Assembly: GCF_019212185.1 (NCBI RefSeq)
Contig: NZ_CP078138.1
Location: 2,400,501 to 2,464,500 of the forward strand
Source of the DNA: Pseudomonas fluorescens
GTDB taxonomy: Bacteria > Pseudomonadota > Gammaproteobacteria > Pseudomonadales > Pseudomonadaceae
Length of the DNA stretch: 64,000 nucleotides
Direction of reading: 5' to 3'
Below, piece by piece: positions 1-64,000 of the stretch. Positions within the stretch are counted from its first letter, which is position 1. Each line of letters begins with the position of its first letter. The notes under the pieces were generated by a model. That model made no database searches, was not told the DNA's origin, and saw nothing but the letters and a program-made list of their open reading frames with translations. Both the position numbers and the translations under genes were made by a program.

Positions 1-722
1 CCATAGCGAATGACATCACCAGCGCGATCAAGAGTGGCAGCTTGTCGTTCAAGACGCTTGGGGATATCGGCGCTGACGTGCTCGACCAGGTGATCACCGG
101 ATTTATACGGATGGGCGTGCAGATGGCGATGAACGCCGCGCTGAACGCGACACTCGGAGCTTCGGCAGCAGCGACCAACATTGCCCTGGCTGGGACAACC
201 GCTTCCGCCTGGGCGCCTGCGGCCGCGATGGCTTCTCTTGCCACTCTCGGCACCAACGCAGTGCCGGCTGCTACTGCTTTGACTTCCACCACAGCGCTGG
301 CTGCCGGTCTCGCAGTTGTCCCTGGTTTCGCCACTGGGGGTTACGTGTCCGGGGCTGGTACCGGCACCTCTGACAGCATCATGGCTCGACTGAGCGACGG
401 TGAGTTCGTGGTTAATGCCCAGGCCACCAAGCGCAACCGTTCGCTGCTAGAGGCTATCAATTCGAACGAGCGGGTATCGGTGGCAGGTCGTGGCGGATCG
501 GTCGCGGCTACGCAGCCAAGCAACAGCCCTGCTCCGGTCGCGGCTCAGCCGAATGTGACGGTGAACCTGATCGAAGACCGGTCCCGCGCCGGAACGGTTG
601 ACCAGCGCACAGGCGACAACGGCCAGCTTGAAATCGACGCGTTCGTCGCTGACATCTGGGGCGGTGGCGAGCGGGCGCAAGCGCTTGAAAGTGCCTACGG
701 GCTCACCAGGCAGGGCACCTAA
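1..722 (+). CDS. Phage tail tape measure protein, C-terminal part
   Basis: The frame is open to the left edge, so this is only the last ~240 residues of a larger protein. The segment is rich in Ala, Gly and Thr with hydrophobic stretches. It then has the block FATGGYVSGAGTGTSDSIMA followed by a G-E-F-V-V-N motif, which is characteristic of the C-termini of tape-measure proteins in Pseudomonas siphophages. Tape measure proteins set tail length and pass through the tail tube during DNA injection. It is the first of a tightly packed plus-strand tail operon; the next gene starts 12 bases downstream behind an AGGAAAGG ribosome-binding site. Confidence 0.85.
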   Translation, partial: IANDITSAIKSGSLSFKTLGDIGADVLDQVITGFIRMGVQMAMNAALNATLGASAAATNIALAGTTASAWAPAAAMASLATLGTNAVPAATALTSTTALAAGLAVVPGFATGGYVSGAGTGTSDSIMARLSDGEFVVNAQATKRNRSLLEAINSNERVSVAGRGGSVAATQPSNSPAPVAAQPNVTVNLIEDRSRAGTVDQRTGDNGQLEIDAFVADIWGGGERAQALESAYGLTRQGT

Positions 723-734
723 CGAGGAAAGGCA

Positions 735-1205
735 ATGATTCAGTACCCGGCAGAATTGCCACTTCCTCTGCAGGAGGGATACGGCCTGAATACGGCCGAT
801 CCGATGCGGGCTACCCCGATGGTTACGGGGCGGACGCGCTATCGCATCAGGCACAGGCGCACGCCGACCTCGGCGTCGTTCAGTTTTAACTTCGACGAAG
901 AAGAAGCGGCTCTTTTCGAGGGCTGGTACGAGTGGTCGATAAATCTCGGCCTGGAGTGGTTCGAGATGCCGCTTCAGACGCCGCTTGGACTTCAGGTTCA
1001 TCTTGTGCACTTCAAGCGGATGTACGGCGGCGGCGAACTGGCTCAGATAAAGCGGTGGAGGTTCACTGCTGAACTTGAGTTCAAAAAGCGCCCGGTCTAC
1101 ACCGAGGATCAGTACCTCGGGGCAGCGCTGGGCATGCCGCTTGGCCAGTTCAATGACGGCCTTCAGGGATCGCTGGAGAAGTGGTACACGAGGTACTTCG
1201 GATGA
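735..1205 (+). CDS. Phage minor tail protein (unnamed family)
   Basis: 156 residues with no signal peptide or membrane segment. It is rich in aromatic residues (FEGWYEWSINLGLEWFEMP around residues 55-74), as in small beta-rich tail components. It lies between the tape-measure and DUF1833-type genes, where Pseudomonas siphophages carry a conserved minor tail protein. Its TGA overlaps the next ATG (ATGA), indicating translational coupling. I infer tail assembly or tail-tip structure from context; the sequence itself shows no catalytic motif. Confidence 0.75.
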   Translation: MIQYPAELPLPLQEGYGLNTADPMRATPMVTGRTRYRIRHRRTPTSASFSFNFDEEEAALFEGWYEWSINLGLEWFEMPLQTPLGLQVHLVHFKRMYGGGELAQIKRWRFTAELEFKKRPVYTEDQYLGAALGMPLGQFNDGLQGSLEKWYTRYFG

Positions 1206-1681
1206 ACCTAATTGAACAGTGCTACGCATCGGGCCTTGGGGAGTTGGTCGACACCATCGAAGGGCGGGAGGAGGGAGGCTCCGTCTCCCATCTCTACTGC
1301 TCCGGCTTTGAAGACAGGGTGTGCACCACCGAGGACGGCCGAACCCTGACCTTCATTGCGATGGCCATGGACCTGGCGCTACCCAAGAACGACAACAGCG
1401 GCTTCCAGAGCCTGGTTCTCGGCATGGACAACGTGACGGGAGAGGTCCAGGAGGTGGTGGAGGCAGCGAAGGCTGCCGGGCGGCGCTTCATCATCACCTT
1501 CCGCCGGTACTTGGCGGAAGACCTGTCGTTCCCGAGTGAGCGCTACCGAATGACGCTGCTCAGCCGCGATTATGAGGACGACATCGCCAAGCTCACCGCC
1601 GGCTTCTACGACCTGCTCAATACAAACGGTCTTCGCACCATCCTGACCACAACCTTGGCCCCTGGCCTGAAGTACACCTAA
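1202..1681 (+). CDS. DUF1833-type phage minor tail protein
   Basis: 159 residues from the ATG at 1202, which overlaps the upstream stop as ATGA; a longer reading from 1181 would run into the preceding gene and is less likely. The pattern of an N-terminal IEQCYASG helix, a beta-rich middle and a C-terminal 'YEDDIAKLTAGFYDLLN' matches DUF1833-family phage proteins as I remember them. Position between the minor tail protein and the NlpC/P60 gene fits lambda gpM/L-region proteins that build the tail tip. No enzymatic motif is visible. Confidence 0.7.
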   Translation: MNLIEQCYASGLGELVDTIEGREEGGSVSHLYCSGFEDRVCTTEDGRTLTFIAMAMDLALPKNDNSGFQSLVLGMDNVTGEVQEVVEAAKAAGRRFIITFRRYLAEDLSFPSERYRMTLLSRDYEDDIAKLTAGFYDLLNTNGLRTILTTTLAPGLKYT

Positions 1682-1683
1682 CC

Positions 1684-2079
1684 ATGATCGAGAAATTCAT
1701 GCGCGCCCCGTATCGCGAGGGTGCAAGGGGCCCTATTGCCTTCGATTGCTGGGGGCTTTGCCGAGTCATTCGGCATGACCTGTTTGGGCTGCCCTGGCTG
1801 CCAAGTCTTGGCTCGGTGGGCAAGGACAAGATCCGCGAGAACACCAAGGCATATCGCTCGCTTCGAGTCTCGATGGAGGAGTGCCCGCCTGAGCCTGGAG
1901 CAATAGCTGCAGTCTTGCGCGGCGAGGCCCTGCTTCACGTTGGGACCGTCCTCCATATCGAGGGACGCCTCAAGGTCATCGACACAAACCCCGGCGGCGC
2001 CTGCCTCCGGACTACCGGCGAATTCGAAGCCTCTTACCCAAGGGTGGTGTACTACCGTGATCGAGTTCTATCCCAATAA
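1684..2079 (+). CDS. NlpC/P60-like tail assembly peptidase
   Basis: 131 residues. FDCWGLCR at residues 20-27 carries the expected catalytic Cys22, and LLHVGTVL with His85 supplies the partner, as in NlpC/P60 peptidases of phage tails (the lambda gpK role). Such proteins are thought to cut peptidoglycan or act as tail-tip chaperones during assembly and entry. The protein is short and lacks the N-terminal JAB domain of lambda K, as is common in Pseudomonas phages. Its 3' end overlaps the likely GTG start of the tip protein by 23 bases. Confidence 0.8.
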   Translation: MIEKFMRAPYREGARGPIAFDCWGLCRVIRHDLFGLPWLPSLGSVGKDKIRENTKAYRSLRVSMEECPPEPGAIAAVLRGEALLHVGTVLHIEGRLKVIDTNPGGACLRTTGEFEASYPRVVYYRDRVLSQ

Positions 2080-5000
2080 GTTGTCTGAAACTGCGCCTTT
2101 GGGCACCTGGAAGACCGATCGCCGGATGACCATCGAGCAGTGGCTGAAGGAACAGTCGTCGTCTTATGAGCGCCGGGAAAGCCCGCCAATCAGCATTGTG
2201 CTCAACGACGAAGTGATCGAGCAGCGGCTATGGCACAAGGTCCCATTCAAGCCATCAGACCTGCTGCAGATCTACCGTGAACCCAAGGGCACCGACCCGT
2301 TTTCCATCACCTTCGCGCTATTTAAGGGCGCCAAGGCGGCGCTGAAGTCATTGATGCCGAAGATGCCGGGCATGCCGTCCAACGCCGGCACCCAGCAGGG
2401 CGACCCGATCGCCGAGGCCAGTGCCAAGGGCAACAAGGTCAAGCTGGGCGAGCCGGTTCGGCAGATCGCGGGCCGCCAGCGCATCTACGGCTCGTACCTC
2501 GCCCAGCCCCGTCGAGCGTATGTCGCGCCCCGGGATCAGCGCGTGGAAATGCTGGTCTACATCTGCGAAGGCGAGTGCGACATCCCGCTTTCGAAGGTAA
2601 AGGTTGGTGAGACGCCGCTGATTTCATTGGGGTCGGACGCGGTCTTCACCATCTACCCACCAGGTGCCGACCTGTCAGCAGACCCGGCGCACATCAACTG
2701 GTTTAATGCGCCGGAAGTTGGAGCAAGTTCCAGCGGGTCGGCCGGCCTGGAGTTGACCATGGCCACCGATTTGGCCAGGTCGGCGACTGCGTCAGCGTAC
2801 CAGTTCATAAACGATACGATCAGCGTGCCGGCCGGCTCCGGCCAGTTCCCAGCGGACTGGTCGAACGGCATCATCATCCGTGTGCTTGCCCCGTACACCT
2901 ACACGGTTATCGACGGCGGCGCCGGGCGCGACATAATCCGCGGCCCGCTGGAAATGTTAAATCCGGCGGTGGGTATGCTGATCGAGGTTGCTGGATCTAA
3001 CGCCGGCCTGTACGTCGTCCACAGCTACGCGCCATACAGTCCGGCCGTACCTGCTGACCCAGGCACGGCGTCGACCCTCACCGGCTCAGCGGCGCCAAGC
3101 CGTTACGATTTCAACGTCACCCCGCTCAGCTTCAGTCTGGGGCGCGCCGGCTCGACCTATCCGGTAACGCTGAACGCGGCGACCACCGACCTGGCCGGCC
3201 TGGTCACTGCGCTGAATGCCCAGCTCAGCGGTTCGCCCATCCAGGCGCAGCAGAGCAGCGGGCGAGTTCACTTCGTCGAGCTGACCCCGTTTGCTGGGCA
3301 GACCATCACGGTCACGGGAGCTTCCACGATTCTTGGGGCTTCCCCGGCGGGCGTGACCGGTACCGCAACAACCAGCGGCACGCCAGAGCAGCCGGCCGAG
3401 ATGACCCTGAACTACGACGGCGGCTCGCCTGTCGTTGGCCTGGCGCTAGGGCAGGGCTTGGCTACCATCGGCCCGCGAGGTCTGCGCTACAGGATCACCG
3501 CCTATAGCGCGAATCTGCTGGAGGTCGAGCGCCTGACGTCGTCCGGTGCAACCGACTCAGGCTGGCCTGGCTTCAACACCATGCAGACCGTTAACGGCCT
3601 GATCACGCTGGATGCCTCGAACCTGCAGGGCGGCTACCGCGGGCCAGTAGCGTGCTGCCCAGAAAACGAGAAGGTCATCGAGTTGGAGTGGTCTGTTACA
3701 TACGCCAACGGTCTATGCGGCATTGGCCGGGAAGGGCAGATTTATGAGATCCCGACCTACTACGCCTTCGAGTACCGCGATATGGACGTGGCCGGGGCAT
3801 GGACCGTGCTCGAGCAAATGAACTGGGGTGGATCCCTTGACGCACAAGGTTTCACCACTCGGGTGTGGCTTCCTTACCCTATGCGAGCCGAGGCAAGGGT
3901 TCGCAAGCTATACAAGGATCGCGCAGGCCGGATTAACGACGAGGCACGCGATGACGCCACCTGGACCGACCTGCGTGGCCGCATGCAGAACTCGCCCACA
4001 AGCTACCCAGGCCTTACGGTGATGACCTGCAGTATCCGTGGTGGAGATCGGCTTTCCGCACAATCGGAAAGCCAGGTTAGCGTGGAGGCCACACGAATTC
4101 TCCCTCTCATGGAGGGCGGTACCGGGCCAACCCGCGACATCGTGCCCTGGTGCATCTACCAGTTGAAGGCGCGCGGATACACGGATGACGATCTGGATCT
4201 GCCTGAGTGGTGTGCGTTCCACAACACCTGCGTTGCCCGTGGCGACACCTACGACGATACGCTCGACGCGAGCATTACCGTCAGGGATATGGTCAACAAC
4301 GCCCTGGCCTGCGGATTCGGCGAGCTGGTGACGTTTCGCGGGCTGCTCCGGCCGGTGCGTGACTCTGCGCGCGCGGCCTTCGACGTGAGTTACGGGCCGA
4401 AGACGCAGACCTACTCGCCGCAGAACATGACCAAGATGCTCAAGATCAGCGGCGCCATGCCGTCGATCAACGACTTCGATGGTGTCGACGTTGAGTACTT
4501 CTCGACCAAGACATGGGCATGGGAAACGGTTCAGTGCCGGTGGCCAGGGGATCTAGGCACCAAGGTCGAGAAACTCAAGCTGCCAGGTGTGAGCGAAGAG
4601 TTCAGGGCTTGGCGCCTGGGTATGCGCCGGCGTGGGCACCAGAAGTTTCGCACTGACGTGTACAGCTGGGAAACCGAGATGGACGGCAGTAACAGCGGCT
4701 ATCTCAGCTTTGCGGCAGTGGCCGATGACGCGCCGAAGCGATGCCAGAGCGCCATTCTGTTGGACATCACCGTTACCGGAACAGGAACGCTTCTTAGCTC
4801 ATCCGAGCCGCTCGACTGGAGCGCGGGGGGAGAGCACCGAATTGGCGTTCGACGCCTCGACGGTACGTTGTCAGGGCCATGGGTAGCCACGCAGGTTGAC
4901 CCCTACACAGCCAGAGTTGACGCGCTGGACTTCACGCCAGTGGTCGATGGGCCGCTAGAGCCGCCGCACATCCTGTTCGGGCCTGCCGCGCGATGGGCCT

Positions 5001-5110
5001 ACCCAGTCTTGGTTACCAGTTCTGACCCCGCCAACGGCAACGTATCCATGCGGGGCATGCCCTATGACGCCCGCGTTTACACCTACGACGACCAATTCCC
5101 GCCGGCCTGA
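2057..5110 (+). CDS. TipJ-family host-specificity tail tip protein
   Basis: About 1,017 residues. The frame is open further upstream, but GTG at 2057 gives the smallest overlap with the NlpC/P60 gene and starts V-I-E-F-Y-P-N-K. The first ~110 residues resemble the beta-grasp (ubiquitin-like) lead of TipJ proteins, followed by the GTDPFSITFALFKGAKA segment typical of this family. The long beta-rich remainder corresponds to lambda gpJ-like hub and fibronectin-like modules. It should form the central tail tip and contact the host receptor. It is followed directly by tail-fibre-type genes, which fits the final step of the tail operon. Confidence 0.85.
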   Translation: MIEFYPNKLSETAPLGTWKTDRRMTIEQWLKEQSSSYERRESPPISIVLNDEVIEQRLWHKVPFKPSDLLQIYREPKGTDPFSITFALFKGAKAALKSLMPKMPGMPSNAGTQQGDPIAEASAKGNKVKLGEPVRQIAGRQRIYGSYLAQPRRAYVAPRDQRVEMLVYICEGECDIPLSKVKVGETPLISLGSDAVFTIYPPGADLSADPAHINWFNAPEVGASSSGSAGLELTMATDLARSATASAYQFINDTISVPAGSGQFPADWSNGIIIRVLAPYTYTVIDGGAGRDIIRGPLEMLNPAVGMLIEVAGSNAGLYVVHSYAPYSPAVPADPGTASTLTGSAAPSRYDFNVTPLSFSLGRAGSTYPVTLNAATTDLAGLVTALNAQLSGSPIQAQQSSGRVHFVELTPFAGQTITVTGASTILGASPAGVTGTATTSGTPEQPAEMTLNYDGGSPVVGLALGQGLATIGPRGLRYRITAYSANLLEVERLTSSGATDSGWPGFNTMQTVNGLITLDASNLQGGYRGPVACCPENEKVIELEWSVTYANGLCGIGREGQIYEIPTYYAFEYRDMDVAGAWTVLEQMNWGGSLDAQGFTTRVWLPYPMRAEARVRKLYKDRAGRINDEARDDATWTDLRGRMQNSPTSYPGLTVMTCSIRGGDRLSAQSESQVSVEATRILPLMEGGTGPTRDIVPWCIYQLKARGYTDDDLDLPEWCAFHNTCVARGDTYDDTLDASITVRDMVNNALACGFGELVTFRGLLRPVRDSARAAFDVSYGPKTQTYSPQNMTKMLKISGAMPSINDFDGVDVEYFSTKTWAWETVQCRWPGDLGTKVEKLKLPGVSEEFRAWRLGMRRRGHQKFRTDVYSWETEMDGSNSGYLSFAAVADDAPKRCQSAILLDITVTGTGTLLSSSEPLDWSAGGEHRIGVRRLDGTLSGPWVATQVDPYTARVDALDFTPVVDGPLEPPHILFGPAARWAYPVLVTSSDPANGNVSMRGMPYDARVYTYDDQFPPA

Positions 5111-5150
5111 CGGCCAACAAGTCCTGATCAAGGGAACATGAGGAAAAAAT

Positions 5151-6902
5151 ATGACTGGCGCAGAGTCTCTGCAGCTTTTTCAGGAGCTTGTTGCCAGCGG
5201 CAATGAGCTTTTCCTGTCCGATGAAGACTTCGTCGTCATCAATGGGGTAACTAAGCCAACCCTCAAGAAGATCTATGCCGACTTCTTGGCGAGCATGAAC
5301 ACCTACCCGAGCGTTGCTGAAGGCCTGACCGAGACCAATGGCACAGGCACACAGAATCGCTTCTTCACTGTGCCAGGTACTGGTGGGACGTTTGAAACGA
5401 GGTATCGAAACGACGCTGGCGTAGCGGTTCAAGTCGGCAGGGCGTCAAGCGCTGATGCTATCGAAAACGTGTTGAGCTTGGTAAGCGCGGTAGACGGGTC
5501 GCTTCTCTACTACCTATTGGATGATCTTGGGTTTGCATGGGGCAGCATCAGCTCCACCGGCTTCGATTTGCCAGGGATGGCAGCAAAACAGAAAGAGCAA
5601 GAAGGGACTTCAATGTTAGACCCAAGTGATTTCCTGATTTTTGATGACGGCCCGGATGGGTCGACCTTTGGCGCAGTCAGTTCGCGGAGGACGCCCGGTG
5701 ACGAGATGATGGTCACCGACCCGCTTGGGTTTGTGTGGTGTGACCTAAAAAAGCCCGGCGGAACAGAAACAAAGACACCACCTTCAACCATTCCCCTGAT
5801 TTCAGGCCCGATTTGTGGGGTTCAGGGCGAATACACATCGATTTACGTCCGGAACATTCTCCCTGTTCGTTCAGACACAAACCTGGTTCGCGGGACTATC
5901 GCCTCTCGGTCTCTGCCGGAAATCATCACAAGCACTGATGAGATCAAGTTCAGGACGCAGGACTTGGGATCGCAAGCCTATCTCTACCTTCGATCCGAAC
6001 TGACCTCGGCAAGTCGAACCAGGCTGACCCTGAACTGCGTTTCAGCCCCAAACCCAGGTACTGGCGCTGGGGCGATTCTGACCCTTGGCGACTCCATCCA
6101 AAACCGGCAGGGCGGAACTCAGCAGAAACAGTTCCTTGAGTCCTGGGGATACACACCGAGCTTTGTAGGAACCATCAATGGCTCGTCTGCGGTGGATGAT
6201 CCAGACAACGCATCGGGCGAACTTGGGGAGGCTCGCGAGGGATGGGAGACAGGTGACTTCACCTATTCGGTTACTGATCGGGTAAGCATTGTTGAGCCTG
6301 GCGCGGAGGCTGCCTACCTCGCTTCCAACAAGGCGACCAAGTGGCCAATAAATCCGTTTTTGCGAGCTGCCACGGGGTCGGATGATTCCAGCATCGTCCG
6401 GAACGGAAGGGTCTTCGATCCAGCCTTCTACCAATCTCGTTTTGGTATCGCGACGCCGAAGATCGTCAATATTGCCTTGGGGACAAATAACGTTCGAGAT
6501 CGGAGCGTTGCCGAGATCTACAGCAACGCCTATTCAGATTTGTTGCTGATGGTGAACCAGATCCGTGCAGCGTGGCCGTCAGCAAAGATTGTGATGTCTT
6601 GCCCAAGCACGCCTCGCGACAACATTCGCGACCCGCTTTGGGAAACCAAGTACGTCCCGCTGCTGCGCGCCATGCTCCAGGTACGCAACGATGTGTCCAA
6701 CGCCAATGTGATGGTCTTCCCGGTCTGGGCTCACGTAACCCAGGAGGCCGGATACACCATCACGTCGCCGGTAACTGACCCGCTGACCGGCGCCGTAACG
6801 GGCGCCCTTGGCGACGCTATCCATCCTCGCGAATCCACTCGCCAACAGATGCAGAAGGCATACGCCAAGTTCTTCGCCTGCGTCCTCGCAAACCTCATTT
6901 AA
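5151..6902 (+). CDS. Tail fibre/spike protein with SGNH (GDSL) esterase domain
   Basis: 583 residues behind a GAGGAAAAAAT ribosome site. The N-terminal ~120 residues hold the NGTGTQNRFFTVPGTGGTFE region and 'ETRYRNDAGVAVQVG', a pattern recurring at the base of Pseudomonas tail fibres. The C-terminal half is an SGNH hydrolase: GDSI with nucleophile Ser315, GTNN near 444-447 (oxyanion Asn) and DAIHP with Asp555/His558. SGNH tail domains usually deacetylate surface polysaccharides, so removal of O-acetyl groups from LPS or capsule is the likely role. The same hydrolase fold recurs in the anchored protein at 7790. Confidence 0.82.
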   Translation: MTGAESLQLFQELVASGNELFLSDEDFVVINGVTKPTLKKIYADFLASMNTYPSVAEGLTETNGTGTQNRFFTVPGTGGTFETRYRNDAGVAVQVGRASSADAIENVLSLVSAVDGSLLYYLLDDLGFAWGSISSTGFDLPGMAAKQKEQEGTSMLDPSDFLIFDDGPDGSTFGAVSSRRTPGDEMMVTDPLGFVWCDLKKPGGTETKTPPSTIPLISGPICGVQGEYTSIYVRNILPVRSDTNLVRGTIASRSLPEIITSTDEIKFRTQDLGSQAYLYLRSELTSASRTRLTLNCVSAPNPGTGAGAILTLGDSIQNRQGGTQQKQFLESWGYTPSFVGTINGSSAVDDPDNASGELGEAREGWETGDFTYSVTDRVSIVEPGAEAAYLASNKATKWPINPFLRAATGSDDSSIVRNGRVFDPAFYQSRFGIATPKIVNIALGTNNVRDRSVAEIYSNAYSDLLLMVNQIRAAWPSAKIVMSCPSTPRDNIRDPLWETKYVPLLRAMLQVRNDVSNANVMVFPVWAHVTQEAGYTITSPVTDPLTGAVTGALGDAIHPRESTRQQMQKAYAKFFACVLANLI

Positions 6903-6911
6903 GGAAATACC

Positions 6912-7670
6912 ATGGGTACCGCACTGATCGCCAAAAACAGCAACGCCGAGAACGCAGGAATTCGCAAATTTATCCCGCCAGTCACTCGAAATCTTGAGGC
7001 ATGGCACTTTCTCAACACCAGCGTGATGAAAGCCGCAATCAACTATGCAATCGACAAGCCTGACGCTCAGGTCATCGGCGCGCCTGCAGAGTTCGCCAGC
7101 TATATCCAGTTCAAGGGTCAGGCCAATTACCTGCAAACGCAGGTTGCTGATGCTCCCACTCAGACCATCTTCAGCGTGGTTCGGTCCAAGGACACGCTGG
7201 TGGATGTTGCTCACTCTCCGGCGTTCTATGGGACATATTCGACCGCAGCGGCAGGAGCGGCGCTTTACTGGGATTCTGGCAACGCTGCTCTCGTAAAAAC
7301 TGCTGCTCGCTACTCGGACGCTGGGCAGACAACCCAGACATCGGCCCCTATCTCTCAGTCCCAGGCAGCCGGCCAGATTGTCATTGGTGAGTGGTCACTG
7401 ATCGTTGACGTGACGAAGGCGGATTTCAACCGAAGCATCAACGCCACCAAGAATTCGACCCGGACCAGCGCATCGGTTACCTACGGGCGAGCACCGGCCT
7501 CCATTCCTTTCAGGGTCGGCTCTGCGTACGCTGGGAGCCAGAGCTGGGCCGGCAGCGCGGATATGGCACTCTGGGCGCATTATTCGACCGAGCTTACTGA
7601 TTCGGAGATCGCAGCTGTCATTGCGCGGATTCGAGCGTACATGTCCCAGCGCCATGGGATCGTCGTTTAA
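6912..7670 (+). CDS. Phage tail-fibre-associated protein, LamG-like C-terminus
   Basis: 252 residues starting 10 bases after the esterase gene behind TAAGGAAATACC. No signal peptide or catalytic motif is seen. The C-terminal ~100 residues (IPFRVGSAYAGSQSWAGSAD, then 'ALWAHYSTELTDSEIAAVIARI') look like the last strands and closing helix of a concanavalin A/LamG-like lectin domain, a common binding module in phage tails. I infer a fibre subunit or receptor-binding accessory protein. The lectin call rests on pattern recall only. Confidence 0.6.
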   Translation: MGTALIAKNSNAENAGIRKFIPPVTRNLEAWHFLNTSVMKAAINYAIDKPDAQVIGAPAEFASYIQFKGQANYLQTQVADAPTQTIFSVVRSKDTLVDVAHSPAFYGTYSTAAAGAALYWDSGNAALVKTAARYSDAGQTTQTSAPISQSQAAGQIVIGEWSLIVDVTKADFNRSINATKNSTRTSASVTYGRAPASIPFRVGSAYAGSQSWAGSADMALWAHYSTELTDSEIAAVIARIRAYMSQRHGIVV

Positions 7671-7789
7671 TTCCCACGGTTTCTACAAATTGATACCATG
7701 AAGTTCTATCAGACTCGAACGTCGAAGCCACTTCAGTGTTTTGTGCTCATCTGGTCTGCAATACCGCTAGATAAGGACAAGTCGGGTAA

Positions 7790-9067
7790 ATGAAGGATCT
7801 GTTTTCGCTCAATGAGCTCGTGATTGTTTTTTCAGCAACGTTGGTCGTTGCGTCTTGCGTTTCAGCAGTTGTCGCTACATTTTTAACTCGCAAGGTTCGT
7901 GCCCCAAGCGTGCCAGAAGACTTAGAAAAGCCGCAGGCTTCCAGTCATCATCCATTCCGTGGTGGGCTTTTGTTTGAGCCCACAATTGCCATAGCCGAGT
8001 CTGATCGATCAGCAATTTACCCCGCTGGTATCTTGACGCGCAGAGAGCTGGCGACAGACGTCATATTCACGATCGCAGGGTCTGAGACAGCTTACTCCTA
8101 CACTGGAGGTATTCTTCCAGTCGGTAGGGAGCTCGGGCGCAGCGCTGTTCTAAATCTGCGAACCGCTGATTCAGCGGATGACCGCCGGTTTATGGTTTTG
8201 AATATCGTCTGCGTTCCTCAGCAGTCTGGAACTCCCATCAAGGTATTGATGATCGGAGACAGCATCGTTAATCGCGACGGTGCGAGGTTGTTGCATAAGC
8301 ACCTGCAAGATCTCGGATTTACTCCGCGAATGTTGGGTCTGCTGAAAGGGATGAATGCGGAAGGCAGTTCAGACGGACTTCTAAGCGAGGGCCGCTCTGG
8401 CTGGGAAAGTGGTGACTACACTTTCGCCATTAACGATAGGGCGCTGCCGATTGCAGATGGTGAGGAGCAGGCCTTTCTCGAGCTAGGCAAAGGGGGTAGG
8501 GTGACCTACAACCCATTCATCCGCGCGGCAAATGCTGATGATGCACCTGAGATTGTCCGCAATGGGTATGTTTTCGATTGTGCGTACTATCAGGCGAGAT
8601 TCAACTTTGAAACCCCGGATGTGGTTATCAATGCTCTGGGCACGAATGACGCAAGAGATCGGGCGACGTCAAAGGTCTACGATTGCGTGTACGACAACGA
8701 CAGGATCATTCACTCCCAGATTCGATCTGCCTGGCCGAATGCGCGAATCATCAGAACTCTTCCCTCCACCGCCGTTTCGAGTTCCCGAAACAAACTGTGG
8801 ACGTATAGCTATGCAAAAATTATTAGGGCGATACGCGCATCAGCGAAGGACCTCGCTGATCCGCTCCTGACCGTCGCGCCTCTGTGGGCAATGACTAATC
8901 CGGAGGGGGGTTACGACATGCCTTCTTTAGAACCAGGAGCCGATGGCTTCGTCACCGGAAATTGGGGTGACCCTATTCATCCGTCTGGCGCTTCACAGCA
9001 TGGGTATTACAAAGCCATGGCGCCATTTGTTGGAGCCGCCGCTCTGGGGATGCTCGATAGTAAATGA
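7790..9067 (+). CDS. Membrane-anchored SGNH hydrolase, paralogue of the tail esterase
   Basis: 425 residues. Residues ~9-33 form one hydrophobic segment followed by TRKVR, predicting an inner-membrane anchor with a periplasmic body. The body aligns with the C-terminal half of the tail protein at 5151: both share 'GWE(S/T)GD(Y/F)T', GTN(D/N).RDR and GD.IHP. The catalytic set Ser158, Asn286, Asp394 and His397 is retained. Unlike the tail protein it has no fibre base. It is separated from the tail genes by ~120 bases and is followed by a terminator. I infer a conversion gene that acts on surface glycan in the lysogen; a variant tail component is the alternative. Confidence 0.7.
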   Translation: MKDLFSLNELVIVFSATLVVASCVSAVVATFLTRKVRAPSVPEDLEKPQASSHHPFRGGLLFEPTIAIAESDRSAIYPAGILTRRELATDVIFTIAGSETAYSYTGGILPVGRELGRSAVLNLRTADSADDRRFMVLNIVCVPQQSGTPIKVLMIGDSIVNRDGARLLHKHLQDLGFTPRMLGLLKGMNAEGSSDGLLSEGRSGWESGDYTFAINDRALPIADGEEQAFLELGKGGRVTYNPFIRAANADDAPEIVRNGYVFDCAYYQARFNFETPDVVINALGTNDARDRATSKVYDCVYDNDRIIHSQIRSAWPNARIIRTLPSTAVSSSRNKLWTYSYAKIIRAIRASAKDLADPLLTVAPLWAMTNPEGGYDMPSLEPGADGFVTGNWGDPIHPSGASQHGYYKAMAPFVGAAALGMLDSK

Positions 9068-9120
9068 TCGGGAAAATCACCAGGCATAAGCATCCTGGAC
9101 CATAGGAACATTTGTTTATC

Positions 9121-9145
9121 GCCCGCCGTTGAGCGGGCTTTTTTT
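9121..9145 (+). terminator. Rho-independent terminator
   Basis: A GCCCGC/GCGGGC stem with a six-base loop is followed by seven T. It lies between the anchored SGNH gene and the endolysin gene and should end transcription of the former. Confidence 0.85.
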
Positions 9146-9160
9146 CGCCTGGAGAAAGCA

Positions 9161-9670
9161 ATGGCAAGACTTTCAGAGAACAGGGCGGGTAGCCGCAATG
9201 CGCTCGCCTTCCTTGATATGCTGGCTTGGGCAGAGGGCACCGGCACTTCCCCGGCCACGGCCATGGATGGCTATGACGTGATCGTCACTGGCATCGACAG
9301 AAAGCCCGAGGTGTTCAAGGACTTCAGCGATCATCCCTTTGCCCGGGGTCGCAAGTCCAAGGTCATCAATAGCAAGGGGCTGACCTCGAACGCCTCCGGC
9401 CGTTATCAGCAAATGCTCAAGGACTGGCCGCATTACCGGGCGCTGCTCAAGCTCCCGGACTTCAGCCCGATCAGTCAGGACCTGCTGGCGCTGCAACACA
9501 TCCGCGAGTGCCGTGCGTTGCCCGACGTCCATGCGGGCCGAATCGAAACGGCTATCAAGAAGTGCCGGGGCATATGGGCGAGTTTGCCGGATGCCGGCTA
9601 TGGACAGCGCGAGCACAAGTTGGAAAACCTTGTTGCGCGCTATATCGCCGCGGGTGGAAGCCTGACATGA
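9161..9670 (+). CDS. Endolysin, lambda R-like lytic transglycosylase (GH104)
   Basis: 169 residues that follow lambda gpR closely by memory: AFLDMLAWAEGT (catalytic Glu25, lambda Glu19), 'GYDVIVTG', 'DFSDHP', GRYQQMLKDWPHYR, DFSPISQDLLALQ and 'IWASLPDAGYGQ'. It should cleave the MurNAc-GlcNAc bond of peptidoglycan at lysis. No signal-anchor is present, so release would need a holin; no holin or Rz/Rz1 gene is recognisable next to it. Start ATG 9161 follows CTGGAGAAAGCA. Confidence 0.93.
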   Translation: MARLSENRAGSRNALAFLDMLAWAEGTGTSPATAMDGYDVIVTGIDRKPEVFKDFSDHPFARGRKSKVINSKGLTSNASGRYQQMLKDWPHYRALLKLPDFSPISQDLLALQHIRECRALPDVHAGRIETAIKKCRGIWASLPDAGYGQREHKLENLVARYIAAGGSLT

Positions 9671-9830
9671 GAACGATGGAAAACTCTGAGCAGGGTCGAT
9701 TGATGCGTGGGTGTTGACTGTTTTGCTGGGCTGCCACGGCATAAATTGGCTCACATCGTCTGGAAAGCTGCGCCAGTAGAGGGAGCAATGGCATAATGGG
9801 CGATTACCTATGGACTAAGGGTGTGGGCGG

Positions 9831-11537
9831 ATGTTCGGTGTTTTTCGGGGAAGGAAGGGGTCAGATCTAGCTGGGACTCAGGTAGTGTCGGTCCTCAACA
9901 GATTGTCTGCCACCGCGGGCGGCGTTACGCGCGCAGCTCTCAACAGAGCAGGTGTGCTGGGTAAAAATGGATTTATGTCTTGCATCGTTTCAATCGACTA
10001 CGATGCGGGCCTGGCAAATTCAATCGAAGTTCTCAGAAGGGATGGAAGGCTAGATCCAGAAGTATTGGCGCTCAACTTCTTTTTCTACTACGGAGCTTTG
10101 TCCGAAGCACTCGCAAAGTCCAAGAACAAGCCGCACATCAGCAAGTTGGCGGTGACTTCACTTCTCGCCGTTCCGAAGCGCAGATCGCGGTACGTTGGTG
10201 CTACTGAGCTACAATCGGCAGAGTTCTTTAATGGCGCAGGCGTCGTGTTCGCTCGTGAGCTGCTCGATGACTCTGGCAACTCTATTTCGTTTCAGTTAAA
10301 TATTTCGCCAACTGAAAATCATACGTTCAAGACTAGAGCGGATGCTTGTACGTTCTGGCTCGAGGAGCTTGCTAAGAGCGGTGCTCACACCGTTGTAATC
10401 TCAGATGCGTCATCCACGAGTGACGTTGTCGCGAACGTTTCCTCTGCAAGCGCCTCTAAGGTTCTGACTCTCCATGGAAACCATTTCGTCGCGCCATATG
10501 AGTATGGAAGCGCTATCAAACCTCGCAGTCAGTTGATTATTGACAACGCAAAGGTTTGTGATTCGATGGTTCTCCTCACCGAAAATCAACGAAAAGATAT
10601 CGAGCGACAGTTTGGCTGCAACCAGAAGATTTCAGTAATACCCAACTCTAAAACAGCATTTAAAAACGATATTGTCGTTAAAAGAAAGCCAAACCTTTTT
10701 GTGGTCGTGTCTCGGCTCGACGCAGTGAAAAATATTGATCGCACGATCCGAGCGTTCAAATTGGCGGTTGAACAAAACCCAGAGCTTATCCTAGAAATCT
10801 GGGGGCGCGGTACGCTGGAGTCAGACTTGACAGATCTGATCGACGAGCTCGAGCTTTCGGATAACGTTTTCATGAAGGGGTATACGCGGAACCCGGATAC
10901 AATATTCAGAAGAGCCCAGGCATCGATTTCCAGCTCCCTTTCGGAAGGGTTCGGCCTGAGTTTGCTTGAGTCGATGTCTGTTGGAACCCCTGTCATTTCC
11001 TTTGATTCGAATTATGGTCCGAAGGAAATCATCAAAGATGGTGAAAATGGTTTCTTGGTGAATAGCGAAGAGGAGTGTGCCGCGCAGATCTTACGGTTGG
11101 CGCGAGATAATGCTCTTTTTGAGGAGCTGTCGAAAGGTGGCGTTGAAAGCTCCGATCGTTATTCAGAAGAGTCTGTAGGCGAGAAATGGGTTGCGCTGGT
11201 AAATAGCTTAGTTGAAAGCGAAAAGTATGAGAGCCCGTTCGGTGAACGATCCATATTTGAGAACACCAACTCAAGCAGTTCCGGTAGTATTTTTATTTCT
11301 GACAAAGAAATCGCCGGGCGGCCGCTTGATGGAGTTCGGCGAGTCGAAATCATCCGGATAGACCGGACGAAGTTGTTCAACGACGCGTACTCTAAGCTTG
11401 AGCCTGGAGTTTATCGAATTCACAATATAAGCCATGATCCTGCATCTTTCAGATACGCAATCAAGATCTCTCAAGACGGAAATGTTCACAAGGGCACCAT
11501 TCCTTTGAAGGCGCTGACGTTCAAGCTTTTGAGCTAA
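9831..11537 (+). CDS. GT4 glycosyltransferase, TagE/GtfA-like (prophage cargo)
   Basis: 568 residues. Residues ~285-470 form the GT-B donor domain of family GT4: VVVSRLDAVKNIDRTIRAF, 'MKGYTRNP', then E372-G-F-G-L-S-L-L-E380 (the E-x7-E motif), GTPVISFDSNYGPKEI and 'DGENGFLV'. The SNYGPKEI variant is the one I associate with Gram-positive TagE/GtfA-type enzymes that glucosylate wall teichoic acid or proteins. The N-terminal 280 residues resemble the matching acceptor region. No membrane segment is seen. The gene sits between endolysin and attachment site, is visibly AT-richer than the tail genes, and looks like a moron. Confidence 0.78.
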   Translation: MFGVFRGRKGSDLAGTQVVSVLNRLSATAGGVTRAALNRAGVLGKNGFMSCIVSIDYDAGLANSIEVLRRDGRLDPEVLALNFFFYYGALSEALAKSKNKPHISKLAVTSLLAVPKRRSRYVGATELQSAEFFNGAGVVFARELLDDSGNSISFQLNISPTENHTFKTRADACTFWLEELAKSGAHTVVISDASSTSDVVANVSSASASKVLTLHGNHFVAPYEYGSAIKPRSQLIIDNAKVCDSMVLLTENQRKDIERQFGCNQKISVIPNSKTAFKNDIVVKRKPNLFVVVSRLDAVKNIDRTIRAFKLAVEQNPELILEIWGRGTLESDLTDLIDELELSDNVFMKGYTRNPDTIFRRAQASISSSLSEGFGLSLLESMSVGTPVISFDSNYGPKEIIKDGENGFLVNSEEECAAQILRLARDNALFEELSKGGVESSDRYSEESVGEKWVALVNSLVESEKYESPFGERSIFENTNSSSSGSIFISDKEIAGRPLDGVRRVEIIRIDRTKLFNDAYSKLEPGVYRIHNISHDPASFRYAIKISQDGNVHKGTIPLKALTFKLLS

Positions 11538-11548
11538 GCCTCATCGTG

Positions 11549-11580
11549 TGCCTGGATCTCTGCCGAAAGAGCTCCAGGCA
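11549..11580 (+). terminator. Hairpin after the glycosyltransferase gene
   Basis: TGCCTGGA-CTCT pairs with AGAG-TCCAGGCA around a short loop, with one mismatch. It starts 12 bases after the stop. There is no T-run, so it may be a weak terminator or an mRNA 3'-end stabiliser. Confidence 0.45.
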
Positions 11581-11619
11581 ATGCTTACCCTCGCAAACGA
11601 CCTTGTCTTCACCTCAGGC

Positions 11620-11988
11620 TTAAGTGCCGGGCAGCCTGGTGTAAGGCTCCACGCCCGTTAGCTCCACTACCGTGGCGTACAGCTCGCTGATGATCCGATC
11701 CTTCGCGGTCAGCTTGGTGTTGCTTGAAGATTCGATATTGCTTGCCTCGCGTCGGGCGTCGATAAGATCGCTCTCGAGGAGTCGGACCTTCGTCCGTAGC
11801 TGGTCGCGCTCGTCAGCTGCGGCCGAGTGCATCTGCACCAGGCCGAAGATGTCCTCCCTGGCTTTGCGAAGTTGAAGTGTCAGCTCCTGGACTTCGTTCT
11901 CCAGCATGCGGAGGTAGTGCTGGCAGGTCTCAAGCTCGGTGGGCGAGCCAAGCCAGTCGGAGGTGTCTTCAATTTCATCGGGGGTCAC
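11620..11988 (-). CDS. Coiled-coil phage hypothetical protein
   Basis: 122 residues, soluble and highly charged. Residues ~20-100 have a continuous heptad-like pattern (CQHYLRMLENEVQELTLQL, later RDQLRTKVRLLESDLIDARR) predicting a long coiled coil. Pseudomonas prophages often carry such a minus-strand gene between the lysis region and the attachment site. Function is unknown. It is convergent with the glycosyltransferase gene and lies in tandem with the small gene at 12070. Confidence 0.65.
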   Translation of the reverse strand: MTPDEIEDTSDWLGSPTELETCQHYLRMLENEVQELTLQLRKAREDIFGLVQMHSAAADERDQLRTKVRLLESDLIDARREASNIESSSNTKLTAKDRIISELYATVVELTGVEPYTRLPGT

Positions 11989-12069
11989 GGTCGCGCCTTG
12001 CTTGTACTGTTTGGATATACAGTAATCGAGAGGGCGACATTGGGCGAGCGTGTGGCGACGAACAGCAGG

Positions 12070-12279
12070 TCAGTCCGGGCTCAAGAGCACGGCGAGCGTC
12101 AGCCTGATGAAATCCTCGTTACGGTCGATCGTGTCCAGGGCGCCGCGGACGTTTTCGGCGACATCCGCTGAGCCGCGAGCCTCCACCCAGTTTGATAGCT
12201 CCATGATGGCGGCCTCAAGGGCGAGTTGGTTTTCGTTGAGCTTGTATAGCAGGGAAGGGAGCAGGTCAGAATTTGGCAT
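12070..12279 (-). CDS. Conserved small phage protein
   Basis: 69 residues, predicted all-helical and acidic (DLLPSLLYKLNENQLALEAA ... 'NWVEARGSADVAENVRGALD'). I recall near-identical small proteins at the end of many Pseudomonas prophages, always uncharacterised. The coding strand is supported by strong conservation of that protein pattern; opposite-strand frames have no recognisable content. It lies between the coiled-coil gene and the attachment region. Confidence 0.7.
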   Translation of the reverse strand: MPNSDLLPSLLYKLNENQLALEAAIMELSNWVEARGSADVAENVRGALDTIDRNEDFIRLTLAVLLSPD

Positions 12280-12368
12280 CGCGAATCCTCCGTGGAGTTT
12301 TCAGCGTAGCAGGGGGATTGGATATGTGGTGTTCGTTCGGCAGGACGCCGGGGGAGGGAAATGGCTTG

Positions 12369-12396
12369 CGTGACTTTTGCGTGACTTGTCGTGACT
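12369..12396. repeat. Three phased CGTGACT repeats, possible integrase arm sites
   Basis: CGTGACT occurs at 12369, 12380 and 12390, spacing 11 and 10 bases, i.e. one helical turn each, all in the same orientation. This lies ~85-110 bases from the tRNA-Pro crossover region. Tyrosine integrases bind such phased direct repeats as arm-type sites flanking attP. The assignment is by position and spacing only. Confidence 0.5.
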
Positions 12397-12477
12397 CTAT
12401 GTTGATCTATAGCTATTCGATTGCAGCGAGCGCCATAGAAATCAACCATGTACCAAGGGTTTGCTAGAGTTCTGCGT

Positions 12478-12524
12478 GCATGGGGTGCTAGGGGTCGAGT
12501 GTTCGAATCACTCCGTCCCGACCA
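12478..12524 (+). repeat. Attachment site: 3' half of tRNA-Pro(GGG), left copy
   Basis: Reading along the plus strand, the segment fits a tRNA 3' half: anticodon loop ATGGGGT (anticodon GGG), stem GCTAG, variable GGGTC, T-arm GAGTG-TTCGAAT-CACTC, acceptor strand CGTCCCG, discriminator A and encoded CCA. The 5' half is absent upstream, so this is not a functional tRNA but the product of site-specific integration. The bases from 12480 recur at 33552. Confidence 0.88.
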
Positions 12525-13575
12525 TATAATTCAAGGGGTTGCGAGATTCTATCTCGCGACCCCTTTTTATTTTTAGGTGTTTTTACCCCTACAAAAGCTC
12601 TGGCTCTTGGTGGAATCTTCAGCTGATACAAAGGTCATGGCGCGAGGAGAGTGCCTCGCTGTGTCCTGGTCGCTCGAGCAGAAGGGGACGACCGTTAAAG
12701 AGCCTTTTCCGGCGCCGGTTGGTCGTTGGGTTGGGCGATGATTGTTTTGAGTTCTGCGCTCATGGGGAATTTGAGATTCAAGCCTTTGGGAGGGATGGGC
12801 TGAGTAAACCATTTATCGTAGATGGCGTTGATTTCGCCCGAGACGAAAAGTGACTTGATCGAGTCATCCACGACTTTTTTGAGATCCGGATCACCCCGAC
12901 GCATGGTGCAACCATAAATTTCGTTGGATTGCGGGGTGCCGGTCACCACCCAATCTTCCGGTTTCTTTGCCTTGGCCATCTCGCCCGCCAGCAATGCATC
13001 GTCCTGCATAAACGCAATGGCGCGGCCGGACTCGAGCATTTGGTAAGACTCACCAATGTCTTTGGCAGAGATGACGTTCATGTTCATCTTTTTCTCGGCA
13101 TTCATGACCTTGAGCATCCGCTCGGCAGTGCTGCCAGCAGTGGTCACTACGTTCTTGCCATTGAGATGGTCAAAGTCTTTGTAGGTCGAATCCTTTCGGA
13201 CCAACAGTCGGGTGCTGGCTTCGAAGATGCCGACTGAAAATTCGACTTGCTGCGCCCTCTCTGCGGTATTGGTTGTAGAACCGCACTCCAGATCGACAGT
13301 ACCGTTTTGCACAAGCGGGATGCGCGTTTGTGACGTCACCAGGTTGTACCGTACGTTCAGCTCGGGCATCTCAAGTTCCTGCTTGATAGCGTCGACAATT
13401 TTCAATTGGATATCATGGGAGTAGCCAACTGGTTTGCCGGAAGCATCGGCGATGTAGGAGAACGGAATTGAAGAGTCTCGGTGCCCCAGGGTTATGGTCC
13501 CCGAGTTCTTGATTTTTTTAAGTGTACCGGTAAGTTCGGCAGCCATCGCTGGCGTGAAGGTTAACGCCGCAGTCA
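12480..13575. repeat. Long direct repeat, left (intact) copy
   Basis: This stretch, from the tRNA fragment through the terminator and most of the binding-protein gene, recurs at 33552-34468. By eye there are about 18 substitutions over ~880 aligned bases (~98% identity) plus one extra T in the right terminator. The right copy lacks 179 bases corresponding to 13359-13537. The repeat ends inside the signal-peptide codons of the binding protein. Confidence 0.9.
12535..12575 (+). terminator. tRNA-Pro Rho-independent terminator, left copy
   Basis: GGGGT-GCGAGAT pairs with ATCTCGC-ACCCC (one asymmetric base), followed by TTTTTATTTTT. It is the terminator of the original tRNA-Pro gene, retained with the att fragment. 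Confidence 0.88.
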
Positions 13576-13609
13576 GAGTAGCGCCCAGCATTGCAGGGAA
13601 GACTCGCAT
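12695..13609 (-). CDS. Periplasmic glutamate/aspartate-type ABC solute-binding protein
   Basis: 304 residues from ATG 13609 (GAGGAG upstream; a longer reading adds non-signal residues). A classic signal peptide (MRVFPAMLGATLTAALTFTP, cleavage after AMA) precedes a bacterial family 3 binding domain: 'GTITLGHRDSSIPFSY', 'QNGTVDLECGSTTNT' and later 'MRRGDPDLKKVVDDS'. It resembles GltI/AatJ proteins for acidic amino acids. It is the last gene of the catabolic operon, 95 bases after the aldehyde dehydrogenase. No permease or ATPase gene lies nearby, so it would need a transporter encoded elsewhere. The gene is duplicated in broken form at 33768. Confidence 0.88.
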   Translation of the reverse strand: MRVFPAMLGATLTAALTFTPAMAAELTGTLKKIKNSGTITLGHRDSSIPFSYIADASGKPVGYSHDIQLKIVDAIKQELEMPELNVRYNLVTSQTRIPLVQNGTVDLECGSTTNTAERAQQVEFSVGIFEASTRLLVRKDSTYKDFDHLNGKNVVTTAGSTAERMLKVMNAEKKMNMNVISAKDIGESYQMLESGRAIAFMQDDALLAGEMAKAKKPEDWVVTGTPQSNEIYGCTMRRGDPDLKKVVDDSIKSLFVSGEINAIYDKWFTQPIPPKGLNLKFPMSAELKTIIAQPNDQPAPEKAL

Positions 13610-13704
13610 CAAAAGCTCCTCATAAGGGTGGGGCGAGTCTTTTTCTGACTCGCCCATCTTTGGCTCAGCGGACGTTTTCGCTGGGCTTGGCGACTTGCTT
13701 GATG

Positions 13705-15096
13705 TTAGTGACGGTCCAGCCAGACGGTCTGTGCATTACAGAACTCGCGCACACCGAAATGCGACAGTTCACGGCCAAAACCGCTTTTCTTTACGCCGCC
13801 GAAAGTGACGCGTGGGTCGGTTGCGCAATAGCCATTGATGAATACGCCTCCGGTTTCCAGTTCGCCCGCCAGCTTCTGGGCCAGTTCGACATTGCGTGTG
13901 TAGATGGTCGAGGCAAGCCCGAACTCACTGTCGTTGGCCAGTTCCAGTGCGTGTGCTGCGTCCCGCGCGGTGATGATCGATGCCACGGGCCCAAACAATT
14001 CCTGTTTGAATGAGGTCATCTGGTCGGTGACATCACCAAATACCGTAGGCTCGTAGTAGTTGCCAGGGCCTTCGGCTTTTCTGCCTCCCAACAACAAGGT
14101 CGCACCTTCTTCCAGGGTATCCCGGACCTGACGATCCAGTTCATCGCGCAGATCAAAACGGGCCATGGGTCCGATGTAAGTGTCTGTGGCCAGTGGATCG
14201 CCAATGACCAACTTGCAGGTGGACTCGACAAACTTGCGGGTAAACTCCTCGACAACGCCTTGCTCGACAATCAGGCGTTTGGCAGCCGCGCAGACTTGTC
14301 CGGTGTTTTGATAGCGGCCAATCACAGCGGCTTTGACGGCTTCGTCTAGGTCGGCGTCGTTGAGCACAATGAATGGATCTGAGCCACCCAGTTCCAACAC
14401 GCACTTCTTCAAGGCTGCACCCGCCTGCGCGCCAATAGCCATGCCAACTCGAACACTGCCTGTGAGCGTCACTGCTGCGATGCGAGGATCTGCTATCGCA
14501 GTTGAGACACCGTCGGGCGTGACATTGATGACTTCGAACACACCATCAGCAAAGCCGGCGCGCTTGAACGCGTCTTGCAGCAGATAGGCGCATCCCATCA
14601 CGTTCGGCGCATGTTTGAGGACGTAGGTATTGCCGGCAATCAACGCCGGGACGGCGCCGCGCAGCACCTGCCAGACGGGAAAGTTCCACGGCATCACGGC
14701 GAGAATCGGGCCCAGTGGGCGATATTCAATTCGTGCCTTTCCGCCCTCAACCTGTGTGGGTTCGGCAGTCAGCATGGCGGGGCCGTGTTTGGCGTACCAC
14801 TCACAGAGCTGCGCACACTTTTCAATCTCACCGCGCGCCTGAGTGTTGGGTTTGCCCATCTCTTGAGTGATCATCTTCGCCATCGTTTCTGCGCTGTCGC
14901 GCAATGCCCTTGCCAAAGCGATGAGTGCTTGCGAACGCATTTCGACGGGTTGGCTACGCCAGGTGTAAAACCCTGTAATCGCACGTGACAGTGACGCCTC
15001 CAGTTCCGCTGCGGATTCGAAGGGGTAGTGGCCGATCTGCTCACCATTGGTGGGGTTGATTGAAATGGCATGGGTAAGGCTGGAAACGTTAGTCAT
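13705..15096 (-). CDS. Sad/YneI-like succinate-semialdehyde-type dehydrogenase
   Basis: 463 residues from ATG 15096; upstream codons have no homology. It follows E. coli Sad (YneI) almost end to end by memory: HAISINPTNGEQ, CEWYAKHGPAML, 'MPWNFPVWQV' (Asn138), 'LELGGSDPFIVLNDADL' (Glu235), 'NTGQVCAAAKR' (nucleophile Cys269) and a FINGYCATDPRVTFGG C-terminus. It should oxidise a C4-dicarboxylic semialdehyde with NAD(P). In this operon the likely substrate is succinic semialdehyde carrying a methyl or methylene group, produced by the ThDP decarboxylase at 21105-22228. Confidence 0.9.
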   Translation of the reverse strand: MTNVSSLTHAISINPTNGEQIGHYPFESAAELEASLSRAITGFYTWRSQPVEMRSQALIALARALRDSAETMAKMITQEMGKPNTQARGEIEKCAQLCEWYAKHGPAMLTAEPTQVEGGKARIEYRPLGPILAVMPWNFPVWQVLRGAVPALIAGNTYVLKHAPNVMGCAYLLQDAFKRAGFADGVFEVINVTPDGVSTAIADPRIAAVTLTGSVRVGMAIGAQAGAALKKCVLELGGSDPFIVLNDADLDEAVKAAVIGRYQNTGQVCAAAKRLIVEQGVVEEFTRKFVESTCKLVIGDPLATDTYIGPMARFDLRDELDRQVRDTLEEGATLLLGGRKAEGPGNYYEPTVFGDVTDQMTSFKQELFGPVASIITARDAAHALELANDSEFGLASTIYTRNVELAQKLAGELETGGVFINGYCATDPRVTFGGVKKSGFGRELSHFGVREFCNAQTVWLDRH

Positions 15097-15157
15097 GACA
15101 CCGTCCTGTAGGATGGGAATGGATGCATAGCTTCTAAGCAACAGCGCCGGTGTTGAA

Positions 15158-15973
15158 TCAGATCGCGCGAGCCAAAATGGATTGGGCGCGACCAATGACC
15201 GGGGCATCGACCATTTGCCCATCCAGCACGAAAACGCCTTCACCTGAACGAGCGGCTTCGATAATGCGTTGCGCCCAGTGCAATTCTTCCTGGCTTGGTT
15301 TTAGCGCCTGATGAATGATCGCGACTTGGGTTGGATGGATACACAGCGCGCCACCAAAGCCCATGTCGCGTGCAAAATGAACCGCGCGTAGCAGCCCTGC
15401 GGTGTCCTGGATCGACGGAAATACCCCATCCAACGCTGGAGCGAGCGCTGCAACTCGGGTGGCGAGCAAAACGGCGTAGCGCGCATGGCTAAGGATTTCT
15501 TCAGCGGCAGGGCTGCCAGTAGTCAGGTTCAGGTCCAGACCCAGATCCAGACTACCGAACGACAAGCGCTCAACACTTTGAGTGCCGGCAATCTCGTTTA
15601 ATGCTGACAAGCCCTTGGCGCTTTCGATGATTGGCCAAATCGGTTTTTCGGTACCCGCAGCAGTGGTGACATGTTTCGCGCTTTCTGCTTTGGGCAGCAG
15701 AATTCCGATCACGCCGGCGTGGCGTCGGCAAAGATCCAGATCTGCAACATGCGCCCAGTGATCCGGGGCATTCACTCGGACCAGAATCCGTGCATCCGAG
15801 GCTTCGGTCAGGAACGCGTCGAGATTATCCCTGGCCTGCTCCTTGAGGTTTTCTTGCACGGCATCTTCCAAGTCAACGATGACCCGATCCGCCCCGGTGG
15901 CAATAGCTTTTGAGATGCGCTCTGGTCGAGTGGCCGGCACAAACAGGGCGGAGCGAACAATTGATTTGCTCAT
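15158..15973 (-). CDS. CitE-like CoA-ester lyase (citramalyl/malyl-CoA lyase type)
   Basis: 271 residues, HpcH/HpaI-CitE fold: 'ALFVPATRPERI' at 9-20, DRVIVDLEDAV with Glu36/Asp37, 'ILVRVNAPD' with the substrate-binding Arg, 'SFGSLDLGLDL' and the terminal 'IHPTQVAIIH'. These are the Mg- and CoA-ester-binding elements of citrate, malyl-CoA and citramalyl-CoA lyases. Size and motif order match Ccl of the Pseudomonas itaconate pathway. It should cleave a 3-hydroxy-dicarboxyl-CoA to acetyl-CoA plus a 2-oxoacid. It overlaps the hydratase gene by four bases (ATGA), so consecutive steps are translationally coupled. Confidence 0.85.
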   Translation of the reverse strand: MSKSIVRSALFVPATRPERISKAIATGADRVIVDLEDAVQENLKEQARDNLDAFLTEASDARILVRVNAPDHWAHVADLDLCRRHAGVIGILLPKAESAKHVTTAAGTEKPIWPIIESAKGLSALNEIAGTQSVERLSFGSLDLGLDLNLTTGSPAAEEILSHARYAVLLATRVAALAPALDGVFPSIQDTAGLLRAVHFARDMGFGGALCIHPTQVAIIHQALKPSQEELHWAQRIIEAARSGEGVFVLDGQMVDAPVIGRAQSILARAI

Positions 15974-16815
15974 GGCGTTGCTCCATTGCTGAACTCGATC
16001 TCTCCGATCTGTGCTGTGCCGTCCTGATTGCCAGCCCAGACCTGTGCCTTGCCGTTTTCGATTAGACGTCCGCCCACCTCGAAAGGCTGAGGCGAAATCA
16101 GAGGTCGTACTCCGCGGAATGCGAAACGCTCCAGGCGCGCAGTTGGATGCGCTTTGGTAAAGGCACGTAAATTCAACGTGGCGATCAATGGACCATGTAC
16201 CACCAGCCCCGGATAACCTTCGGTCTCTGTCACATACGGCCAGTCATAGTGAATACGATGACCATTGAAGGTCACTGCGGAATAGCGAAACAGCAGGGTT
16301 GGAGTGGGCTCTATCCGTTCCTGCCATTGGCCTTCAGGTAGCTTTTCGGTACCGTTCAGTTTGGGCGGGGAAGGTTCACGGTAAACAATGTCCTGATCGT
16401 CTTGTAGGGCGCGTTTGCCGTCCTGGAAAAACTCATGGCGTACTGTGACGAACAATAAGGAACCCGTGCGACCGTGCTTCTCCTCGACGTTGAGGATGGT
16501 CGATACACAGCTCACTTCAGCATCCACTTTTAATGGCTGGAAAAACTCAATTCGGCTTCCCGCCCACATGCGATTGCGGTTATGGGCCGGCGGCAAAAAT
16601 CCCCCAAGCGCTGGATGGCCGTCCGGCCCCAGTTCGCTGGCACCCACCGGCTCCTGAAAAAATGCCCAGTGCCACAGGGGCGGCAGCGGCTCACCGGGTT
16701 GTGGTGCCGACTCGCCCAATGTCGCGGCAATGCGTCTGACCAGAGTGAAACTGATCCGGTCCTGGCTTTCCTGACGTCGTCCAATCCAGGCGGAAAAATC
16801 GGAACTGCTGCTCAT
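15970..16815 (-). CDS. FAS1/MaoC-like acyl-CoA hydratase (itaconyl/mesaconyl-CoA type)
   Basis: 281 residues. The N-terminal half resembles the FAS1-like dehydratase domain ('WHWAFFQEPVGASELGPDGH', 'MWAGSRIEFF'). The C-terminal hot-dog domain holds 'RYSAVTFNGHRIHYD' (Asn184, His186, His189, Asp191) and 'YPGLVVHGPL', the catalytic loop of R-hydratase/HTD2 enzymes. Mesaconyl-C4-CoA hydratase and Pseudomonas itaconyl-CoA hydratase have this two-part architecture. It should add water to an unsaturated dicarboxyl-CoA such as mesaconyl-CoA, giving the CitE-like lyase its substrate. Confidence 0.82.
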   Translation of the reverse strand: MSSSSDFSAWIGRRQESQDRISFTLVRRIAATLGESAPQPGEPLPPLWHWAFFQEPVGASELGPDGHPALGGFLPPAHNRNRMWAGSRIEFFQPLKVDAEVSCVSTILNVEEKHGRTGSLLFVTVRHEFFQDGKRALQDDQDIVYREPSPPKLNGTEKLPEGQWQERIEPTPTLLFRYSAVTFNGHRIHYDWPYVTETEGYPGLVVHGPLIATLNLRAFTKAHPTARLERFAFRGVRPLISPQPFEVGGRLIENGKAQVWAGNQDGTAQIGEIEFSNGATP

Positions 16816-16840
16816 ATTCTTTGCTCCAATCGGTCAGTGA

Positions 16841-17770
16841 TCAAGCCAGGGTGGCCATTTCTGGAATCGCTTCAAAAAGATCCGCCACCAGGCCGTAATC
16901 GGCCACCTGGAAGATCGGCGCTTCTTCGTCCTTGTTGATCGCAACGATCACTTTGGAGTCTTTCATGCCGGCCAGGTGCTGGATCGCGCCGGAGATACCG
17001 ACCGCGATGTACAGCTGTGGAGCAACGATCTTGCCGGTCTGACCGACCTGCATGTCGTTGGGTACAAAACCTGCGTCGACCGCGGCGCGCGAAGCACCGA
17101 CGGCAGCGCCCAGCTTGTCGGCCAGGGCGTACAGGTGTTTGAAGTTGTCGCCGTTCTGCATGCCGCGGCCGCCGGAAACGACGATCTTGGCAGCGGTCAG
17201 TTCCGGACGATCGGACTTGGCCAGTTCTTCGCCGACGAAGCTGGAGATGCCAGCGTCGTGAGCAGCAGCAACCGCTTCAACAGCAGCCGAACCACCTTCA
17301 GCGGCAACCGGGTCGAAACCGGTGGCACGCACGGTGATCACTTTCACTGCAGCGCTCGATTGAACGGTAGCGATGGCGTTACCCGCGTAGATCGGACGCT
17401 TGAAAGTGTCGGCGCTTTCTACCGAGATGATCTCGGAGATCTGGTCAACGTCCAGTGCAGCGGCAACGCGCGGCAGGATGTTTTTGCCGTTGGAAGTGGC
17501 GGCAGCCAGGATGTGGCTGTAGCCATTGCCCAACTCTGCGACCAGAGGAGCGACGTTTTCCGGCAGTTGGTGAGCGTAGGCAGCGTTATCAGCGACCAAT
17601 ACTTTGCTCACGCCAGCCACTTGCGCAGCGGCTTCAGCCACGGCACCAACGCCCTGACCCGAAACCAGTACATGCACGTCACCACCGATTTTGGCGGCAG
17701 CGGTTACGGTGTTCAGCGTGGCCGGGGCCACTGCTTTGTTGTCGTGTTCAGCGATTACCAAGATAGTCAT
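16841..17770 (-). CDS. etfA: Electron transfer flavoprotein alpha subunit
   Basis: 309 residues, full length. The C-terminal FAD-binding domain is plain: [16 protein letters not shown], '[17 protein letters not shown]', [20 protein letters not shown] and '[19 protein letters not shown]'. EtfAB accepts electrons from acyl-CoA dehydrogenases and passes them to ETF-ubiquinone oxidoreductase. Pseudomonads normally keep etfBA next to that oxidoreductase, so an additional set inside a catabolic operon suggests a dedicated partner for the dehydrogenase at 19875. It follows etfB after 16 bases. Confidence 0.95.
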
Positions 17771-17786
17771 GATTAGGCTCCTAAGC

Positions 17787-18536
17787 TCAAAGCACCTTCG
17801 CTTCGTTTTTCAGTTTCTCGACCAACTCAGCAACAGACTTGACCTTGATACCCGCGCTGCGTGCAGCAGGCGCTTCGACTTTCAGGGTTTTGTTGGTGGA
17901 GGCGGTGGAAACGCCCAAAGCATCAGGAGTCAGCGTTTCAAGCGGCTTCTTCTTGGCTTTCATGATGTTTGGCAGGGACGCATAACGCGGCTCGTTCAAA
18001 CGCAGGTCGGTGGTGACGATCGCTGGCAGTTTCAGGGAAACCGTCTGCGCGCCGCCGTCGATTTCGCGAGTCACGGCAACGCTGTCGCCATTGACTTCGA
18101 CTTTCGAAGCGAAAGTGCCCTGACCGTAGCCGCTCAGTGCAGCCAGCATCTGGCCAGTCTGGTTGTTGTCACTGTCGATGGCTTGCTTGCCCAGGATCAC
18201 CAGCTGTGGCTGTTCCTTGTCGACAACAGCTTTCAACAGCTTGGCAACGGCCAGGGAAGTCAGATCTTCGGCGGATTCGACGAGGATGGCGCGGTCGGCA
18301 CCCAGAGCCAGCGCGGTGCGCAGTTGCTCTTGAGCGGTGGACGGGCCGATGGAGACGACGACGATTTCAGTCGCAACACCCTTCTCTTTCAGGCGTACGG
18401 CTTCTTCCACTGCGATTTCGCAGAACGGGTTCATCGACATCTTGACGTTGGTAAGATCGACGCCGGAATTGTCCGCTTTGACGCGAACTTTCACGTTGTA
18501 GTCGACCACTCGTTTCACAGCTACCAGGATCTTCAT
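17787..18536 (-). CDS. etfB: Electron transfer flavoprotein beta subunit
   Basis: 249 residues from ATG 18536 ([20 protein letters not shown]), the usual EtfB N-terminus; six further upstream codons are not conserved. It carries the [13 protein letters not shown] and '[20 protein letters not shown]' segments, the latter binding AMP. '[20 protein letters not shown]' is the recognition-loop region that docks onto acyl-CoA dehydrogenases. It is co-transcribed with etfA and lies downstream of the CoA-transferase. Confidence 0.95.
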
Positions 18537-18598
18537 TGGGCAGTGTTCTCTCAAAAACTTTGATCGTTTCAGGCAGGCTTTTTGTTTTCAGCTCAAGG

Positions 18599-19801
18599 CT
18601 AAATCGCCCCGGCTGCGCGCATTTGTTCAATACGATCCTTATCCAGCCCCAATTCCCTGAGCACCTGTTCGGTGTGCTGGCCGAGGCCTGGTACTGCATC
18701 CATACGTGGCTCGAATGCGCTGTTGCTGCCTGGAGGTATCAAGCTAGGAACCGTGCCAGCAGAGGTTTCGACTTCCCGCCAGCGATCACGCGCCTGAAGT
18801 TGCGGATGGTCCCAAACACCTTGCATGTCATTGACCCGAGCATTAGCAATTTGCGCATGCTCCAACCGATCAAACACGGCATCGAAATTGAGTGTGGAGA
18901 ACGATTCAACGATGAGTGCCCGCAGCGCCTGGCGGTTTTCGACGCGCTTGAAGTTGGCAGAGAAGCGTTCGTCTTTCGCTAGTTCAGGAGTAAGCAGTAC
19001 CTTGTCGCAAAACAGCTGCCACTCTCGCTCGTTCTGCAAACCCAGCATTACTGTGGTGCCGTCACCGATGGGGAAGGGACCATAGGGGTAAATCGTGGCG
19101 TGGGCGGCGCCGGCGCGAGGGGGAGGTGTAGCGCCATCGTAGGCGTAGTACATCGGGTAGTTCATCCACTCGACCAGGCTTTCCAGCATCGACACATCGA
19201 GGTGGCTACCTTCGCCAGTGCGTCCACGCAACAGCAAGGCAGACAGAATTCCGGTGTAGGCGTACATGCCGGCCGCGATGTCAGCAATCGAGCAACCGGC
19301 CTTGGCCATTTCTTCTTCACCCGGTCCGCCGGTGACCGACAGGAATCCGCCTTCGCTCTGTATCAACAGGTCATAGGCTTTTTTCTTTTCATAGGGGCCG
19401 CCTGCACCGTAGCCTGAAATGTCACAGACAATCAGGCGTGGAAATCGCTGATGCAAAGCCTCAAATGAAAGTCCCATTCTTGCTGCCGCACCCGGCGCCA
19501 GGTTCTGCACCAGGACATCGGCAGTGGCCAACAAACTGTCTAGCACCTCGGTGGCCGAATCTTGTTTCAGATCGAGGGTCAGGCTTTCTTTCGAGCGATT
19601 GGTCCAGACAAAGTGCGAGGCGAGGCCGTTGACGCGTTGGTCGTAACCTCTGGCGAAGTCACCCGTACCTGGGCGTTCGACCTTGATTACACGTGCGCCG
19701 AGATCGGCCAGTTGTCGGGTACAGAAGGGCGCTGCTATGGCATGTTCAAGGCTGACGACGGTAATGCCGTCGAGCGGACGGATGGCCTTGGATTGGCTCA
19801 T
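18599..19801 (-). CDS. Family III CoA-transferase (itaconate/methylsuccinate type)
   Basis: 400 residues from ATG 19801; an AGAGAG ribosome site precedes it and the seven extra upstream codons are doubtful. It has the CaiB/BaiF interlocked-ring fold: VVSLEHAIAAPFCTRQLADL, 'GARVIKVERPGTGDFARGYD', 'LVQNLAPGAAARMGL' and catalytic Asp144 in KAYDLLIQSEGGFLSVTG. It looks closely like itaconate CoA-transferase Ict of P. aeruginosa from memory. It should move CoA, probably from succinyl-CoA, onto a C5 dicarboxylate made by the aldehyde dehydrogenase. Confidence 0.87.
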   Translation of the reverse strand: MSQSKAIRPLDGITVVSLEHAIAAPFCTRQLADLGARVIKVERPGTGDFARGYDQRVNGLASHFVWTNRSKESLTLDLKQDSATEVLDSLLATADVLVQNLAPGAAARMGLSFEALHQRFPRLIVCDISGYGAGGPYEKKKAYDLLIQSEGGFLSVTGGPGEEEMAKAGCSIADIAAGMYAYTGILSALLLRGRTGEGSHLDVSMLESLVEWMNYPMYYAYDGATPPPRAGAAHATIYPYGPFPIGDGTTVMLGLQNEREWQLFCDKVLLTPELAKDERFSANFKRVENRQALRALIVESFSTLNFDAVFDRLEHAQIANARVNDMQGVWDHPQLQARDRWREVETSAGTVPSLIPPGSNSAFEPRMDAVPGLGQHTEQVLRELGLDKDRIEQMRAAGAI

Positions 19802-19874
19802 GATTATTATCTCTCTTGTCATGGCTCCCCAGTAGCGCCTGCTTGAGCCGACGCGCTGGGTTTACGCTGATCCT

Positions 19875-21038
19875 TTAAAAGGAGCGCGGCAGTTCGAGCA
19901 GGTGTTCAGCAACGTACGACAGGATCAGGTTGGTAGAGATGGGCGCCACCTGATACAGACGGGTTTCTCGGAATTTGCGCTCGACGTCGTACTCGCAGGC
20001 AAAACCAAAACCGCCGTGGGTCTGCAAGCAAGCATTCGCGGCTTCCCAAGAGGCTTTCGCCGCCAGGTACTTGGCCATGTTGGCGCTGGCCCCGGCGTTG
20101 ATGCCGCTGTCGTATTCCTCGCAAGCACGCCAGCGCATCAGGTCAGCCGCTTCGATTTCAATGTGTGCTTCAGCGATGGGGAACTGCACGCCTTGGTTCT
20201 GCCCGATAGGGCGACCGAACACGACGCGATCACGCGCATAGGCGCTGGTTTTTTCGATAAACCAGCGACCGTCGCCAATGCATTCGGCGGCGATCAGTGT
20301 GCGCTCGGCGTTCAGGCCATCCAGGATGTAGCGGAAACCTTTGCCTTCCTCGCCGATGAGGCTATCGGCAGGAATTTCGAGGTTGTCGAAGAACAGTTCG
20401 TTGGTTTCGTGATTGACCATGTTGGCGATCGGCTGCACGGTCATGCCGTTGCCGATGGCCTCGCGTAGATCGACGAGGAAGATCGACATGCCTTCGGATT
20501 TTTTCTTCACGTCGGTCAACGGCGTGGTACGCGCCAGCAAGATCATCAGATCGGAGTGCTGGACGCGCGAGATCCAAACCTTCTGCCCGTTGATCACATA
20601 CTTGTCACCTTTGCGCACGGCGGTGGTCTTTATCTTTGTAGTGTCGGTACCGGTAGTGGGTTCGGTGACGCCCATCGATTGCAGGCGCAATTCGCCGCTG
20701 GCCAGTTTCGGCAGGTAGTAGCTTTTCTGCGCCTCGCTGCCGTGTCGTAGCAGGGTGAACATGTTGTACATCTGGCCGTGCACGGTGCCGGAATTACCGC
20801 CGCAGCGGTTCACTTCTTCCAGGATTACCGAGGCCTCAGCCAGCCCGAGGCCGGAGCCACCATATTCGACAGGGATCATCGCTGCCAGCCAACCTGCGTC
20901 GGTCAGTGCCTTGACGAAGGTTTCCGGAAAGCCTTTTTCTTCGTCGACTTTGCGCCAGTAAGCCGCATCGAATTCAGCGCACAGAGCGCGTACGCCCTCG
21001 CGGATGGCATTGAGTTCTTCAGAGTTACGGTCAGTCAT
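19875..21038 (-). CDS. Acyl-CoA dehydrogenase with IVD-type catalytic Glu
   Basis: 387 residues from ATG 21038 behind GAGGAG. The FAD/substrate motifs are 'SMGVTEPTTGTDTTKIKTTA' and 'YVINGQKVWISRVQHSD', and the C-terminus has 'QTHGGFGFACEYDVERKFRE'. The usual catalytic Glu of the Y-E-G segment is missing: 'LYQVAPISTN' replaces it. Glu245 in 'DGLNAERTLIA' lies where isovaleryl-CoA dehydrogenase has its base, a position suited to branched acyl-CoAs. It resembles the acyl-CoA dehydrogenase of the P. aeruginosa itaconate locus (PA0879) by memory. Dehydrogenation of methylsuccinyl-CoA to mesaconyl-CoA fits the operon. Confidence 0.88.
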   Translation of the reverse strand: MTDRNSEELNAIREGVRALCAEFDAAYWRKVDEEKGFPETFVKALTDAGWLAAMIPVEYGGSGLGLAEASVILEEVNRCGGNSGTVHGQMYNMFTLLRHGSEAQKSYYLPKLASGELRLQSMGVTEPTTGTDTTKIKTTAVRKGDKYVINGQKVWISRVQHSDLMILLARTTPLTDVKKKSEGMSIFLVDLREAIGNGMTVQPIANMVNHETNELFFDNLEIPADSLIGEEGKGFRYILDGLNAERTLIAAECIGDGRWFIEKTSAYARDRVVFGRPIGQNQGVQFPIAEAHIEIEAADLMRWRACEEYDSGINAGASANMAKYLAAKASWEAANACLQTHGGFGFACEYDVERKFRETRLYQVAPISTNLILSYVAEHLLELPRSF

Positions 21039-21104
21039 TTTTATTCTCCTCAACGCGTCACGCACGGCATCTGCCCTGCGTGACCGGGGCCGGGCAAATA
21101 GCAA

Positions 21105-21701
21105 TCAGATCGGGTTGAAACCCAAGGCGGCACGAAAGCGATTCTTGACGTAATGACCATCGCGCGGCGGCAGCACCCGAGGCGGGTTCTCCGCTTTGAT
21201 CTTTATCGTCGCGAGCTTGACGCCGTCGCGGCTCGCAAAGCGCTCGCGCAGGTCATGTACGCCTTCCATGTCGCGGATTTCATCGGTCCAGCTGAAGCCG
21301 CAAGTCTTCGCCACCTGGTCCAGAGAAATACCAAAACCGGCGTGGCTGACTTGCATGCCGGTTTCACCAAAGTGACCGTTATCCAGCACTGCAATGGTCA
21401 GGTTGGCGGGCTTTTGCAGTGCCACTGTGGCCAGTGCGCCGAAGCCCATGAGCAACTCGCCGTCACCGGTGACCACCACCACCGACTTGTCTGGCTGCGC
21501 ATTGGCCAGGCCCAGACCCACAGTGATCGCGCTGCCCATGGCAGCCCACAGGTAGTAATTCAGATCGTTGTCGCCGGCGGCCATAACGTCATAGGACGCT
21601 GAACCCAGGCCGGTCACGACCAGAACGTCTTTGCGGTCGGCCAGCAAGGCCTTGACCACTTCGCGGCGGCAAAGGGTGTGGTTTTCGCTTACTTGACCCA
21701 T
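21105..21701 (-). CDS. ThDP-dependent 2-oxoacid decarboxylase, PP (beta) subunit
   Basis: 198 residues forming the pyrophosphate-binding half of a ThDP enzyme: VVVVTGDGELLMGFGALATV with the Gly79-Asp80-Gly81 start and Asn108 end of the Mg/ThDP motif. It matches the beta subunit of sulfopyruvate decarboxylase (ComE) and the C-terminal half of phosphonopyruvate decarboxylase. It overlaps the alpha-subunit gene by 13 bases. The operon lacks sulfonate or phosphonate genes, so decarboxylation of a substituted 2-oxoglutarate to the semialdehyde is inferred instead. Confidence 0.85.
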   Translation of the reverse strand: MGQVSENHTLCRREVVKALLADRKDVLVVTGLGSASYDVMAAGDNDLNYYLWAAMGSAITVGLGLANAQPDKSVVVVTGDGELLMGFGALATVALQKPANLTIAVLDNGHFGETGMQVSHAGFGISLDQVAKTCGFSWTDEIRDMEGVHDLRERFASRDGVKLATIKIKAENPPRVLPPRDGHYVKNRFRAALGFNPI

Positions 21702-22228
21702 TTCTTTTCTCCAATCAGGCGCTGACCGAGCAGCAGGGCAGTGGACGAATCACCGTTGAAGGCCATGGTCGCGGCACCGTGCAGCAGCGGGGCAACGTCT
21801 TCCGGGACGTCCGCGCGCCAGGTCATTACTTTCATCAGATTCAGGGAGGCTTCTGTGGCCTGGCCCATCGGGTTCTGCCACGCGTTGAATTCGGCCCAGT
21901 CGCCGCGCATGGTGACCACCATCAACAGCGGAAAGCCGGCACAGACTTGAAGTGCCAGGGTATTGATGCAGTTACCGACGCCGCTGGACTGCATCAAGAG
22001 AGCGCCGCGCTCGCCGCCAAGCCATGCGCCGGCGAGATAGCCGATGCCTTCTTCTTCGGTGGTGAGGACAACGGCCTTGATGTCCGGGTCTGCATACGAC
22101 ATACGGATCGCCGCCGAGTGGCCTGCATCCGGTACGAAGACCACGTGTTTGACGTCGTGGGCCTTGAGCACGCGAAACACGTCCTCCTGCCAATCCTGTC
22201 CCACGGTGTGTTCAGCTTCTGTTGACAT
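21689..22228 (-). CDS. ThDP-dependent 2-oxoacid decarboxylase, PYR (alpha) subunit
   Basis: 179 residues, the pyrimidine-binding half: HVVFVPDAGHSAAIRMSYAD, then 'LTTEEEGIGYLAGAWLGGER' containing the ThDP-activating Glu (Glu58-60), and 'MQSSGVGNCINTLALQ'. It corresponds to sulfopyruvate decarboxylase alpha (ComD). With the beta subunit it makes one active site. The start at 22228 is separated from the aminotransferase by ~170 bases holding a hairpin, so this may be the first gene of a processed or separately initiated transcript. Confidence 0.85.
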   Translation of the reverse strand: MSTEAEHTVGQDWQEDVFRVLKAHDVKHVVFVPDAGHSAAIRMSYADPDIKAVVLTTEEEGIGYLAGAWLGGERGALLMQSSGVGNCINTLALQVCAGFPLLMVVTMRGDWAEFNAWQNPMGQATEASLNLMKVMTWRADVPEDVAPLLHGAATMAFNGDSSTALLLGQRLIGEKKWVK

Positions 22229-22346
22229 GCCAATCTCCCAAGCAGTGCTGCTTTTGTGTTTTTACACATTCTGGGAGTGCTGGGAGCGGACTACGACTAC
22301 CGTTTTTGTCTTTGAGATATGCCCATTTTGTATAGCAGGTGGGGTG

Positions 22347-22385
22347 AATGCGTGGCCTGCCAGGCAACGGCGATAGCCACGCATT
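22347..22385 (-). promoter_or_regulatory. Intra-operon hairpin between aminotransferase and decarboxylase genes
   Basis: AATGCGTGGC and GCCACGCATT form a perfect 10-bp inverted repeat around a 19-base loop in the only large gap of the operon. It starts 17 bases after the aminotransferase stop. There is no clear T-run, so partial termination, RNase processing or 3'-end stabilisation are all possible. Confidence 0.5.
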
Positions 22386-22401
22386 ATGGGAAGGGAAATT
22401 A

Positions 22402-23616
22402 TTAACGCAGAGAAGTACAGAATGTACGGATCGCCTCGCAGGCCCGGCGCAATGAAGCGTCATCCAGGGCGTAGGCAATGCGAATGTAAGGGCCAAGTCC
22501 AAAAGCGCTGCCATGCACTACGGCGACATCCGCTTCGTCGAGCAGCGCATGCGCGACATCTTCGTCGGTGTGCAGTACCCGGCCACCCGCTGAGGTACGC
22601 CCGATCAATCCGGCACAGGACGCGAACGCGTAGAACGCCCCGGCTGGACTGACGCATTCAAGGCCTGGGGTGTCGTTCAGCAGCGCCACCATCAAATCGC
22701 GACGACTCTGGAATGCCACCCGGCTTTCACGGATGAAATCCTTGGGACCTTCCAGTGCCGCGAGCGCAGCCTGTTGCGACACAGAGCTGGCGCCAGAGGT
22801 TTGCTGACCTTGCAGTTTTTCCATGGCTTCCAGCAACCAGCGCGGCCCTGTGGCGAAACCGATTCGCCAGCCGGTCATGGCATAGGCCTTGGACACACCG
22901 TTCATGGTCAGGGTGCGAGGTGCCAGTCGTGGTTCAACCTGGGCCAGGGTGTAGAACGCTTGATCATCAAAAATCAGATGCTCGTAGATGTCATCGGCCA
23001 GAATCAGCACGTGAGGGTGAGCCAACAACACCTCAGCCAAGGCGTGCAGTTCTTCCCGGCTATACACCGCGCCGGTCGGGTTGGACGGCGAATTGAGGAT
23101 CAACCAGCGGGTCTGCGGTGTGATCGCGGCGGCCAGCGCCGAGGGCGTCAGCTTGAAGCCAGTGTCGGCGTCGCAAGTAACGATTTGGGCTTCACCGCCA
23201 CACAATTGAACCATCTCCGGGTAACTGACCCAGTACGGCGCCGGCACGATAACTTCGTCACCCTCATTGAGGGTCGCGGCCAAGGCGTTGTAGATCACCT
23301 GTTTGCCACCGTTGCAGACAAGGGTCTCTTGCCAGGCAACGTCCAGACCGTTCTCACGACGGAACTTGGCGGCCACTGCTTCTCGCAGTGAACGTACACC
23401 GGCGACCTGGGTGTAGCGGGTGTGGCCGTGTTCAATGGCATGAATGGCCGCTTCACGCACATGCTTTGGCGTATCGAAATCCGGCTCGCCGGCACACAGC
23501 GAAATAATTTTCGCGCCTTGCCCCCGGCGTTCTGCCACCCGATCCATGATTCGGTAAGTCGCGGACGGCTGCGCATTGGCTAAACGCTGATTTAGACGCT
23601 GGATATCGGCGCTCAT
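22402..23616 (-). CDS. Class I/II aminotransferase (aspartate aminotransferase-like)
   Basis: 404 residues from ATG 23616, which overlaps the upstream aldolase stop (ATGA). PLP-binding features of fold type I: SLCAGEPDFDTP (substrate loop), 'NSPSNPTG' (Asn179), 'ADDIYEHL' (Asp208/Tyr211), 'NGVSKAYAMTGWRIG' (Schiff-base Lys243) and a C-terminal 'YIRIAYAL' with the carboxylate-binding Arg. It is of the bacterial aspartate/aromatic Igamma type. Here it should convert the incoming amino acid, proposed to be a 4-substituted glutamate, to the 2-oxoacid used by the decarboxylase or the aldolases. Confidence 0.88.
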   Translation of the reverse strand: MSADIQRLNQRLANAQPSATYRIMDRVAERRGQGAKIISLCAGEPDFDTPKHVREAAIHAIEHGHTRYTQVAGVRSLREAVAAKFRRENGLDVAWQETLVCNGGKQVIYNALAATLNEGDEVIVPAPYWVSYPEMVQLCGGEAQIVTCDADTGFKLTPSALAAAITPQTRWLILNSPSNPTGAVYSREELHALAEVLLAHPHVLILADDIYEHLIFDDQAFYTLAQVEPRLAPRTLTMNGVSKAYAMTGWRIGFATGPRWLLEAMEKLQGQQTSGASSVSQQAALAALEGPKDFIRESRVAFQSRRDLMVALLNDTPGLECVSPAGAFYAFASCAGLIGRTSAGGRVLHTDEDVAHALLDEADVAVVHGSAFGLGPYIRIAYALDDASLRRACEAIRTFCTSLR

Positions 23617-24251
23617 GCGCGAGTTCTCCACTCAGTCAGGTTCATCAGTTCCAGGGTCGAACGGCCCTCGGTCAACGCCTGCATCATCTGCGCTTCCTTG
23701 TCCGCCCGCGCTTCACCTTCTGCCAGGGTGCGTGCGGCATCCGCTTTGGGAATGATGATCACACCATCATCGTCGGCCACCACCCAGTCGCCCTGTGTCA
23801 CGAAGGCACCATTGAAATTGAACGGCTGCCCCACCGAAGGCGCACTAGCCTTGACTGTGCCTTTCAGCGAGATGCCGCGGGCGAACACCGGGAACTGGCG
23901 TTTCTTTAGGGCCGCAATATCGCGTACGCCACCATCGATCACCAGCCCGACCACGCCAGCCGCTTCGGCCGCCACGGTGAGCACTTCGCCCCAATAACCG
24001 GCGATGAAACCACCCGTACCGACGACCAGCACGCTGCCACGGGGCACACGTTCCATCGCAAGGTGCAGGGCGAGGTTGTCGCCGGGTGAGCATTCCAGAG
24101 GGTAAGCGGGGGCGGAGATAAAGGCACCGTCCCAGATCGCGCGGATCGCGCTGTCGACCGCGCAAGACAGATGAGATGCTTCATACAGCGTCGAACTGCC
24201 AAGCACTTTTGCCCGTGCGTAAGAATCCAGGGGGAGGGGGAGCATAGTCAT
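23613..24251 (-). CDS. RraA-like HMG/CHA aldolase-type protein (copy 1)
   Basis: 212 residues. 'GLVIDGGVRDIAAL' carries the Arg110-Asp111 pair that binds substrate and metal in 4-hydroxy-4-methyl-2-oxoglutarate (HMG) aldolase. It is followed by the family's G-D-x-V-x-A-D-D-x-G-V block ('GDWVVADDDGVIIIPKADA'). HMG aldolase splits 4-hydroxy-4-methyl-2-oxoglutarate to two pyruvates and also decarboxylates oxaloacetate. Of the three copies this one is closest to the canonical aldolase pattern. It is coupled by start/stop overlaps to copy 2 upstream and to the aminotransferase downstream. Confidence 0.82.
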   Translation of the reverse strand: MTMLPLPLDSYARAKVLGSSTLYEASHLSCAVDSAIRAIWDGAFISAPAYPLECSPGDNLALHLAMERVPRGSVLVVGTGGFIAGYWGEVLTVAAEAAGVVGLVIDGGVRDIAALKKRQFPVFARGISLKGTVKASAPSVGQPFNFNGAFVTQGDWVVADDDGVIIIPKADAARTLAEGEARADKEAQMMQALTEGRSTLELMNLTEWRTRA

Positions 24252-24913
24252 CAGACTTTCCTCTGCAGGTTGTGGTAACCCAGTGCGGCCCGGGCTTCTT
24301 TAAGGGTTTTGCCTTGGCTGATCAGGGCGCGAATCTCGGCTTCGACCGATTCGATCTGGCGGGCACATGTCGCCACTTCAGCCGCATGGGCGCGGGGGAC
24401 GATCACCACGCCGTTGGCGTCAGCGACCACGATGTCGCGGGCACAGACCCGGACGGTGCCGATGGACACCGGCTGGTTGACCGACTGAACCTGTACGCGG
24501 TCTTTGCCGGTGCGCATGAAGCGGCCCTTGCTGAAGATCGGGTAGCCATCGCCCAGTGCTTTGTTCACGTCACGGCAAACACCGTCGATGACCGTGGCAG
24601 CGATCTGCCGAGTACCGGCGTACTGGGTCATGATGTCACCCCAGACGGTGCAGTCGGTGCGGCCGCCGTTGTCGATGACCACCACGTCGCCCGGTGCCAC
24701 GTCTTCGATGAAATCGCCCACGGTGCCCGGAGGTACGCTGGCCGTGACGTACTGCACGGTGAACGCGGGACCGACGATGACCTTGCTGTAGTTGTCCAGT
24801 GGCGCCACTCCGAGGCATTGGCCGGGTAGGCCGAGTTTGTCCAGCGCATCGGAGACGCCCGGGGTGTCCAGGCCTTCAAACAAGGCGACCAGTTCTTTGT
24901 CTTCGATATTCAT
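24251..24913 (-). CDS. RraA-like aldolase family protein (copy 2)
   Basis: 220 residues. It opens with 'GLDTPGVSDALDKLGLPGQC', typical of the RraA/dimethylmenaquinone-methyltransferase-like group. It keeps 'VIDGVCRD' (Arg114, Asp115) and 'ARDIVVADANGVVIVPRAHA'. Its N-terminus differs from copy 1 but resembles copy 3, so copies 2 and 3 are the closer pair. Retention of the metal/substrate residues argues for an enzyme rather than an RNase E regulator. Its start and stop codons overlap the neighbouring genes by one base. Confidence 0.8.
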   Translation of the reverse strand: MNIEDKELVALFEGLDTPGVSDALDKLGLPGQCLGVAPLDNYSKVIVGPAFTVQYVTASVPPGTVGDFIEDVAPGDVVVIDNGGRTDCTVWGDIMTQYAGTRQIAATVIDGVCRDVNKALGDGYPIFSKGRFMRTGKDRVQVQSVNQPVSIGTVRVCARDIVVADANGVVIVPRAHAAEVATCARQIESVEAEIRALISQGKTLKEARAALGYHNLQRKV

Positions 24914-25578
24914 CAGGCGTGCTCCGTGTGGATCGCTTCGAATTGGGTGTCATGCATCACTTCGGCGACCGAGCGACCGCTGCGGACAGCCTCGACCATG
25001 CCGTCCTGGCGGCGGGCAATACGCTCGCCAAGGTCGAGCACTTTCTCGATATAGGCTGAGGGCACGAACACGGTGCCGCAGGTATCGGCGATGACATAGT
25101 CGTTCTCGCTGACCTCGACGCCGGCCACGTTGATGGATACGGCGGCATCGATCTGCACCACCCGATTGCGGGCACTGATCATGGTCACCCCGCGGCCATA
25201 AACCGGGTAGCCAATCGACTCGCTGCCGTCGATGTCGCGGCTGAAACCGTCGATTACCGTGCCGCGCACTTTCTTGCTGGCCGCTGCATTGGCGAGGATA
25301 TCGCCCCAGCAGGAGATACCTTCGATGCCACCTGCGATCACCAGCACACGATCATCGCTGTCGATCTGTTCCACCACGGGGGTAATCAGGTGCACAGTGG
25401 GGGCGTTGTCGGATTTAGGAGCCAGCAGTACGGTGCTGGCGCGGCCGACAATCTTTGGGCAGTTCCACAGTGGGCGCAGCCCAACAGTGGCACCCGGCAG
25501 GCCGAGGAAGTCGAGCGCATCGGAGACCGTGTTGGTATCCAGCGCCGCCAAGCGATCCAGCAAACTCTTATTGATCAT
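24913..25578 (-). CDS. RraA-like aldolase family protein (copy 3)
   Basis: 221 residues, first gene of the catabolic operon. 'LDTNTVSDALDFLGLPGATV' parallels copy 2, and 'VIDGFSRDIDG' keeps Arg114-Asp115. The C-terminal block is 'ENDYVIADTCGTVFVP', where Cys replaces the Asp/Asn-Gly of the other copies. Three consecutive family members suggest different substrates, stereoisomers or hetero-oligomers. The promoter lies in the 105-bp gap to the divergent LysR gene. Confidence 0.8.
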   Translation of the reverse strand: MINKSLLDRLAALDTNTVSDALDFLGLPGATVGLRPLWNCPKIVGRASTVLLAPKSDNAPTVHLITPVVEQIDSDDRVLVIAGGIEGISCWGDILANAAASKKVRGTVIDGFSRDIDGSESIGYPVYGRGVTMISARNRVVQIDAAVSINVAGVEVSENDYVIADTCGTVFVPSAYIEKVLDLGERIARRQDGMVEAVRSGRSVAEVMHDTQFEAIHTEHA

Positions 25579-25640
25579 GGGAAAGCCCCAGTGGTGACGG
25601 AGGCGCCCAGTGTCAGTGAGACAATTTGATAGGTATATTA

Positions 25641-25659
25641 CTAATCACAGATGCGTTAG
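25641..25659. promoter_or_regulatory. LysR-type operator in the divergent promoter
   Basis: CTAA-N11-TTAG is a textbook T-N11-A LysR box. It lies 25 bases before the LysR start and 63 bases before the first operon gene. A wider inverted repeat, ATAGGT (25629-25634) and ACCTAT (25669-25674), surrounds it. Confidence 0.65.
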
Positions 25660-25683
25660 ATACGTTAAACCTATGGATTAATC

Positions 25684-26577
25684 ATGATCAATTTTCGACT
25701 GATTCGTCATCTCTGGTTGTTCCTGGCGGTGGCCGAAGAACAGAACTTCGGCCGTGCGGCCAAGCGTTTGGGCATGTCCCAGCCACCGCTGAGCGAGCAG
25801 ATCCAAGTGTTGGAGCAGGCGCTCAAGGTCAAGCTGTTTGATCGCTCGCGACGCGGTGCGAAGCTGACCCCGGTGGGAGCGGCGATTCTGCCAGCCGTGC
25901 GCAAGTTCGCCGACCAATTGGAGCGGTTGGAACTCGCCGTGGAGGAGGCGGTGGCGGGGCAGTCGGGGATGTTGACCATCGGCGCGATTTCTACGGCCAT
26001 GTTTGATGTCTTGCCGGGTTTGATCGAGCAACTGAAGAGCGATTACCCGCACCTCACCGTGTCTGTACGGGAGATCGACAGCGTCGAAGCGGTCCCGGCG
26101 CTGGAAGCCGGGGATATCGACCTGGCTTTCGCCCGGCTGGACGGTGATCTGGGGGCCTCGATCAAATCACTGCCGCTGACTCAGGACCGCCTGGTTGTGG
26201 CCCTGCCCAGCGATCACCCCTTGGCTGCGCGCACGCGAATCAGCCTGTCCAGCCTGGCCACTGAACCCTTGGTGATGTTTTCCCGAAAGGTTAGTCCGGT
26301 CTACTTCGACAATCTGATCGCGACTTGCCGCGCCAGCGGTTTTTCCCCGCGCGTGCTGCATGAAGTGCGCTCGGTCGCCTCGCAAATTGCCTTTGTCAGC
26401 TGCGGCCAGGGTATCGCACTGGTACCAGCGTCGCTGAAAAAACTGGCACCGGACAATGTGGTATTCCGAGCACTGATCCAGAAGCTCAATGTCGTGACCA
26501 CTGCGGTGGCCTGGAATGCAGATCGGCCCAATCCGCTGGTGCAGGAGCTGGTCACCCGTCTCCAGTCCCGTGTGTGA
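25684..26577 (+). CDS. LysR-family regulator of the catabolic operon
   Basis: 297 residues. The N-terminal winged HTH is 'FLAVAEEQNFGRAAKRLGMS' followed by 'QPPLSEQIQVLEQALKVKLF'; a CbnR/CatR-like co-inducer domain follows. The phrase 'FGRAAKRLGMSQPPLS' is typical of regulators of aromatic and organic-acid catabolism. It is divergent from the operon across 105 bases containing a T-N11-A site, the usual layout for activation of the operon and self-repression. The inducer is unknown; an operon intermediate is likely. Confidence 0.9.
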   Translation: MINFRLIRHLWLFLAVAEEQNFGRAAKRLGMSQPPLSEQIQVLEQALKVKLFDRSRRGAKLTPVGAAILPAVRKFADQLERLELAVEEAVAGQSGMLTIGAISTAMFDVLPGLIEQLKSDYPHLTVSVREIDSVEAVPALEAGDIDLAFARLDGDLGASIKSLPLTQDRLVVALPSDHPLAARTRISLSSLATEPLVMFSRKVSPVYFDNLIATCRASGFSPRVLHEVRSVASQIAFVSCGQGIALVPASLKKLAPDNVVFRALIQKLNVVTTAVAWNADRPNPLVQELVTRLQSRV

Positions 26578-26736
26578 GTCGACCAAGGCCCTATGCGTGA
26601 ACAAGAATGATAGGTTTGGCGTATGAAAGCCTTCCCGTATTAGGAATTTACAGAAGGCTCGATTCCCTTGAAATTGCGAGCCTGGCTGCCGGCAACCCAG
26701 GTTCGGCGGTACCTTTTCGTTCAAGGAGTCAACAAC

Positions 26737-27555
26737 GTGTCTTCTCCAGAAACGTTCACTCATGTGCAACTCCCTCTGACGGTGGAGGGTGTCCAACTGA
26801 ACGTGGCCGCCATCCATCGCGACGGCGTCCTTGCGCCGATCGTGTTCCTGCATGGTTTTGGTTCGACCAAGGAGGACTATGCCGACATCGTGCAGCAGCC
26901 CGCGTTCGCCGGTCACCCTTTCGTGGCTTACGACGCACCGGGTTGCGGCGAAAGCCAGTGCAGTGATCTTTCCAGAATCTCCATTCCCTTTCTGCTGCAG
27001 ACTGCGTTGCAGGTGCTGGCGCATTTTGGCATCGGACGCTTCCATTTGGTCGGCCACTCCATGGGTGGGCTGACCGCGCTGATGCTGGCCCACCAGTTCC
27101 CGGACCGGGTGCTTAGTTTCGTCGATATCGAGGGCAATATCGCCCCGGAAGACTGCTTCCTCAGCCGGCAGATCATCGACTATCCGAGCAACGATCCCGA
27201 GGTGTTTTTCGCCGCCTTCATCGAACGTGCCCGACACGCCCCTGCCTATGCCAGTGCACTCTATTCCGCGAGCTTGCGGCACAAGGTGCGTGCCGGTGCG
27301 GTGCGGGGGATATTCCAGTCGATGGTAGATCTTTCAGATAATGCCGATCTGATGAGCAAATTCCTCGGCTTGAAATGTCCACGAATGTTCATGTACGGCG
27401 AGCAGAACGCGTCACTGTCCTATCTGCCGCATATCCAGGCCGAAGGTGTCCGGCTGGCCCCCATTCCTGATTGCGGGCATTTCCCGATGTATTCCAACCC
27501 CATCGCGATGTGGCAACAGATCGCCGATTTCCAGGTGAGCAGCCTTACCGGGTAA
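26737..27555 (+). CDS. Alpha/beta hydrolase of the island
   Basis: 272 residues from GTG 26737, chosen because AAGGAG lies 8 bases upstream; the frame is open earlier without homology. Motifs: 'VFLHGFGSTKEDY' (oxyanion), 'VGHSMGGLTALML' (nucleophile Ser108) and 'PDCGHFPMYSNP' (catalytic His). No signal peptide. It follows the LysR gene on the same strand. It may release the pathway's substrate from an ester or amide, or hydrolyse a CoA ester; the sequence does not decide. Confidence 0.8.
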   Translation: MSSPETFTHVQLPLTVEGVQLNVAAIHRDGVLAPIVFLHGFGSTKEDYADIVQQPAFAGHPFVAYDAPGCGESQCSDLSRISIPFLLQTALQVLAHFGIGRFHLVGHSMGGLTALMLAHQFPDRVLSFVDIEGNIAPEDCFLSRQIIDYPSNDPEVFFAAFIERARHAPAYASALYSASLRHKVRAGAVRGIFQSMVDLSDNADLMSKFLGLKCPRMFMYGEQNASLSYLPHIQAEGVRLAPIPDCGHFPMYSNPIAMWQQIADFQVSSLTG

Positions 27556-27721
27556 GCCCGGTCGTCCTGAGGGCTTCCTGATCATTCGCGGGAGCCTGGC
27601 CAGGCCACGAAGTTGAAATTCAAAAGCTGATTCAGTCACTTCTCCTGCCTTTGGGCGGCGACGTGTGCAGGCGCGTGCGTGCCTGAAATCCGTGTACCTA
27701 TAACAACAAGAGGTTCGACCC

Positions 27722-29176
27722 ATGCTTGATGTCATTAATGATTTTCTCTCCGGCAAGCTTCTGATCGTGCTCATCGTAGGCCTGGGCGGCTACTTCACGG
27801 TGCGTTCACGCTTTGTCCAGTTCCGCCATTTTCTGCATATGTTCGGCGCCTTCCGCGATAGCGTGCAAAAGAGTGCCGGGCAGATCAGCTCCTTCCAGGC
27901 CTTGATGCTTAGCCTGGCGGGGCGCGTAGGTGCGGGCAATATCGCCGGTGTCGGGTTGGCGGTAACGCTGGGCGGGCCGGGCGCGGTGTTCTGGATGTGG
28001 GTGACGGCGCTGGTGGGTATGTCCACCAGCTTCTTTGAATGCAGCCTGGGGCAATTGTACAAACGGTGTGATGCGAACGGACAGTTCCGCGGCGGGCCGT
28101 CGTACTACATCCAGTACGGACTGAAACAACCCTGGCTGGGCAAGGTCATGGCGTTACTGCTATTGGTGACCTTTGGTTTCGCCTTCAACGGACTGCAATC
28201 CCATGCCGTGACTCACTCGCTGAATAATGCGTTCGGTTTCTCTACGACCTACTCCGGCATTACGATTGCCATATTGCTTGGCCTGGTGTTCATGGGTGGC
28301 ATCAAGCGCATCGCCGCGGTCTCGGACCTGCTGGTGCCGGTCAAAACGCTGGCTTACATTGGCGTGACCGTTTATGTGATCGTGCTCCAGTTTGATCATG
28401 TTCCCGGAATGCTGATGACCATCTTCAAAAGTGCTTTCGGCCTGGATCAGGCGTTTGCCGGCCTGGTCGGCAGTGCCATTGTCATGGGCGTCAAACGTGG
28501 GGTGTTTGCCAACGAGGCGGGACTGGGGAGTGCTCCCAACGTAGCTGCGGTGGCGAAAGTGGATCACCCGGCGGCTCAAGGGGTGGTTCAGGCCTTCAGC
28601 GTTTTTCTCGATACCTTTGTGATCTGTACCTGTACGGCGCTGCTGATTCTGCTGTCAGGCTTTTACACGGCTGGTTTTGAAGGCGATGGCCTGGTGCTGA
28701 CTCAGAACGCGTTGGCGGCAGTGGTCGGAGACTGGGGACGCACCTTCATCAGCGTGGCGTTGGCTCTGTTTGTCTTCACGTCGATTCTCTACAACTACTA
28801 CCTGGGCGAGAATAACCTGCGCTTTCTGCTGGGCGACAAGCGCGCTGCAGTCATTGTCTATCGTGGTTTGGTGCTGCTGCTGATCCTTTGGGGGGCCGTA
28901 CAAAATCTGGGCACTGTGTTCGCTTTTGCCGATATCACCATGACGCTGCTGGCCTTCGTGAATCTGATCGCCCTGGCGCTGTTGTTCAATGTCGGCATGC
29001 GCTTGCTGCGCGACTATGACCAGCAACGCAAAGCCGGTATCAAGACGCCTGTCTTCGATTCAAGTCAGTTCAAGGATCTTGATCTTGATTTGCAGGCATG
29101 GCCGAACCGGGAACACGCGGCCAACGTCCCCGCCGAAACTATCACTCAAGTTGCACCTGCATCCGCTACCCAGTGA
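27722..29176 (+). CDS. AGCS-family sodium:amino acid symporter
   Basis: 484 residues with about ten membrane segments. The start MLDVINDFLSGKLLIVLIVG and the motifs 'SLAGRVGAGNIAGVGLAVTL', 'GGPGAVFWMWVTALVGMSTS' and KRGVFANEAGLGSAPNVAA are those of alanine/glycine:cation symporters (AlsT/DagA). One oddity is Arg in 'SLAGRVGAGNIAG', where most members have a 'T/S-x-G' run. Placement in the island suggests uptake of the amino acid substrate. A terminator follows directly. Confidence 0.88.
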   Translation: MLDVINDFLSGKLLIVLIVGLGGYFTVRSRFVQFRHFLHMFGAFRDSVQKSAGQISSFQALMLSLAGRVGAGNIAGVGLAVTLGGPGAVFWMWVTALVGMSTSFFECSLGQLYKRCDANGQFRGGPSYYIQYGLKQPWLGKVMALLLLVTFGFAFNGLQSHAVTHSLNNAFGFSTTYSGITIAILLGLVFMGGIKRIAAVSDLLVPVKTLAYIGVTVYVIVLQFDHVPGMLMTIFKSAFGLDQAFAGLVGSAIVMGVKRGVFANEAGLGSAPNVAAVAKVDHPAAQGVVQAFSVFLDTFVICTCTALLILLSGFYTAGFEGDGLVLTQNALAAVVGDWGRTFISVALALFVFTSILYNYYLGENNLRFLLGDKRAAVIVYRGLVLLLILWGAVQNLGTVFAFADITMTLLAFVNLIALALLFNVGMRLLRDYDQQRKAGIKTPVFDSSQFKDLDLDLQAWPNREHAANVPAETITQVAPASATQ

Positions 29177-29180
29177 TGCA

Positions 29181-29213
29181 AAAAGGGCCCATGGATCTCA
29201 TGGGCCCTTTTCA
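29181..29213. terminator. Bidirectional terminator between convergent transporter genes
   Basis: AAAAGGGCCCATG pairs with CATGGGCCCTTTT around a short loop, with A and T runs on both sides. It serves the AGCS gene on the plus strand and the MHS permease gene on the minus strand. Confidence 0.88.
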
Positions 29214-29238
29214 AATACCTGCTGTAATCGTCAGTGCT

Positions 29239-30615
29239 TCAAACGCTCGCAGCGTGTGACTTTGCGCAACCCTTCAAACCGGTGCGCTCTTCGATCTCAC
29301 CGGAACCGCTGATGTACCCATAGCGCGAAAGATTCGGCATCAGCATCGCGGCGATGAAAGTGATGGTCACGACGGCCGCGACATAGAAGAAGAAATATTC
29401 CTCAATGCCTTGGGACCGGAGCGACAAGGCGACGTATTCGGCGGTGCCGCCGAATGCCGCATTGCCGATGGCATACGGAAAGCCTACGCCCAATGCGCGT
29501 ACCGCAGGTGGGAACAGTTCAGCTTTGACGATCCCGGCAATCGGGGTGTAGAGCGACGCAATGGCCAGGCCACCAAACACCAGCAGGAACGCCGTAAACG
29601 GGCTGCTGACCGATTGCAGTGAATAGAGCAGGGGAATCACCAACAGCATCGCCAACCCGGAAAACATCAGCATGTGCGCCTTGATCCCGATACGGTCCGC
29701 CAGCAAGCCGAACAGTGGCTGGCAGAACATGAAACCGACCAGGGCCGCGGTCATGATGAAACTAACCGTTTCCGGGCTGAAACCGGCTGAGATCACCAGG
29801 AACTTCTGCATATAGGTGGTGAAGGTGTAGAAGTACAAAGAACCACCGATGGTAAACGCTACCACCAACGCGACCGCCCGTTTGTGCTTGAACATGCCGC
29901 GTAGCGAGCCGGCGTCTTTGCGGCTCATGTCTTTCTTGGTGGCGGTTTCATGCATGGCGCGGCGCAGATACACCACCACGATTGAGCTCAGGGCACCGAT
30001 GAAGAACGGAATCCTCCAGCCCCATTCGCGCAATTCTTCGCCGGTGAGGGTTTGCTGGAGAATGACCACGGTCATCAATGCCAAGAGCTGACCGGCAATG
30101 ATGGTGAAGTACTGAAAGGAGCCATAAAAACAGCGACGCCCAGGTGTCGCGATTTCACTTATGTAGGTGGCGCCGGTGCCGTACTCCGCGCCGACTGACA
30201 GCCCCTGAATCAGCCTGGCGACGACAAGCAAAACTGGCGCCGCCACACCGATGGTTTCATAGGTCGGCATGACGGCAATCAACAAGGAACCGGCGCACAT
30301 CATGAACACCGAGATAATCATCGATACCTTGCGGCCGCGGGTATCAGCAATCCAGCCAAAAATCCAACCGCCGAGCGGCCGCATGAAAAAGCCGACGGCG
30401 AAGACGCCGGCGGTTGCGAGCAACTGACTGGTGGTGTCGCCTTTGGGGAAAAACGAGCTTGCAAAATAGATGGCGGTATAGGCGTAAATGAAAAAGTCGT
30501 ACCACTCCACCAGATTGCCCGAGCAGGCACCCATGATGGCTCTGACGCGATTCGGACTTTTTATCTGATCGGACTTTTCAGTGTGGAGTGTTGAGTCGCT
30601 GGTTGATGCAGACAT
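29239..30615 (-). CDS. MHS-family permease, KgtP-like (2-oxoglutarate type)
   Basis: 458 residues from ATG 30615; 14 further upstream codons lack support. Twelve membrane segments. 'GNLVEWYDFFIYAYTAIYFA' and 'RPLGGWIFGWIADTRGRK' are MHS-family signatures. The order 'SVGAEYGTGATYISEIA', 'GQLLALMTVVILQQTL', 'REWGWRIPFFIGAL' and 'GGSLYFYTFTTYMQKFLV' follows E. coli KgtP, the 2-oxoglutarate:H+ symporter. A 2-oxoglutarate-like substrate fits the proposed pathway intermediate 4-methyl-2-oxoglutarate. It is convergent with the AGCS gene. Confidence 0.87.
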   Translation of the reverse strand: MSASTSDSTLHTEKSDQIKSPNRVRAIMGACSGNLVEWYDFFIYAYTAIYFASSFFPKGDTTSQLLATAGVFAVGFFMRPLGGWIFGWIADTRGRKVSMIISVFMMCAGSLLIAVMPTYETIGVAAPVLLVVARLIQGLSVGAEYGTGATYISEIATPGRRCFYGSFQYFTIIAGQLLALMTVVILQQTLTGEELREWGWRIPFFIGALSSIVVVYLRRAMHETATKKDMSRKDAGSLRGMFKHKRAVALVVAFTIGGSLYFYTFTTYMQKFLVISAGFSPETVSFIMTAALVGFMFCQPLFGLLADRIGIKAHMLMFSGLAMLLVIPLLYSLQSVSSPFTAFLLVFGGLAIASLYTPIAGIVKAELFPPAVRALGVGFPYAIGNAAFGGTAEYVALSLRSQGIEEYFFFYVAAVVTITFIAAMLMPNLSRYGYISGSGEIEERTGLKGCAKSHAASV

Positions 30616-30824
30616 TCTGTTCACCCTTTTTTCAAGGCGAGACGATACGAGGCGCACGCTGATGCGTGTCCGACGTTGCTAGCTCGATGGGTTGATGTGC
30701 TTAACGCAGTTGCTGTGACCCTTTGACGACCAAGGCACATGAAGAGGGGGGATGTATATGAGAGGTCAGCTGTTCACTGACTGTGTAAGGCGGGTCGGTC
30801 AGGTAACGAGAAAGGTAGTAAATC

Positions 30825-30941
30825 ATGGCGCAAGCCCTCGAATCTTATTCTTGTATTCAGTCGATCGCTCTTGGCGTCGACGTTGATTGCACGCTACCGC
30901 AGAGTGACGAGGGTAATAAGCCGTCAGCCAGGCCTAACTGA
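30825..30941 (+). CDS. Possible 38-residue peptide gene
   Basis: A short frame in the 505-base gap between the KgtP-like and second LysR genes, starting behind GAGAAAGG with good spacing. The product (MAQALESYSCIQSIALGVDV, then a polar tail ending in ARPN) has no recognisable family. The rest of the gap, 30616-31120, shows no other gene and presumably contains the divergent promoters. Confidence 0.25.
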   Translation: MAQALESYSCIQSIALGVDVDCTLPQSDEGNKPSARPN

Positions 30942-31120
30942 TATACCGAAATTTTATAGCTTGCCTTGCAACCCGTGCGGGCTGGGGGATACAGCTGGCT
31001 CGAAAGCCGCGAGGCCCCATGCGGCGCGGGTCCTGTGGCATTCCAAGGAACGCTAATGCGTTTACACTCATACTACTTTCGACGCATTTCGCGCCGAGCC
31101 CGACTTTGACTGGCCTGGTA

Positions 31121-32044
31121 ATGGATGTCGTTCAACTCAAGACCCTAATTCATGTGGCCGAGCTTGGCAGTCTCAGCAAGGCCTCCGACCGGCTTCACAT
31201 CGCACAACCGGCGCTGAGTAGGCAAATTCGTCTGTTGGAAAAGGAACTCGGGGCCTACCTTTTTGATCGGCATGGACGAGGCATGGAAATTACCGATGCC
31301 GGCCGTGAAGTCTTGGCGCATGCCACCCGGATCATGGAAGAGATGGAGTCCATTCGAAGTTCGGTCGTGGGCGGGAAGTCTTCTTTTCGGGGCACGGTGA
31401 TGATCGGTACAACACCGACGGTAGCGGAAATTGTCACCGTTCCGCTGGTGCGGAAAATCAAAGAAGAGCATCCGAATCTTGCCATCAGGTTCTCCTCCGC
31501 CTTTAGCGGCTACCTGCTGGATTGGGTTCAGCGTGGCGAATTGGAACTCGCGATTTCTTACGATCCCCAACCCTTGCATACGCTGCGTATCGTGCCGGTG
31601 ATGATGGAAAACTTGCTGCTGGTCGGACCTGCCAGTGCCAATCTGCGCCTGGATGCGCCGGTGTCATTCGAGTCTTTGGCCGAGCAGCAATTGGTGTTGC
31701 CAAGCGCCCGCCACAGTCTTCGCGTGATTCTGGATAATTGTGCGCGAGAAGTCGGCATCAAGCTCAAAACCAGCGTTGAAGCTGACTCCTTCGGCGCGAT
31801 GATTGACCTGGTTCGCAATGGCTTCGGTTTGACAGCTTTGCCACTGGCATCGATTTACGCCCAAATCGAAGCTGGCGTGCTCAGTGCCGCCCCCTTGGTT
31901 GACCCCATTCCCATGCGCAAACTTGTTCAGGTTTTTCCTGCCGACAGGCGTGTCAGTCCGGCTGCCAAATTCGTCGGGGATGCCTTCATCGAAATTGCTG
32001 CCGACCTGGTCAATCGTAAGATTTGGGCTGGGCACATGCTTTGA
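31121..32044 (+). CDS. LysR-family regulator, second in the island
   Basis: 307 residues from ATG 31121, where the conserved LysR start MDVVQLKTLIHVAELGSLSK begins; 34 upstream codons are unrelated. HTH: 'SLSKASDRLHIAQPALSRQI'. The co-inducer domain resembles the NAC/CynR group. It precedes an MFS gene on the same strand by 94 bases and faces the KgtP-like gene across ~505 bases, so either transporter could be its target. Confidence 0.88.
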   Translation: MDVVQLKTLIHVAELGSLSKASDRLHIAQPALSRQIRLLEKELGAYLFDRHGRGMEITDAGREVLAHATRIMEEMESIRSSVVGGKSSFRGTVMIGTTPTVAEIVTVPLVRKIKEEHPNLAIRFSSAFSGYLLDWVQRGELELAISYDPQPLHTLRIVPVMMENLLLVGPASANLRLDAPVSFESLAEQQLVLPSARHSLRVILDNCAREVGIKLKTSVEADSFGAMIDLVRNGFGLTALPLASIYAQIEAGVLSAAPLVDPIPMRKLVQVFPADRRVSPAAKFVGDAFIEIAADLVNRKIWAGHML

Positions 32045-32063
32045 GCCAACGGATTCGTTGGCT
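32044..32063 (+). terminator. Hairpin after the second LysR gene
   Basis: AGCCAACG-GATT-CGTTGGCT forms a perfect 8-bp stem starting at the LysR stop. No T-run follows, so termination is uncertain. Confidence 0.4.
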
Positions 32064-32138
32064 AGGTGAATCGTTCGTTTAAACGTAATTGCTCAGCTAC
32101 TCACGCTATCCGCCTTTCTCACCACTGATGACATTGTC

Positions 32139-33299
32139 TTGAATCAACAAACACGACTGCCTGGCGTATTCGGCATTTTTATTTTGGGGATGCTGCAGGT
32201 TCTGGTCTGGGGAGGCTCGTTCTTCCTGATGGCCGTCATGGCCGATCCGATTATGAAAGAAACCGGCTGGGCCAGCCAATGGGTGTATGGCGCACTGTCT
32301 CTGAGCATTCTGTTTTCCGCGATGCTGGCGCCGTTGACCAGCCGGCTTATTGTCCAGTACGGCGGCCGCCCTATTCTGGCCAGTAGCGGTCTGGGCGTCG
32401 CCATTGGGTTGTTTCTGATGGCCAGTTCGACCTCGTTGCCGATGTTTTTTTTGTCTTGGGCTGTAATAGGTGTCGGTATGGCGCTGGGGTTGTATGAAGC
32501 GCTATTCGCCGCTTTAGGTTCTCTCTATGGGGAGCGAGCGGGTAGTGCGATTACGGGTATCACGCTTGTGTCCGGGTTTGCTACAACACTGTCATGGCCC
32601 GCGGTTGCGCTGGTCATCGAACACGTTGGTTGGCGCACGACGTGCGTGGCTTATGGAGTGTTATTGGTCATTGTCGTGGCGCCGCTTTATCTCTGGGTGC
32701 TGGCGCGGGGCACGGGACCACTCATAAAAAGTCAGGCAGTGGGTGGCGAAAGTTTCTCAATCGACCGGCGGATCTACTTGTTGCTTACGCTGATTTTTGC
32801 TTTGGGTGCAGTGATCATGACGGCGATGTCGGTCCAGCTGATTTCATTGTTGCAGGGGCAGGGTTACTCGCTTGCAGCCGCCGTCGGACTGAGCGCATTG
32901 CTGGGGCCGAGCCAGGTAGGATCACGTGTTTTACAGGTGTTTTCGCGTAAGCGACACCCGATCTGGACGACGTTGATCTCCGTGATATTCGTGGCAATTG
33001 GTCTGCTGTTTGTGACCATCGCGCCGGCAATGACTGCCCTGGGGCTGGTGATCTATGGCGCGGGTAATGGTTTGCGGGCGATCGTTCGAGGACTGCTGCC
33101 ATTGGCCCTCATGTCGCCCACCCATTATGTTTTGCTGATGGGGCGCATGGCTCGGCCTTCGCTCATAGGACAAGCCTTGACCCCCCTTGCAGGCGGTTAC
33201 CTGTTGCAGACCTGGGGCGCTGGCGGTGTGCTTGCGGGACTGAGTGTGCTGGCCGTATTGAACGTGCTCTTGGTCTTGCTGCTCATTCGACTGGTATGA
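32139..33299 (+). CDS. MFS transporter
   Basis: 386 residues with ~12 hydrophobic segments and a short N-terminal cytoplasmic lead. The likely start is TTG 32139, since an ATG ten bases earlier is immediately out of frame and no ATG with a good ribosome site is near. The helix 3-4 region 'GGRPILASSGLGVAIGLFL' and a central loop 'LARGTGPLIKSQAVGGESFS' are typical of small MFS permeases. Substrate unknown; export of a toxic intermediate or import of an organic acid are both possible. Its stop lies ~17 bases from the integrase remnant, so it is the last island gene. Confidence 0.82.
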   Translation: MNQQTRLPGVFGIFILGMLQVLVWGGSFFLMAVMADPIMKETGWASQWVYGALSLSILFSAMLAPLTSRLIVQYGGRPILASSGLGVAIGLFLMASSTSLPMFFLSWAVIGVGMALGLYEALFAALGSLYGERAGSAITGITLVSGFATTLSWPAVALVIEHVGWRTTCVAYGVLLVIVVAPLYLWVLARGTGPLIKSQAVGGESFSIDRRIYLLLTLIFALGAVIMTAMSVQLISLLQGQGYSLAAAVGLSALLGPSQVGSRVLQVFSRKRHPIWTTLISVIFVAIGLLFVTIAPAMTALGLVIYGAGNGLRAIVRGLLPLALMSPTHYVLLMGRMARPSLIGQALTPLAGGYLLQTWGAGGVLAGLSVLAVLNVLLVLLLIRLV

Positions 33300-33316
33300 A
33301 AAGAACAGCGCTGATT

Positions 33317-33391
33317 GTCATCTTCCCTAAGGATTCGGCTGGCATCTTCAGAGGTCAGCGACTCAAGTTCTTTGATGGTGATTTTGGCCAT
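33317..33391 (-). pseudogene. 5' remnant of a tyrosine integrase gene
   Basis: From ATG 33391 the minus strand reads MAKITIKELESLTSEDASRI followed by L-R-E-D-D. This is the conserved start of phage/island integrases of the DUF4102 type (compare the usual 'LREDGG' after this helix). Homology ends there, about 17 bases from the MFS stop, so the rest has been deleted. Its position 160 bases from the att copy at 33552 is where such an integrase should be. Confidence 0.65.
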
Positions 33392-33551
33392 AAAATGAGT
33401 TACCCCTACTTTTCCCCCCACAAAAACGGCGGCTCTTGATGGACGTTCCTGGACTCTCGTAGAGCAGAACACCTCTGGAACTCAAGTAAACACTAGCTTG
33501 GAGAAATCCAGAGTAAAATTTTGGAGTCTTTCAAGAAGTATGAAAAAGGAG

Positions 33552-33596
33552 ATGGGGTGCTAGGGGTCGAGTGTTCGAATCACTCCGTCCCGACCA
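33552..33596 (+). repeat. Attachment site: 3' half of tRNA-Pro(GGG), right copy
   Basis: Identical to 12480-12524, starting at the anticodon loop ATGGGGT and ending in CCA. Upstream bases (ATGAAAAAGGAG) are not tRNA sequence, so this copy also lacks a 5' half. Confidence 0.88.
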
Positions 33597-33606
33597 TATA
33601 ATTCAA

Positions 33607-33648
33607 CGGGTTGCGAGATTTTATCTCGCGACCCCTTTTTTATTTTTA
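33607..33648 (+). terminator. tRNA-Pro terminator, right copy
   Basis: The same GCGAGAT/ATCTCGC hairpin as at 12535 with one more T in the run. It is part of the duplicated block. Confidence 0.85.
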
Positions 33649-33767
33649 AGTGTTTTTACCCCTACAAAAGCTCTGGCTCTTGGTGGAATCTTCAGTTGAT
33701 ACAAAGGTCATGGCGCGAGGAGAGTGCCTCGCTGTGTCCTGGTCGCTCGAGCAGAAGGGGGCGACCG

Positions 33768-34468
33768 TTAAAGAGCCTTTTCCGGCGCCGGTTGGTCGTT
33801 GGGTTGGGCGATGATTGTTTTGAGTTCTGCGCTCATGGGGAATTTGAGATTCAAGCCTTTGGGAGGGATGGGCTGAGTAAACCATTTATCGTAGATGGCG
33901 TTGATTTCGCCCGAGACGAAAAGTGACTTGATCGAGTCATCCACGACTTTTTTGAGATCCGGATCACCCCGACGCATGGTGCAACCATAAATTTCGTTGG
34001 ATTGCGGGGTGCCGGTCACCACCCAATCTTCCGGTTTCTTTGCCTTGGCCATCTCGCCCGCCAGCAATGCGTCGTCCTGCATAAACGCAATGGCGCGGCC
34101 GGACTCGAGCATTTGGTAAGACTCGCCAATGTCTTTGGCAGAGATGACGTTCATGCTCATCTTTTTCTCGGCGTTCATGACCTTGAGCATCCGTTCGGCA
34201 GTGCTGCCAGCAGTCGTCACGACGTTCTTGCCATTGAGATGGTCAAAGTCTTTGTAGGTCGAATCCTTTCGGACCAACAGTCGAGTGCTGGCTTTGAAGG
34301 TGCCGACTGAAAACTCGACTTGCTGCGCCCTCTCTGCGGTATTGGTTGTAGAACTGCACTCCAGATCGACAGTACCGTTTTGCACAAGCGGGATGCGCGT
34401 TTGTGACGTCACCAGGTTGTACCGTACGTTCGGCAGCCATCGCTGGCGTGAAGGTTAACGCAGCAGTC
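33768..34468 (-). pseudogene. Broken copy of the acidic amino acid binding-protein gene
   Basis: The C-terminal 214 residues match the intact protein at 12695 apart from a few substitutions (Ile to Thr and Glu to Lys in the 'SVGIFEASTRL' segment). At 34430 the frame meets a 179-base deletion that removes ~60 codons and shifts the frame. Beyond it the signal-peptide codons (TAALTFTPAMAAE) survive in another frame. Homology stops at 34468, before the start codon. The gene cannot give a working exported protein. Confidence 0.88.
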
Positions 34469-34850
34469 ACTACATCGAATTTCGCGAGGGCAAGCCGATC
34501 GGTACCACCCCGAGCCATTCGCACGGTGACTCACTACAGCAGCGAAGCCAATGGACAAACTCAGGATCCATCGTCTGCCGAGCGACGCAACTATGAAGCT
34601 CTGCCTTTCTGGCGAATTCCCAGCCAGCACCGGTGCCCCCATGCTGGTGCGATAGCCGACGATTTCACCGGATGGGAGCCAGGTCGCCTTCGCCTATGAC
34701 GATCTGGCGGACTCTCTCCATTGGCGCCGAAGCGGTGTCGTTGCTCACCGCCCGAAAATGCCTTGCGACTCGGCCCAGCACTGCTACGGTGAACTGCGGC
34801 GTGGAATAGTTCCCATGCCTTTGGTACTTCACGTCGGAGGGAGGCCACCT
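34469..34850. other. Unassigned gap after the island
   Basis: No gene was recognised. Short open frames exist on both strands but none has a ribosome site with a family-like product. It lies where the repeat homology ends, so it probably contains deletion-scarred sequence. The last ~20 bases hold the strong GGAGGGAGG ribosome site of the next gene. Confidence 0.5.
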
Positions 34851-35648
34851 ATGGATAACTGCAAGCAGCCAACAGACCATGACGAATCCGGGGCGGATGA
34901 GCGCTTCCACTGCCTGGAGTACCTAGACGACGACTTCCCCTACTACAACGGCAAGCCCGTGGGCCTTTCAGGCAAACAATGGCTGCTGCTGATGTTTGGG
35001 GTGCTGGCCGGGTTCCTGGTGTTGATAGCGCCGTTGCCATTGTTTGCGGGAAACATTGGGCAGTTCATTCCCGCAACCCTGTTCTTCGCCATTCCGCTGG
35101 CGACGCTGGCATGTATCACTCCGCAACATTGGATGGCACTGTTCCACAGGGTCACGGGCCGCGACATCAAATGGATGATACTGTTCGCGCTGCTCAATAT
35201 CGTGGTCACCATGGTCATAGGCCTGGTGGTCATGAAGACCCTGGGTACGCACTCAAACCCGGTTTTCGCAGGGATGGCGACGCAAACACCCGTCGAGCAC
35301 CTACTGTTCTTTCTCAAGACGCTGCCGCAGTTATTGGGCGAGGAGGTGCTGACGATCTTGCCATTCCTTGCACTGATGACGTTCCTGAACACGCGATTGC
35401 ACTGGTCACGCAAGGGAACGATCGTCGGTGCCTGGCTATTGTCGGCCCTGCTCTTCGGCGCGGCGCACCTGCCGACCTATGATTGGAACATGGTGCAGGC
35501 GTTCGTCGTTATCGGCAGCGCTCGGCTGGTCCTGCTGCTGCCCTATATCATGACGAAGAACATCTGGGTCTCCACGGGTGCTCATATACTCAACGACTGG
35601 ACGCTCTTCATCATCGCCCTGTTGGGCGCCATCCCCCCTGGGCACTAA
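34851..35648 (+). CDS. CPBP-family intramembrane protease-like protein
   Basis: 265 residues from ATG 34851, fixed by GGAGGGAGG 7 bases upstream. A ~40-residue acidic cytoplasmic lead is followed by about six to seven membrane segments. CPBP/CAAX-protease motifs are present: 'LLGEEVLTILPFLAL' (Glu164-Glu165), 'FGAAHLPTYDW' (His206) and 'GAHILNDW'. The Arg of the E-E-x-x-x-R motif is replaced by Ile, as seems to occur in a subfamily with an E-E-x-x-T-I-L-P sequence. Such proteins serve in bacteriocin immunity, protein maturation or stress; the target is unknown. Confidence 0.78.
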   Translation: MDNCKQPTDHDESGADERFHCLEYLDDDFPYYNGKPVGLSGKQWLLLMFGVLAGFLVLIAPLPLFAGNIGQFIPATLFFAIPLATLACITPQHWMALFHRVTGRDIKWMILFALLNIVVTMVIGLVVMKTLGTHSNPVFAGMATQTPVEHLLFFLKTLPQLLGEEVLTILPFLALMTFLNTRLHWSRKGTIVGAWLLSALLFGAAHLPTYDWNMVQAFVVIGSARLVLLLPYIMTKNIWVSTGAHILNDWTLFIIALLGAIPPGH

Positions 35649-35727
35649 GGCCAAGCCGAGTTGCGCGATCGGCCGGGCCAAGCCCTGTGGGTCTGCCGGC
35701 CGCGCGCGAAAGAGGCGCTTGGATGCA

Positions 35728-36276
35728 TCAGAGGTTGCCTTCAGACCCGGTGTAACTTGCGCCCTGGACTTTGCCACTGGCACTGGACAGGCACGACCAA
35801 GGCGCGTCCGCCTCAGGTACGCTGATCGTCACGCCAATTCCTGCTTCGGCGGTCATGACGTCGGTCACCGAAAGTTTGCTGACGGCCACACCGGTTTTCT
35901 TCGCCACCTCGGCCAGGCAGGCCTTCTCCGCCTTGCTGGTGGCAGATGTGCCACTGTTGCTATTGGCACTCACAGCGCCCGATGTCGCTAGCTGGCAAAC
36001 CCCGTTAGCCCCGCCTTTACCGGTATAGGATACGTCCCATGATTCATCTGGATTGCGCGTGAGGGAAATCGCCACGCCAGAGCCCCTGGCTTCATAGGCG
36101 TTGTCGTTGAACTTCTTCAGTTTGGCCTCTTTGCCATTGATGAACACTGGCCCGCCCTTATCCGCGTGCACGGCGATATTGGTCGGGCACTCGTAGTTGA
36201 GCTGCGGAATATCAGCACTGGCCGCGGTGGCAAACAGTAAAGTGGTGGCTCCCAACAAAAACCTGTTCATGTTCAT
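35728..36276 (-). CDS. Exported hypothetical protein
   Basis: 182 residues from ATG 36276 (ATG 36270 is equally possible). Signal peptide MNRFLLGATTLLFATAASA, then a mature protein with four Cys, a Ser/Thr/Asn-rich linker 'SGAVSANSNSGTSATSKA' near the middle and a C-terminal domain ending in 'WSCLSSASGKVQGASYTGSE'. I recall similar periplasmic proteins in Pseudomonas with no assigned function. It stands alone on the minus strand, downstream of and convergent with the CPBP gene. Confidence 0.7.
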   Translation of the reverse strand: MNMNRFLLGATTLLFATAASADIPQLNYECPTNIAVHADKGGPVFINGKEAKLKKFNDNAYEARGSGVAISLTRNPDESWDVSYTGKGGANGVCQLATSGAVSANSNSGTSATSKAEKACLAEVAKKTGVAVSKLSVTDVMTAEAGIGVTISVPEADAPWSCLSSASGKVQGASYTGSEGNL

Positions 36277-36713
36277 GCGACGTTCTCTTTCCGTTTGAGA
36301 GTGGTTGGGTTTACTGCACAAGCATCATTGTCATGCGACAGCGCACGCAAGGCCGAAGTTAGCTGAAACGACTTGTCTCCACCTCGACGACACGGCTTCG
36401 GCAGTATAGGTGGTAGTGGGCAGTTTGAACGGCCACACGCTCACGGCCGGATCTAATTGTCGGGTAGTCAGACGCGGTTGCCCGCATCCCCCGGACATGC
36501 GAGTTTCCCAGCACACGGCTCAAGCCTCTGCTAAGGCGCTATTGGGCACCCGGTTGTACATCGTCGACGTTGGCAAATTGCACATCCCTTGGGCACCGCA
36601 GGTGGTAGATCTCAAGATTGGCGGCTGCATCCGTCCCTCCGTGACTCAGCTTCACAACATGGCGGCTATGCCTCGGTGTGTCTTTGGTGACCGGCTCAAG
36701 GCATGCGCAGCTT
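36277..36713. other. Gap without a recognisable gene
   Basis: A plus-strand frame of 108 codons (36410-36736) lacks a ribosome site and family resemblance. The sequence before 36714 should encode the start of purU but does not, so the rearrangement that truncated purU lies at the right end of this gap. Confidence 0.45.
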
Positions 36714-37487
36714 ATGAGTCAGGGCACACGCCTTGAGGAAGCCTCGCAGTTCTCTGACGAAGAGAGCAATCGTTTCTTCAGTCGCATGGTTGTTCGCGCG
36801 GAGACCCTGCCGTTTGACATCGAAGTGTTGAAACGCAAAGTCGAACCGCTCGCACAAGAGATGTCGATGAACTGGCGTCTGGTCGACAGCGACCAGCGCA
36901 AGCGTGTGGTGCTGATGTGCAGCAAAGGCTCGCACTGCATGACCGATCTGCTCGATCGCTGGAAGACCGGTGATCTAGTCTGTGACATCGCCTGTGTGAT
37001 CTCCAACCATGAGGATTTGCGCAGTCTGGTTGAGTGGTACGGCATTCCATTCGAATACGTACCGGTCGACAAAGACAACAAGGCCGCAGGGTTTGCCAAA
37101 ACCGAACAACTGATCGATGAGTACCGCGCGGACTGCATCGTTCTTGCTCGTTACATGCAGATCCTGCCGCAGAACCTGTGTGAAAAATACCGCCATAAAG
37201 TGATCAACATTCATCACAGCTTCCTGCCCTCGTTCATCGGCGCAAAGCCGTATCACCAGGCATCCCGTCGTGGAGTAAAGCTGATCGGCGCGACCTGTCA
37301 CTACGTGACCGAAGACCTCGACGAGGGGCCGATCATTGAGCAGGACGTCGTGCGCGTCAGCCACGAACAGTCTGTTGATGATCTTGTGCGGTTAGGCAAA
37401 GACGTCGAAAAAACCGTATTGGCCCGTGGGCTTCGAAACCATCTCGAAGATCGTGTGCTCGTGTATACGCCAGCATTACCGGCTTAA
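36714..37487 (+). pseudogene. purU: 5'-truncated formyltetrahydrofolate deformylase gene
   Basis: 257 residues remain of a family usually ~283-285 long. The catalytic formyltransferase-like domain is complete: 'CDIACVISNHEDLRSLVEWY', 'CIVLARYMQILPQNLCEKY', 'NIHHSFLPSFIGAKPYHQAS' (active-site Asn/His) and 'HYVTEDLDEGPIIEQDV'. The ACT domain begins only at 'EASQFSDEESNRFFSRMV', so its first strand and helix (~28 residues) are gone and replaced by unrelated codons. The enzyme hydrolyses 10-formyl-THF to formate. It might retain partial activity but lacks its native start and promoter. Confidence 0.75.
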
Positions 37488-37515
37488 CAGTTTCCAGATT
37501 TTTCGAAGGGTGTAG

Positions 37516-37615
37516 CAGTTCGTTTATCGAGATCGAGTGAGGCGGGATTGTTGGCGGGCCATGCTCCTCGCCTGGGCCTCGTGCCCTGAACCAATACTTC
37601 GTAAAAAACGAACTG
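37516..37615. repeat. Inverted repeat upstream of terC
   Basis: CAGTTCGTTT at 37516-37525 and AAACGAACTG at 37606-37615 are perfect inverted copies 80 bases apart. They lie in the 216-base gap before the TerC gene. They could be a looped regulatory element or mark the ends of a small lost insertion. Confidence 0.35.
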
Positions 37616-37703
37616 TTCGCAACGAATAAACGATTTTTGTTGATGTAGAAGGCTCGTTAACATGACTCCTCCAGTCTATTTCTGTTTCATGCGGAGACAG
37701 TCA

Positions 37704-38678
37704 ATGACCTCCATCAGCGTCGGCCAACCCTGGATGTGGGCCGCCTTCGTCGTGTTCGTCCTTGCCATGCTGGCGCTCGATCTGTTCGTCTTCGGCGGAC
37801 GTAAGGCGCATCGTGTTTCGGTCCGCGAAGCGCTGGCCTGGGTCATCGCCTGGATCAGTTTGGCGCTGGTCTTCGCCGTCCTGCTCTGGTGGTATCTGCG
37901 CAGCATGTTCGGCGTCGAAGTGGCCCAGCGTACAACGCTCGAATTTCTGACGGGTTACTTGATCGAACAGTCGCTGTCGATCGACAACATGTTCGTTTTC
38001 GTGATGATCTTCGGCTACTTCGCCGTGCCGCCAGAGTTGCAGCGCCGTGTCCTGCTCTATGGCGTGCTCGGCGCCATCGTCATGCGTGCCGGTATGATTT
38101 TCGCCGGTGTCTGGCTGGTGCGGGAGTTTGCCTGGCTGCTCTATGTCTTTGGTGCTTTCCTCGTCATCACCGGCATCAAGATGCTGATCTTCGCCAACCA
38201 GCAGCCAGACCTCGAAAAGAACCCTTTGCTACGCTGGCTGCGTAGCCATATTCGCATCACCGACGGCTTTCACGGCGAGCGCTTCTTCGTGCGCCAGAAC
38301 GGCCTGCGCTGGGCGACGCCGATGTTCCTCGTGCTGGTGCTGATCGAGGCCAGTGACCTGGTGTTCGCGGTGGATAGTATCCCGGCTATCTTCGCCGTCA
38401 CCACCGACCCCTTCATCGTGTTCACCTCCAACATCTTCGCCATCATGGGCCTGCGCGCACTGTATTTTCTGCTTGCCGACATGGCCGACCGCTTTCACTT
38501 GCTCAAATATGGCCTGGCCATCGTACTGGTGTTCATCGGCGGCAAGATGCTGCTCGCGCCGTGGTGGCACGTGCCGATCCAATGGTCGCTGACCACAGTC
38601 GGCGGCATCATATTGATTTCGGTCCTGTTGAGTCTGGCTTTAACGAAGAGCAAAGCACGGCTTATGGAAGAGCAATGA
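37704..38678 (+). CDS. TerC/Alx-family membrane protein
   Basis: 325 residues from ATG 37704 behind GCGGAGACAG; an in-frame earlier start adds 14 unsupported codons. About nine membrane segments with the TerC motifs 'FLTGYLIEQSLSIDNMFVFV', 'WATPMFLVLVLIEASDLVFA' and 'VDSIPAIFAVTTDPFIVFTS'; the acidic residues in these helices are thought to bind metal. Length and architecture match Alx (manganese export, pH response) more than TerC of tellurite operons; no ter genes are nearby. No yybP-ykoY riboswitch pattern was seen upstream. Confidence 0.9.
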   Translation: MTSISVGQPWMWAAFVVFVLAMLALDLFVFGGRKAHRVSVREALAWVIAWISLALVFAVLLWWYLRSMFGVEVAQRTTLEFLTGYLIEQSLSIDNMFVFVMIFGYFAVPPELQRRVLLYGVLGAIVMRAGMIFAGVWLVREFAWLLYVFGAFLVITGIKMLIFANQQPDLEKNPLLRWLRSHIRITDGFHGERFFVRQNGLRWATPMFLVLVLIEASDLVFAVDSIPAIFAVTTDPFIVFTSNIFAIMGLRALYFLLADMADRFHLLKYGLAIVLVFIGGKMLLAPWWHVPIQWSLTTVGGIILISVLLSLALTKSKARLMEEQ

Positions 38679-38718
38679 TGAATCAGAGATGTTGGCGCTG
38701 ATGCGGTTTTGACCCAGG

Positions 38719-38889
38719 CTACCGGAAATCAATGACCTCCCCGATTACTTTGTAATCGATGGTCTTATGCGTGTCTTCACACACCTCCTTGTCACGGATC
38801 TTGTGAATGACCGTTTTAGCGATTTCATCCTGTCGCAACCGGCTGAAACGGCCAGAAGCCGCCTCTCGACAAATACAACCATCGATCAT
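38719..38889 (-). CDS. Small protein coupled to trkH
   Basis: 56 residues. ATG 38889 overlaps the trkH stop by one base (TGATG) and GGAG lies 7 bases upstream, a good translational-coupling arrangement. The product (MIDGCICREAASGRFSRLRQ, 'DEIAKTVIHKIRDKEVCEDT') is basic and soluble with three Cys. I do not recognise a family. Confidence 0.5.
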   Translation of the reverse strand: MIDGCICREAASGRFSRLRQDEIAKTVIHKIRDKEVCEDTHKTIDYKVIGEVIDFR

Positions 38890-39701
38890 CAATATCTCCA
38901 GAAAACGGGAGTTACCAGTACCAGCACAGTCAGGATTTCCAGCCTTCCTAGAAGCATTCCAACGGTCAGTAGCCATTTGGCGGCATTCGGTAATGTTGAG
39001 AAATTACCTGCCGGCCCAATGATCGTGCCGAGCCCTGGCCCGACGTTACACACCGCAGTAGCGGCGCCGCTCAATGCTGTTGTCCAATCAAGTCCAATGA
39101 GAGCCAGGCCCAAGGCGATGACAGCAATGGTGATGGTGAAGAAAAACGAGAAGGTCAGCAGCGAGCGCACGATCTCCTCGTCGATGGGATGGCCGTTGTA
39201 TTTCTTCTGAATCACGGCTCGAGGATGGATCAACTGCTTCAAGCTGCTGACCAATAGAGCGGCAGCCACCTGAAAACGGAAGATTTTAAGACCGCCTGCC
39301 GTTGAGCCGGAGCAGCCACCAACAAAGGTCAAATAGAAAAACAGCAAGACAGCGAAGCTGCCCCACAAGGTGTAGTCGCCAACCGCAATTCCGGTGGTCG
39401 TGACAACCGATGTCACATTAACTGCCACGATACGAAACGCATCCCACCATCCGTAATCGCTGTGGAGATACAGCCAGGTGCCTACAGCCAGTGATGTGAC
39501 GAGCAAGAACCCAATGAATCCGCGGACTTGGTGATCCTTGATCAGCGCACGTCGATTACCCCGCAATGACGCGACATACAAGGTGAATGGCAGACTGCCC
39601 AGAATCATGATGGCTACCGCCACCCAGTGAATCGATGGTTGCGTCCAATGCCCAAGAGAGGCATCAGAAGTTGAGAGGAAGACATCAAGGTTGGCCGTCA
39701 C
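38889..39701 (-). pseudogene. trkH: 5'-truncated Trk potassium transporter gene
   Basis: The remaining 270 codons encode the C-terminal half of TrkH/TrkG: 'STSDASLGHWTQPSIHWVAV' (third pore region), 'VTSVVTTTGIAVGDY' and 'GGCSGSTAGGLKIFRFQVAA' (fourth selectivity loop), ending 'GRLEILTVLVLVTPVFWRY'. Normal TrkH is ~480 residues, so the first two pore repeats are missing. The in-frame codons just upstream hit a stop, and the adjacent DNA belongs to an IS1182-type remnant. Insertion followed by deletion is the likely cause. Confidence 0.82.
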
Positions 39702-39789
39702 TTCAGAACCTGTTCACCACGCTGGGTGATTTTTGGGTTCTGCGTTGATCTTTGCAGCTTGGGCAGTGGGTTAATTTGAGGGTTTTTGC

Positions 39790-40400
39790 TGATTCCGGGT
39801 GTACCTATCCCGTGGCCGGCGGCCCTTGTGAGGTGAGCGAACAACGCTGGTTCCTGAAGGCCCGCTACTCGCTACGCAGGGCGTGCCCCGTGGGGCAACG
39901 ATATTCCTGCGCTTCTTCATTCCATTGAAAATCACTGATCGAGAGGCTCCCGACCTCGGCGGTTCGATGAGCTGGCGTCGGTTCCACATCCATGATCACG
40001 CCATGCTCGACATCAATCAGGTAGTTCGTCGAGTACGCGAAGAACCCCGGACCTCCTGGCACTGCGGTCCAACGAGAAAGCGGATCAGTCAGCGACAGGC
40101 GCTTGGGCAGTGCTTCGGCCAAAGCTTCTTCATCCAGCGCTTCAAGGTATTCACGGACGGCGCGAGTACTAAGCGACGGATCGCTCCAGTTGATCTATTC
40201 ATTTCCGGGTACGCCACGTCGCCGACTGGCGTGCGCCTTGATGACGCTCGCGCCCACAGCAAAACCTTCGCCCTTGACCAGACCGGCGTCCATGCAGCGA
40301 CGCAGCACTTCGTTGAACAGCCAGCGAAACAACGAGCTGTCGCGAAAACGAAAAGAGCGGCCATTGGTGAAAGACAGAATCCGTCTGGATTTACGTTGCG
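39790..40400 (-). pseudogene. IS1182-type transposase remnant (minus strand)
   Basis: Reading the minus strand from ~40400, translated pieces in order are 'GRSFRFRDSSLFRWLFNEVL', 'CMDAGLVKGEGFAVGASVIK', then an in-frame TAG, 'INWSDPSLSTRAVREYLEAL', 'PGGPGFFAYSTNYLIDVEHG' and 'VEPTPAHRTAEV'. This is the middle of an IS1182-family transposase. N-terminal and C-terminal parts are missing and the frame is closed by stops. The flanks 39702-39789 and 40401-40551 contain nothing recognisable. Confidence 0.75.
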
Positions 40401-40551
40401 TGATTCGGCGAGTAAGAGCCTGAGCGCCTCAGACCTTGCTCTTTAACAGCAGCATCCAGTGGATGTGATTGCCTGCGCAATTGCGGTTTAAAATTTCTAT
40501 TTGACTACTTCGGGGCTACGCTAGCCTGATCGTTACCTGACAGGAGGCTTC

Positions 40552-41112
40552 ATGAGCAACTTTCCTATCGTTGCCACGGTTCTTTCGATGTTGTTGGGAC
40601 TGTCTGTCACCCGTCTACTTCTTGGTGTGTTGACCGTTTTCCGAATCCGCCGTTCCGCGGCGCCCGATTGGGTTGCACTTGTCTGGGCAATCATGCTTTT
40701 CACGATACAACTGGATTTCTGGTGGGCTGTCAATGCACTGCCTGAGGTAAAGGAGTCATACTCATTTTCAGAGTTTTTATTGCTCGTTCTATTGGCGCTT
40801 TCACTGTTTGTTTCTGCCGCCCTATTGCTGCCAAGCCGAAGTGAGGACGAGCAAGATGGCCTTCGTGTTTACTTCGAACAGGATGGCCGTTATGCACTGT
40901 TATCGCTGTCGACTTATCTTTTTCTCGGATTTGTCGTAAACATCCTTTTATTTAAATCCTCTCCGATAGCGCTGTGGGGTGCCTTTGACGTTATTATGAT
41001 TATTCTTCCTGTCTGTGCATTTTCTGCCAAATCACGAAAGTTATATTCTTTTATAACTCTGATTTATGTGCCGCTTAGTGCGATTGACTTAACCATTTCA
41101 CTCACAAACTAA
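40552..41112 (+). CDS. Small integral membrane protein, unknown
   Basis: 186 residues with ATG 40552 behind ACAGGAGGCTTC. Five to six hydrophobic segments, e.g. 'FPIVATVLSMLLGLSVTRLL' and 'EFLLLVLLALSLFVSAALLL', with few charges outside the loops. No signal peptide cleavage site or catalytic motif. It lies between two transposase remnants, so it may have been carried in, and its third half is AT-rich. No function can be assigned. Confidence 0.65.
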   Translation: MSNFPIVATVLSMLLGLSVTRLLLGVLTVFRIRRSAAPDWVALVWAIMLFTIQLDFWWAVNALPEVKESYSFSEFLLLVLLALSLFVSAALLLPSRSEDEQDGLRVYFEQDGRYALLSLSTYLFLGFVVNILLFKSSPIALWGAFDVIMIILPVCAFSAKSRKLYSFITLIYVPLSAIDLTISLTN

Positions 41113-41117
41113 GCAAG

Positions 41118-41430
41118 TTGTGTGATCATTCGGAAGATTACGTAGCCGAAGAAAATCCAGTGCGTGTGGTCGATGTTTTCGTCGGTGAGCTCGACCTGGG
41201 CGCACTGGGTTTTGAGGGCGTCGATCCTGCCGCAACGGGTCGTCCGACCTACCACCCAGCGGTGTTGCTGAAGATCTATATCTACGGCAAAGCCATTCGC
41301 AGCGTATGCCGCCAGTTCGTAGTTCGTTGTCGCAACCTCAATTTCTTCTCCCAATCGATCATCGCCATCGATGGCAGCAAGTTCAAAACCGTCAACAACC
41401 GTGAGCGCAATTTCACCCAGGGAATAGTGA
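41118..41430 (+). pseudogene. IS1182-type transposase remnant with internal deletion
   Basis: The frame reads 'DYVAEENPVRVVDVFVGELD', 'GRPTYHPAVLLKIYIYG', then directly 'KAIRSVCRQFVVRCRNLNFF' and 'IIAIDGSKFKTVNNRERNF'. In intact IS1182 transposases ~45-50 residues separate IYG from G-K-A-I-R, so an in-frame deletion joined them. Homology stops near 41430. It is in opposite orientation to the remnant at 39790 and from a different subtype. Confidence 0.8.
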
Positions 41431-41665
41431 AGGCACGCATGTCTCGACCTTCACTTGTTGGACAGGCACTCACAGGAGTGCGCCTAAACACACCAAAGCT
41501 ATCCACAATTAGCGTGGGTAGATCTGTGGATAATTGCCCAGAGGCCACGGATTACGGGGGCTGCAATGTTTTGTTCATAAATTGATCAGGCTGTCGCGCT
41601 GGCACTCGACGGCCGCACCAGTGTCACGGCTTCGGCACCCGTTTCCAGGTGCCGGACCCGCCCAG

Positions 41666-42682
41666 CTACAACCAGGCTTTGATCTGCGCGCACACCGCCT
41701 GAGTCGAAATCCCGTAACGATCATGCAAGGTCGGCAGGGCGCCGGCGTCGAGGAACGCGTCGGGCAATGCAATCTGCCTGAACGTCGGCGTCACGCCGTT
41801 ACGCAGCAGCACACCTGCAACGGCCTCGCCCAAGCCGCCAATGATCGAGCTGTTTTCTGCAGTGACTACCAGGCGCCCGGACTTGCGAGCCTCCGCCAGA
41901 ATGGTCTGTTCATCCAGCGGCTTGATGGTCGGTACGTGCAGCACCGCGACATCCACGCCGTCAGCTTTCAGGGCCTTGGCCGCTTCCAGCGAGCGCATGG
42001 TCATCAGGCCGGTGGAGATGATCAGCACATCGTTGCCGGTGCGCAGGGTCTTGGCCTTGCCGATTTCGAACTGGTAGCCGTATTCGTCCAGCACCAGCGG
42101 CACGTTGCCGCGCAGCAGGCGCATGTAGACCGGCCCCTGGTGGGCGGCGATGGCGGGTACGGCCTGCTCGATTTCCAGGGCATCGCACGGATCGACGATC
42201 ATCAGGTTGGGCATGGCGCGGAAGATCGCCAGGTCGTCCGTGGCCTGGTGGCTGGGGCCGTACCCGGTGGTGAGGCCGGGCAGGCCGCAGACGATTTTGA
42301 CGTTGAGGTTTTCCTCGGCAATCGCCATGCAGATGAAGTCATAGGCGCGGCGCGAAGCGAACACGGCGTAGGTGGTGGCGAAGGGCACGAAGCCTTCACG
42401 GGCCATGCCGGCGGCGGCACTCATCAGCAACTGTTCGGCCATGCCCATTTGATAGAACCGGTCCGGATGGGCCTTGGCGAAGATGTGCAGGTCGGTGTAC
42501 TTGGACAGGTCGGCGGACAGCCCGACAATGTCGGCGCGTTGTTCGGCCAGCGCCGCCAGGGCGTGGCCGAAAGGTGCGGATCGGGTGGCCTGGCCTTCGC
42601 AGGCAATGGACGCAATCATCGCCGAGGTGGTCAGGCGCTTCTTGCCCGGTTCGCTAGTCGAAGTGTTGGCGGCGTTGCTCAT
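41666..42682 (-). CDS. Split transketolase, C-terminal (PYR) subunit
   Basis: 338 residues. The pyrimidine-binding domain shows 'RFYQMGMAEQLLMSAAAGMA' with the ThDP-activating Glu and 'GLTTGYGPSHQATDDLAIFR', a transketolase/DXS signature. The C-terminal domain contains 'LIISTGLMTMRSLEAAKALK'. It partners with the N-terminal subunit upstream, whose stop overlaps this start (ATGA). Bacterial split transketolases include AptAB (apulose-4-phosphate) and SqwGH (6-deoxy-6-sulfofructose). No kinase or sugar isomerase gene lies here, so the ketose donor is unclear. Confidence 0.88.
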   Translation of the reverse strand: MSNAANTSTSEPGKKRLTTSAMIASIACEGQATRSAPFGHALAALAEQRADIVGLSADLSKYTDLHIFAKAHPDRFYQMGMAEQLLMSAAAGMAREGFVPFATTYAVFASRRAYDFICMAIAEENLNVKIVCGLPGLTTGYGPSHQATDDLAIFRAMPNLMIVDPCDALEIEQAVPAIAAHQGPVYMRLLRGNVPLVLDEYGYQFEIGKAKTLRTGNDVLIISTGLMTMRSLEAAKALKADGVDVAVLHVPTIKPLDEQTILAEARKSGRLVVTAENSSIIGGLGEAVAGVLLRNGVTPTFRQIALPDAFLDAGALPTLHDRYGISTQAVCAQIKAWL

Positions 42683-43527
42683 TGGTTTTTTCCTTGTTCA
42701 AGGTTGTTCAGTGCCAGGTCCCACTCATGTTCTTCCACGCGGATGAAGTGGTTTTTCTCGCGGTTCTCCAGGAAGGGCACACCTTTACCCATTTTCGTGT
42801 CGCAGATGATCACCCGTGGCTGGGCGTCGGGATGGTGGCGGGCGGCATCGAATGCCGTGACCAGTGCATCGATGTCGTTGCCATCCACGCGCTGGGTGAA
42901 CCAGCCAAAGGCTTGCCAGCGATCGACAATCGGCTCGAACGAGAGGATTTCACTGGAGTAGCCATCGGCTTGCTGATTGTTGACGTCGACGATGGCGATC
43001 AGGTTGTCGAGCTTCCAGTGGGACGCCGACATCACCGCTTCCCAGGTCGAGCCTTCATTCAGTTCGCCGTCCGACAGTAGGTTGTAGACGAAGGAGGCCG
43101 AGCCTTTGCGCTTGAGCCCCAGGCAGGCACCGACCGCAATGCCCAGGCCCTGGCCTAGCGAACCCCCGGTTATTTCCATGCCCGGGGTGTAGGCGGCCAT
43201 GCCCGACATCGGCAGGCGGCTGTCGTCCGAACCGTAGGTTTCCAGCTCATCGAGCGGGATGATCTCTGCTTCGATCAGGGCCGCGTACAGCGCAATCGCG
43301 TAGTGCCCGATGGAGAGGTAGAAGCGGTCGCGCGCCTCCCATTCCGGGGCCTGCGGCTGATGATTCAGCGCATGGAAGTAGGAGACTGCCAACAGGTCGG
43401 CCGCACCGAGGGCCTGGCCGACATAGCCCTGGCCCTGGACCTGGCCCATGCGCAGCGCGTGGCGACGAATGTTGTGTGCGCGTTCAACCAGCGTCGTGGT
43501 TGAAGCAGTTGAAGGATTAATTGTCAT
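42679..43527 (-). CDS. Split transketolase, N-terminal (ThDP-binding) subunit
   Basis: 282 residues behind a GGAG site. Signatures: 'FYLSIGHYAIALYAALIEAE' (SxGH), 'GMEITGGSLGQGLGIAVGAC' and the ThDP/Mg motif 'LLSDGELNEGSTWEAVMSAS' through 'DVNNQQADG'. It starts 18 bases after the MFS stop, so all four genes from the SDR on form one minus-strand operon. It resembles the transketolase N-domain but is about 15% shorter than the housekeeping domain and begins without the usual R-A-(L/M)-x-D-A start. Confidence 0.88.
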   Translation of the reverse strand: MTINPSTASTTTLVERAHNIRRHALRMGQVQGQGYVGQALGAADLLAVSYFHALNHQPQAPEWEARDRFYLSIGHYAIALYAALIEAEIIPLDELETYGSDDSRLPMSGMAAYTPGMEITGGSLGQGLGIAVGACLGLKRKGSASFVYNLLSDGELNEGSTWEAVMSASHWKLDNLIAIVDVNNQQADGYSSEILSFEPIVDRWQAFGWFTQRVDGNDIDALVTAFDAARHHPDAQPRVIICDTKMGKGVPFLENREKNHFIRVEEHEWDLALNNLEQGKNQ

Positions 43528-43544
43528 GATGAAACTCCGTTAAC

Positions 43545-44843
43545 TCAACGATTGACCAGGGCGGCGGGGATGCGCAGCACCAGCAGGGCGCCGGCCACCA
43601 GCACGCCGGTGATCAGGTACATGCCGATGGCGCTGGAGCCGGTCAGTGTGGTGATCCAGCCAATCAGGTAGGGCGAGCAGAAGCCGGCCAGGTTGGCGAA
43701 GCTGTTGACGGCCGCGATTCCGGCGGCGGCGGAAACGCCACCCAGCAGCGTGGTGGGCAGCATCCAGAACAGTGAGGTCGCGGACAGGATGCCGGAGGCC
43801 GCCAGGCACAGACTGAGGATCGACAGGGTCACATTGCCCCCCATCAACGCCGCCAGACTCAGGCCGACAGCGCCGGCGATCATCGGCACGATCAGATGCC
43901 AGCGCCGTTCACGATGTTTATCGCCACTGCGGCCGACCAGCAGCATCGCCACGATCGCGCAGAGGTAAGGCAGGCTGGTGAGGAAGCCGATGTGCAGTGG
44001 GTCGGCAACCCCGGCGTTGCGCACCAGTGTCGGCAGCCAGAAGGTGATTGCGTACTGACCCATCACCACGCAGAAGTAGATGGCGGCCAGCAACCACAGA
44101 CGGCGATCACGGATGAACTCGCCGACGGAGGCATGGGTGACTTTCTGCTGATTGTCCTCGGCCAGTTCCCGAGTGATCAGTTGCTTTTCTTCGTCGTTGA
44201 GCCAGTTGGCCTGATGCACGCCGTCCTTGAGATAGCTCAGCACCAGCAGGCCGACCAGCACCGTCGGCACGGCCTCGAGGACGAACATCCACTGCCAGCC
44301 GGCCCAGCCATGCATGCCGGCGAAGTGGTTCATGATCCAGCCGGAGAGCGGGCCACCGACCATGCCCGACAGCGGAATGGCGATGAACCACAACACGGTC
44401 ATGCGGGCACGGCGATAGGACGGGAACCAATAGGTCAGGTACAGCAACAGGCCCGGCGCCAGGCCGGCTTCGGCGATGCCCAGCAGAAAGCGCAGGGCAT
44501 AGAACTGCCAGGCGGTTTCGACGAAGGCGAACAGGGCGGAGACGATGCCCCAGGTGATCATGATGCGGGCGATCCAGACCCGTGCGCCGACCTTGTGCAG
44601 GATGATGTTGCTCGGCACTTCGCAGAGGAAGTAACCGATGAAGAACATGCCAGCGCCCAGGCCGTAGACCGTCTCGCTGAGGGCCAGGTCGTTCATCATT
44701 TGCAGCTTGGCGAAGCCGACGTTGACCCGGTCCAGATAGGCGCACAGATAGCACAGCATCAGGAACGGCATCAGGCGCCAGGCCGTTTTACGGTAGGCGG
44801 AGGAGCGCACGGTCGAAACCGCTTCGAGCGACAGGGTTGTCAT
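43545..44843 (-). CDS. MFS transporter, anion:cation symporter (ACS) family
   Basis: 432 residues from ATG 44843; 19 earlier codons overlap the promoter side of the SDR gap and lack support. Twelve membrane segments. 'MLCYLCAYLDRVNVGFAKLQ' and 'GYFLCEVPSNIILHKVGARV' are hallmark ACS/phthalate-permease sequences, and 'SYRRARMTVLWFIAIPLSGM' follows helix 4. Members import organic acids such as glucarate, tartrate or phthalate. It is second in the operon after the SDR gene and probably imports the operon's substrate. Confidence 0.9.
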   Translation of the reverse strand: MTTLSLEAVSTVRSSAYRKTAWRLMPFLMLCYLCAYLDRVNVGFAKLQMMNDLALSETVYGLGAGMFFIGYFLCEVPSNIILHKVGARVWIARIMITWGIVSALFAFVETAWQFYALRFLLGIAEAGLAPGLLLYLTYWFPSYRRARMTVLWFIAIPLSGMVGGPLSGWIMNHFAGMHGWAGWQWMFVLEAVPTVLVGLLVLSYLKDGVHQANWLNDEEKQLITRELAEDNQQKVTHASVGEFIRDRRLWLLAAIYFCVVMGQYAITFWLPTLVRNAGVADPLHIGFLTSLPYLCAIVAMLLVGRSGDKHRERRWHLIVPMIAGAVGLSLAALMGGNVTLSILSLCLAASGILSATSLFWMLPTTLLGGVSAAAGIAAVNSFANLAGFCSPYLIGWITTLTGSSAIGMYLITGVLVAGALLVLRIPAALVNR

Positions 44844-44943
44844 GATGGTTCGATCTCTTGTTTTTATTGACCGCCAGGCCCCGAGGCCCGGCTGCATCAT
44901 CGATCCAGAACCGCACGGGCCAGGCAGGCCCGCCCAGGTGTAG

Positions 44944-45693
44944 TCAGTGAATCAGCATGCCGCCGTTCACATCCAGGGTGATGCCGGTCAGGTAGGAGGA
45001 TAGGTCGCTGGCCAGGAACAGCGCGGCGTTGGCGACGTCCTGCGCGGCACCGAGGCGGCCCAGGGGGATGCCGTCGATGATCGCGTGACGGCGATCGTCC
45101 TGCATCAGGCCGCCGGTAATGTCGGTATGAATCAAGCCTGGGGCGATGGAGTTGACGCGAATGTTGTCGGGTCCCAGCTCCCGCGCCATGGCTTTGCCCA
45201 AGCCCAGCACACCGGCCTTGGCCGCACTGTAATGGGGGCCGCCAAAGATGCCGCCGCCTCGTTGCGCGGACACCGAGGACATGCAGACGATGCTGCCGCA
45301 AGCCTGTTGGCGCATGAATGGAATCACCGCCTGGGACATCAGCAGGGTGCCGCGCAGGCTGACGTCCAGCACCTTGTCGTAGTCCGAAGGGCGAATATCC
45401 AGGGTTTTCAGCGGCTGGGTGATGCCGGCGTTATTGATCAGAATGTCGATGCGGCCGAAATGCTCGATGATTTTCGCCACGGCCTGCTGGACCTGCGATT
45501 CATCAGCGACGTTGGCCGCCAGACCCAGATGACCTTCGCCCAGGCAGGCGGCGGCATCGCGGGCAGCGGATTGATCCAGATCGAGGATCACCACATGGGC
45601 GCCCTGTTGCGCGAAGGTGGTCGCTGTCGCACGGCCAATGCCACGTGCGGAGGCCGCACCGGTGATGATCGCGACTTTGCCTTGGAGAAGCAT
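44944..45693 (-). CDS. Short-chain dehydrogenase/reductase
   Basis: 249 residues, classical SDR: 'IITGAASARGIGRATA' (cofactor glycine motif), 'INNAGI' at ~87-92, catalytic Ser in 'MSSVSAQRGG', and Y-S-A-A-K. 'VILDLD' at the end of beta-2 has Asp, predicting NAD(H). It is the first gene of the operon, downstream of the palindromic operator. It probably oxidises a polyol or hydroxy acid to the ketone used by the transketolase. Confidence 0.9.
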   Translation of the reverse strand: MLLQGKVAIITGAASARGIGRATATTFAQQGAHVVILDLDQSAARDAAACLGEGHLGLAANVADESQVQQAVAKIIEHFGRIDILINNAGITQPLKTLDIRPSDYDKVLDVSLRGTLLMSQAVIPFMRQQACGSIVCMSSVSAQRGGGIFGGPHYSAAKAGVLGLGKAMARELGPDNIRVNSIAPGLIHTDITGGLMQDDRRHAIIDGIPLGRLGAAQDVANAALFLASDLSSYLTGITLDVNGGMLIH

Positions 45694-45804
45694 GGGAGTA
45701 CCTCATTGTTCTTATTGGAGAGTGTTGTTGGGTCGATCCGCAGCGAACCGATGACCCAGCTTGTGCTCCACCCCGTCCCTGAGCAATAACGCAAACCTCA
45801 CTGG

Positions 45805-45825
45805 GTGCTGAAAAAAATTCAGCAC
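45805..45825. promoter_or_regulatory. Palindromic LysR-type operator
   Basis: GTGCTGAA and TTCAGCAC form a perfect 8-bp dyad separated by AAAAA, and contain a T-N11-A core (45809-45821). It lies between the divergent SDR operon (start 45693) and LysR gene (start 45901), the classic site for the encoded regulator. Confidence 0.7.
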
Positions 45826-45900
45826 TCGTCATTTGTGCCGTTGGCTGGTTGAATGGCACGACGCCCAGCCCACGCCACTTGCAGCGGAATAATCCTCATC

Positions 45901-46815
45901 ATGCGCTCAGACGACGATGCTCCCGCCACACTGCCACCCCTGAAAGCCATTCAGGCCTTTGAGCAAACAGCGCGCTTCGGCAACGTCGCCCGTGCCGCTG
46001 AACTGCTCGACCTGACACCCTCGGCCGTCAGTCACCAATTGGCCAAGCTCGAGGCATTAATCGGGCGACAGCTGTTTTTCAGAACGGCCCGAGGCGTGAC
46101 CCTGACGCCCGTGGGGGAGCAGTACCTGACCGAGATTTCCGGCATTCTGCACAGCCTCGCCGTGGCCACCGAGCGCGCCACCAGTGACGTCAGCCTCGAT
46201 TGCCTGCGCCTGCACTCATCCCCCAGTTTCGGCTTGCTATGGCTGATGCCACGCCTGGAACAATTTCGCCAGAGTCATCCGGACATCCAGCTCAACCTGT
46301 CCTGTTCCTATGAGTCGTTGCACTTCAGTCGCGATAAGATCGATGTCGACATCCGCCACGGCATGCCCAACTGGCCCAGCTACGAAGTGCGCACCATCCG
46401 CAACGAAAGGATCGCGGTCATGGCCTCGCCCAGGCTCCTGGAAAAGCGCCCGATCCGCACCGCAGCGGATTTGCTCGACAGCCAATTGATCCTGTCGGAA
46501 GCGACCCTGATCAAGTGGCCGCAGCTGTTTGCCCAACACGGTGTGTCGCGCCCGGAAAAGCCCTATACCCTGAGCTTCGACCGTTCCTACATGACGCTGG
46601 AAGCAGCCCATCACGGCCTGGGTTTCGCCCTGGAAAGCACCTTGCTGGCCCAGGATTACCTCGAGCGCGGTGCCTTGGTCGAGGTCGCACCGGCATTGAG
46701 CTCACCGATCACCGCCCACCACCTGGTGTTTCCCCGCGCCCATTCGAACTTTCCCCGAGTGCGGCGCTTTCTGGAGTGGATGCAGAAGGAGTTGGGGCAT
46801 GATTTCAGTTATTGA
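45901..46815 (+). CDS. LysR-family (GcvA-type) regulator
   Basis: 304 residues from ATG 45901; the frame is open 16 codons earlier. N-terminus 'LPPLKAIQAFEQTARFGNVA', HTH 'RAAELLDLTPSAVSHQLAKL' and 'FFRTARGVTLTPVGEQYL' place it in the GcvA/AmpR-like subgroup. It is divergent from the SDR-MFS-transketolase operon with a palindrome in between, so it very likely controls that operon. The last codons overlap no other gene. Confidence 0.9.
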   Translation: MRSDDDAPATLPPLKAIQAFEQTARFGNVARAAELLDLTPSAVSHQLAKLEALIGRQLFFRTARGVTLTPVGEQYLTEISGILHSLAVATERATSDVSLDCLRLHSSPSFGLLWLMPRLEQFRQSHPDIQLNLSCSYESLHFSRDKIDVDIRHGMPNWPSYEVRTIRNERIAVMASPRLLEKRPIRTAADLLDSQLILSEATLIKWPQLFAQHGVSRPEKPYTLSFDRSYMTLEAAHHGLGFALESTLLAQDYLERGALVEVAPALSSPITAHHLVFPRAHSNFPRVRRFLEWMQKELGHDFSY

Positions 46816-46907
46816 TGTTCCCTCAGTCGGCCCGATGGTGTCGCCCCATGTTGAAATGTACAAAAGGGGGCTGGAGCCGGGAGAGCAGATTTACTATCGA
46901 TCGCCGA

Positions 46908-46930
46908 CGTCAGTTCCATGGGAACTGACG
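46908..46930. terminator. Hairpin between convergent genes
   Basis: CGTCAGTTCC-ATG-GGAACTGACG is a perfect 10-bp inverted repeat in the 154-base gap between the LysR gene and the convergent oxidoreductase gene. There is no T-run on either side. Confidence 0.45.
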
Positions 46931-46969
46931 TATCCAGCTAAAGCCCAATCGCGGCGCAAAGGCACGTGT

Positions 46970-47986
46970 CTAGATACAAGCAACCCTAACCATGAGTTTG
47001 CCATTGTTGCTACCTTTGAAAACATGTTTCAAAGCTTCTGGAGCCAACTCCAGTCCTTCCACAATATGGGCGCGATGCTGAATTTTTCCGCGCTCGTAAA
47101 AATGTTTGAGGATCGCGTCGAATTCACCCATTCGAGATGAAAAGTCTGGCACGACGAAACCTTGAATATGGGCTCTCCTGAACAATATCTGTGGCAGATT
47201 TTCACATCCATAGGCGTGTATCGGGTCAGCTAAGTCGTACTGCGACATAGCCCCACACACTGCAATTCGGCAACCAACTGCCATATTGGAAAGTACGGCG
47301 TCAAGAATCGGGCCACCGACATTATCGAAGTAGACGTCGATGCCCTCGGGGCAAAGCTGAGACAAAGCAACTGCCACGTCTTCGTGCTTGTAATCGATTG
47401 CGCCGTCCAGGCCAAACTCGCTGATCAATAGCCTGCATTTCTCTGGGCCGCCGGCGATGCCAATGACTCGGTTGCCCTGTGCTTTTGCCATTTGTGCGGC
47501 AATGGATCCAGTTGCACCCGCCGCTCCTGATACAACCACCACATCATTTGGACTTGCTTGCCCAATCTCAAAAAGTCCAATGGCTGCAGCGCGACCCACA
47601 TGCGAAAAAATCGAAAGGTGCGCCTCCAGGGGTATATGGGACCCACTGGTAAAACGCTCGATAAGCATCGGTTGTGCAATGGAGTATCGCTCCCAACCCC
47701 ACATGCCTTTGACCAGATCGCCGGGGGCGAAATCCGTTGAGCGAGACGCCTCAACTACTCCTATAGCCTGGCCAATCATTACACTGCCTATCGCGAGAGG
47801 CAGATAACTGGAGCTGGGTTCAAGCTTCAACCAGTTACGGCTGGTGGGATCCAGGGAGATCAGTAGGGTCTTTACCAAGACTTCACCATCGCCAGGCTGC
47901 GCAATGGGTCTTCTTTCCCAGCGCAGACACTCAGGGTTGTATTCACCCCTTGAGGGTTCAGCGATTACCCAGGCTTCGTTTTGCAT
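46970..47986 (-). CDS. NADP-dependent oxidoreductase, zinc-free MDR (CurA-like)
   Basis: 338 residues from ATG 47986 behind GATGGAAG; 50 earlier in-frame codons have no homology. Leukotriene B4 12-hydroxydehydrogenase/CurA pattern: 'SLDPTSRNWLK', 'IGSVMIGQAIGVVEASRSTD', 'VVVSGAAGATGSIAAQMAKA', 'YKHEDVAVALSQLCPEGIDV', 'YFDNVGGPILDAVLSNM' and 'RAHIQGFVVPDFSSRMGEF'. It reduces C=C bonds of enones with NADPH. It stands alone and is convergent with the LysR gene; no pathway link is evident. Confidence 0.9.
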   Translation of the reverse strand: MQNEAWVIAEPSRGEYNPECLRWERRPIAQPGDGEVLVKTLLISLDPTSRNWLKLEPSSSYLPLAIGSVMIGQAIGVVEASRSTDFAPGDLVKGMWGWERYSIAQPMLIERFTSGSHIPLEAHLSIFSHVGRAAAIGLFEIGQASPNDVVVVSGAAGATGSIAAQMAKAQGNRVIGIAGGPEKCRLLISEFGLDGAIDYKHEDVAVALSQLCPEGIDVYFDNVGGPILDAVLSNMAVGCRIAVCGAMSQYDLADPIHAYGCENLPQILFRRAHIQGFVVPDFSSRMGEFDAILKHFYERGKIQHRAHIVEGLELAPEALKHVFKGSNNGKLMVRVACI

Positions 47987-48122
47987 ATGGCTTCCATCTC
48001 GTTGTTTTCGATTGTCGCGACAAAGCATCAAAGCAAGGTGGCTCGGAAATGGAGAACCCTTTAAAAAAACCAGGTCCGTCCCCTGACATTTACTTGATAA
48101 GTGGCGTTCGCGATGGGTGAAC

Positions 48123-48308
48123 TCATTCCGACTCAAACGCCAAGATGGCCTTGATCAACTGACGTGCAGCATCACTAGCAAATCGGATTTGAAGTGTCCG
48201 TCGCTGGTTACCCGGGTGTGAGGGAGCGAACTCCACGAGCAATTCTCGATCTGCGGCTTCAAATCGCACCGCGGAAAGCGCCTGTATATGAGCGATAGTG
48301 AAAATCAT
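48123..48308 (-). CDS. Small hypothetical protein
   Basis: 61 residues (MIFTIAHIQALSAVRFEAAD ... 'LQIRFASDAARQLIKAILAF'), a plausible alpha/beta mini-domain. The ribosome site is weak. It lies upstream of the oxidoreductase on the same strand. Not recognised. Confidence 0.45.
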   Translation of the reverse strand: MIFTIAHIQALSAVRFEAADRELLVEFAPSHPGNQRRTLQIRFASDAARQLIKAILAFESE

Positions 48309-48410
48309 CGATTAGTCTGATGCCAGAAGCGCAGTAGTGCCATTCGCCTGTGGCATCCCTCCCAGAGAAACAGTTAGTTTGAGTAATACGTCAATCGCAA
48401 GCTCAGGAAT

Positions 48411-48578
48411 TCAGGGCCATCCTCGAAACCCTTGCGGCAGATTGCACGGTGCATTGGCTATCTGACAGGCGCTAGGCACCTGGGGGGTATAAGAGCGGGG
48501 AGCAGGTGAGATTAGTAAAATGGCCATTGCTGCGAAAAGGCAGGCCAGCAGTGCGATCGATTTTATTTTTGTTTTCAT
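48411..48578 (-). CDS. Small exported or membrane peptide
   Basis: 55 residues from ATG 48578 behind GAGACGAAG. 'MKTKIKSIALLACLFAAMAI' is a signal-like segment, and the mature part 'SYTPQVPSACQIANAPCNLP' has two Cys that could form a disulfide. No family recognised. It lies between the small gene at 48123 and the IS256-type element. Confidence 0.45.
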   Translation of the reverse strand: MKTKIKSIALLACLFAAMAILLISPAPRSYTPQVPSACQIANAPCNLPQGFRGWP

Positions 48579-48743
48579 TTCTTCGTCTCTTGAGGGCACA
48601 AATTAGCCTCAGCTTGCGTTGCCTGAAGGCGAATGGGTCCTATCTTTCGGTAGTGCGCAGATGTCTTCGACGAGTGGGATTTGCGGGTCTGAGGTATAGA
48701 TTCAGAGCCAGCGAATAGCTGACACGGATGGCATAACTCAGGG

Positions 48744-50116
48744 GGGGTGTCAGAAATTTTGTGTTCGGGCATAACATGAGTAAGAGGTGCATGTATGCCA
48801 ACCAAAAAGAAATCTGAGCGCCAACCGGTGCGGGAGCTGCCGAAGCTTCCAAAGGAACTGCTGGATCAACTCCCTCAAACACTGATGACCGCTGAGGCGA
48901 TCGAAGAGGCTTCTGCGGCCTTCAAGAAAGCGCTGATTGAACGCGCCCTAAATGCCGAGCTTGGCCACCATTTGGGTTATCCATCGGGCGCGCAGCGCCC
49001 GGAGGACGAAACCAACCAGCGCAACGGCAAGAGCGGCAAGACGGTGCTCACCGGCGATGGCCCGATACGCCTGGATATTCCGCGCGACCGCAACGGCAGT
49101 TTCTCGCCGATTCTGATCCCCAAGCATGAGCGCCGTTATACCGGTTTCGATGACAAGATCATCGCCATGTACGCCCGTGGAATGACGGTCAGAGAGATTC
49201 GTGCGTTTCTTTCTGAGCAGTACAGCACGGACGTCTCGCCCGATTTCATCAGCTCTGTGACCGACGAGGTCATGGAAGAGATTGGCGCGTGGCAACAGCG
49301 CCCGCTGGAGCCGATGTACCCGGTCATTTTCTTTGATGCGCTACGGGTGAAGATCCGCGAAGAAGGCTTGGTACGCAACAAGGCCATTTACCTGGCGTTG
49401 GGTGTTTTACCCGACGGGACGCGCGATATCCTGGGCATCTGGATCGAGAACACCGAGGGTGCGAAGTTCTGGATGAAGGTGTTCAACGACCTCAAAACGC
49501 GAGGCGTCGAGGACGTGCTGATTGCCGTGACCGATGGCCTCAAGGGCATGCCAGAGGCCCTCAGCGCAGTGTTTCCAGAAACAACACTGCAGACATGCAT
49601 TGTGCATCTGATTCGCAACAGCCTGGACTACGCGGCTTGGGACAAGCGTCGAGCACTGGCCAAGGCGCTGAAGCCGATTTATCAGGCCATCAACGCAGAA
49701 GCGGCTGAGCAGGCCTTGGATGAGTTTGAAAACGGGCCTTGGGGCAAACAGTATCCAACGGTCGTGGCCGCCTGGAGACGCGCTTGGGATCGAGTGATTC
49801 CATTCTTTGTTTTCCCGCCCGCCATCCGGAAGGTGATCTATACCACCAACGCGATTGAGAGCATCAATGCTCAGCTACGTAAGATCATAAAGACCCGTGG
49901 CCACTTCCCGAACGACGATGCAGCGACCAAACTGATCTGGTTGGGGCTACGAAACATCACGGCAAACTGGGGTTCAGCGGCCCATGACTGGAAAAGTGCG
50001 ATGAATCAATTTGCGATTCTGTACGGAGATCGGTTCATCAGGCCGACCTGGTGAAAATCAGGGCCTGCCTGACGGCAGGCCATTACCGGCCCGCACACAA
50101 AAAAACTGACAGTCCC
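48744..50116 (+). mobile_element. IS256-family insertion sequence, complete
   Basis: 1,373 bases. The left end GGGGTGTCAG... and the right end ...CTGACAGTCCC are imperfect terminal inverted repeats that extend inward to TTTTGTGT-CGGGC on both sides. AACTCAGGG occurs immediately outside each end (48735-48743 and 50117-50125), a 9-bp target duplication within the 8-9 bp range known for IS256. The G-run makes the exact boundary uncertain by a few bases. The single transposase gene is intact, so the insertion may be recent and active. Confidence 0.88.
48795..50054 (+). CDS. IS256-family (mutator-type) transposase
   Basis: 419 residues, uninterrupted. DDE catalytic residues sit in 'YPVIFFDALRVKIREEG' (Asp), 'VLIAVTDGLKGMPEAL' (Asp) and 'YTTNAIESINAQLRKI' (Glu). 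The C-x2-H signature is in 'TTLQTCIVHLIRNSLDYA'. The start follows AAGAGGTGC within the element's left end. Confidence 0.96.
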   Translation: MPTKKKSERQPVRELPKLPKELLDQLPQTLMTAEAIEEASAAFKKALIERALNAELGHHLGYPSGAQRPEDETNQRNGKSGKTVLTGDGPIRLDIPRDRNGSFSPILIPKHERRYTGFDDKIIAMYARGMTVREIRAFLSEQYSTDVSPDFISSVTDEVMEEIGAWQQRPLEPMYPVIFFDALRVKIREEGLVRNKAIYLALGVLPDGTRDILGIWIENTEGAKFWMKVFNDLKTRGVEDVLIAVTDGLKGMPEALSAVFPETTLQTCIVHLIRNSLDYAAWDKRRALAKALKPIYQAINAEAAEQALDEFENGPWGKQYPTVVAAWRRAWDRVIPFFVFPPAIRKVIYTTNAIESINAQLRKIIKTRGHFPNDDAATKLIWLGLRNITANWGSAAHDWKSAMNQFAILYGDRFIRPTW

Positions 50117-50193
50117 AACTCAGGGGGGGTGATAGGCCACTATGAGCACGACGCAGCGGCATTTCGCCGCCACGCCCGGGAGCCAGTTAAAAA

Positions 50194-51393
50194 TCAGGCT
50201 GCACTAAAGGTTTTATGCGGATCTATGACGAATTTCTTCGGCACTCCCGCGTCAAACTCGCCATACCCCTCAGGCGCCTGATCCAGGCTGATCACCTGCA
50301 CACCCACCACTTCAGCGATGTTGATGCGGTCCCACATGATCGCCTGCATCAGTGCGCGGTTGTACTTCATCACCGGGGTCTGGCCGGTGTGGAAGCTGTG
50401 GGATTTGGCCCAGCCCAGGCCAAAGCGGATGCTCAGGCTGCCCATTTTTGCCGCAGCGTCGACTGCGCCCGGGTCTTCGGTAACGTACAGGCCGGGGATG
50501 CCGATCTTGCCCGCTACACGGACGACGCCCATCAGGGAGTTGAGTACGGTGGCAGGGGCTTCGTGTTTGACGCCGTCGTGACCGTGGCCACGGGCTTCGA
50601 AGCCCACGCAGTCAACGGCGCAATCGACTTCCGGTTCGCCCAGCAGTGCGGCGATCTGTTCGTGCAGCGGTGCGTCTTTGGACAGGTCGACGATTTCAAA
50701 ACCCTGGGCCTTGGCGTGGGCCAGGCGGATGGTGTTGACGTCGCCGATGATCACCACCGCAGCGCCCAGCAGGCGTGCCGAAGCGGCAGCGGCCAGGCCG
50801 ACTGGGCCGGCGCCAGCGATGTATACGGTGCTGCCCGGGCCGACACCGGCGGTGACGGCACCGTGGTAACCGGTAGGGAGGATGTCGGACAGGCAGGTCA
50901 GGTCGCGGATTTTCTCCATGGCCTTGTCGCGATCCGGCAGTTTCAGCAGGTTGAAGTCGGCGTACGGCACCAGCACGTATTCAGCTTGGCCGCCAGTCCA
51001 GTCGCCCATGTCGACGTAGCCGTAAGCACCACCAGCACGCGCCGGGTTGACGGTCAGGCAGACGCCGGTGTGTTGCTCTTTGCAGGAACGGCAGCGCCCA
51101 CATGCAACGTTAAAGGGTACCGAGACCAGGTCGCCGATTTTCAGGTTTTCGACGTCGCTGCCCTTCTCGATCACCTCACCGGTGATCTCGTGACCCAGCA
51201 CCAGGCCGGTCTGGGCGGTGGTACGGCCGCGCACCATGTGCTGGTCTGAGCCGCAGATGTTGGTGGATATGACCTTGAGAATGACACCGTGTTCGATCTT
51301 CCGACCCCGAGGATCCTGCATCTTCGGATAATCGATATTTTGTACTTGAACGTTGCCCGCCCCCAGATAAACCACACCGCGATTACCAGACAT
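50194..51393 (-). CDS. fdhA: Glutathione-independent formaldehyde dehydrogenase
   Basis: 399 residues, the same length as P. putida FdhA. Start 'MSGNRGVVYLGAGNVQVQNI', catalytic zinc Cys47 in 'STNICGSDQHMVRGR' and His68 in 'LVLGHEITGEVIEKG', structural zinc cluster 'CGRCRSCKEQHTGVC', and Rossmann motif 'VYIAGAGPVGLAAAASARLL'. It oxidises formaldehyde to formate with NAD. It is adjacent to and co-oriented with the Rieske oxygenase gene (66-base gap), which fits removal of formaldehyde released by demethylation. The IS256 element sits 78 bases past its 3' end. Confidence 0.95.
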   Translation of the reverse strand: MSGNRGVVYLGAGNVQVQNIDYPKMQDPRGRKIEHGVILKVISTNICGSDQHMVRGRTTAQTGLVLGHEITGEVIEKGSDVENLKIGDLVSVPFNVACGRCRSCKEQHTGVCLTVNPARAGGAYGYVDMGDWTGGQAEYVLVPYADFNLLKLPDRDKAMEKIRDLTCLSDILPTGYHGAVTAGVGPGSTVYIAGAGPVGLAAAASARLLGAAVVIIGDVNTIRLAHAKAQGFEIVDLSKDAPLHEQIAALLGEPEVDCAVDCVGFEARGHGHDGVKHEAPATVLNSLMGVVRVAGKIGIPGLYVTEDPGAVDAAAKMGSLSIRFGLGWAKSHSFHTGQTPVMKYNRALMQAIMWDRINIAEVVGVQVISLDQAPEGYGEFDAGVPKKFVIDPHKTFSAA

Positions 51394-51459
51394 AGAGTGT
51401 TCTCCTGTGTTGTGAGGTCGCCGACCTTTGATGCTGCAATTACTGATGTTGTGTGAGAA

Positions 51460-52527
51460 TTACTGAGAGGTTGCGACCTGTTGCGCCCGTGCTCTCTCTT
51501 CTTTCTTCAATTTATCCAGAACCCAGCGCATCTGAGACAGGGCATTGTCGAAAGCAATCGGTACCTGCTTTGGATTTGGCGTGTGTTGAAGGACGCGGGC
51601 TTGTGCTTCAATCATGACCCGATCTTCCTCGAAGGCCATACGTGCGATGGCGATCATGTCATCGGCAAGTTTCTCGCTGCATCCGGCAAGAGCGTGGCGA
51701 TTAGGCGCCCATGAGAAGAAGTACCGAGAGGTATCGTCATTGGTTGGCGTGATGGCCTGGCATGTCACGTCGTGAGTGATCGGGGCCACACCTTGCGGTT
51801 TTTCACCGTTGAATTGCTCCAGGGTGCCGCGTGGAAAACTGTACGAGTTCATCACCATCACGCCTGGTGCCAGATAATCGTAAGCCGTGAAAATATCCAC
51901 GGTGTCGGAATCAACGACCCCTTTAATGTGATTCGGTGTGGGTTGTGCAGGTAACCAACGTTCGACACGTACTCCGCGATCGAGCCGGCTAACCTTCGGT
52001 CGAACGTGTGCCCAATCTATGCCCATGCCGAAGCTTTCTGGATGGAGGAAATAGAGGTGTGAAAAGTCCAGCAGGTTGTCGTTAACCAACTGATAGTTGG
52101 CTTGATATTCGATGCTGCCTGATCTGAAAATCCAATCTGGATGATCATGACCTACAGCTGGAGGAATAAGCGCGGGATCTGCCTGCTGTGGGTCGCCGAG
52201 CCAGACCCATACCCAACTGTGTTGCTCAATGACAGGGAAGCTACGGACGCATGTTTGCGCAGGAACGGTGTCTTGACCAGGTATCTCGGTGCATTTGCCT
52301 GAACTGTCAAACTTCAGACCGTGGTACATGCAGCGAACGGAGTCGCCTTCTTTTCTCCCTATGGATAACGGCGCCGAGCGATGGCAGCAGCGGTCCTGGA
52401 GGGCGGCGATGGCGCCGTTTTCCATGCGATAGAGCACGATTGGCTCATTGATAATGGTTCGAGCAACCAGCCCGTCAGTCACCTCATAGTTCCACGCTGC
52501 CACATACCAGCAGTTGTGCAAATACAT
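51460..52527 (-). CDS. Rieske non-haem iron oxygenase, VanA-like
   Basis: 355 residues from ATG 52527 (MYLHNCWYVAAWNYEV), the usual VanA-type start; the 34 earlier codons are unrelated. The Rieske 2Fe-2S centre is Cys47-x-His49 and Cys66-x2-His69 ('RCCHRSAPLSIG', 'RCMYHGLKFDSSGKC'). The mononuclear iron site lies in 'LVNDNLLDFSHLYFLHPESF'. VanA enzymes O-demethylate methoxyaromatics, releasing formaldehyde. No VanB-type reductase gene is in the window, so electrons must come from a reductase elsewhere. Confidence 0.88.
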   Translation of the reverse strand: MYLHNCWYVAAWNYEVTDGLVARTIINEPIVLYRMENGAIAALQDRCCHRSAPLSIGRKEGDSVRCMYHGLKFDSSGKCTEIPGQDTVPAQTCVRSFPVIEQHSWVWVWLGDPQQADPALIPPAVGHDHPDWIFRSGSIEYQANYQLVNDNLLDFSHLYFLHPESFGMGIDWAHVRPKVSRLDRGVRVERWLPAQPTPNHIKGVVDSDTVDIFTAYDYLAPGVMVMNSYSFPRGTLEQFNGEKPQGVAPITHDVTCQAITPTNDDTSRYFFSWAPNRHALAGCSEKLADDMIAIARMAFEEDRVMIEAQARVLQHTPNPKQVPIAFDNALSQMRWVLDKLKKEERARAQQVATSQ

Positions 52528-52641
52528 AAATCCTCCGGTGGCTTGTTGTTGTATTTGTATCGTCAGCTTATGGATGAGAGGATTAGTCTTCCATGCCGTA
52601 TAGCATCGTTTTTCGGCTGAATTCATCACATTGGGGGGCGT

Positions 52642-53589
52642 GTGGATCTTCTAGGCGAAGTACTTTTATCTCTTAAGGTAGAGGTGAACTCGGGCGGCAT
52701 CTATGCGCTGGGGGATCCGTGGGGGCTAAGGGTCCCCTGCTTTTCTGCCGCCAGCGCCTTCACGTTGTGTTGCCTGGATGCCCCGCTGTGGTTGATGGTT
52801 GCCGGACAAGCCCCGGTTCGGCTCGAACCGGGCGACTCGGTACTGATATTGCACGGCGCTGCGTATAGGGTGGCCTCGAGCCCTGACGCGGAATGCATCG
52901 ATTTGATGGATTACTGGCACGCGAGAGGATTACCGTTGCTGGTCGCCGGAGAACGGCAGGCGGCTCCTATTTCCGGACTGGAGTTGGGGCAGGGCGAAAA
53001 GGTGGGGCGGATGATGATTCTCGCCTTTTTACTTCAGGCCGCGGACAGCAATCCGTTGTTACGGTCATTGCCCCAGATGATTCACCTGCACGGGAGTGCC
53101 AGCGGCATGTTCCCCTGGATGAATTCAATGCTGGAGTTTCTCGTCAGCGAAGATACGGCCAACCGCGCCGGTTACGTGGCGACTGCTGCACATCTTTCAA
53201 ACTTGATTTTTACAAGTTTTATCCGAGCGCATGCGCTGTCAGTTCCAAGGGAGAGTAGCGGCTGGCTGCAGGGGCTGGCGGATCGACGCATTCGCCAGGC
53301 TCTGGTTTCCATGCATGCGCGCCCCGGTGAGCACTGGACCACCGAGTCACTGGCGGAAGAGGCGGGAATGTCTCGTCATACCTTTGGTCGCCGCTTCACT
53401 CGACTGGTGGGTCAGTCGCCCATCGATTATTTGATAGATCTTCGGATGCAGGTGGCGGCGGAGCATCTGCGCGCCGGCAATCCGGTTGCTCGAGTGGCTG
53501 AAGCCGTGGGGTATCAATCGGAGCGTGCCTTTCGCGAGGTTTTTCGCAGGCGATTTGGAGTACCTCCGTTGCGCTATAGCAAAGCATAG
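52642..53589 (+). CDS. AraC-family regulator with cupin N-terminus
   Basis: 315 residues. The N-terminal ~180 resemble the AraC_binding/Cupin_6 domain ('LMVAGQAPVRLEPGDSVLIL', 'LPQMIHLHGSASGMFPWMNS'). The C-terminal 100 residues hold two HTH motifs: 'TTESLAEEAGMSRHTFGRRF' and 'PVARVAEAVGYQSERAFREV', ending in 'RRRFGVPPLRYSKA'. It is divergent from the Rieske gene across 114 bases, so the Rieske-fdhA pair is the probable target. Confidence 0.92.
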   Translation: MDLLGEVLLSLKVEVNSGGIYALGDPWGLRVPCFSAASAFTLCCLDAPLWLMVAGQAPVRLEPGDSVLILHGAAYRVASSPDAECIDLMDYWHARGLPLLVAGERQAAPISGLELGQGEKVGRMMILAFLLQAADSNPLLRSLPQMIHLHGSASGMFPWMNSMLEFLVSEDTANRAGYVATAAHLSNLIFTSFIRAHALSVPRESSGWLQGLADRRIRQALVSMHARPGEHWTTESLAEEAGMSRHTFGRRFTRLVGQSPIDYLIDLRMQVAAEHLRAGNPVARVAEAVGYQSERAFREVFRRRFGVPPLRYSKA

Positions 53590-53716
53590 CCATCGGTGTT
53601 GAGCAGAGGGCCAACCCTTACGCAACGGTTTGATCGAATGTGTAACATCGGCCTGAATCAGCAGCGCCAACATCAGGCTAGCGCTGCGGATAAGGGCGTT
53701 TGCTCTGCGGCTCCGG

Positions 53717-54538
53717 TTAGTCTGCCTGGCCTAACAGGCCGCCACCGTCGATAACGATTTCGGTACCGGTGATGTAGGAAGACGCTGCAGAGGCGAGGAG
53801 GAGGGCAACCCCCTTGATTTCTGCGGGCTCCGCAACGCGATGCTGCGGGTTTCCCGCCTCCAGCAACCGCCGCATTTCGGGATCGTTGACATGGCCATCT
53901 GCGATATTGGTAGCGAATGCACCCGGGGCAATGGCATTCACCTGAATGTTATACCTGGCCAGCTCCAAAGCGGCTTGACGCATCAAATGGGAGGCGCCGG
54001 CCTTTGCCGGGAAGTAAGACGTGCCTACCCAGGCGGCATTGAGACAGCTTGCAATCGATGTGGTCACCACGATCTTGCCGGAACCCTGGGGTTTCATATG
54101 TCTGGCTGATTCCTGCAGACAGTACAGCACGCCATTCAGATTGATCGCCATGACTCGCTCCCAATTGCTGAGGTCAAGGTTTTCCAGGCTACCGTCCAAA
54201 AGTCGCTGCCCCTCGCGCCCAAGAAAACCAGGACCCGAATCGATCCCTGCATTCGCGAATACCACGTCCAGCCTGCCGTAATGATTGACTGTGTTTTGAA
54301 ATACTTTGGCGACGGACGCCCGGTCGCTGACGTCTACGAGTTCACCACGTACATCAAAGCCGCGGCGAGTGAGCGAAGAGACTGCGTCATCGAGGGAATG
54401 GGCGCTGATGTCCATCAGGGTGACTTGTGCACCATTTTCTGCAAGCGCTTCTGCGCAGGCCAATCCGATACCGCTAGCTCCACCAGTGACTACACAAGCT
54501 CGACCGGATACGTCGAACAAACGTGAGGCTGTACTCAT
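53717..54538 (-). CDS. Short-chain dehydrogenase/reductase
   Basis: 273 residues from ATG 54538 (22 earlier codons unsupported). SDR motifs: 'VVTGGASGIGLACAEALAEN', 'VFANAGIDSGPG' (Asn in the N-x-A-G position shifted to A-N-A-G), catalytic Ser in 'VVTTSIASCLN', and Y-F-P-A-K. 'LMDISA' supports NAD(H). A ~15-residue insert ('GFLGREGQRLLDGSLENLDL') after ANAG is longer than usual. It probably oxidises an alcohol in the catabolic set at 50-62 kb. Confidence 0.88.
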   Translation of the reverse strand: MSTASRLFDVSGRACVVTGGASGIGLACAEALAENGAQVTLMDISAHSLDDAVSSLTRRGFDVRGELVDVSDRASVAKVFQNTVNHYGRLDVVFANAGIDSGPGFLGREGQRLLDGSLENLDLSNWERVMAINLNGVLYCLQESARHMKPQGSGKIVVTTSIASCLNAAWVGTSYFPAKAGASHLMRQAALELARYNIQVNAIAPGAFATNIADGHVNDPEMRRLLEAGNPQHRVAEPAEIKGVALLLASAASSYITGTEIVIDGGGLLGQAD

Positions 54539-54989
54539 CTCAAATCTCGCTGTTTTTGTATTGGATGGATAGTTGTTATTACCGAGAGGCGGGTCATGCA
54601 GCACCTATCGGATGGCGGTTGGATCGACACGCAAGCCGTTTTGCCTTGGGCCACGTGAACTTGGCCGTCTGCTTGCACCGACATGACAACCTGCCTTACT
54701 GCGGCGCTGGAAGGCCAAACAGGAGAGCGCAAGAGCTCTAGCCTGCGATGTTGGACAAGTAAGAAAAGGTGGCGGGCGTGAACAGATGTTCGCGGGTTAG
54801 CCGCACGCCTTGGCAAGAAGGGGGATATTCAAGCAAAGGAGAGTCTATCTTTGGATAGGTGTTCCCGGTTGTGCCAACTCCGTACGTTCGGCTCACAGCG
54901 GCTAACTGGCCGCTGAATAGGACTCAAAAGTCGGGCTTCACCTGCCTGGTCAAAATATGAGCCTTACCGATAATCGGAGAACAATAATA
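54539..54989. promoter_or_regulatory. Divergent intergenic region before the envelope transport genes
   Basis: 451 bases between the SDR gene (minus) and the DUF1302 gene (plus). No gene was recognised. It should hold promoters for both units; GCGGCTAACTGGCCGC (54898-54913) is an imperfect dyad. GGAGAA precedes the DUF1302 start. Confidence 0.45.
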
Positions 54990-56603
54990 ATGGCGATTAA
55001 TAAAGACCGTATGTGTTTCAACGCTGGAAAAAAGGGAGAATTTACATCGACGTCGTTGCCCACCGCTGCGCTTCTGGGCATTGCGTTAGCAACGTTCAGT
55101 ACCAGTTCAGCTGTTCGCGCAGCACAGTTCGAAGTGGGTGAGGTCGACGTTAACTGGACCAATACCCTCAAGTATTCCCTGGGTTCCCGCCTCGGTGAAC
55201 CCAATGATAAAAACCTGGCCAACCCGAACGTAGATGATCCTGATCGAAATTTCGATAAAGGATCATTGATGATGAATCGGTTTGACTGGTTGAGCGAATT
55301 CAATGCGCGTTGGAAAAACTTTGGACTGAGTCTGAGTGGCGCGGCCTGGTATGACAACGTCTACAACCGCAGCAACGATAACAACTCGCCAGCGACATTT
55401 AACCCGTACTCAGTCAGCAACGATCATTTTGCCGACCAGACAGAAAAGTGGGCGGGTAAGAAAATCGAGCTCATGAACGCCTTTATATCCGGTCAGTTTA
55501 CGCCGATGGATGTACCGGTCAGCATGCGTTTAGGCCAACACACGCTGATTTGGGGCGAAAGTCTGTTTTTTACTGATAACGGCATCGCTGCCGGTATGGC
55601 ACCCGTGGATGCTTACAAAGCGTTAAGCGTTCCTAATATTAAAGCGCAGGAAGTGTTCCTGCCGACCAACCAGCTTTCGATGAGTGTGCTGTTATCCGAT
55701 AGTTGGGTAGTCGAAGGCTACTACCAGTTTGAATGGGAAAAAACCCGTATCCCTCCGGCGGGCAGTTATTTGTCGTCAGTTGACCTTTTGGACGAAGGCG
55801 GTGAACGAATCATAGCGGGCCCTGGTGCCTATTTTTATCGTGCTTCTGATAAAGAACCGGACGCTGCGCAATATGGGGTGTCGGTGCGCTGGCGACCAGT
55901 CGACTTGAATCTCGATATTGGCGCTTATGCACTTCGCTATAATGACAAAACTCCCCGTGTCAATACCGTCCCTTCCGGCGGCTTTGATCCGGCAACGGGT
56001 TCGATTGGACAGTACTTTCTCGATTATAAGGAGAAGATTGAACTGTATGGTTTAAGCGCCAACATGTCGTACGGCTCGCTGAACCTTGGAGGGGAGATAT
56101 CTTACCGCGATGGTGTACCGCTTCGGGCAAACGGCAATGTACTTGTCCCGGATGTCCTGGGCAACACACTGCACGCCCAGGTATCGGCAATCTGGGTCGG
56201 AAACGCCGGGCCCGCGTGGGATGGTGTCAGTATCGCCGCAGAGTTGGCAGGACATAAACTGCTTGAGGTCACCAAAAACAAGGAGCAACGTGATACCAGT
56301 TTAGATGATTCGGTTTACGGTATTCGCGGCGTTACCACATTTCAATACTTCCAGGTGATGCCAAGTCTGGATATCGAACTTCCAATTGGTCTTGGCTACA
56401 ACTTTAAAGGTAAGTCTCCGATTTCCGCGGCGTTTAATAATTATGGTAGTAACGAAGGGGGCGATCTCACTGTCGGCGTGGTCGGTACTTACCAGCAGGA
56501 CTGGAAGTTGGGGCTTAATGCGACCCACTTCTTTGGTAGTGAGTCGGGTAATTACTACTCGGGGCGTGATTTCCTGATGGCGTCTGTCAGTCGATCCTTC
56601 TAA
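54990..56603 (+). CDS. DUF1302-family outer-membrane protein
   Basis: 537 residues from ATG 54990 behind TCGGAGAACAATAATA. A signal region (LPTAALLGIALATFSTSSAV then RAAQF) precedes a long beta-rich domain with alternating hydrophobic strands. It ends 'FLMASVSRSF', the terminal aromatic expected of outer-membrane barrels. 'SMRLGQHTLIWGESLFFTDN' is a DUF1302 hallmark. It is first in a four-gene set with DUF1329, YCF48-like and RND genes, repeatedly seen together in pseudomonads near lipid or steroid-type catabolism. It probably forms an outer-membrane path for a hydrophobic compound. Confidence 0.85.
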   Translation: MAINKDRMCFNAGKKGEFTSTSLPTAALLGIALATFSTSSAVRAAQFEVGEVDVNWTNTLKYSLGSRLGEPNDKNLANPNVDDPDRNFDKGSLMMNRFDWLSEFNARWKNFGLSLSGAAWYDNVYNRSNDNNSPATFNPYSVSNDHFADQTEKWAGKKIELMNAFISGQFTPMDVPVSMRLGQHTLIWGESLFFTDNGIAAGMAPVDAYKALSVPNIKAQEVFLPTNQLSMSVLLSDSWVVEGYYQFEWEKTRIPPAGSYLSSVDLLDEGGERIIAGPGAYFYRASDKEPDAAQYGVSVRWRPVDLNLDIGAYALRYNDKTPRVNTVPSGGFDPATGSIGQYFLDYKEKIELYGLSANMSYGSLNLGGEISYRDGVPLRANGNVLVPDVLGNTLHAQVSAIWVGNAGPAWDGVSIAAELAGHKLLEVTKNKEQRDTSLDDSVYGIRGVTTFQYFQVMPSLDIELPIGLGYNFKGKSPISAAFNNYGSNEGGDLTVGVVGTYQQDWKLGLNATHFFGSESGNYYSGRDFLMASVSRSF

Positions 56604-56623
56604 ATGCAATCAGGTATTTTTTC

Positions 56624-57973
56624 ATGAATAATCACAGTGTGAAATTTCTGCTATCGGCTGCGTTTTTCGTAGCGCTTATCAATACTCCTGTTCGAGCCGC
56701 TGTTACCCCTGCGGAGGCGGCGAAATTGAATAGCGAGCTTACGCCGCTTGGTGCCGAGCGATCGGGCAACGCATCAGGTAGTATTCCTGCGTGGTCGGGT
56801 GGTTATAAAGGCATGCCTGCTGGCCACAAGCCGGGCAGTATGAACAGTGATCCTTTTCCAGACGAAAAACCAGTTTTGGTTATTAACAGCAAGAACGCCG
56901 CAGCCTACAAGGATCAACTATCTCAAACGGTGCAGTTGCTGTTACAGCAAAATCCCGAGTGGCGCCTTGATGTATACCCAACGCATCGCACCGCGTCGGC
57001 TCCCGAGGCTTTTTATAACTACACGAAAACCAATGCTGCTACGGCGCAGCTCAGTGGCGATGGTGTGGGTGTCACCCATGCCTACGGTGGTATCCCGTTC
57101 CCATTACCGAAGAATGGTTCAGAAGTTCTTTGGAACCACTTCCTGTCCTGGAAAGGAGTCGGAGTGGAAATGGAGGGTGGAATGTATATGGTCGATAGCA
57201 AGGGGCGTTCTTCGTTGACGGCTGCGTTAAAAATGGACGGCTTCTATCGATATGCGTTACCTGGTGGCGAAAAGGATTTTGATGGGTTCTTTCAATGGCA
57301 TCGATCGTTAACCACCGCTCCGGGTCGCAGTGCAGGTGAGGCATTGATTGGCATTTGGCCGCAAGACTTCACCAGCCAGCAGCCAGGCTCATGGCAATAT
57401 ATGCCGGGTCAGCGCCGGGTTAGAAAGCTACCTAATGTGCAGTTTGATACGCCAAATTTCCTGATGTCCGGCTTGACTCAGTTCGATGAGGCCTATGGGT
57501 TCTTCGGTTCCCCGGAGCAATACGATTGGAAGTTGGTCGGAAAGAAGGAGATGTATATTCCTTATAATACCAACAAGCTTTTTTCCGTTACTCCGGAGGA
57601 GTTGTTGACTCCAAAAGTGCTTAATCCGAATGTCATTCGTTGGGAGCTGCATCGGGTTTGGGAGGTTGAGGCGACGCTTAAGCCTGGCGTTCGAAACGTT
57701 GTGCCCAAGCGCCGTGTCTATATGGACGAGGATACATGGGCCATCGTTATGGCGGACCTTTGGGACTCTCAAAACAAGCTCTATCGCGGTGCGATCAACT
57801 ACCCGGTTGTTAACTATGATCTGCCCGGTGTGGTGATGCGACCTTTTATGTCAATAGACTTTCAACAACAGGCTTATACCTTGGGCGAGTTGGACACCAA
57901 GTACCTTCCGGTCACCCCGAAGCCTCGTTCCTTTTATTCCGCTGAAGCATTGGTACAAGACGCCCTGCGTTAA
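56624..57973 (+). CDS. DUF1329-family periplasmic (LolA-like fold) protein
   Basis: 449 residues. Signal peptide MNNHSVKFLLSAAFFVALIN with cleavage near 'VRAAV', then 'VTPAEAAKLNSELTPLGAER' and 'GSIPAWSGGYKG', diagnostic for DUF1329. Later 'QYMPGQRRVRKLPNVQFDTP' and 'MDEDTWAIVMADLWDSQNKL' match the lipoprotein-carrier-like (LolA/LolB) fold attributed to this family. It starts 20 bases after the DUF1302 gene. Its likely role is carrying a lipophilic molecule across the periplasm between the barrel and the RND pump. Confidence 0.87.
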   Translation: MNNHSVKFLLSAAFFVALINTPVRAAVTPAEAAKLNSELTPLGAERSGNASGSIPAWSGGYKGMPAGHKPGSMNSDPFPDEKPVLVINSKNAAAYKDQLSQTVQLLLQQNPEWRLDVYPTHRTASAPEAFYNYTKTNAATAQLSGDGVGVTHAYGGIPFPLPKNGSEVLWNHFLSWKGVGVEMEGGMYMVDSKGRSSLTAALKMDGFYRYALPGGEKDFDGFFQWHRSLTTAPGRSAGEALIGIWPQDFTSQQPGSWQYMPGQRRVRKLPNVQFDTPNFLMSGLTQFDEAYGFFGSPEQYDWKLVGKKEMYIPYNTNKLFSVTPEELLTPKVLNPNVIRWELHRVWEVEATLKPGVRNVVPKRRVYMDEDTWAIVMADLWDSQNKLYRGAINYPVVNYDLPGVVMRPFMSIDFQQQAYTLGELDTKYLPVTPKPRSFYSAEALVQDALR

Positions 57974-58044
57974 AACCATGGTCCGGGCGACCCACGGTCG
58001 CTCGGACATTACTGAGCGGAGCTATTGCTCAAGGGGGTCATAAG

Positions 58045-59115
58045 ATGGTTTATACGATCGCGCGCGCAGCTCATTGGTTGAGCGCACTGTATCTGGTTGT
58101 CGCTGCATATGGCGCAAGTGCCGAGCAAAGCCGACCCGCTGTGTTGGACCGTCCTGCCCGTGAAGTACTCCAGCCAGCTTCAACGTTTCTTCTGGGCGTG
58201 ACCAAAGCAGGCGAGCGCCTGGTAGCTGTCGGCGAGTCGGGCCGTATCGTCCTCTCAGATGACCAAGGTCAGAGTTGGCGCCAAGCCAAGGTGCCCACCA
58301 GTGTACTGCTTACGGCTGTCGAGTTCGCGGATGCAAACGTTGGCTGGGCAATCGGTCATTCAGGTGTGGTACTTCGCACTGAGGACGCTGGCGAAACCTG
58401 GAGTCGCCAACTGGATGGTGTTCAAGTCGCTCAACTTATCCATGACGCCGCCTCCCGATCAGCGACGGGTGCCCCAGGGATCGCCAAGGGTATTAGCGTC
58501 GATCAAGCTGAGCGGTTGATTAACGATGGCCCGGACAAACCTTTTCTCGCCCTCCATGTTGAGGACAGGCAAAAAGTCACCATCGTAGGGGCCTTCGGCT
58601 ATGCGCTGAGCACCCTGGATGGTGGTAAACACTGGGTCTCTCTGGACAGACAACTCGATAACCCGATGGGCCTGCATTACTACGGTATAGCTAAGACGGA
58701 CCAGGGCCTGTTGCTGGTGGGTGAACAAGGCATTGTTCAGCGTCAGATCACGGCCGAAGAGTTTCACCGTGAGACCCCTTCCGAAGGAACACTGTTTGGC
58801 GTTCTATCTCCTGACAATCACGTCTTTGTGGCTTATGGATTGCGCGGGAAAGTGTTACGCAGCCTGGACGACGGAAAGACTTGGAATAGAGTCAGCACTG
58901 GTATTGAGGCTTCCATTCAAGCGGGGGCGGTACTTCAAGATGGCTCCATTCTGTTAGTGGCGGAAAATGGTCAAATGATCTCCAGCCAGGACCGAGGAAG
59001 CACTTTCAATTTGCTGCCGGTTCGGGGCTTGCCCACTGCTTACGTTCTTCCTGTTTCCGCCAAAAGTTTGATTGCGGTGGGGCCTCTTGGGCCACAAACC
59101 GTCCCTGCGCCGTGA
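58045..59115 (+). CDS. YCF48/BNR-repeat periplasmic protein
   Basis: 356 residues with a signal peptide (LSALYLVVAAYGASAEQ). It has a repeated beta-propeller pattern: 'ILSDDQGQSWRQ'-like Asp-box units recur as 'VLRTEDAGETWSRQ', 'ALSTLDGGKHWVS', 'VLRSLDDGKTWNR' and 'MISSQDRGSTFN'. YCF48 proteins are assembly factors for photosystem II in cyanobacteria; in proteobacteria the homologue accompanies RND/MmpL-like exporters. Here it sits between DUF1329 and RND genes, so a scaffold for the transport complex is inferred. Confidence 0.87.
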   Translation: MVYTIARAAHWLSALYLVVAAYGASAEQSRPAVLDRPAREVLQPASTFLLGVTKAGERLVAVGESGRIVLSDDQGQSWRQAKVPTSVLLTAVEFADANVGWAIGHSGVVLRTEDAGETWSRQLDGVQVAQLIHDAASRSATGAPGIAKGISVDQAERLINDGPDKPFLALHVEDRQKVTIVGAFGYALSTLDGGKHWVSLDRQLDNPMGLHYYGIAKTDQGLLLVGEQGIVQRQITAEEFHRETPSEGTLFGVLSPDNHVFVAYGLRGKVLRSLDDGKTWNRVSTGIEASIQAGAVLQDGSILLVAENGQMISSQDRGSTFNLLPVRGLPTAYVLPVSAKSLIAVGPLGPQTVPAP

Positions 59116-59125
59116 GATTCCAACC

Positions 59126-61603
59126 ATGAAAATTGAGACAACCTCGGCGACAAAGGTCGAAGATTTTGATCCTGCTGCCGGTACGCTTCTTGAGCGGGTT
59201 TTATTTAACAATCGCCTGTTTGTCGTGATGTTCTGCGCGCTAGTAACGGTTTGCCTGGGGTGGAGTGCTCGTCATATTGACCTGAATGCAAGCTTCAAGG
59301 CAGTGATTCCTAATGATCACCCATATATTCAAAACTATTTCGCTAATGAGGCCGATCTGCAAGGCCTGGGAAATACCCTCAGAGTGGTGGTTGCTACCCA
59401 GGGCGATAGCATTCTGAACGCCGACTATTTAGAGACCTTGCGAAAAATAAACGATGAAATCGTCACCATTCCCGGCGTAGAGCGACCCTTTTTGCAGTCC
59501 TTGTGGACTCGCAGCACCCGTTGGTTGATGGTGACCGAAGTGGGGATCGATGGCGGCCCGGTCATGCCGGATACGTTCGATGGCAGTCCTTCCAGCCTGG
59601 AACAGTTGAGGCTTAACATTCTTCGTTCGGGAGAAGTCGGAAAATTGGTGGCTGCCGACTTTCGGTCGAGCGCTATCGTTGTTCCCTTGTTGGATTATGA
59701 CGCTCAAGCGCAGAAGGCGCTTCACTACGGTGAGCTATCCAAGCAGCTGGAAAACATCAGGAGGAAGTACGAAGGTCAGGGTGTCAGTATTCATATCGTC
59801 GGCTTTGCAAAAGTCGTCGGCGATCTGATTGATGGCTTGAGCCAGATATTAATATTCTTTGCAATTGCCGTCGCCATTGCGGCTGCGATGGTTTTTTGGT
59901 TCACCCATTGCGTGCGAAGTACTTTGTTGGTTGTGACCTGTTCCCTTATCGCTGTGGTTTGGCAGTTGGGGATCTTACCGTTGATTGGCTTTCGCCTGGA
60001 CCCCTATTCGATTCTGGTTCCGTTCCTCATCTTTGCCATTGGCATGAGTCACGGCGCGCAAAAAATGAATGGTGTGATGCAGGATATCGGCCGCGGCATG
60101 CATCGTCTTCATGCGGCACGCAATACCTTCCGGCGTTTGTTCATGGCCGGCTTCACAGCGTTGGTTTGTGATGCGGTCGGCTTTGCAGTGCTGTTCATGG
60201 TCAATATTCAGGCGATTCGCGAGTTAGCCATCGCTGCGAGTATCGGCGTGGCCATTCTGATCTTCACCAATCTAATCCTGCTGCCCGTCCTGTTAACCTA
60301 TACAGGGGTCAACGACCGGGCGGCCAAACGGGCTCTTGTCCAAGAGCAAAATTCCCTGGACGCGGCTCATGGAAGGCTTTCCCTGTGGCGAGTGCTGACA
60401 CTTTTCACCCAGCGGCGCTGGGCTATTGGCGCGATTGCCTGCGCAGTGATATTGGCGGTAGCCGGTTTAGTGGTTGCGTCGCGGTTGCAGGTGGGTGATC
60501 TGGATGCCGGGGCACCGGAATTACGTGCCGATTCTCGATACAATCTGGATAACGCCTATTTGACCAGCCATTACGCGACCAGCAGTGATGTCATGGCAAT
60601 TATGGTCAAGACCCCTCCTGATCAATGTGTTAACTACGAAACGCTGGTGAAGGTCCGCGATCTGCAAATCCTCCTGGGGCAATTACCCGGCGTCGAGGCC
60701 ACCAACTCATTCGCAAACTTGGCCAGGCAAATGACTTCTGCTTACAGCGAAGGCAGTTTCAAGTGGGCAGAAATTCTGCCCAATCAAGCGGCCTTGAACT
60801 CGCTGATCGGTCAAACGCCTCGGGGGCTGCTTAACACTAATTGTGATCTGCTCACCGTGTATGCCTACCTGAAAGACCACAAGGCGCAGACACTCCAGCA
60901 AACGGTGGAAGTTGTTGAGGCTTTTGCCAAGGAGAACGACACCGCAAACGTGAAGTTCTTGCTCGCTGCGGGGAACGCAGGCATTGAGGCGGCGACCAAT
61001 CAAGTGGTCAAGCACCACAACTACTTGATGCTGGTCGGGGTCTATCTCGTCGTCATTGTGCTTGCACTGGTTGCATTTCGCTCCTGGCAAGCGGTGGTGG
61101 TCGCAGTGGTACCGCTCGTATTGACAAGTATTCTTGCCGAAGCGCTGATGGTTTGGGTGGGCGTTGGGCTGAAGGTCGCTACGCTACCCGTAACGGCTTT
61201 GGGAGTAGGAATCGGGATCGACTATGCGCTGTATATCTTAAGTGTGACGTTAGCCTGGATGCGTATGGGGGCATCACTCGGTGAAGCGTACTACCGTTCA
61301 CTGCTGTTCGTGGGGCGAGTGGTGATGCTCACTGGCGCGACATTGGCGGCGGGCGTTGCGACTTGGGTGTTCTCACCCATCAAGTTTCAAGCCGATATGG
61401 GTATGCTGTTGGCCTTCATGTTCCTTGTAAACATGTTCGGTGCGCTGATCTTGCTGCCCGCGTTGGCCAGTTTCCTGCTGAAACCACAGCTTCAGGCTCG
61501 CGAGAGTCAACATGCCGCCGTTGAGTCTTGCGAGTTCGACGAGCTACAAGAGCCTCAGAGTCGGAAATGTAGTCGTGCGTCGCTGGAAGTGAGAGGCGTC
61601 TAA
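59126..61603 (+). CDS. RND-superfamily (MMPL-like) transporter
   Basis: 825 residues from ATG 59126, 10 bases after the YCF48 stop. It has the two-repeat RND layout: membrane helix at ~35-55, a periplasmic loop, five to six helices at ~240-400, a second loop and a final helix bundle. 'PFLIFAIGMSHGAQKMNGVM' and 'VGIGIDYALYILSVTLAWMR' contain the proton-relay region of MMPL/HpnN-type exporters. Members move lipids, hopanoids or steroids. It should drive movement of the ligand handled by the DUF1302/DUF1329 proteins. A terminator follows. Confidence 0.92.
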   Translation: MKIETTSATKVEDFDPAAGTLLERVLFNNRLFVVMFCALVTVCLGWSARHIDLNASFKAVIPNDHPYIQNYFANEADLQGLGNTLRVVVATQGDSILNADYLETLRKINDEIVTIPGVERPFLQSLWTRSTRWLMVTEVGIDGGPVMPDTFDGSPSSLEQLRLNILRSGEVGKLVAADFRSSAIVVPLLDYDAQAQKALHYGELSKQLENIRRKYEGQGVSIHIVGFAKVVGDLIDGLSQILIFFAIAVAIAAAMVFWFTHCVRSTLLVVTCSLIAVVWQLGILPLIGFRLDPYSILVPFLIFAIGMSHGAQKMNGVMQDIGRGMHRLHAARNTFRRLFMAGFTALVCDAVGFAVLFMVNIQAIRELAIAASIGVAILIFTNLILLPVLLTYTGVNDRAAKRALVQEQNSLDAAHGRLSLWRVLTLFTQRRWAIGAIACAVILAVAGLVVASRLQVGDLDAGAPELRADSRYNLDNAYLTSHYATSSDVMAIMVKTPPDQCVNYETLVKVRDLQILLGQLPGVEATNSFANLARQMTSAYSEGSFKWAEILPNQAALNSLIGQTPRGLLNTNCDLLTVYAYLKDHKAQTLQQTVEVVEAFAKENDTANVKFLLAAGNAGIEAATNQVVKHHNYLMLVGVYLVVIVLALVAFRSWQAVVVAVVPLVLTSILAEALMVWVGVGLKVATLPVTALGVGIGIDYALYILSVTLAWMRMGASLGEAYYRSLLFVGRVVMLTGATLAAGVATWVFSPIKFQADMGMLLAFMFLVNMFGALILLPALASFLLKPQLQARESQHAAVESCEFDELQEPQSRKCSRASLEVRGV

Positions 61604-61620
61604 GCAAGCATCGTTCAATC

Positions 61621-61649
61621 AACGCCGCACTGAGTGCGGCGTTCTTTTT
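61621..61649 (+). terminator. Rho-independent terminator of the envelope transport operon
   Basis: AACGCCGCAC and GTGCGGCGTT form a perfect 10-bp stem with a three-base loop, followed by CTTTTT. Confidence 0.92.
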
Positions 61650-61763
61650 GAATACTGCGGGTGGATGATGCCGCACTTGTTTACGGCTCTCGGCGGTGGA
61701 TGGCCCGAGGTTTTGTCGAAACGCTGGAAGCCGGACATTGCGATGGTGTTGCGCGCTTATTGA

Positions 61764-62573
61764 TTAATCGCGCAGCAGGAATTCACGAACGGCATGGCGA
61801 GCGGTTTCGGATTCGTCCAGTACCAGGTGCCCTGCATTTCCCACTATGTTCACTTCGCAGTGGGGAAGGGCTTGTTGCCAGTGTCCGGCTTGGCCGACCG
61901 GAAGAATTCTGTCTTCTTTACCCCAGACAACCAGGGTAGGCGTTTGAATTTTCTGCAGGGTCGAAGGCATCGCGGTATTTATCATTTTCCCGTTGAGTAA
62001 TAACCGGCAGGCTGAATCTCCTTCCTTCTTGCGCATGGCATTGAATTCTTCATCTGGCCCTTCAGGGAGGTAGGGCGCCAGGCTGCTGACATTGTGTACC
62101 AGGTAGTTGGGGATCTGCTCTGGCGGAACTTTACTCAGGTCAGTGGGCGGATGCTCTTTCACATCAAGGCCGGCGGGACACGCGAGCACTAAACGATTTA
62201 CGCGCGAGCCATGCTGCGCCGCAAACTCGGCAGCGAGGTATCCCCCAAGCGAGGTTCCGACCAGGTGAACGCGATCCAGGTCCAACACGTCAAATAGCTT
62301 GGCGTAGTGATCGACATAACCTTGAATTGAATCAATTCGAGGGTTGATTGCCGACGCGCCGAAACCCGGATGGTAGGGCAGATACGTCGTAAAGTACTTG
62401 TCCCACTGATCGGAAAACCCTATTCCATGCCAGGTTCCGGCTCCATGGAAATACACCAACGACTCACCCGTTCCGTTTTGATATACGACAGTTCCAGTGT
62501 TATCAATGTTGAATTCTTTTCGGATGTAAGTGCGGTGATCAACCCTGCGGTCGCCGAATGGAAAGCTGCTCAT
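61764..62573 (-). CDS. Alpha/beta hydrolase (meta-cleavage-product hydrolase-like)
   Basis: 269 residues from ATG 62573 behind CAGGAG. Motifs: 'LVYFHGAGTWHGIG' (oxyanion), 'YLPYHPGFGAS', 'VHLVGTSLGGYLAAEFAAQH' (nucleophile Ser108), 'LVVWGKEDRILPV' (Asp) and 'NAGHLVLDESE' (His). The triad is complete and there is no signal peptide. It resembles BphD-type C-C bond hydrolases and epoxide/ester hydrolases of catabolic clusters. It is convergent with the RND operon. Substrate unknown. Confidence 0.85.
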   Translation of the reverse strand: MSSFPFGDRRVDHRTYIRKEFNIDNTGTVVYQNGTGESLVYFHGAGTWHGIGFSDQWDKYFTTYLPYHPGFGASAINPRIDSIQGYVDHYAKLFDVLDLDRVHLVGTSLGGYLAAEFAAQHGSRVNRLVLACPAGLDVKEHPPTDLSKVPPEQIPNYLVHNVSSLAPYLPEGPDEEFNAMRKKEGDSACRLLLNGKMINTAMPSTLQKIQTPTLVVWGKEDRILPVGQAGHWQQALPHCEVNIVGNAGHLVLDESETARHAVREFLLRD

Positions 62574-62891
62574 AAAATGCACTCCTGATGATAGGTCCGC
62601 TGTATAAGTACGAAGTATGGAGGCGTAGCGTTATGGAAAAACGCACCTTCGCTTCATATTTCGTCCACGCCGAGTCGACGCCATAGGCATCCAGTTCAGT
62701 ATCGAGATCAGACTTTCTTCACCTCACCTATCTTCCGGCAGGCGTTGTCGAAAAATGCTTGATGGGATTCTAGGAATGAGCAATGACAATGGGCTCATTC
62801 ACCTAAACAAACGGATCAGCCTGGATCTGCAGCAGATAACCATTCGTGCTGCACAGGACCTCCGCAGTATTCCACTACCGAGAAAATAACA
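62574..62891. other. Gap between hydrolase and chemoreceptor genes
   Basis: 318 bases without a recognisable gene. It must hold the divergent promoters of the hydrolase and chemoreceptor genes; no clear operator or hairpin was seen. Confidence 0.45.
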
Positions 62892-64000
62892 ATGCGAAAC
62901 TTGGTCGATCTGTCAATTGGAAGGAAGTTGTTACTCGCTTTTGGTTTTCTGCTGATCATCGCCTTAGGTGTTGCCGGGTTAGGGTTTTACAGCATGTCTG
63001 CGATATTCCAGCAGGGAACCTTCATCACCCTCATTTCTGATATCAATGCCCGGCAATTAGAAGTACAGATCGCTCAAAGGGACTTTGCCCTCACTCGCTC
63101 AGCAGAGGCTGCAAGGCAAGCGCAAAAGTTGATCGGTGAACTCAAGCAAGAACTTGATCGCCTGCGGGTCAGTCAACCGGGACATTCCTCTGCGAATGTT
63201 CTGGGTGAAATGGCGTCGGCAGCGGGACACTATGCTCAAAACCTGGATGATTTGGTCCGCCTGACCGATTCCGTCGGCTTATTTACTGGGCGTCAGGAAA
63301 TCGAGGCGCTTAACACCGGCTTGGACAAAGATGCTCGGCGGCTTCTCGAGTTAGGAAAAGAGGTCTACTCCGCACAAAGCCATGAAATGCTTGCGTTGAA
63401 AACACGCATATTCCAGTCGCTCGGCGCCAGCGTGCTTCTGCTCCTTTTCGTCGCGGCAGGCTCTACCTTCGTGCTTCAGGCCCAAATAGTGGGTCCTTTA
63501 CGAAAGGCGGTAGGGGTACTGCAAGACGTTGCAAAAGGAAATCTGGCGGTTCGGATGGACAGTCATCGGCGTGACGAAATAGGTCAGTTGTATGCTTCCA
63601 TGCAGCGAATGTGTGACGGATTGCGGGGGTTGGTGACTGGAATCGGCGATGGCATCCATCAACTTGGGCAGGTTGCGCAGGCGTTTTCTGAATATGGCAT
63701 TGCCAGTCAAAATACTGCCCAGGTTCAGGTGCAAGAGTCTGAGCAGGCTGCGTCGGCGATGACGCAGATGGTCGCGAGCGTTCAGGAAGTGGCTGATAAT
63801 ACGCAGCAGGCCCGAGGGGCCGCAGAGTTGGCGGAACGTCAGGCAACAGCCGGAGTGGACGTTGTCGGTGAGACGGTACGGCAGATTGATCGACTGGTGC
63901 TCGGCGTTGAGCGCTCTACCGAGTCGGTGGTTCGCCTGGAGACGGAAAGCAATCGAATCAGTGGCGTGCTTGACGTCATTCGATCAGTGGCAGAACAGAC
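62892..64000 (+). CDS. Methyl-accepting chemotaxis protein, N-terminal part
   Basis: The frame runs off the right edge after ~369 residues. Start MRNLVDLSIGRKLLLAFGFL leads into the first membrane helix (to ~31). A ~150-residue periplasmic four-helix sensor domain follows, then a second helix at ~180-200 ('SLGASVLLLLFVAAGSTFVL'). A HAMP domain ('VGPLRKAVGVLQDVAKGNLA') and the start of the signalling coiled coil come next ('ESEQAASAMTQMVASVQEVA'). The sensor belongs to the helical-bundle type seen in receptors for organic acids. It may steer cells to the compound handled by the 50-62 kb genes. Confidence 0.93.
   Translation, partial: MRNLVDLSIGRKLLLAFGFLLIIALGVAGLGFYSMSAIFQQGTFITLISDINARQLEVQIAQRDFALTRSAEAARQAQKLIGELKQELDRLRVSQPGHSSANVLGEMASAAGHYAQNLDDLVRLTDSVGLFTGRQEIEALNTGLDKDARRLLELGKEVYSAQSHEMLALKTRIFQSLGASVLLLLFVAAGSTFVLQAQIVGPLRKAVGVLQDVAKGNLAVRMDSHRRDEIGQLYASMQRMCDGLRGLVTGIGDGIHQLGQVAQAFSEYGIASQNTAQVQVQESEQAASAMTQMVASVQEVADNTQQARGAAELAERQATAGVDVVGETVRQIDRLVLGVERSTESVVRLETESNRISGVLDVIRSVAEQ

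Follow-up and report, generated by a model that had tools for sequence, protein, structure and literature searches.

A two-module Pseudomonas gene set that probably consumes methyl-branched relatives of glutamate via methylsuccinate

The itaconate/methylsuccinate cluster of Pseudomonas aeruginosa, for which both enzymes and growth phenotypes have been published (PMC12290011, PMC9875883), is the closest described counterpart of the genes considered here. We analysed a 64-kb stretch of the Pseudomonas fluorescens genome (the window), which carries a gene set probably used for eating methyl-branched glutamate relatives via methylsuccinate, the substrate being predicted. Methylsuccinate is consumed by soil bacteria and its source is largely unexplained; the cluster would supply a natural origin. 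Our preferred reading, which we hold to be reasonably probable, is that two modules together form a cluster for the breakdown of 4-substituted glutamates and the corresponding 2-oxo acids. If this is correct, branched non-protein amino acids would be an aerobic, intracellular origin of methylsuccinate, functions could be given to an uncharacterised family of ThDP decarboxylases and to RraA-type genes, and what becomes of 4-methyl-, 4-methylene- and 4-hydroxy-4-methylglutamate in soil could be tested directly.

Every gene named is present as an open reading frame at the coordinates below. The first fourteen are given in 5' to 3' order on the minus strand, followed by three plus-strand genes and, beyond these, the carrier and second regulator associated with module B.

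24913..25578, minus: Rra3, RraA/aldolase-like, module A; RraA-type NCBIfam matches under cut-offs
24251..24913, minus: Rra2, RraA/aldolase-like, module A; nearest solved chain 3K4I, labelled uncharacterized
23613..24251, minus: Rra1, likely 4-hydroxy-4-methyl-2-oxoglutarate-type aldolase, module A; PRK09262 164.3 bits (cut-off 179); nearest solved chain 3NOJ
22402..23631, minus: aminotransferase of aspartate aminotransferase type, module A, hinge to B; PRK06107 533 bits (cut-off 617); nearest solved chains aspartate aminotransferases A and B
21689..22228, minus: ThDP-dependent 2-oxo acid decarboxylase alpha (predicted); TIGR03845 104.9 bits (cut-off 147.95)
21105..21701, minus: ThDP-dependent 2-oxo acid decarboxylase beta (predicted); TIGR03846 132.9 bits (cut-off 221.5)
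19875..21038, minus: Mcd, acyl-CoA dehydrogenase, predicted methylsuccinyl-CoA dehydrogenase; 93.7% identity over 383 aa to PA0879-type protein
18599..19801, minus: Ict, family III CoA-transferase, predicted succinyl-CoA:itaconate/methylsuccinate CoA-transferase; 76.5% identity over 400 aa to PA0882-type protein
17787..18536, minus: EtfB, likely Mcd electron acceptor; Etf beta families; absent from 5 of 22 relatives' loci
16841..17770, minus: EtfA; Etf alpha families
15970..16815, minus: Ich, FAS1/MaoC-type, predicted itaconyl-/mesaconyl-C4-CoA hydratase; 70.1% identity over 274 aa to PA0878-type protein; Pfam FAS1_DH_region
15158..15973, minus: Ccl, CitE-like, predicted (S)-citramalyl-CoA lyase; 67.2% identity over 271 aa to PA0883-type protein; HpcH_HpaI
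13705..15096, minus: Sad/YneI-like semialdehyde dehydrogenase; PRK13968 762 bits (cut-off 855); nearest solved chain Sad 8qmq, 664 bits
12695..13609 (ORF from 13657; likely start 13609), minus: periplasmic binding protein, Glu/Asp type; NF008063 372.7 bits (cut-off 375); 71% homologue in locus L156, together with permeases and ATPase
25684..26577, plus: LysR1, divergent from module A; LysR families; adjoins Rra3 in most relatives whose stretch reaches there
26668..27555, plus: alpha/beta hydrolase, possible lactone/ester opener; weak hydrolase family matches, including PcaD-type; solved-structure search matched only unspecific hydrolases; 75% homologue adjoins RraA/aminotransferase genes in Burkholderia locus L175
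27722..29176, plus: AGCS-type amino acid:Na+ symporter; TIGR00835 464.9 bits (above cut-off 272.65)
29239..30615, minus (likely ATG at 30615): KgtP-type MFS carrier, module B partner; NF007710/PRK10406 586.3 bits (above cut-off 550)
31019..32044, plus: LysR2, tied to module B; LysR families; adjoins MFS and/or ThDP in relatives whose stretch lacks module A

Spacing between the minus-strand genes ranges from -19 to +95 bp, with the sole exception of 173 bp between the aminotransferase and ThDP alpha. In the loci of relatives the fourteen genes break at this gap into two units, each tied to a different LysR gene, and these units are found mutually inverted, apart, or one without the other. The initial annotation had described one operon; its genes, coordinates and grouping of ThDP with Mcd were confirmed, but that description is over-simplified, since the gene comparison indicates two separable modules with their own LysR genes. 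Wherever a Pseudomonas genome has a close ThDP beta (22 of 22), Mcd follows immediately after the ThDP genes, so that the grouping itself is not due to chance. A promoter/terminator scan placed no promoter-like site within the 173 bp, but it was uninformative on transcription units, as its overall total of 2 sites was below the shuffle mean of 7.1.

In the proposed pathway, module A (LysR1, hydrolase, AGCS carrier, three RraA-type proteins and aminotransferase) would serve amino acid uptake and deamination, and hydroxylated forms would be diverted by Rra1, which would cleave 4-hydroxy-4-methyl-2-oxoglutarate to two pyruvate. Module B would comprise LysR2, the KgtP-type carrier, the ThDP decarboxylase, the Sad-like dehydrogenase, Ict, Mcd with Etf, Ich and Ccl. 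Here the decarboxylase would convert 4-methyl-2-oxoglutarate to methylsuccinic semialdehyde, which the Sad-like enzyme would oxidise to (R)-methylsuccinate; after activation with succinyl-CoA as donor, this would pass through mesaconyl-C4-CoA and (S)-citramalyl-CoA to acetyl-CoA and pyruvate. A substrate of the 4-methylene type would join the route as itaconate, bypassing Mcd. The published Ict favours (R)-methylsuccinate; with the isomerase missing here, the (4R) epimer of the amino acid would be expected to serve as substrate and the (4S) epimer poorly or not at all. The steps of Ict, Mcd, Ich and Ccl have been shown for close relatives; the remaining steps (deamination, decarboxylation, oxidation of the semialdehyde and aldol cleavage), like transport and the precise substrate, are what we infer.

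The lower route, from methylsuccinyl-CoA by way of mesaconyl-CoA and citramalyl-CoA to acetyl-CoA and pyruvate, is strongly supported because its enzymes are close relatives of characterised ones: Mcd, Ict, Ich and Ccl are 94%, 76%, 70% and 67% identical to those of the Pseudomonas itaconate/methylsuccinate cluster, and their predicted activities are nearly certain. By this identity Ict, Ich and Ccl are of the P. aeruginosa type, and Ccl scores 170.7 against the cut-off of 375 of the NCBIfam model RipC_Ccl. Mcd is placed among (RS)-methylsuccinyl-C4-CoA dehydrogenases by its identity, and matched no solved structure at E <= 1e-60. The genome holds no second Ict of the same kind (best match 37%), and a methylsuccinate isomerase (MmgE/PrpD) is absent from the window by tblastn, with none close in the genome (best 27%). 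This lower half is already published (PMC12290011, PMC9875883), a point that the initial annotation had missed.

What does appear new is the upper half, formed by the aminotransferase, the two-subunit ThDP decarboxylase and the Sad-like dehydrogenase. Comparative genomics supports the view that a glutamate-type amino acid would be deaminated, decarboxylated and oxidised to a branched succinate; of the 4-methylglutamate route in the initial annotation, then, the lower half stands on close relatives and the upper on gene comparison. Both ThDP subunits fall below the equivalog cut-offs of sulfopyruvate decarboxylase ComDE, and below that of phosphonopyruvate decarboxylase TIGR03297, a model of a single-chain enzyme (beta 104.8 and alpha 52.7 bits against 312.5); the Sad-like dehydrogenase likewise falls below its PRK13968 equivalog cut-off. 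To our knowledge, no upper-half enzyme has a relative assayed on a branched substrate. In openly licensed literature we found no description of an upper pathway of such kind. Titles and abstract openings of that literature, outside which the older plant and Pseudomonas biochemistry largely lies, gave nothing on bacterial breakdown of 4-methyl(ene)glutamate, and nothing on topic that joined the lower enzymes with sulfopyruvate decarboxylase, 5-oxoprolinase or aminotransferase.

Among the three RraA/HMG-aldolase-like proteins, resemblance to the aldolase is concentrated in Rra1. It is identical to 3NOJ at nine of eleven checked HMG/CHA-aldolase positions (Asn71, His75, Arg123, Asp124, Gly144, Thr145, Lys147, Arg195 and Glu199), with Glu for Asp102 and Leu for Arg40, and it alone combines catalytic Arg123 and metal ligands Asp124 and Glu199 with the 3NOJ pocket; its scores lie under the HMG-aldolase family cut-offs (PRK09262 as listed; ligK_PcmE 153.4/304.5). 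Rra2 retains equivalents of Arg123, Asp124 and Glu199 but not Asn71 or His75, and Rra3 retains Arg123 and Asp124 with Gln at the Glu199 position. Both differ at the Asn71, His75, Thr145, Lys147 and Arg195 positions and so lack several residues of the HMG-aldolase pocket.

In all 23 Pseudomonas genomes that hold ThDP beta it is located with Mcd (398 searched), and an order-wide search for ThDP alpha returned only the window's own genome among 390. Locus L154 has no Ict, Ich or Ccl near ThDP-Mcd. The combination of ThDP, ALDH, Mcd, CoA-transferase, hydratase and lyase recurs in Bosea (L169) and Haematobacter (L171). In one of the 23 Pseudomonas genomes (locus L146) a complete canonical cluster (Ich-Mcd-isomerase-Ict-Ccl) is directly preceded by a distant ThDP pair (49-51%) and a gene resembling FAD amine/amino-acid oxidases, and a PxpC-like gene lies at the edge of the locus. 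The ThDP homologues of L138, L140, L141, L142, L173, L174, L177, L178 and L181 have 5-oxoprolinase genes no farther than 10 kb away, and L181 also carries a glutamate dehydrogenase-like gene. The initial annotation had overlooked these 5-oxoprolinase, FAD oxidase and glutamate dehydrogenase-like genes of sister loci; their linkage to ThDP relatives points to a glutamate skeleton. Leaving L146 aside, the 5-oxoprolinase variants have a dehydrogenase of 65-72% identity, and such further CoA enzymes as were found show 41-55%; with this lower identity their substrate may differ; PxpC in one variant is under the equivalog cut-off (143.9/500). An Mcd-like gene is nearby in only 3 of 15 distant ThDP loci opened (19 found) and in 6 of 12 plasmid loci opened (37 records), from which the ThDP family is seen to be broader than Mcd-linked loci. 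Outside the order, Mcd-like genes occur in 15 of 16 ThDP-bearing genomes, against 64/398 in a phylum draw that includes them; we set this co-occurrence aside as evidence because nine of the 16 genomes belong to one genus, identity is mostly 62-68%, and only 3 have the gene beside ThDP.

Several other readings have to be weighed against a 4-substituted glutamate. It is unlikely that module B serves a branched dicarboxylic acid of the 2-oxo or 2-hydroxy kind that is imported as such, with module A as an independent amino acid/aldolase neighbour. In favour of this reading are a KgtP-type carrier or SDF symporter near module B even in stretches that lack module A, a GlcD-like oxidase gene behind ThDP in L131, and a separate LysR gene for each module. 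Module B stands without A in the same stretch at 9 of 22 loci (three of these nine genomes carry A elsewhere), and 13 of 27 genomes have module A without ThDP beta. Both modules are carried, for example, by a P. fluorescens PS862 relative (locus L009); Pseudomonas sp. KUIN-1 has module B, with no module A in L008. Against this, module A is present in 14 of about 15 ThDP-bearing genomes compared with 13 of about 234 others, a comparison that assumes which genomes were drawn and ignores kinship; co-occurrence persists where the modules are far apart on different contigs (G070 and G081), and Burkholderia L175 holds diverged versions of module A and of the ThDP pair at a distance of 6-9 kb. Ten neighbour genes at seven module A loci away from ThDP fixed no further pathway step. 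Around ThDP-free module A we observed TonB receptor, DUF3422, flagellar, chemotaxis, transporter, peptidase U32, enolase-superfamily and pyridine-nucleotide reductase genes.

A 3-methylglutamate or 3-methyl-2-oxoglutarate substrate, which we judge quite unlikely, would give the other methylsuccinic semialdehyde and the same methylsuccinate, making it equivalent for all enzymes after the semialdehyde step; 3-methylglutamate occurs naturally in lipopeptide antibiotics such as daptomycin. The initial annotation had missed this shared product. The active site of Rra1 fits a 4-hydroxy-4-methyl-2-oxoglutarate aldolase, which speaks for a 4-substituted series, and with a 3-substituted substrate the RraA genes would have no evident role. 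It is the HMG-aldolase-like residues of Rra1 alone that favour 4-methyl over 3-methyl. That the locus is only a relocated itaconate/methylsuccinate cluster, its aminotransferase and ThDP genes serving an unrelated purpose, would agree with the presence of all four known enzymes and of a single Ict of this kind in the genome, yet is very improbable given the missing isomerase and TRAP carrier, the constant position of ThDP upstream of Mcd, and L146, where a canonical cluster has a distant ThDP pair attached. Least probable of all is another substrate series, for example sulfopyruvate, phosphonopyruvate or 2-oxoadipate: the best ThDP family names are sulfopyruvate/phosphonopyruvate decarboxylase, and at a peanut Bradyrhizobium locus a gene annotated as cysteine dioxygenase near a distant ThDP pair could indicate a sulfur substrate, but scores are under both curated cut-offs, the annotated window genes include no sulfonate/phosphonate gene, and C5-branched CoA enzymes are present, one 94% identical to the characterised type.

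Beyond the preferred reading of this locus, it is conceivable, if doubtful, that a widespread undescribed system leads from branched glutamate to branched succinate in Proteobacteria and Deinococcus. Such a system would have a ThDP decarboxylase/semialdehyde dehydrogenase core, an exchangeable entry (aminotransferase, FAD oxidase, glutamate dehydrogenase or 5-oxoprolinase) and the methylsuccinyl-CoA/itaconyl-CoA module as its outlet, with a dehydrogenase-free version on Bradyrhizobium peanut plasmids. If true, bacteria would contain their own natural source of methylsuccinate and itaconate, and the large plasmids of peanut Bradyrhizobium would consume the host's 4-methyleneglutamate/glutamine.

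Among known systems, Sad/YneI (PDB 8QMQ) is homologous to the Sad-like dehydrogenase over its full length, although the latter is under the family cut-off and its expected substrate is methyl-branched. Rra1 resembles HMG/CHA aldolase (LigK; PDB 3NOJ) apart from the two substitutions described; unlike the LigK setting, the annotated genes of the locus include no aromatic ring-cleavage gene, and two additional, more divergent RraA copies are present. The two-subunit sulfopyruvate/phosphonopyruvate decarboxylases (ComDE, Ppd type) belong to the same family and share separate alpha and beta ThDP subunits, whereas the proteins here miss the equivalog cut-offs, lie in another neighbourhood and are expected to act on a branched 2-oxoglutarate. 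The PA0878-PA0886 cluster (ich, mcd, msi, ict, ccl and a TRAP carrier; PMC12290011, PMC9875883) has the same lower pathway, with Ict, Mcd, Ich and Ccl 67-94% identical. In comparison, the window is without the MmgE/PrpD isomerase and a PA0880-type gene, and the cluster genes without the TRAP carrier; additional here are the aminotransferase, ThDP decarboxylase, Sad-like dehydrogenase, RraA genes, EtfAB and carriers of amino acid and oxo-acid type.

The gene set is real: every gene named in the initial annotation proved to be an open frame at its assigned position. Kinship places the 6.34 Mb, single-contig host genome in Pseudomonas: Pseudomonas sp. KUIN-1 has an acyl-CoA dehydrogenase of 100% identical sequence. 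Most of the genes form one run:

25578 to 12695, minus strand: 14 genes, Rra3 first (25578) and the binding protein last (12695)

Spacing within this run is -19 to +95 bp, with the sole exception of 173 bp after the aminotransferase gene. Genes for a LysR regulator, an alpha/beta hydrolase and an AGCS carrier diverge from it; next come genes for a KgtP-type MFS carrier and another LysR regulator. Past these last two, at 33771-34430 (minus strand), sits a truncated second Glu/Asp-type binding protein, which matches the operon copy at 98% identity across 220 residues and is a recent partial duplication.

The lower route originally proposed, from methylsuccinate to acetyl-CoA and pyruvate, is an already known pathway, as judged from the identity of four enzymes (67.2–93.7%) to their counterparts in a P. 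aeruginosa record whose genes are ordered like the published PA0878-PA0886, and from two papers. Identities are 93.7% for the methylsuccinyl-CoA dehydrogenase (Mcd), 76.5% for the CoA-transferase (Ict), 70.1% for the hydratase (Ich) and 67.2% for the lyase (Ccl), PA locus numbers in that record being assigned by the order of its genes and by what the paper describes. Enzymes and growth phenotypes of the published cluster are the subject of Gonner et al. 2025 (PMC12290011), a study including C. necator, and of De Witt et al. 2023 (PMC9875883), who showed that PA0879 is required for P. putida with the cluster to grow on methylsuccinate. The published pathway includes an MmgE/PrpD isomerase, whereas the window version does not, the best match in the host genome being 27% identical; nor does that genome hold a second CoA-transferase of the Ict kind (best 37%). 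C4 of 4-methylglutamate would become C2 of methylsuccinate with unchanged priorities, and a (4R) substrate would therefore yield (R)-methylsuccinate, the form favoured by the published CoA-transferase. Because the isomerase is absent, we predict that the cluster's substrate is the (4R) form.

In the upper half, a glutamate analogue would pass through a 2-oxo acid and a semialdehyde to a substituted succinate. The closest solved structures to the aminotransferase are aspartate aminotransferases, and that to the aldehyde dehydrogenase is Sad. The lower part of the suggested pathway is known. The upper part is new, and its putative steps are plausible and independently supported by genome comparison; the substrate may belong to the 4-methyl, 4-methylene or 3-methyl series, taken up as amino acid or oxo-acid.

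Such support comes from gene neighbourhoods. ThDP beta is present in 23 of 398 Pseudomonas genomes, at 86-100% identity in 22 and 49% in one. Across the 22 close loci (the window plus 21 fetched stretches, each of at most 20 kb), Mcd comes after ThDP in every one of the 22. Twenty have the CoA-transferase, which is missing from one locus and lost to a contig end in another. EtfB, with EtfA wherever the contig continues, is present in 16, absent from five and cut off in one; hydratase and lyase are present in 14, absent from one and cut off in seven; RraA and aminotransferase genes stand within the same stretch in 13. The KUIN-1 locus (L008) retains only short matches to the aminotransferase and Sad-like genes (8476-8629 and 15971-16195), so module A (first LysR, hydrolase, AGCS carrier, Rra1-3, aminotransferase) and the Sad-like gene seem to have been lost from it. 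At the 49% locus (L146), genes of a Liv-type ABC transporter (its binding protein and a single ATPase were recognised), an FAD oxidase of sarcosine-oxidase/ThiO type and the ThDP pair precede a canonical cluster that is complete, its products being 67% (hydratase), 90% (Mcd), 78% (isomerase), 74% (CoA-transferase) and 57% (lyase) identical to those of P. aeruginosa.

Outside the order, 16 further genomes gave 19 loci, of which 15 were opened, as were 12 of 37 plasmid records. ThDP, ALDH, Mcd, CoA-transferase, hydratase and lyase occur together in Bosea and Haematobacter. An Mcd-like gene lies near ThDP in 3/15 non-order loci (81, 65 and 66%) and 6/12 plasmid loci (65-80%). Of the 16 non-order genomes, 15 have Mcd-like genes somewhere, mostly away from ThDP, a count confounded by kinship. 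In a tree built from 46 selected ThDP pairs, whose clustering is inflated by near-copies and which has several long branches, the Mcd-linked state costs seven changes, at least five forced by well supported branches; the link was therefore gained or lost several times. On Bosea plasmid pB32-2 (L169, 7586-10259), genes for an NADP isocitrate dehydrogenase (718 bits against a cut-off of 335) and for MmgE/PrpD proteins lie upstream of the ThDP-methylsuccinate operon; speculatively, these could supply 4-methyl-2-oxoglutarate from a methylated isocitrate. Another locus, L131 (10956-13501), has a ThDP pair (82/77%), then a 360-aa protein without NCBIfam match and a GlcD-like FAD oxidase, with no CoA-ester module within the stretch; here the decarboxylase may have a further role, in the use of 2-hydroxy acids.

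Further loci bear on the glutamate skeleton. In L138, L140, L173 and L174, ThDP/ALDH and Mcd-, Ict- and Ich-like genes stand alongside 5-oxoprolinase subunit genes and an FAD oxidase, the lyase being seen in L173 and L174 only; 5-oxoprolinase genes also occur in L141, L142 and L177, with no Mcd within the stretch, and in Deinococcus (L178), with Mcd at 72%, and a PxpC-like gene lies at the edge of L146. The L173 PxpA clears a PxpA subfamily cut-off (353 vs 226); the L177 PxpC falls under its equivalog cut-off (143.9 vs 500). As 5-oxoprolinase converts pyroglutamate to glutamate, substituted pyroglutamate or glutamate is the natural substrate class. L146 apart, the dehydrogenase of these loci is just 65-72% identical, and their substituent may differ from the window's. 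Conserved SDR, VOC and NAD(P)H-dependent oxidoreductase genes beside the ThDP and 5-oxoprolinase genes in L173, L174, L177, L138 and L140 suggest a more complex pyroglutamate-type substrate.

All seven Bradyrhizobium plasmid records with ThDP are of peanut source, and one was opened:

222000-266000, Bradyrhizobium guangxiense p53363 (L181): peanut isolate

Its ThDP pair is more distant (39-47%), and with it are a gene resembling glutamate dehydrogenase (435 of 750 bits), 5-oxoprolinase genes, an Ict-like CoA-transferase gene 60% identical to the window's, an Ich-like hydratase gene and a racemase-family gene; neither Mcd nor the lyase has a homologue within 44 kb. By gene content this is a candidate 4-methyleneglutamate locus, built as one would expect if the substrate carried a 4-methylene group. 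Peanut is a known source of 4-methyleneglutamine; the link may be confounded, as plasmid-bearing Bradyrhizobium in the collection may be mostly peanut strains, and a gene annotated as cysteine dioxygenase in the locus may indicate a sulfur substrate.

The single operon initially described is present as the 14-gene run, yet modules A and B (second LysR, KgtP-type carrier, ThDP decarboxylase to Sad-like dehydrogenase) can be separate in relatives. Of 249 Pseudomonas genomes, 27 have Rra3, 14 of them with ThDP beta and 13 without. If the 249 are the low-numbered genomes of the set, Rra3 is present in 14/15 ThDP genomes vs 13/234 others (Fisher p ~1e-14, approximate and ignoring kinship and linkage). 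Genomes G070 and G081 carry the modules on different contigs, at least tens of kb apart, and G076 on two contigs too short to give a distance. With aminotransferase and aldolases, module A looks self-sufficient; in G081 an MFS gene and 5-oxoprolinase genes follow it. In Burkholderia cenocepacia plasmid locus L175, the three RraA genes, the aminotransferase and the hydrolase have homologues (71-77%, 73% and 75%, respectively) close to a ThDP pair that has diverged, Ich-like gene fragments and insertion sequences, apparently a decaying copy of the pathway. There, Ich-like matches in two pieces (7597-8195) lie between module A and the ThDP genes, and a short ALDH gene adjoins an IS3 element.

The RraA family forms trimers, and the three tandem paralogues could make a putative mixed oligomer. 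Rra1 matches HMG/CHA aldolase 3NOJ at 9 of 11 checked positions, including Arg123, Asp124 and Glu199, which fits the aldolase branch proposed for the hydroxy form; it differs at Asp102 (Glu) and Arg40 (Leu). PMC5065237 describes the roles of the checked residues other than Asp102, which is a functional residue as well. Rra2 and Rra3 retain Arg123 and Asp124 but diverge at several pocket residues. The match of Rra1 to this aldolase favours C4 substituents. The ThDP pair resembles sulfopyruvate/phosphonopyruvate decarboxylases by family, yet scores under both families' cut-offs.
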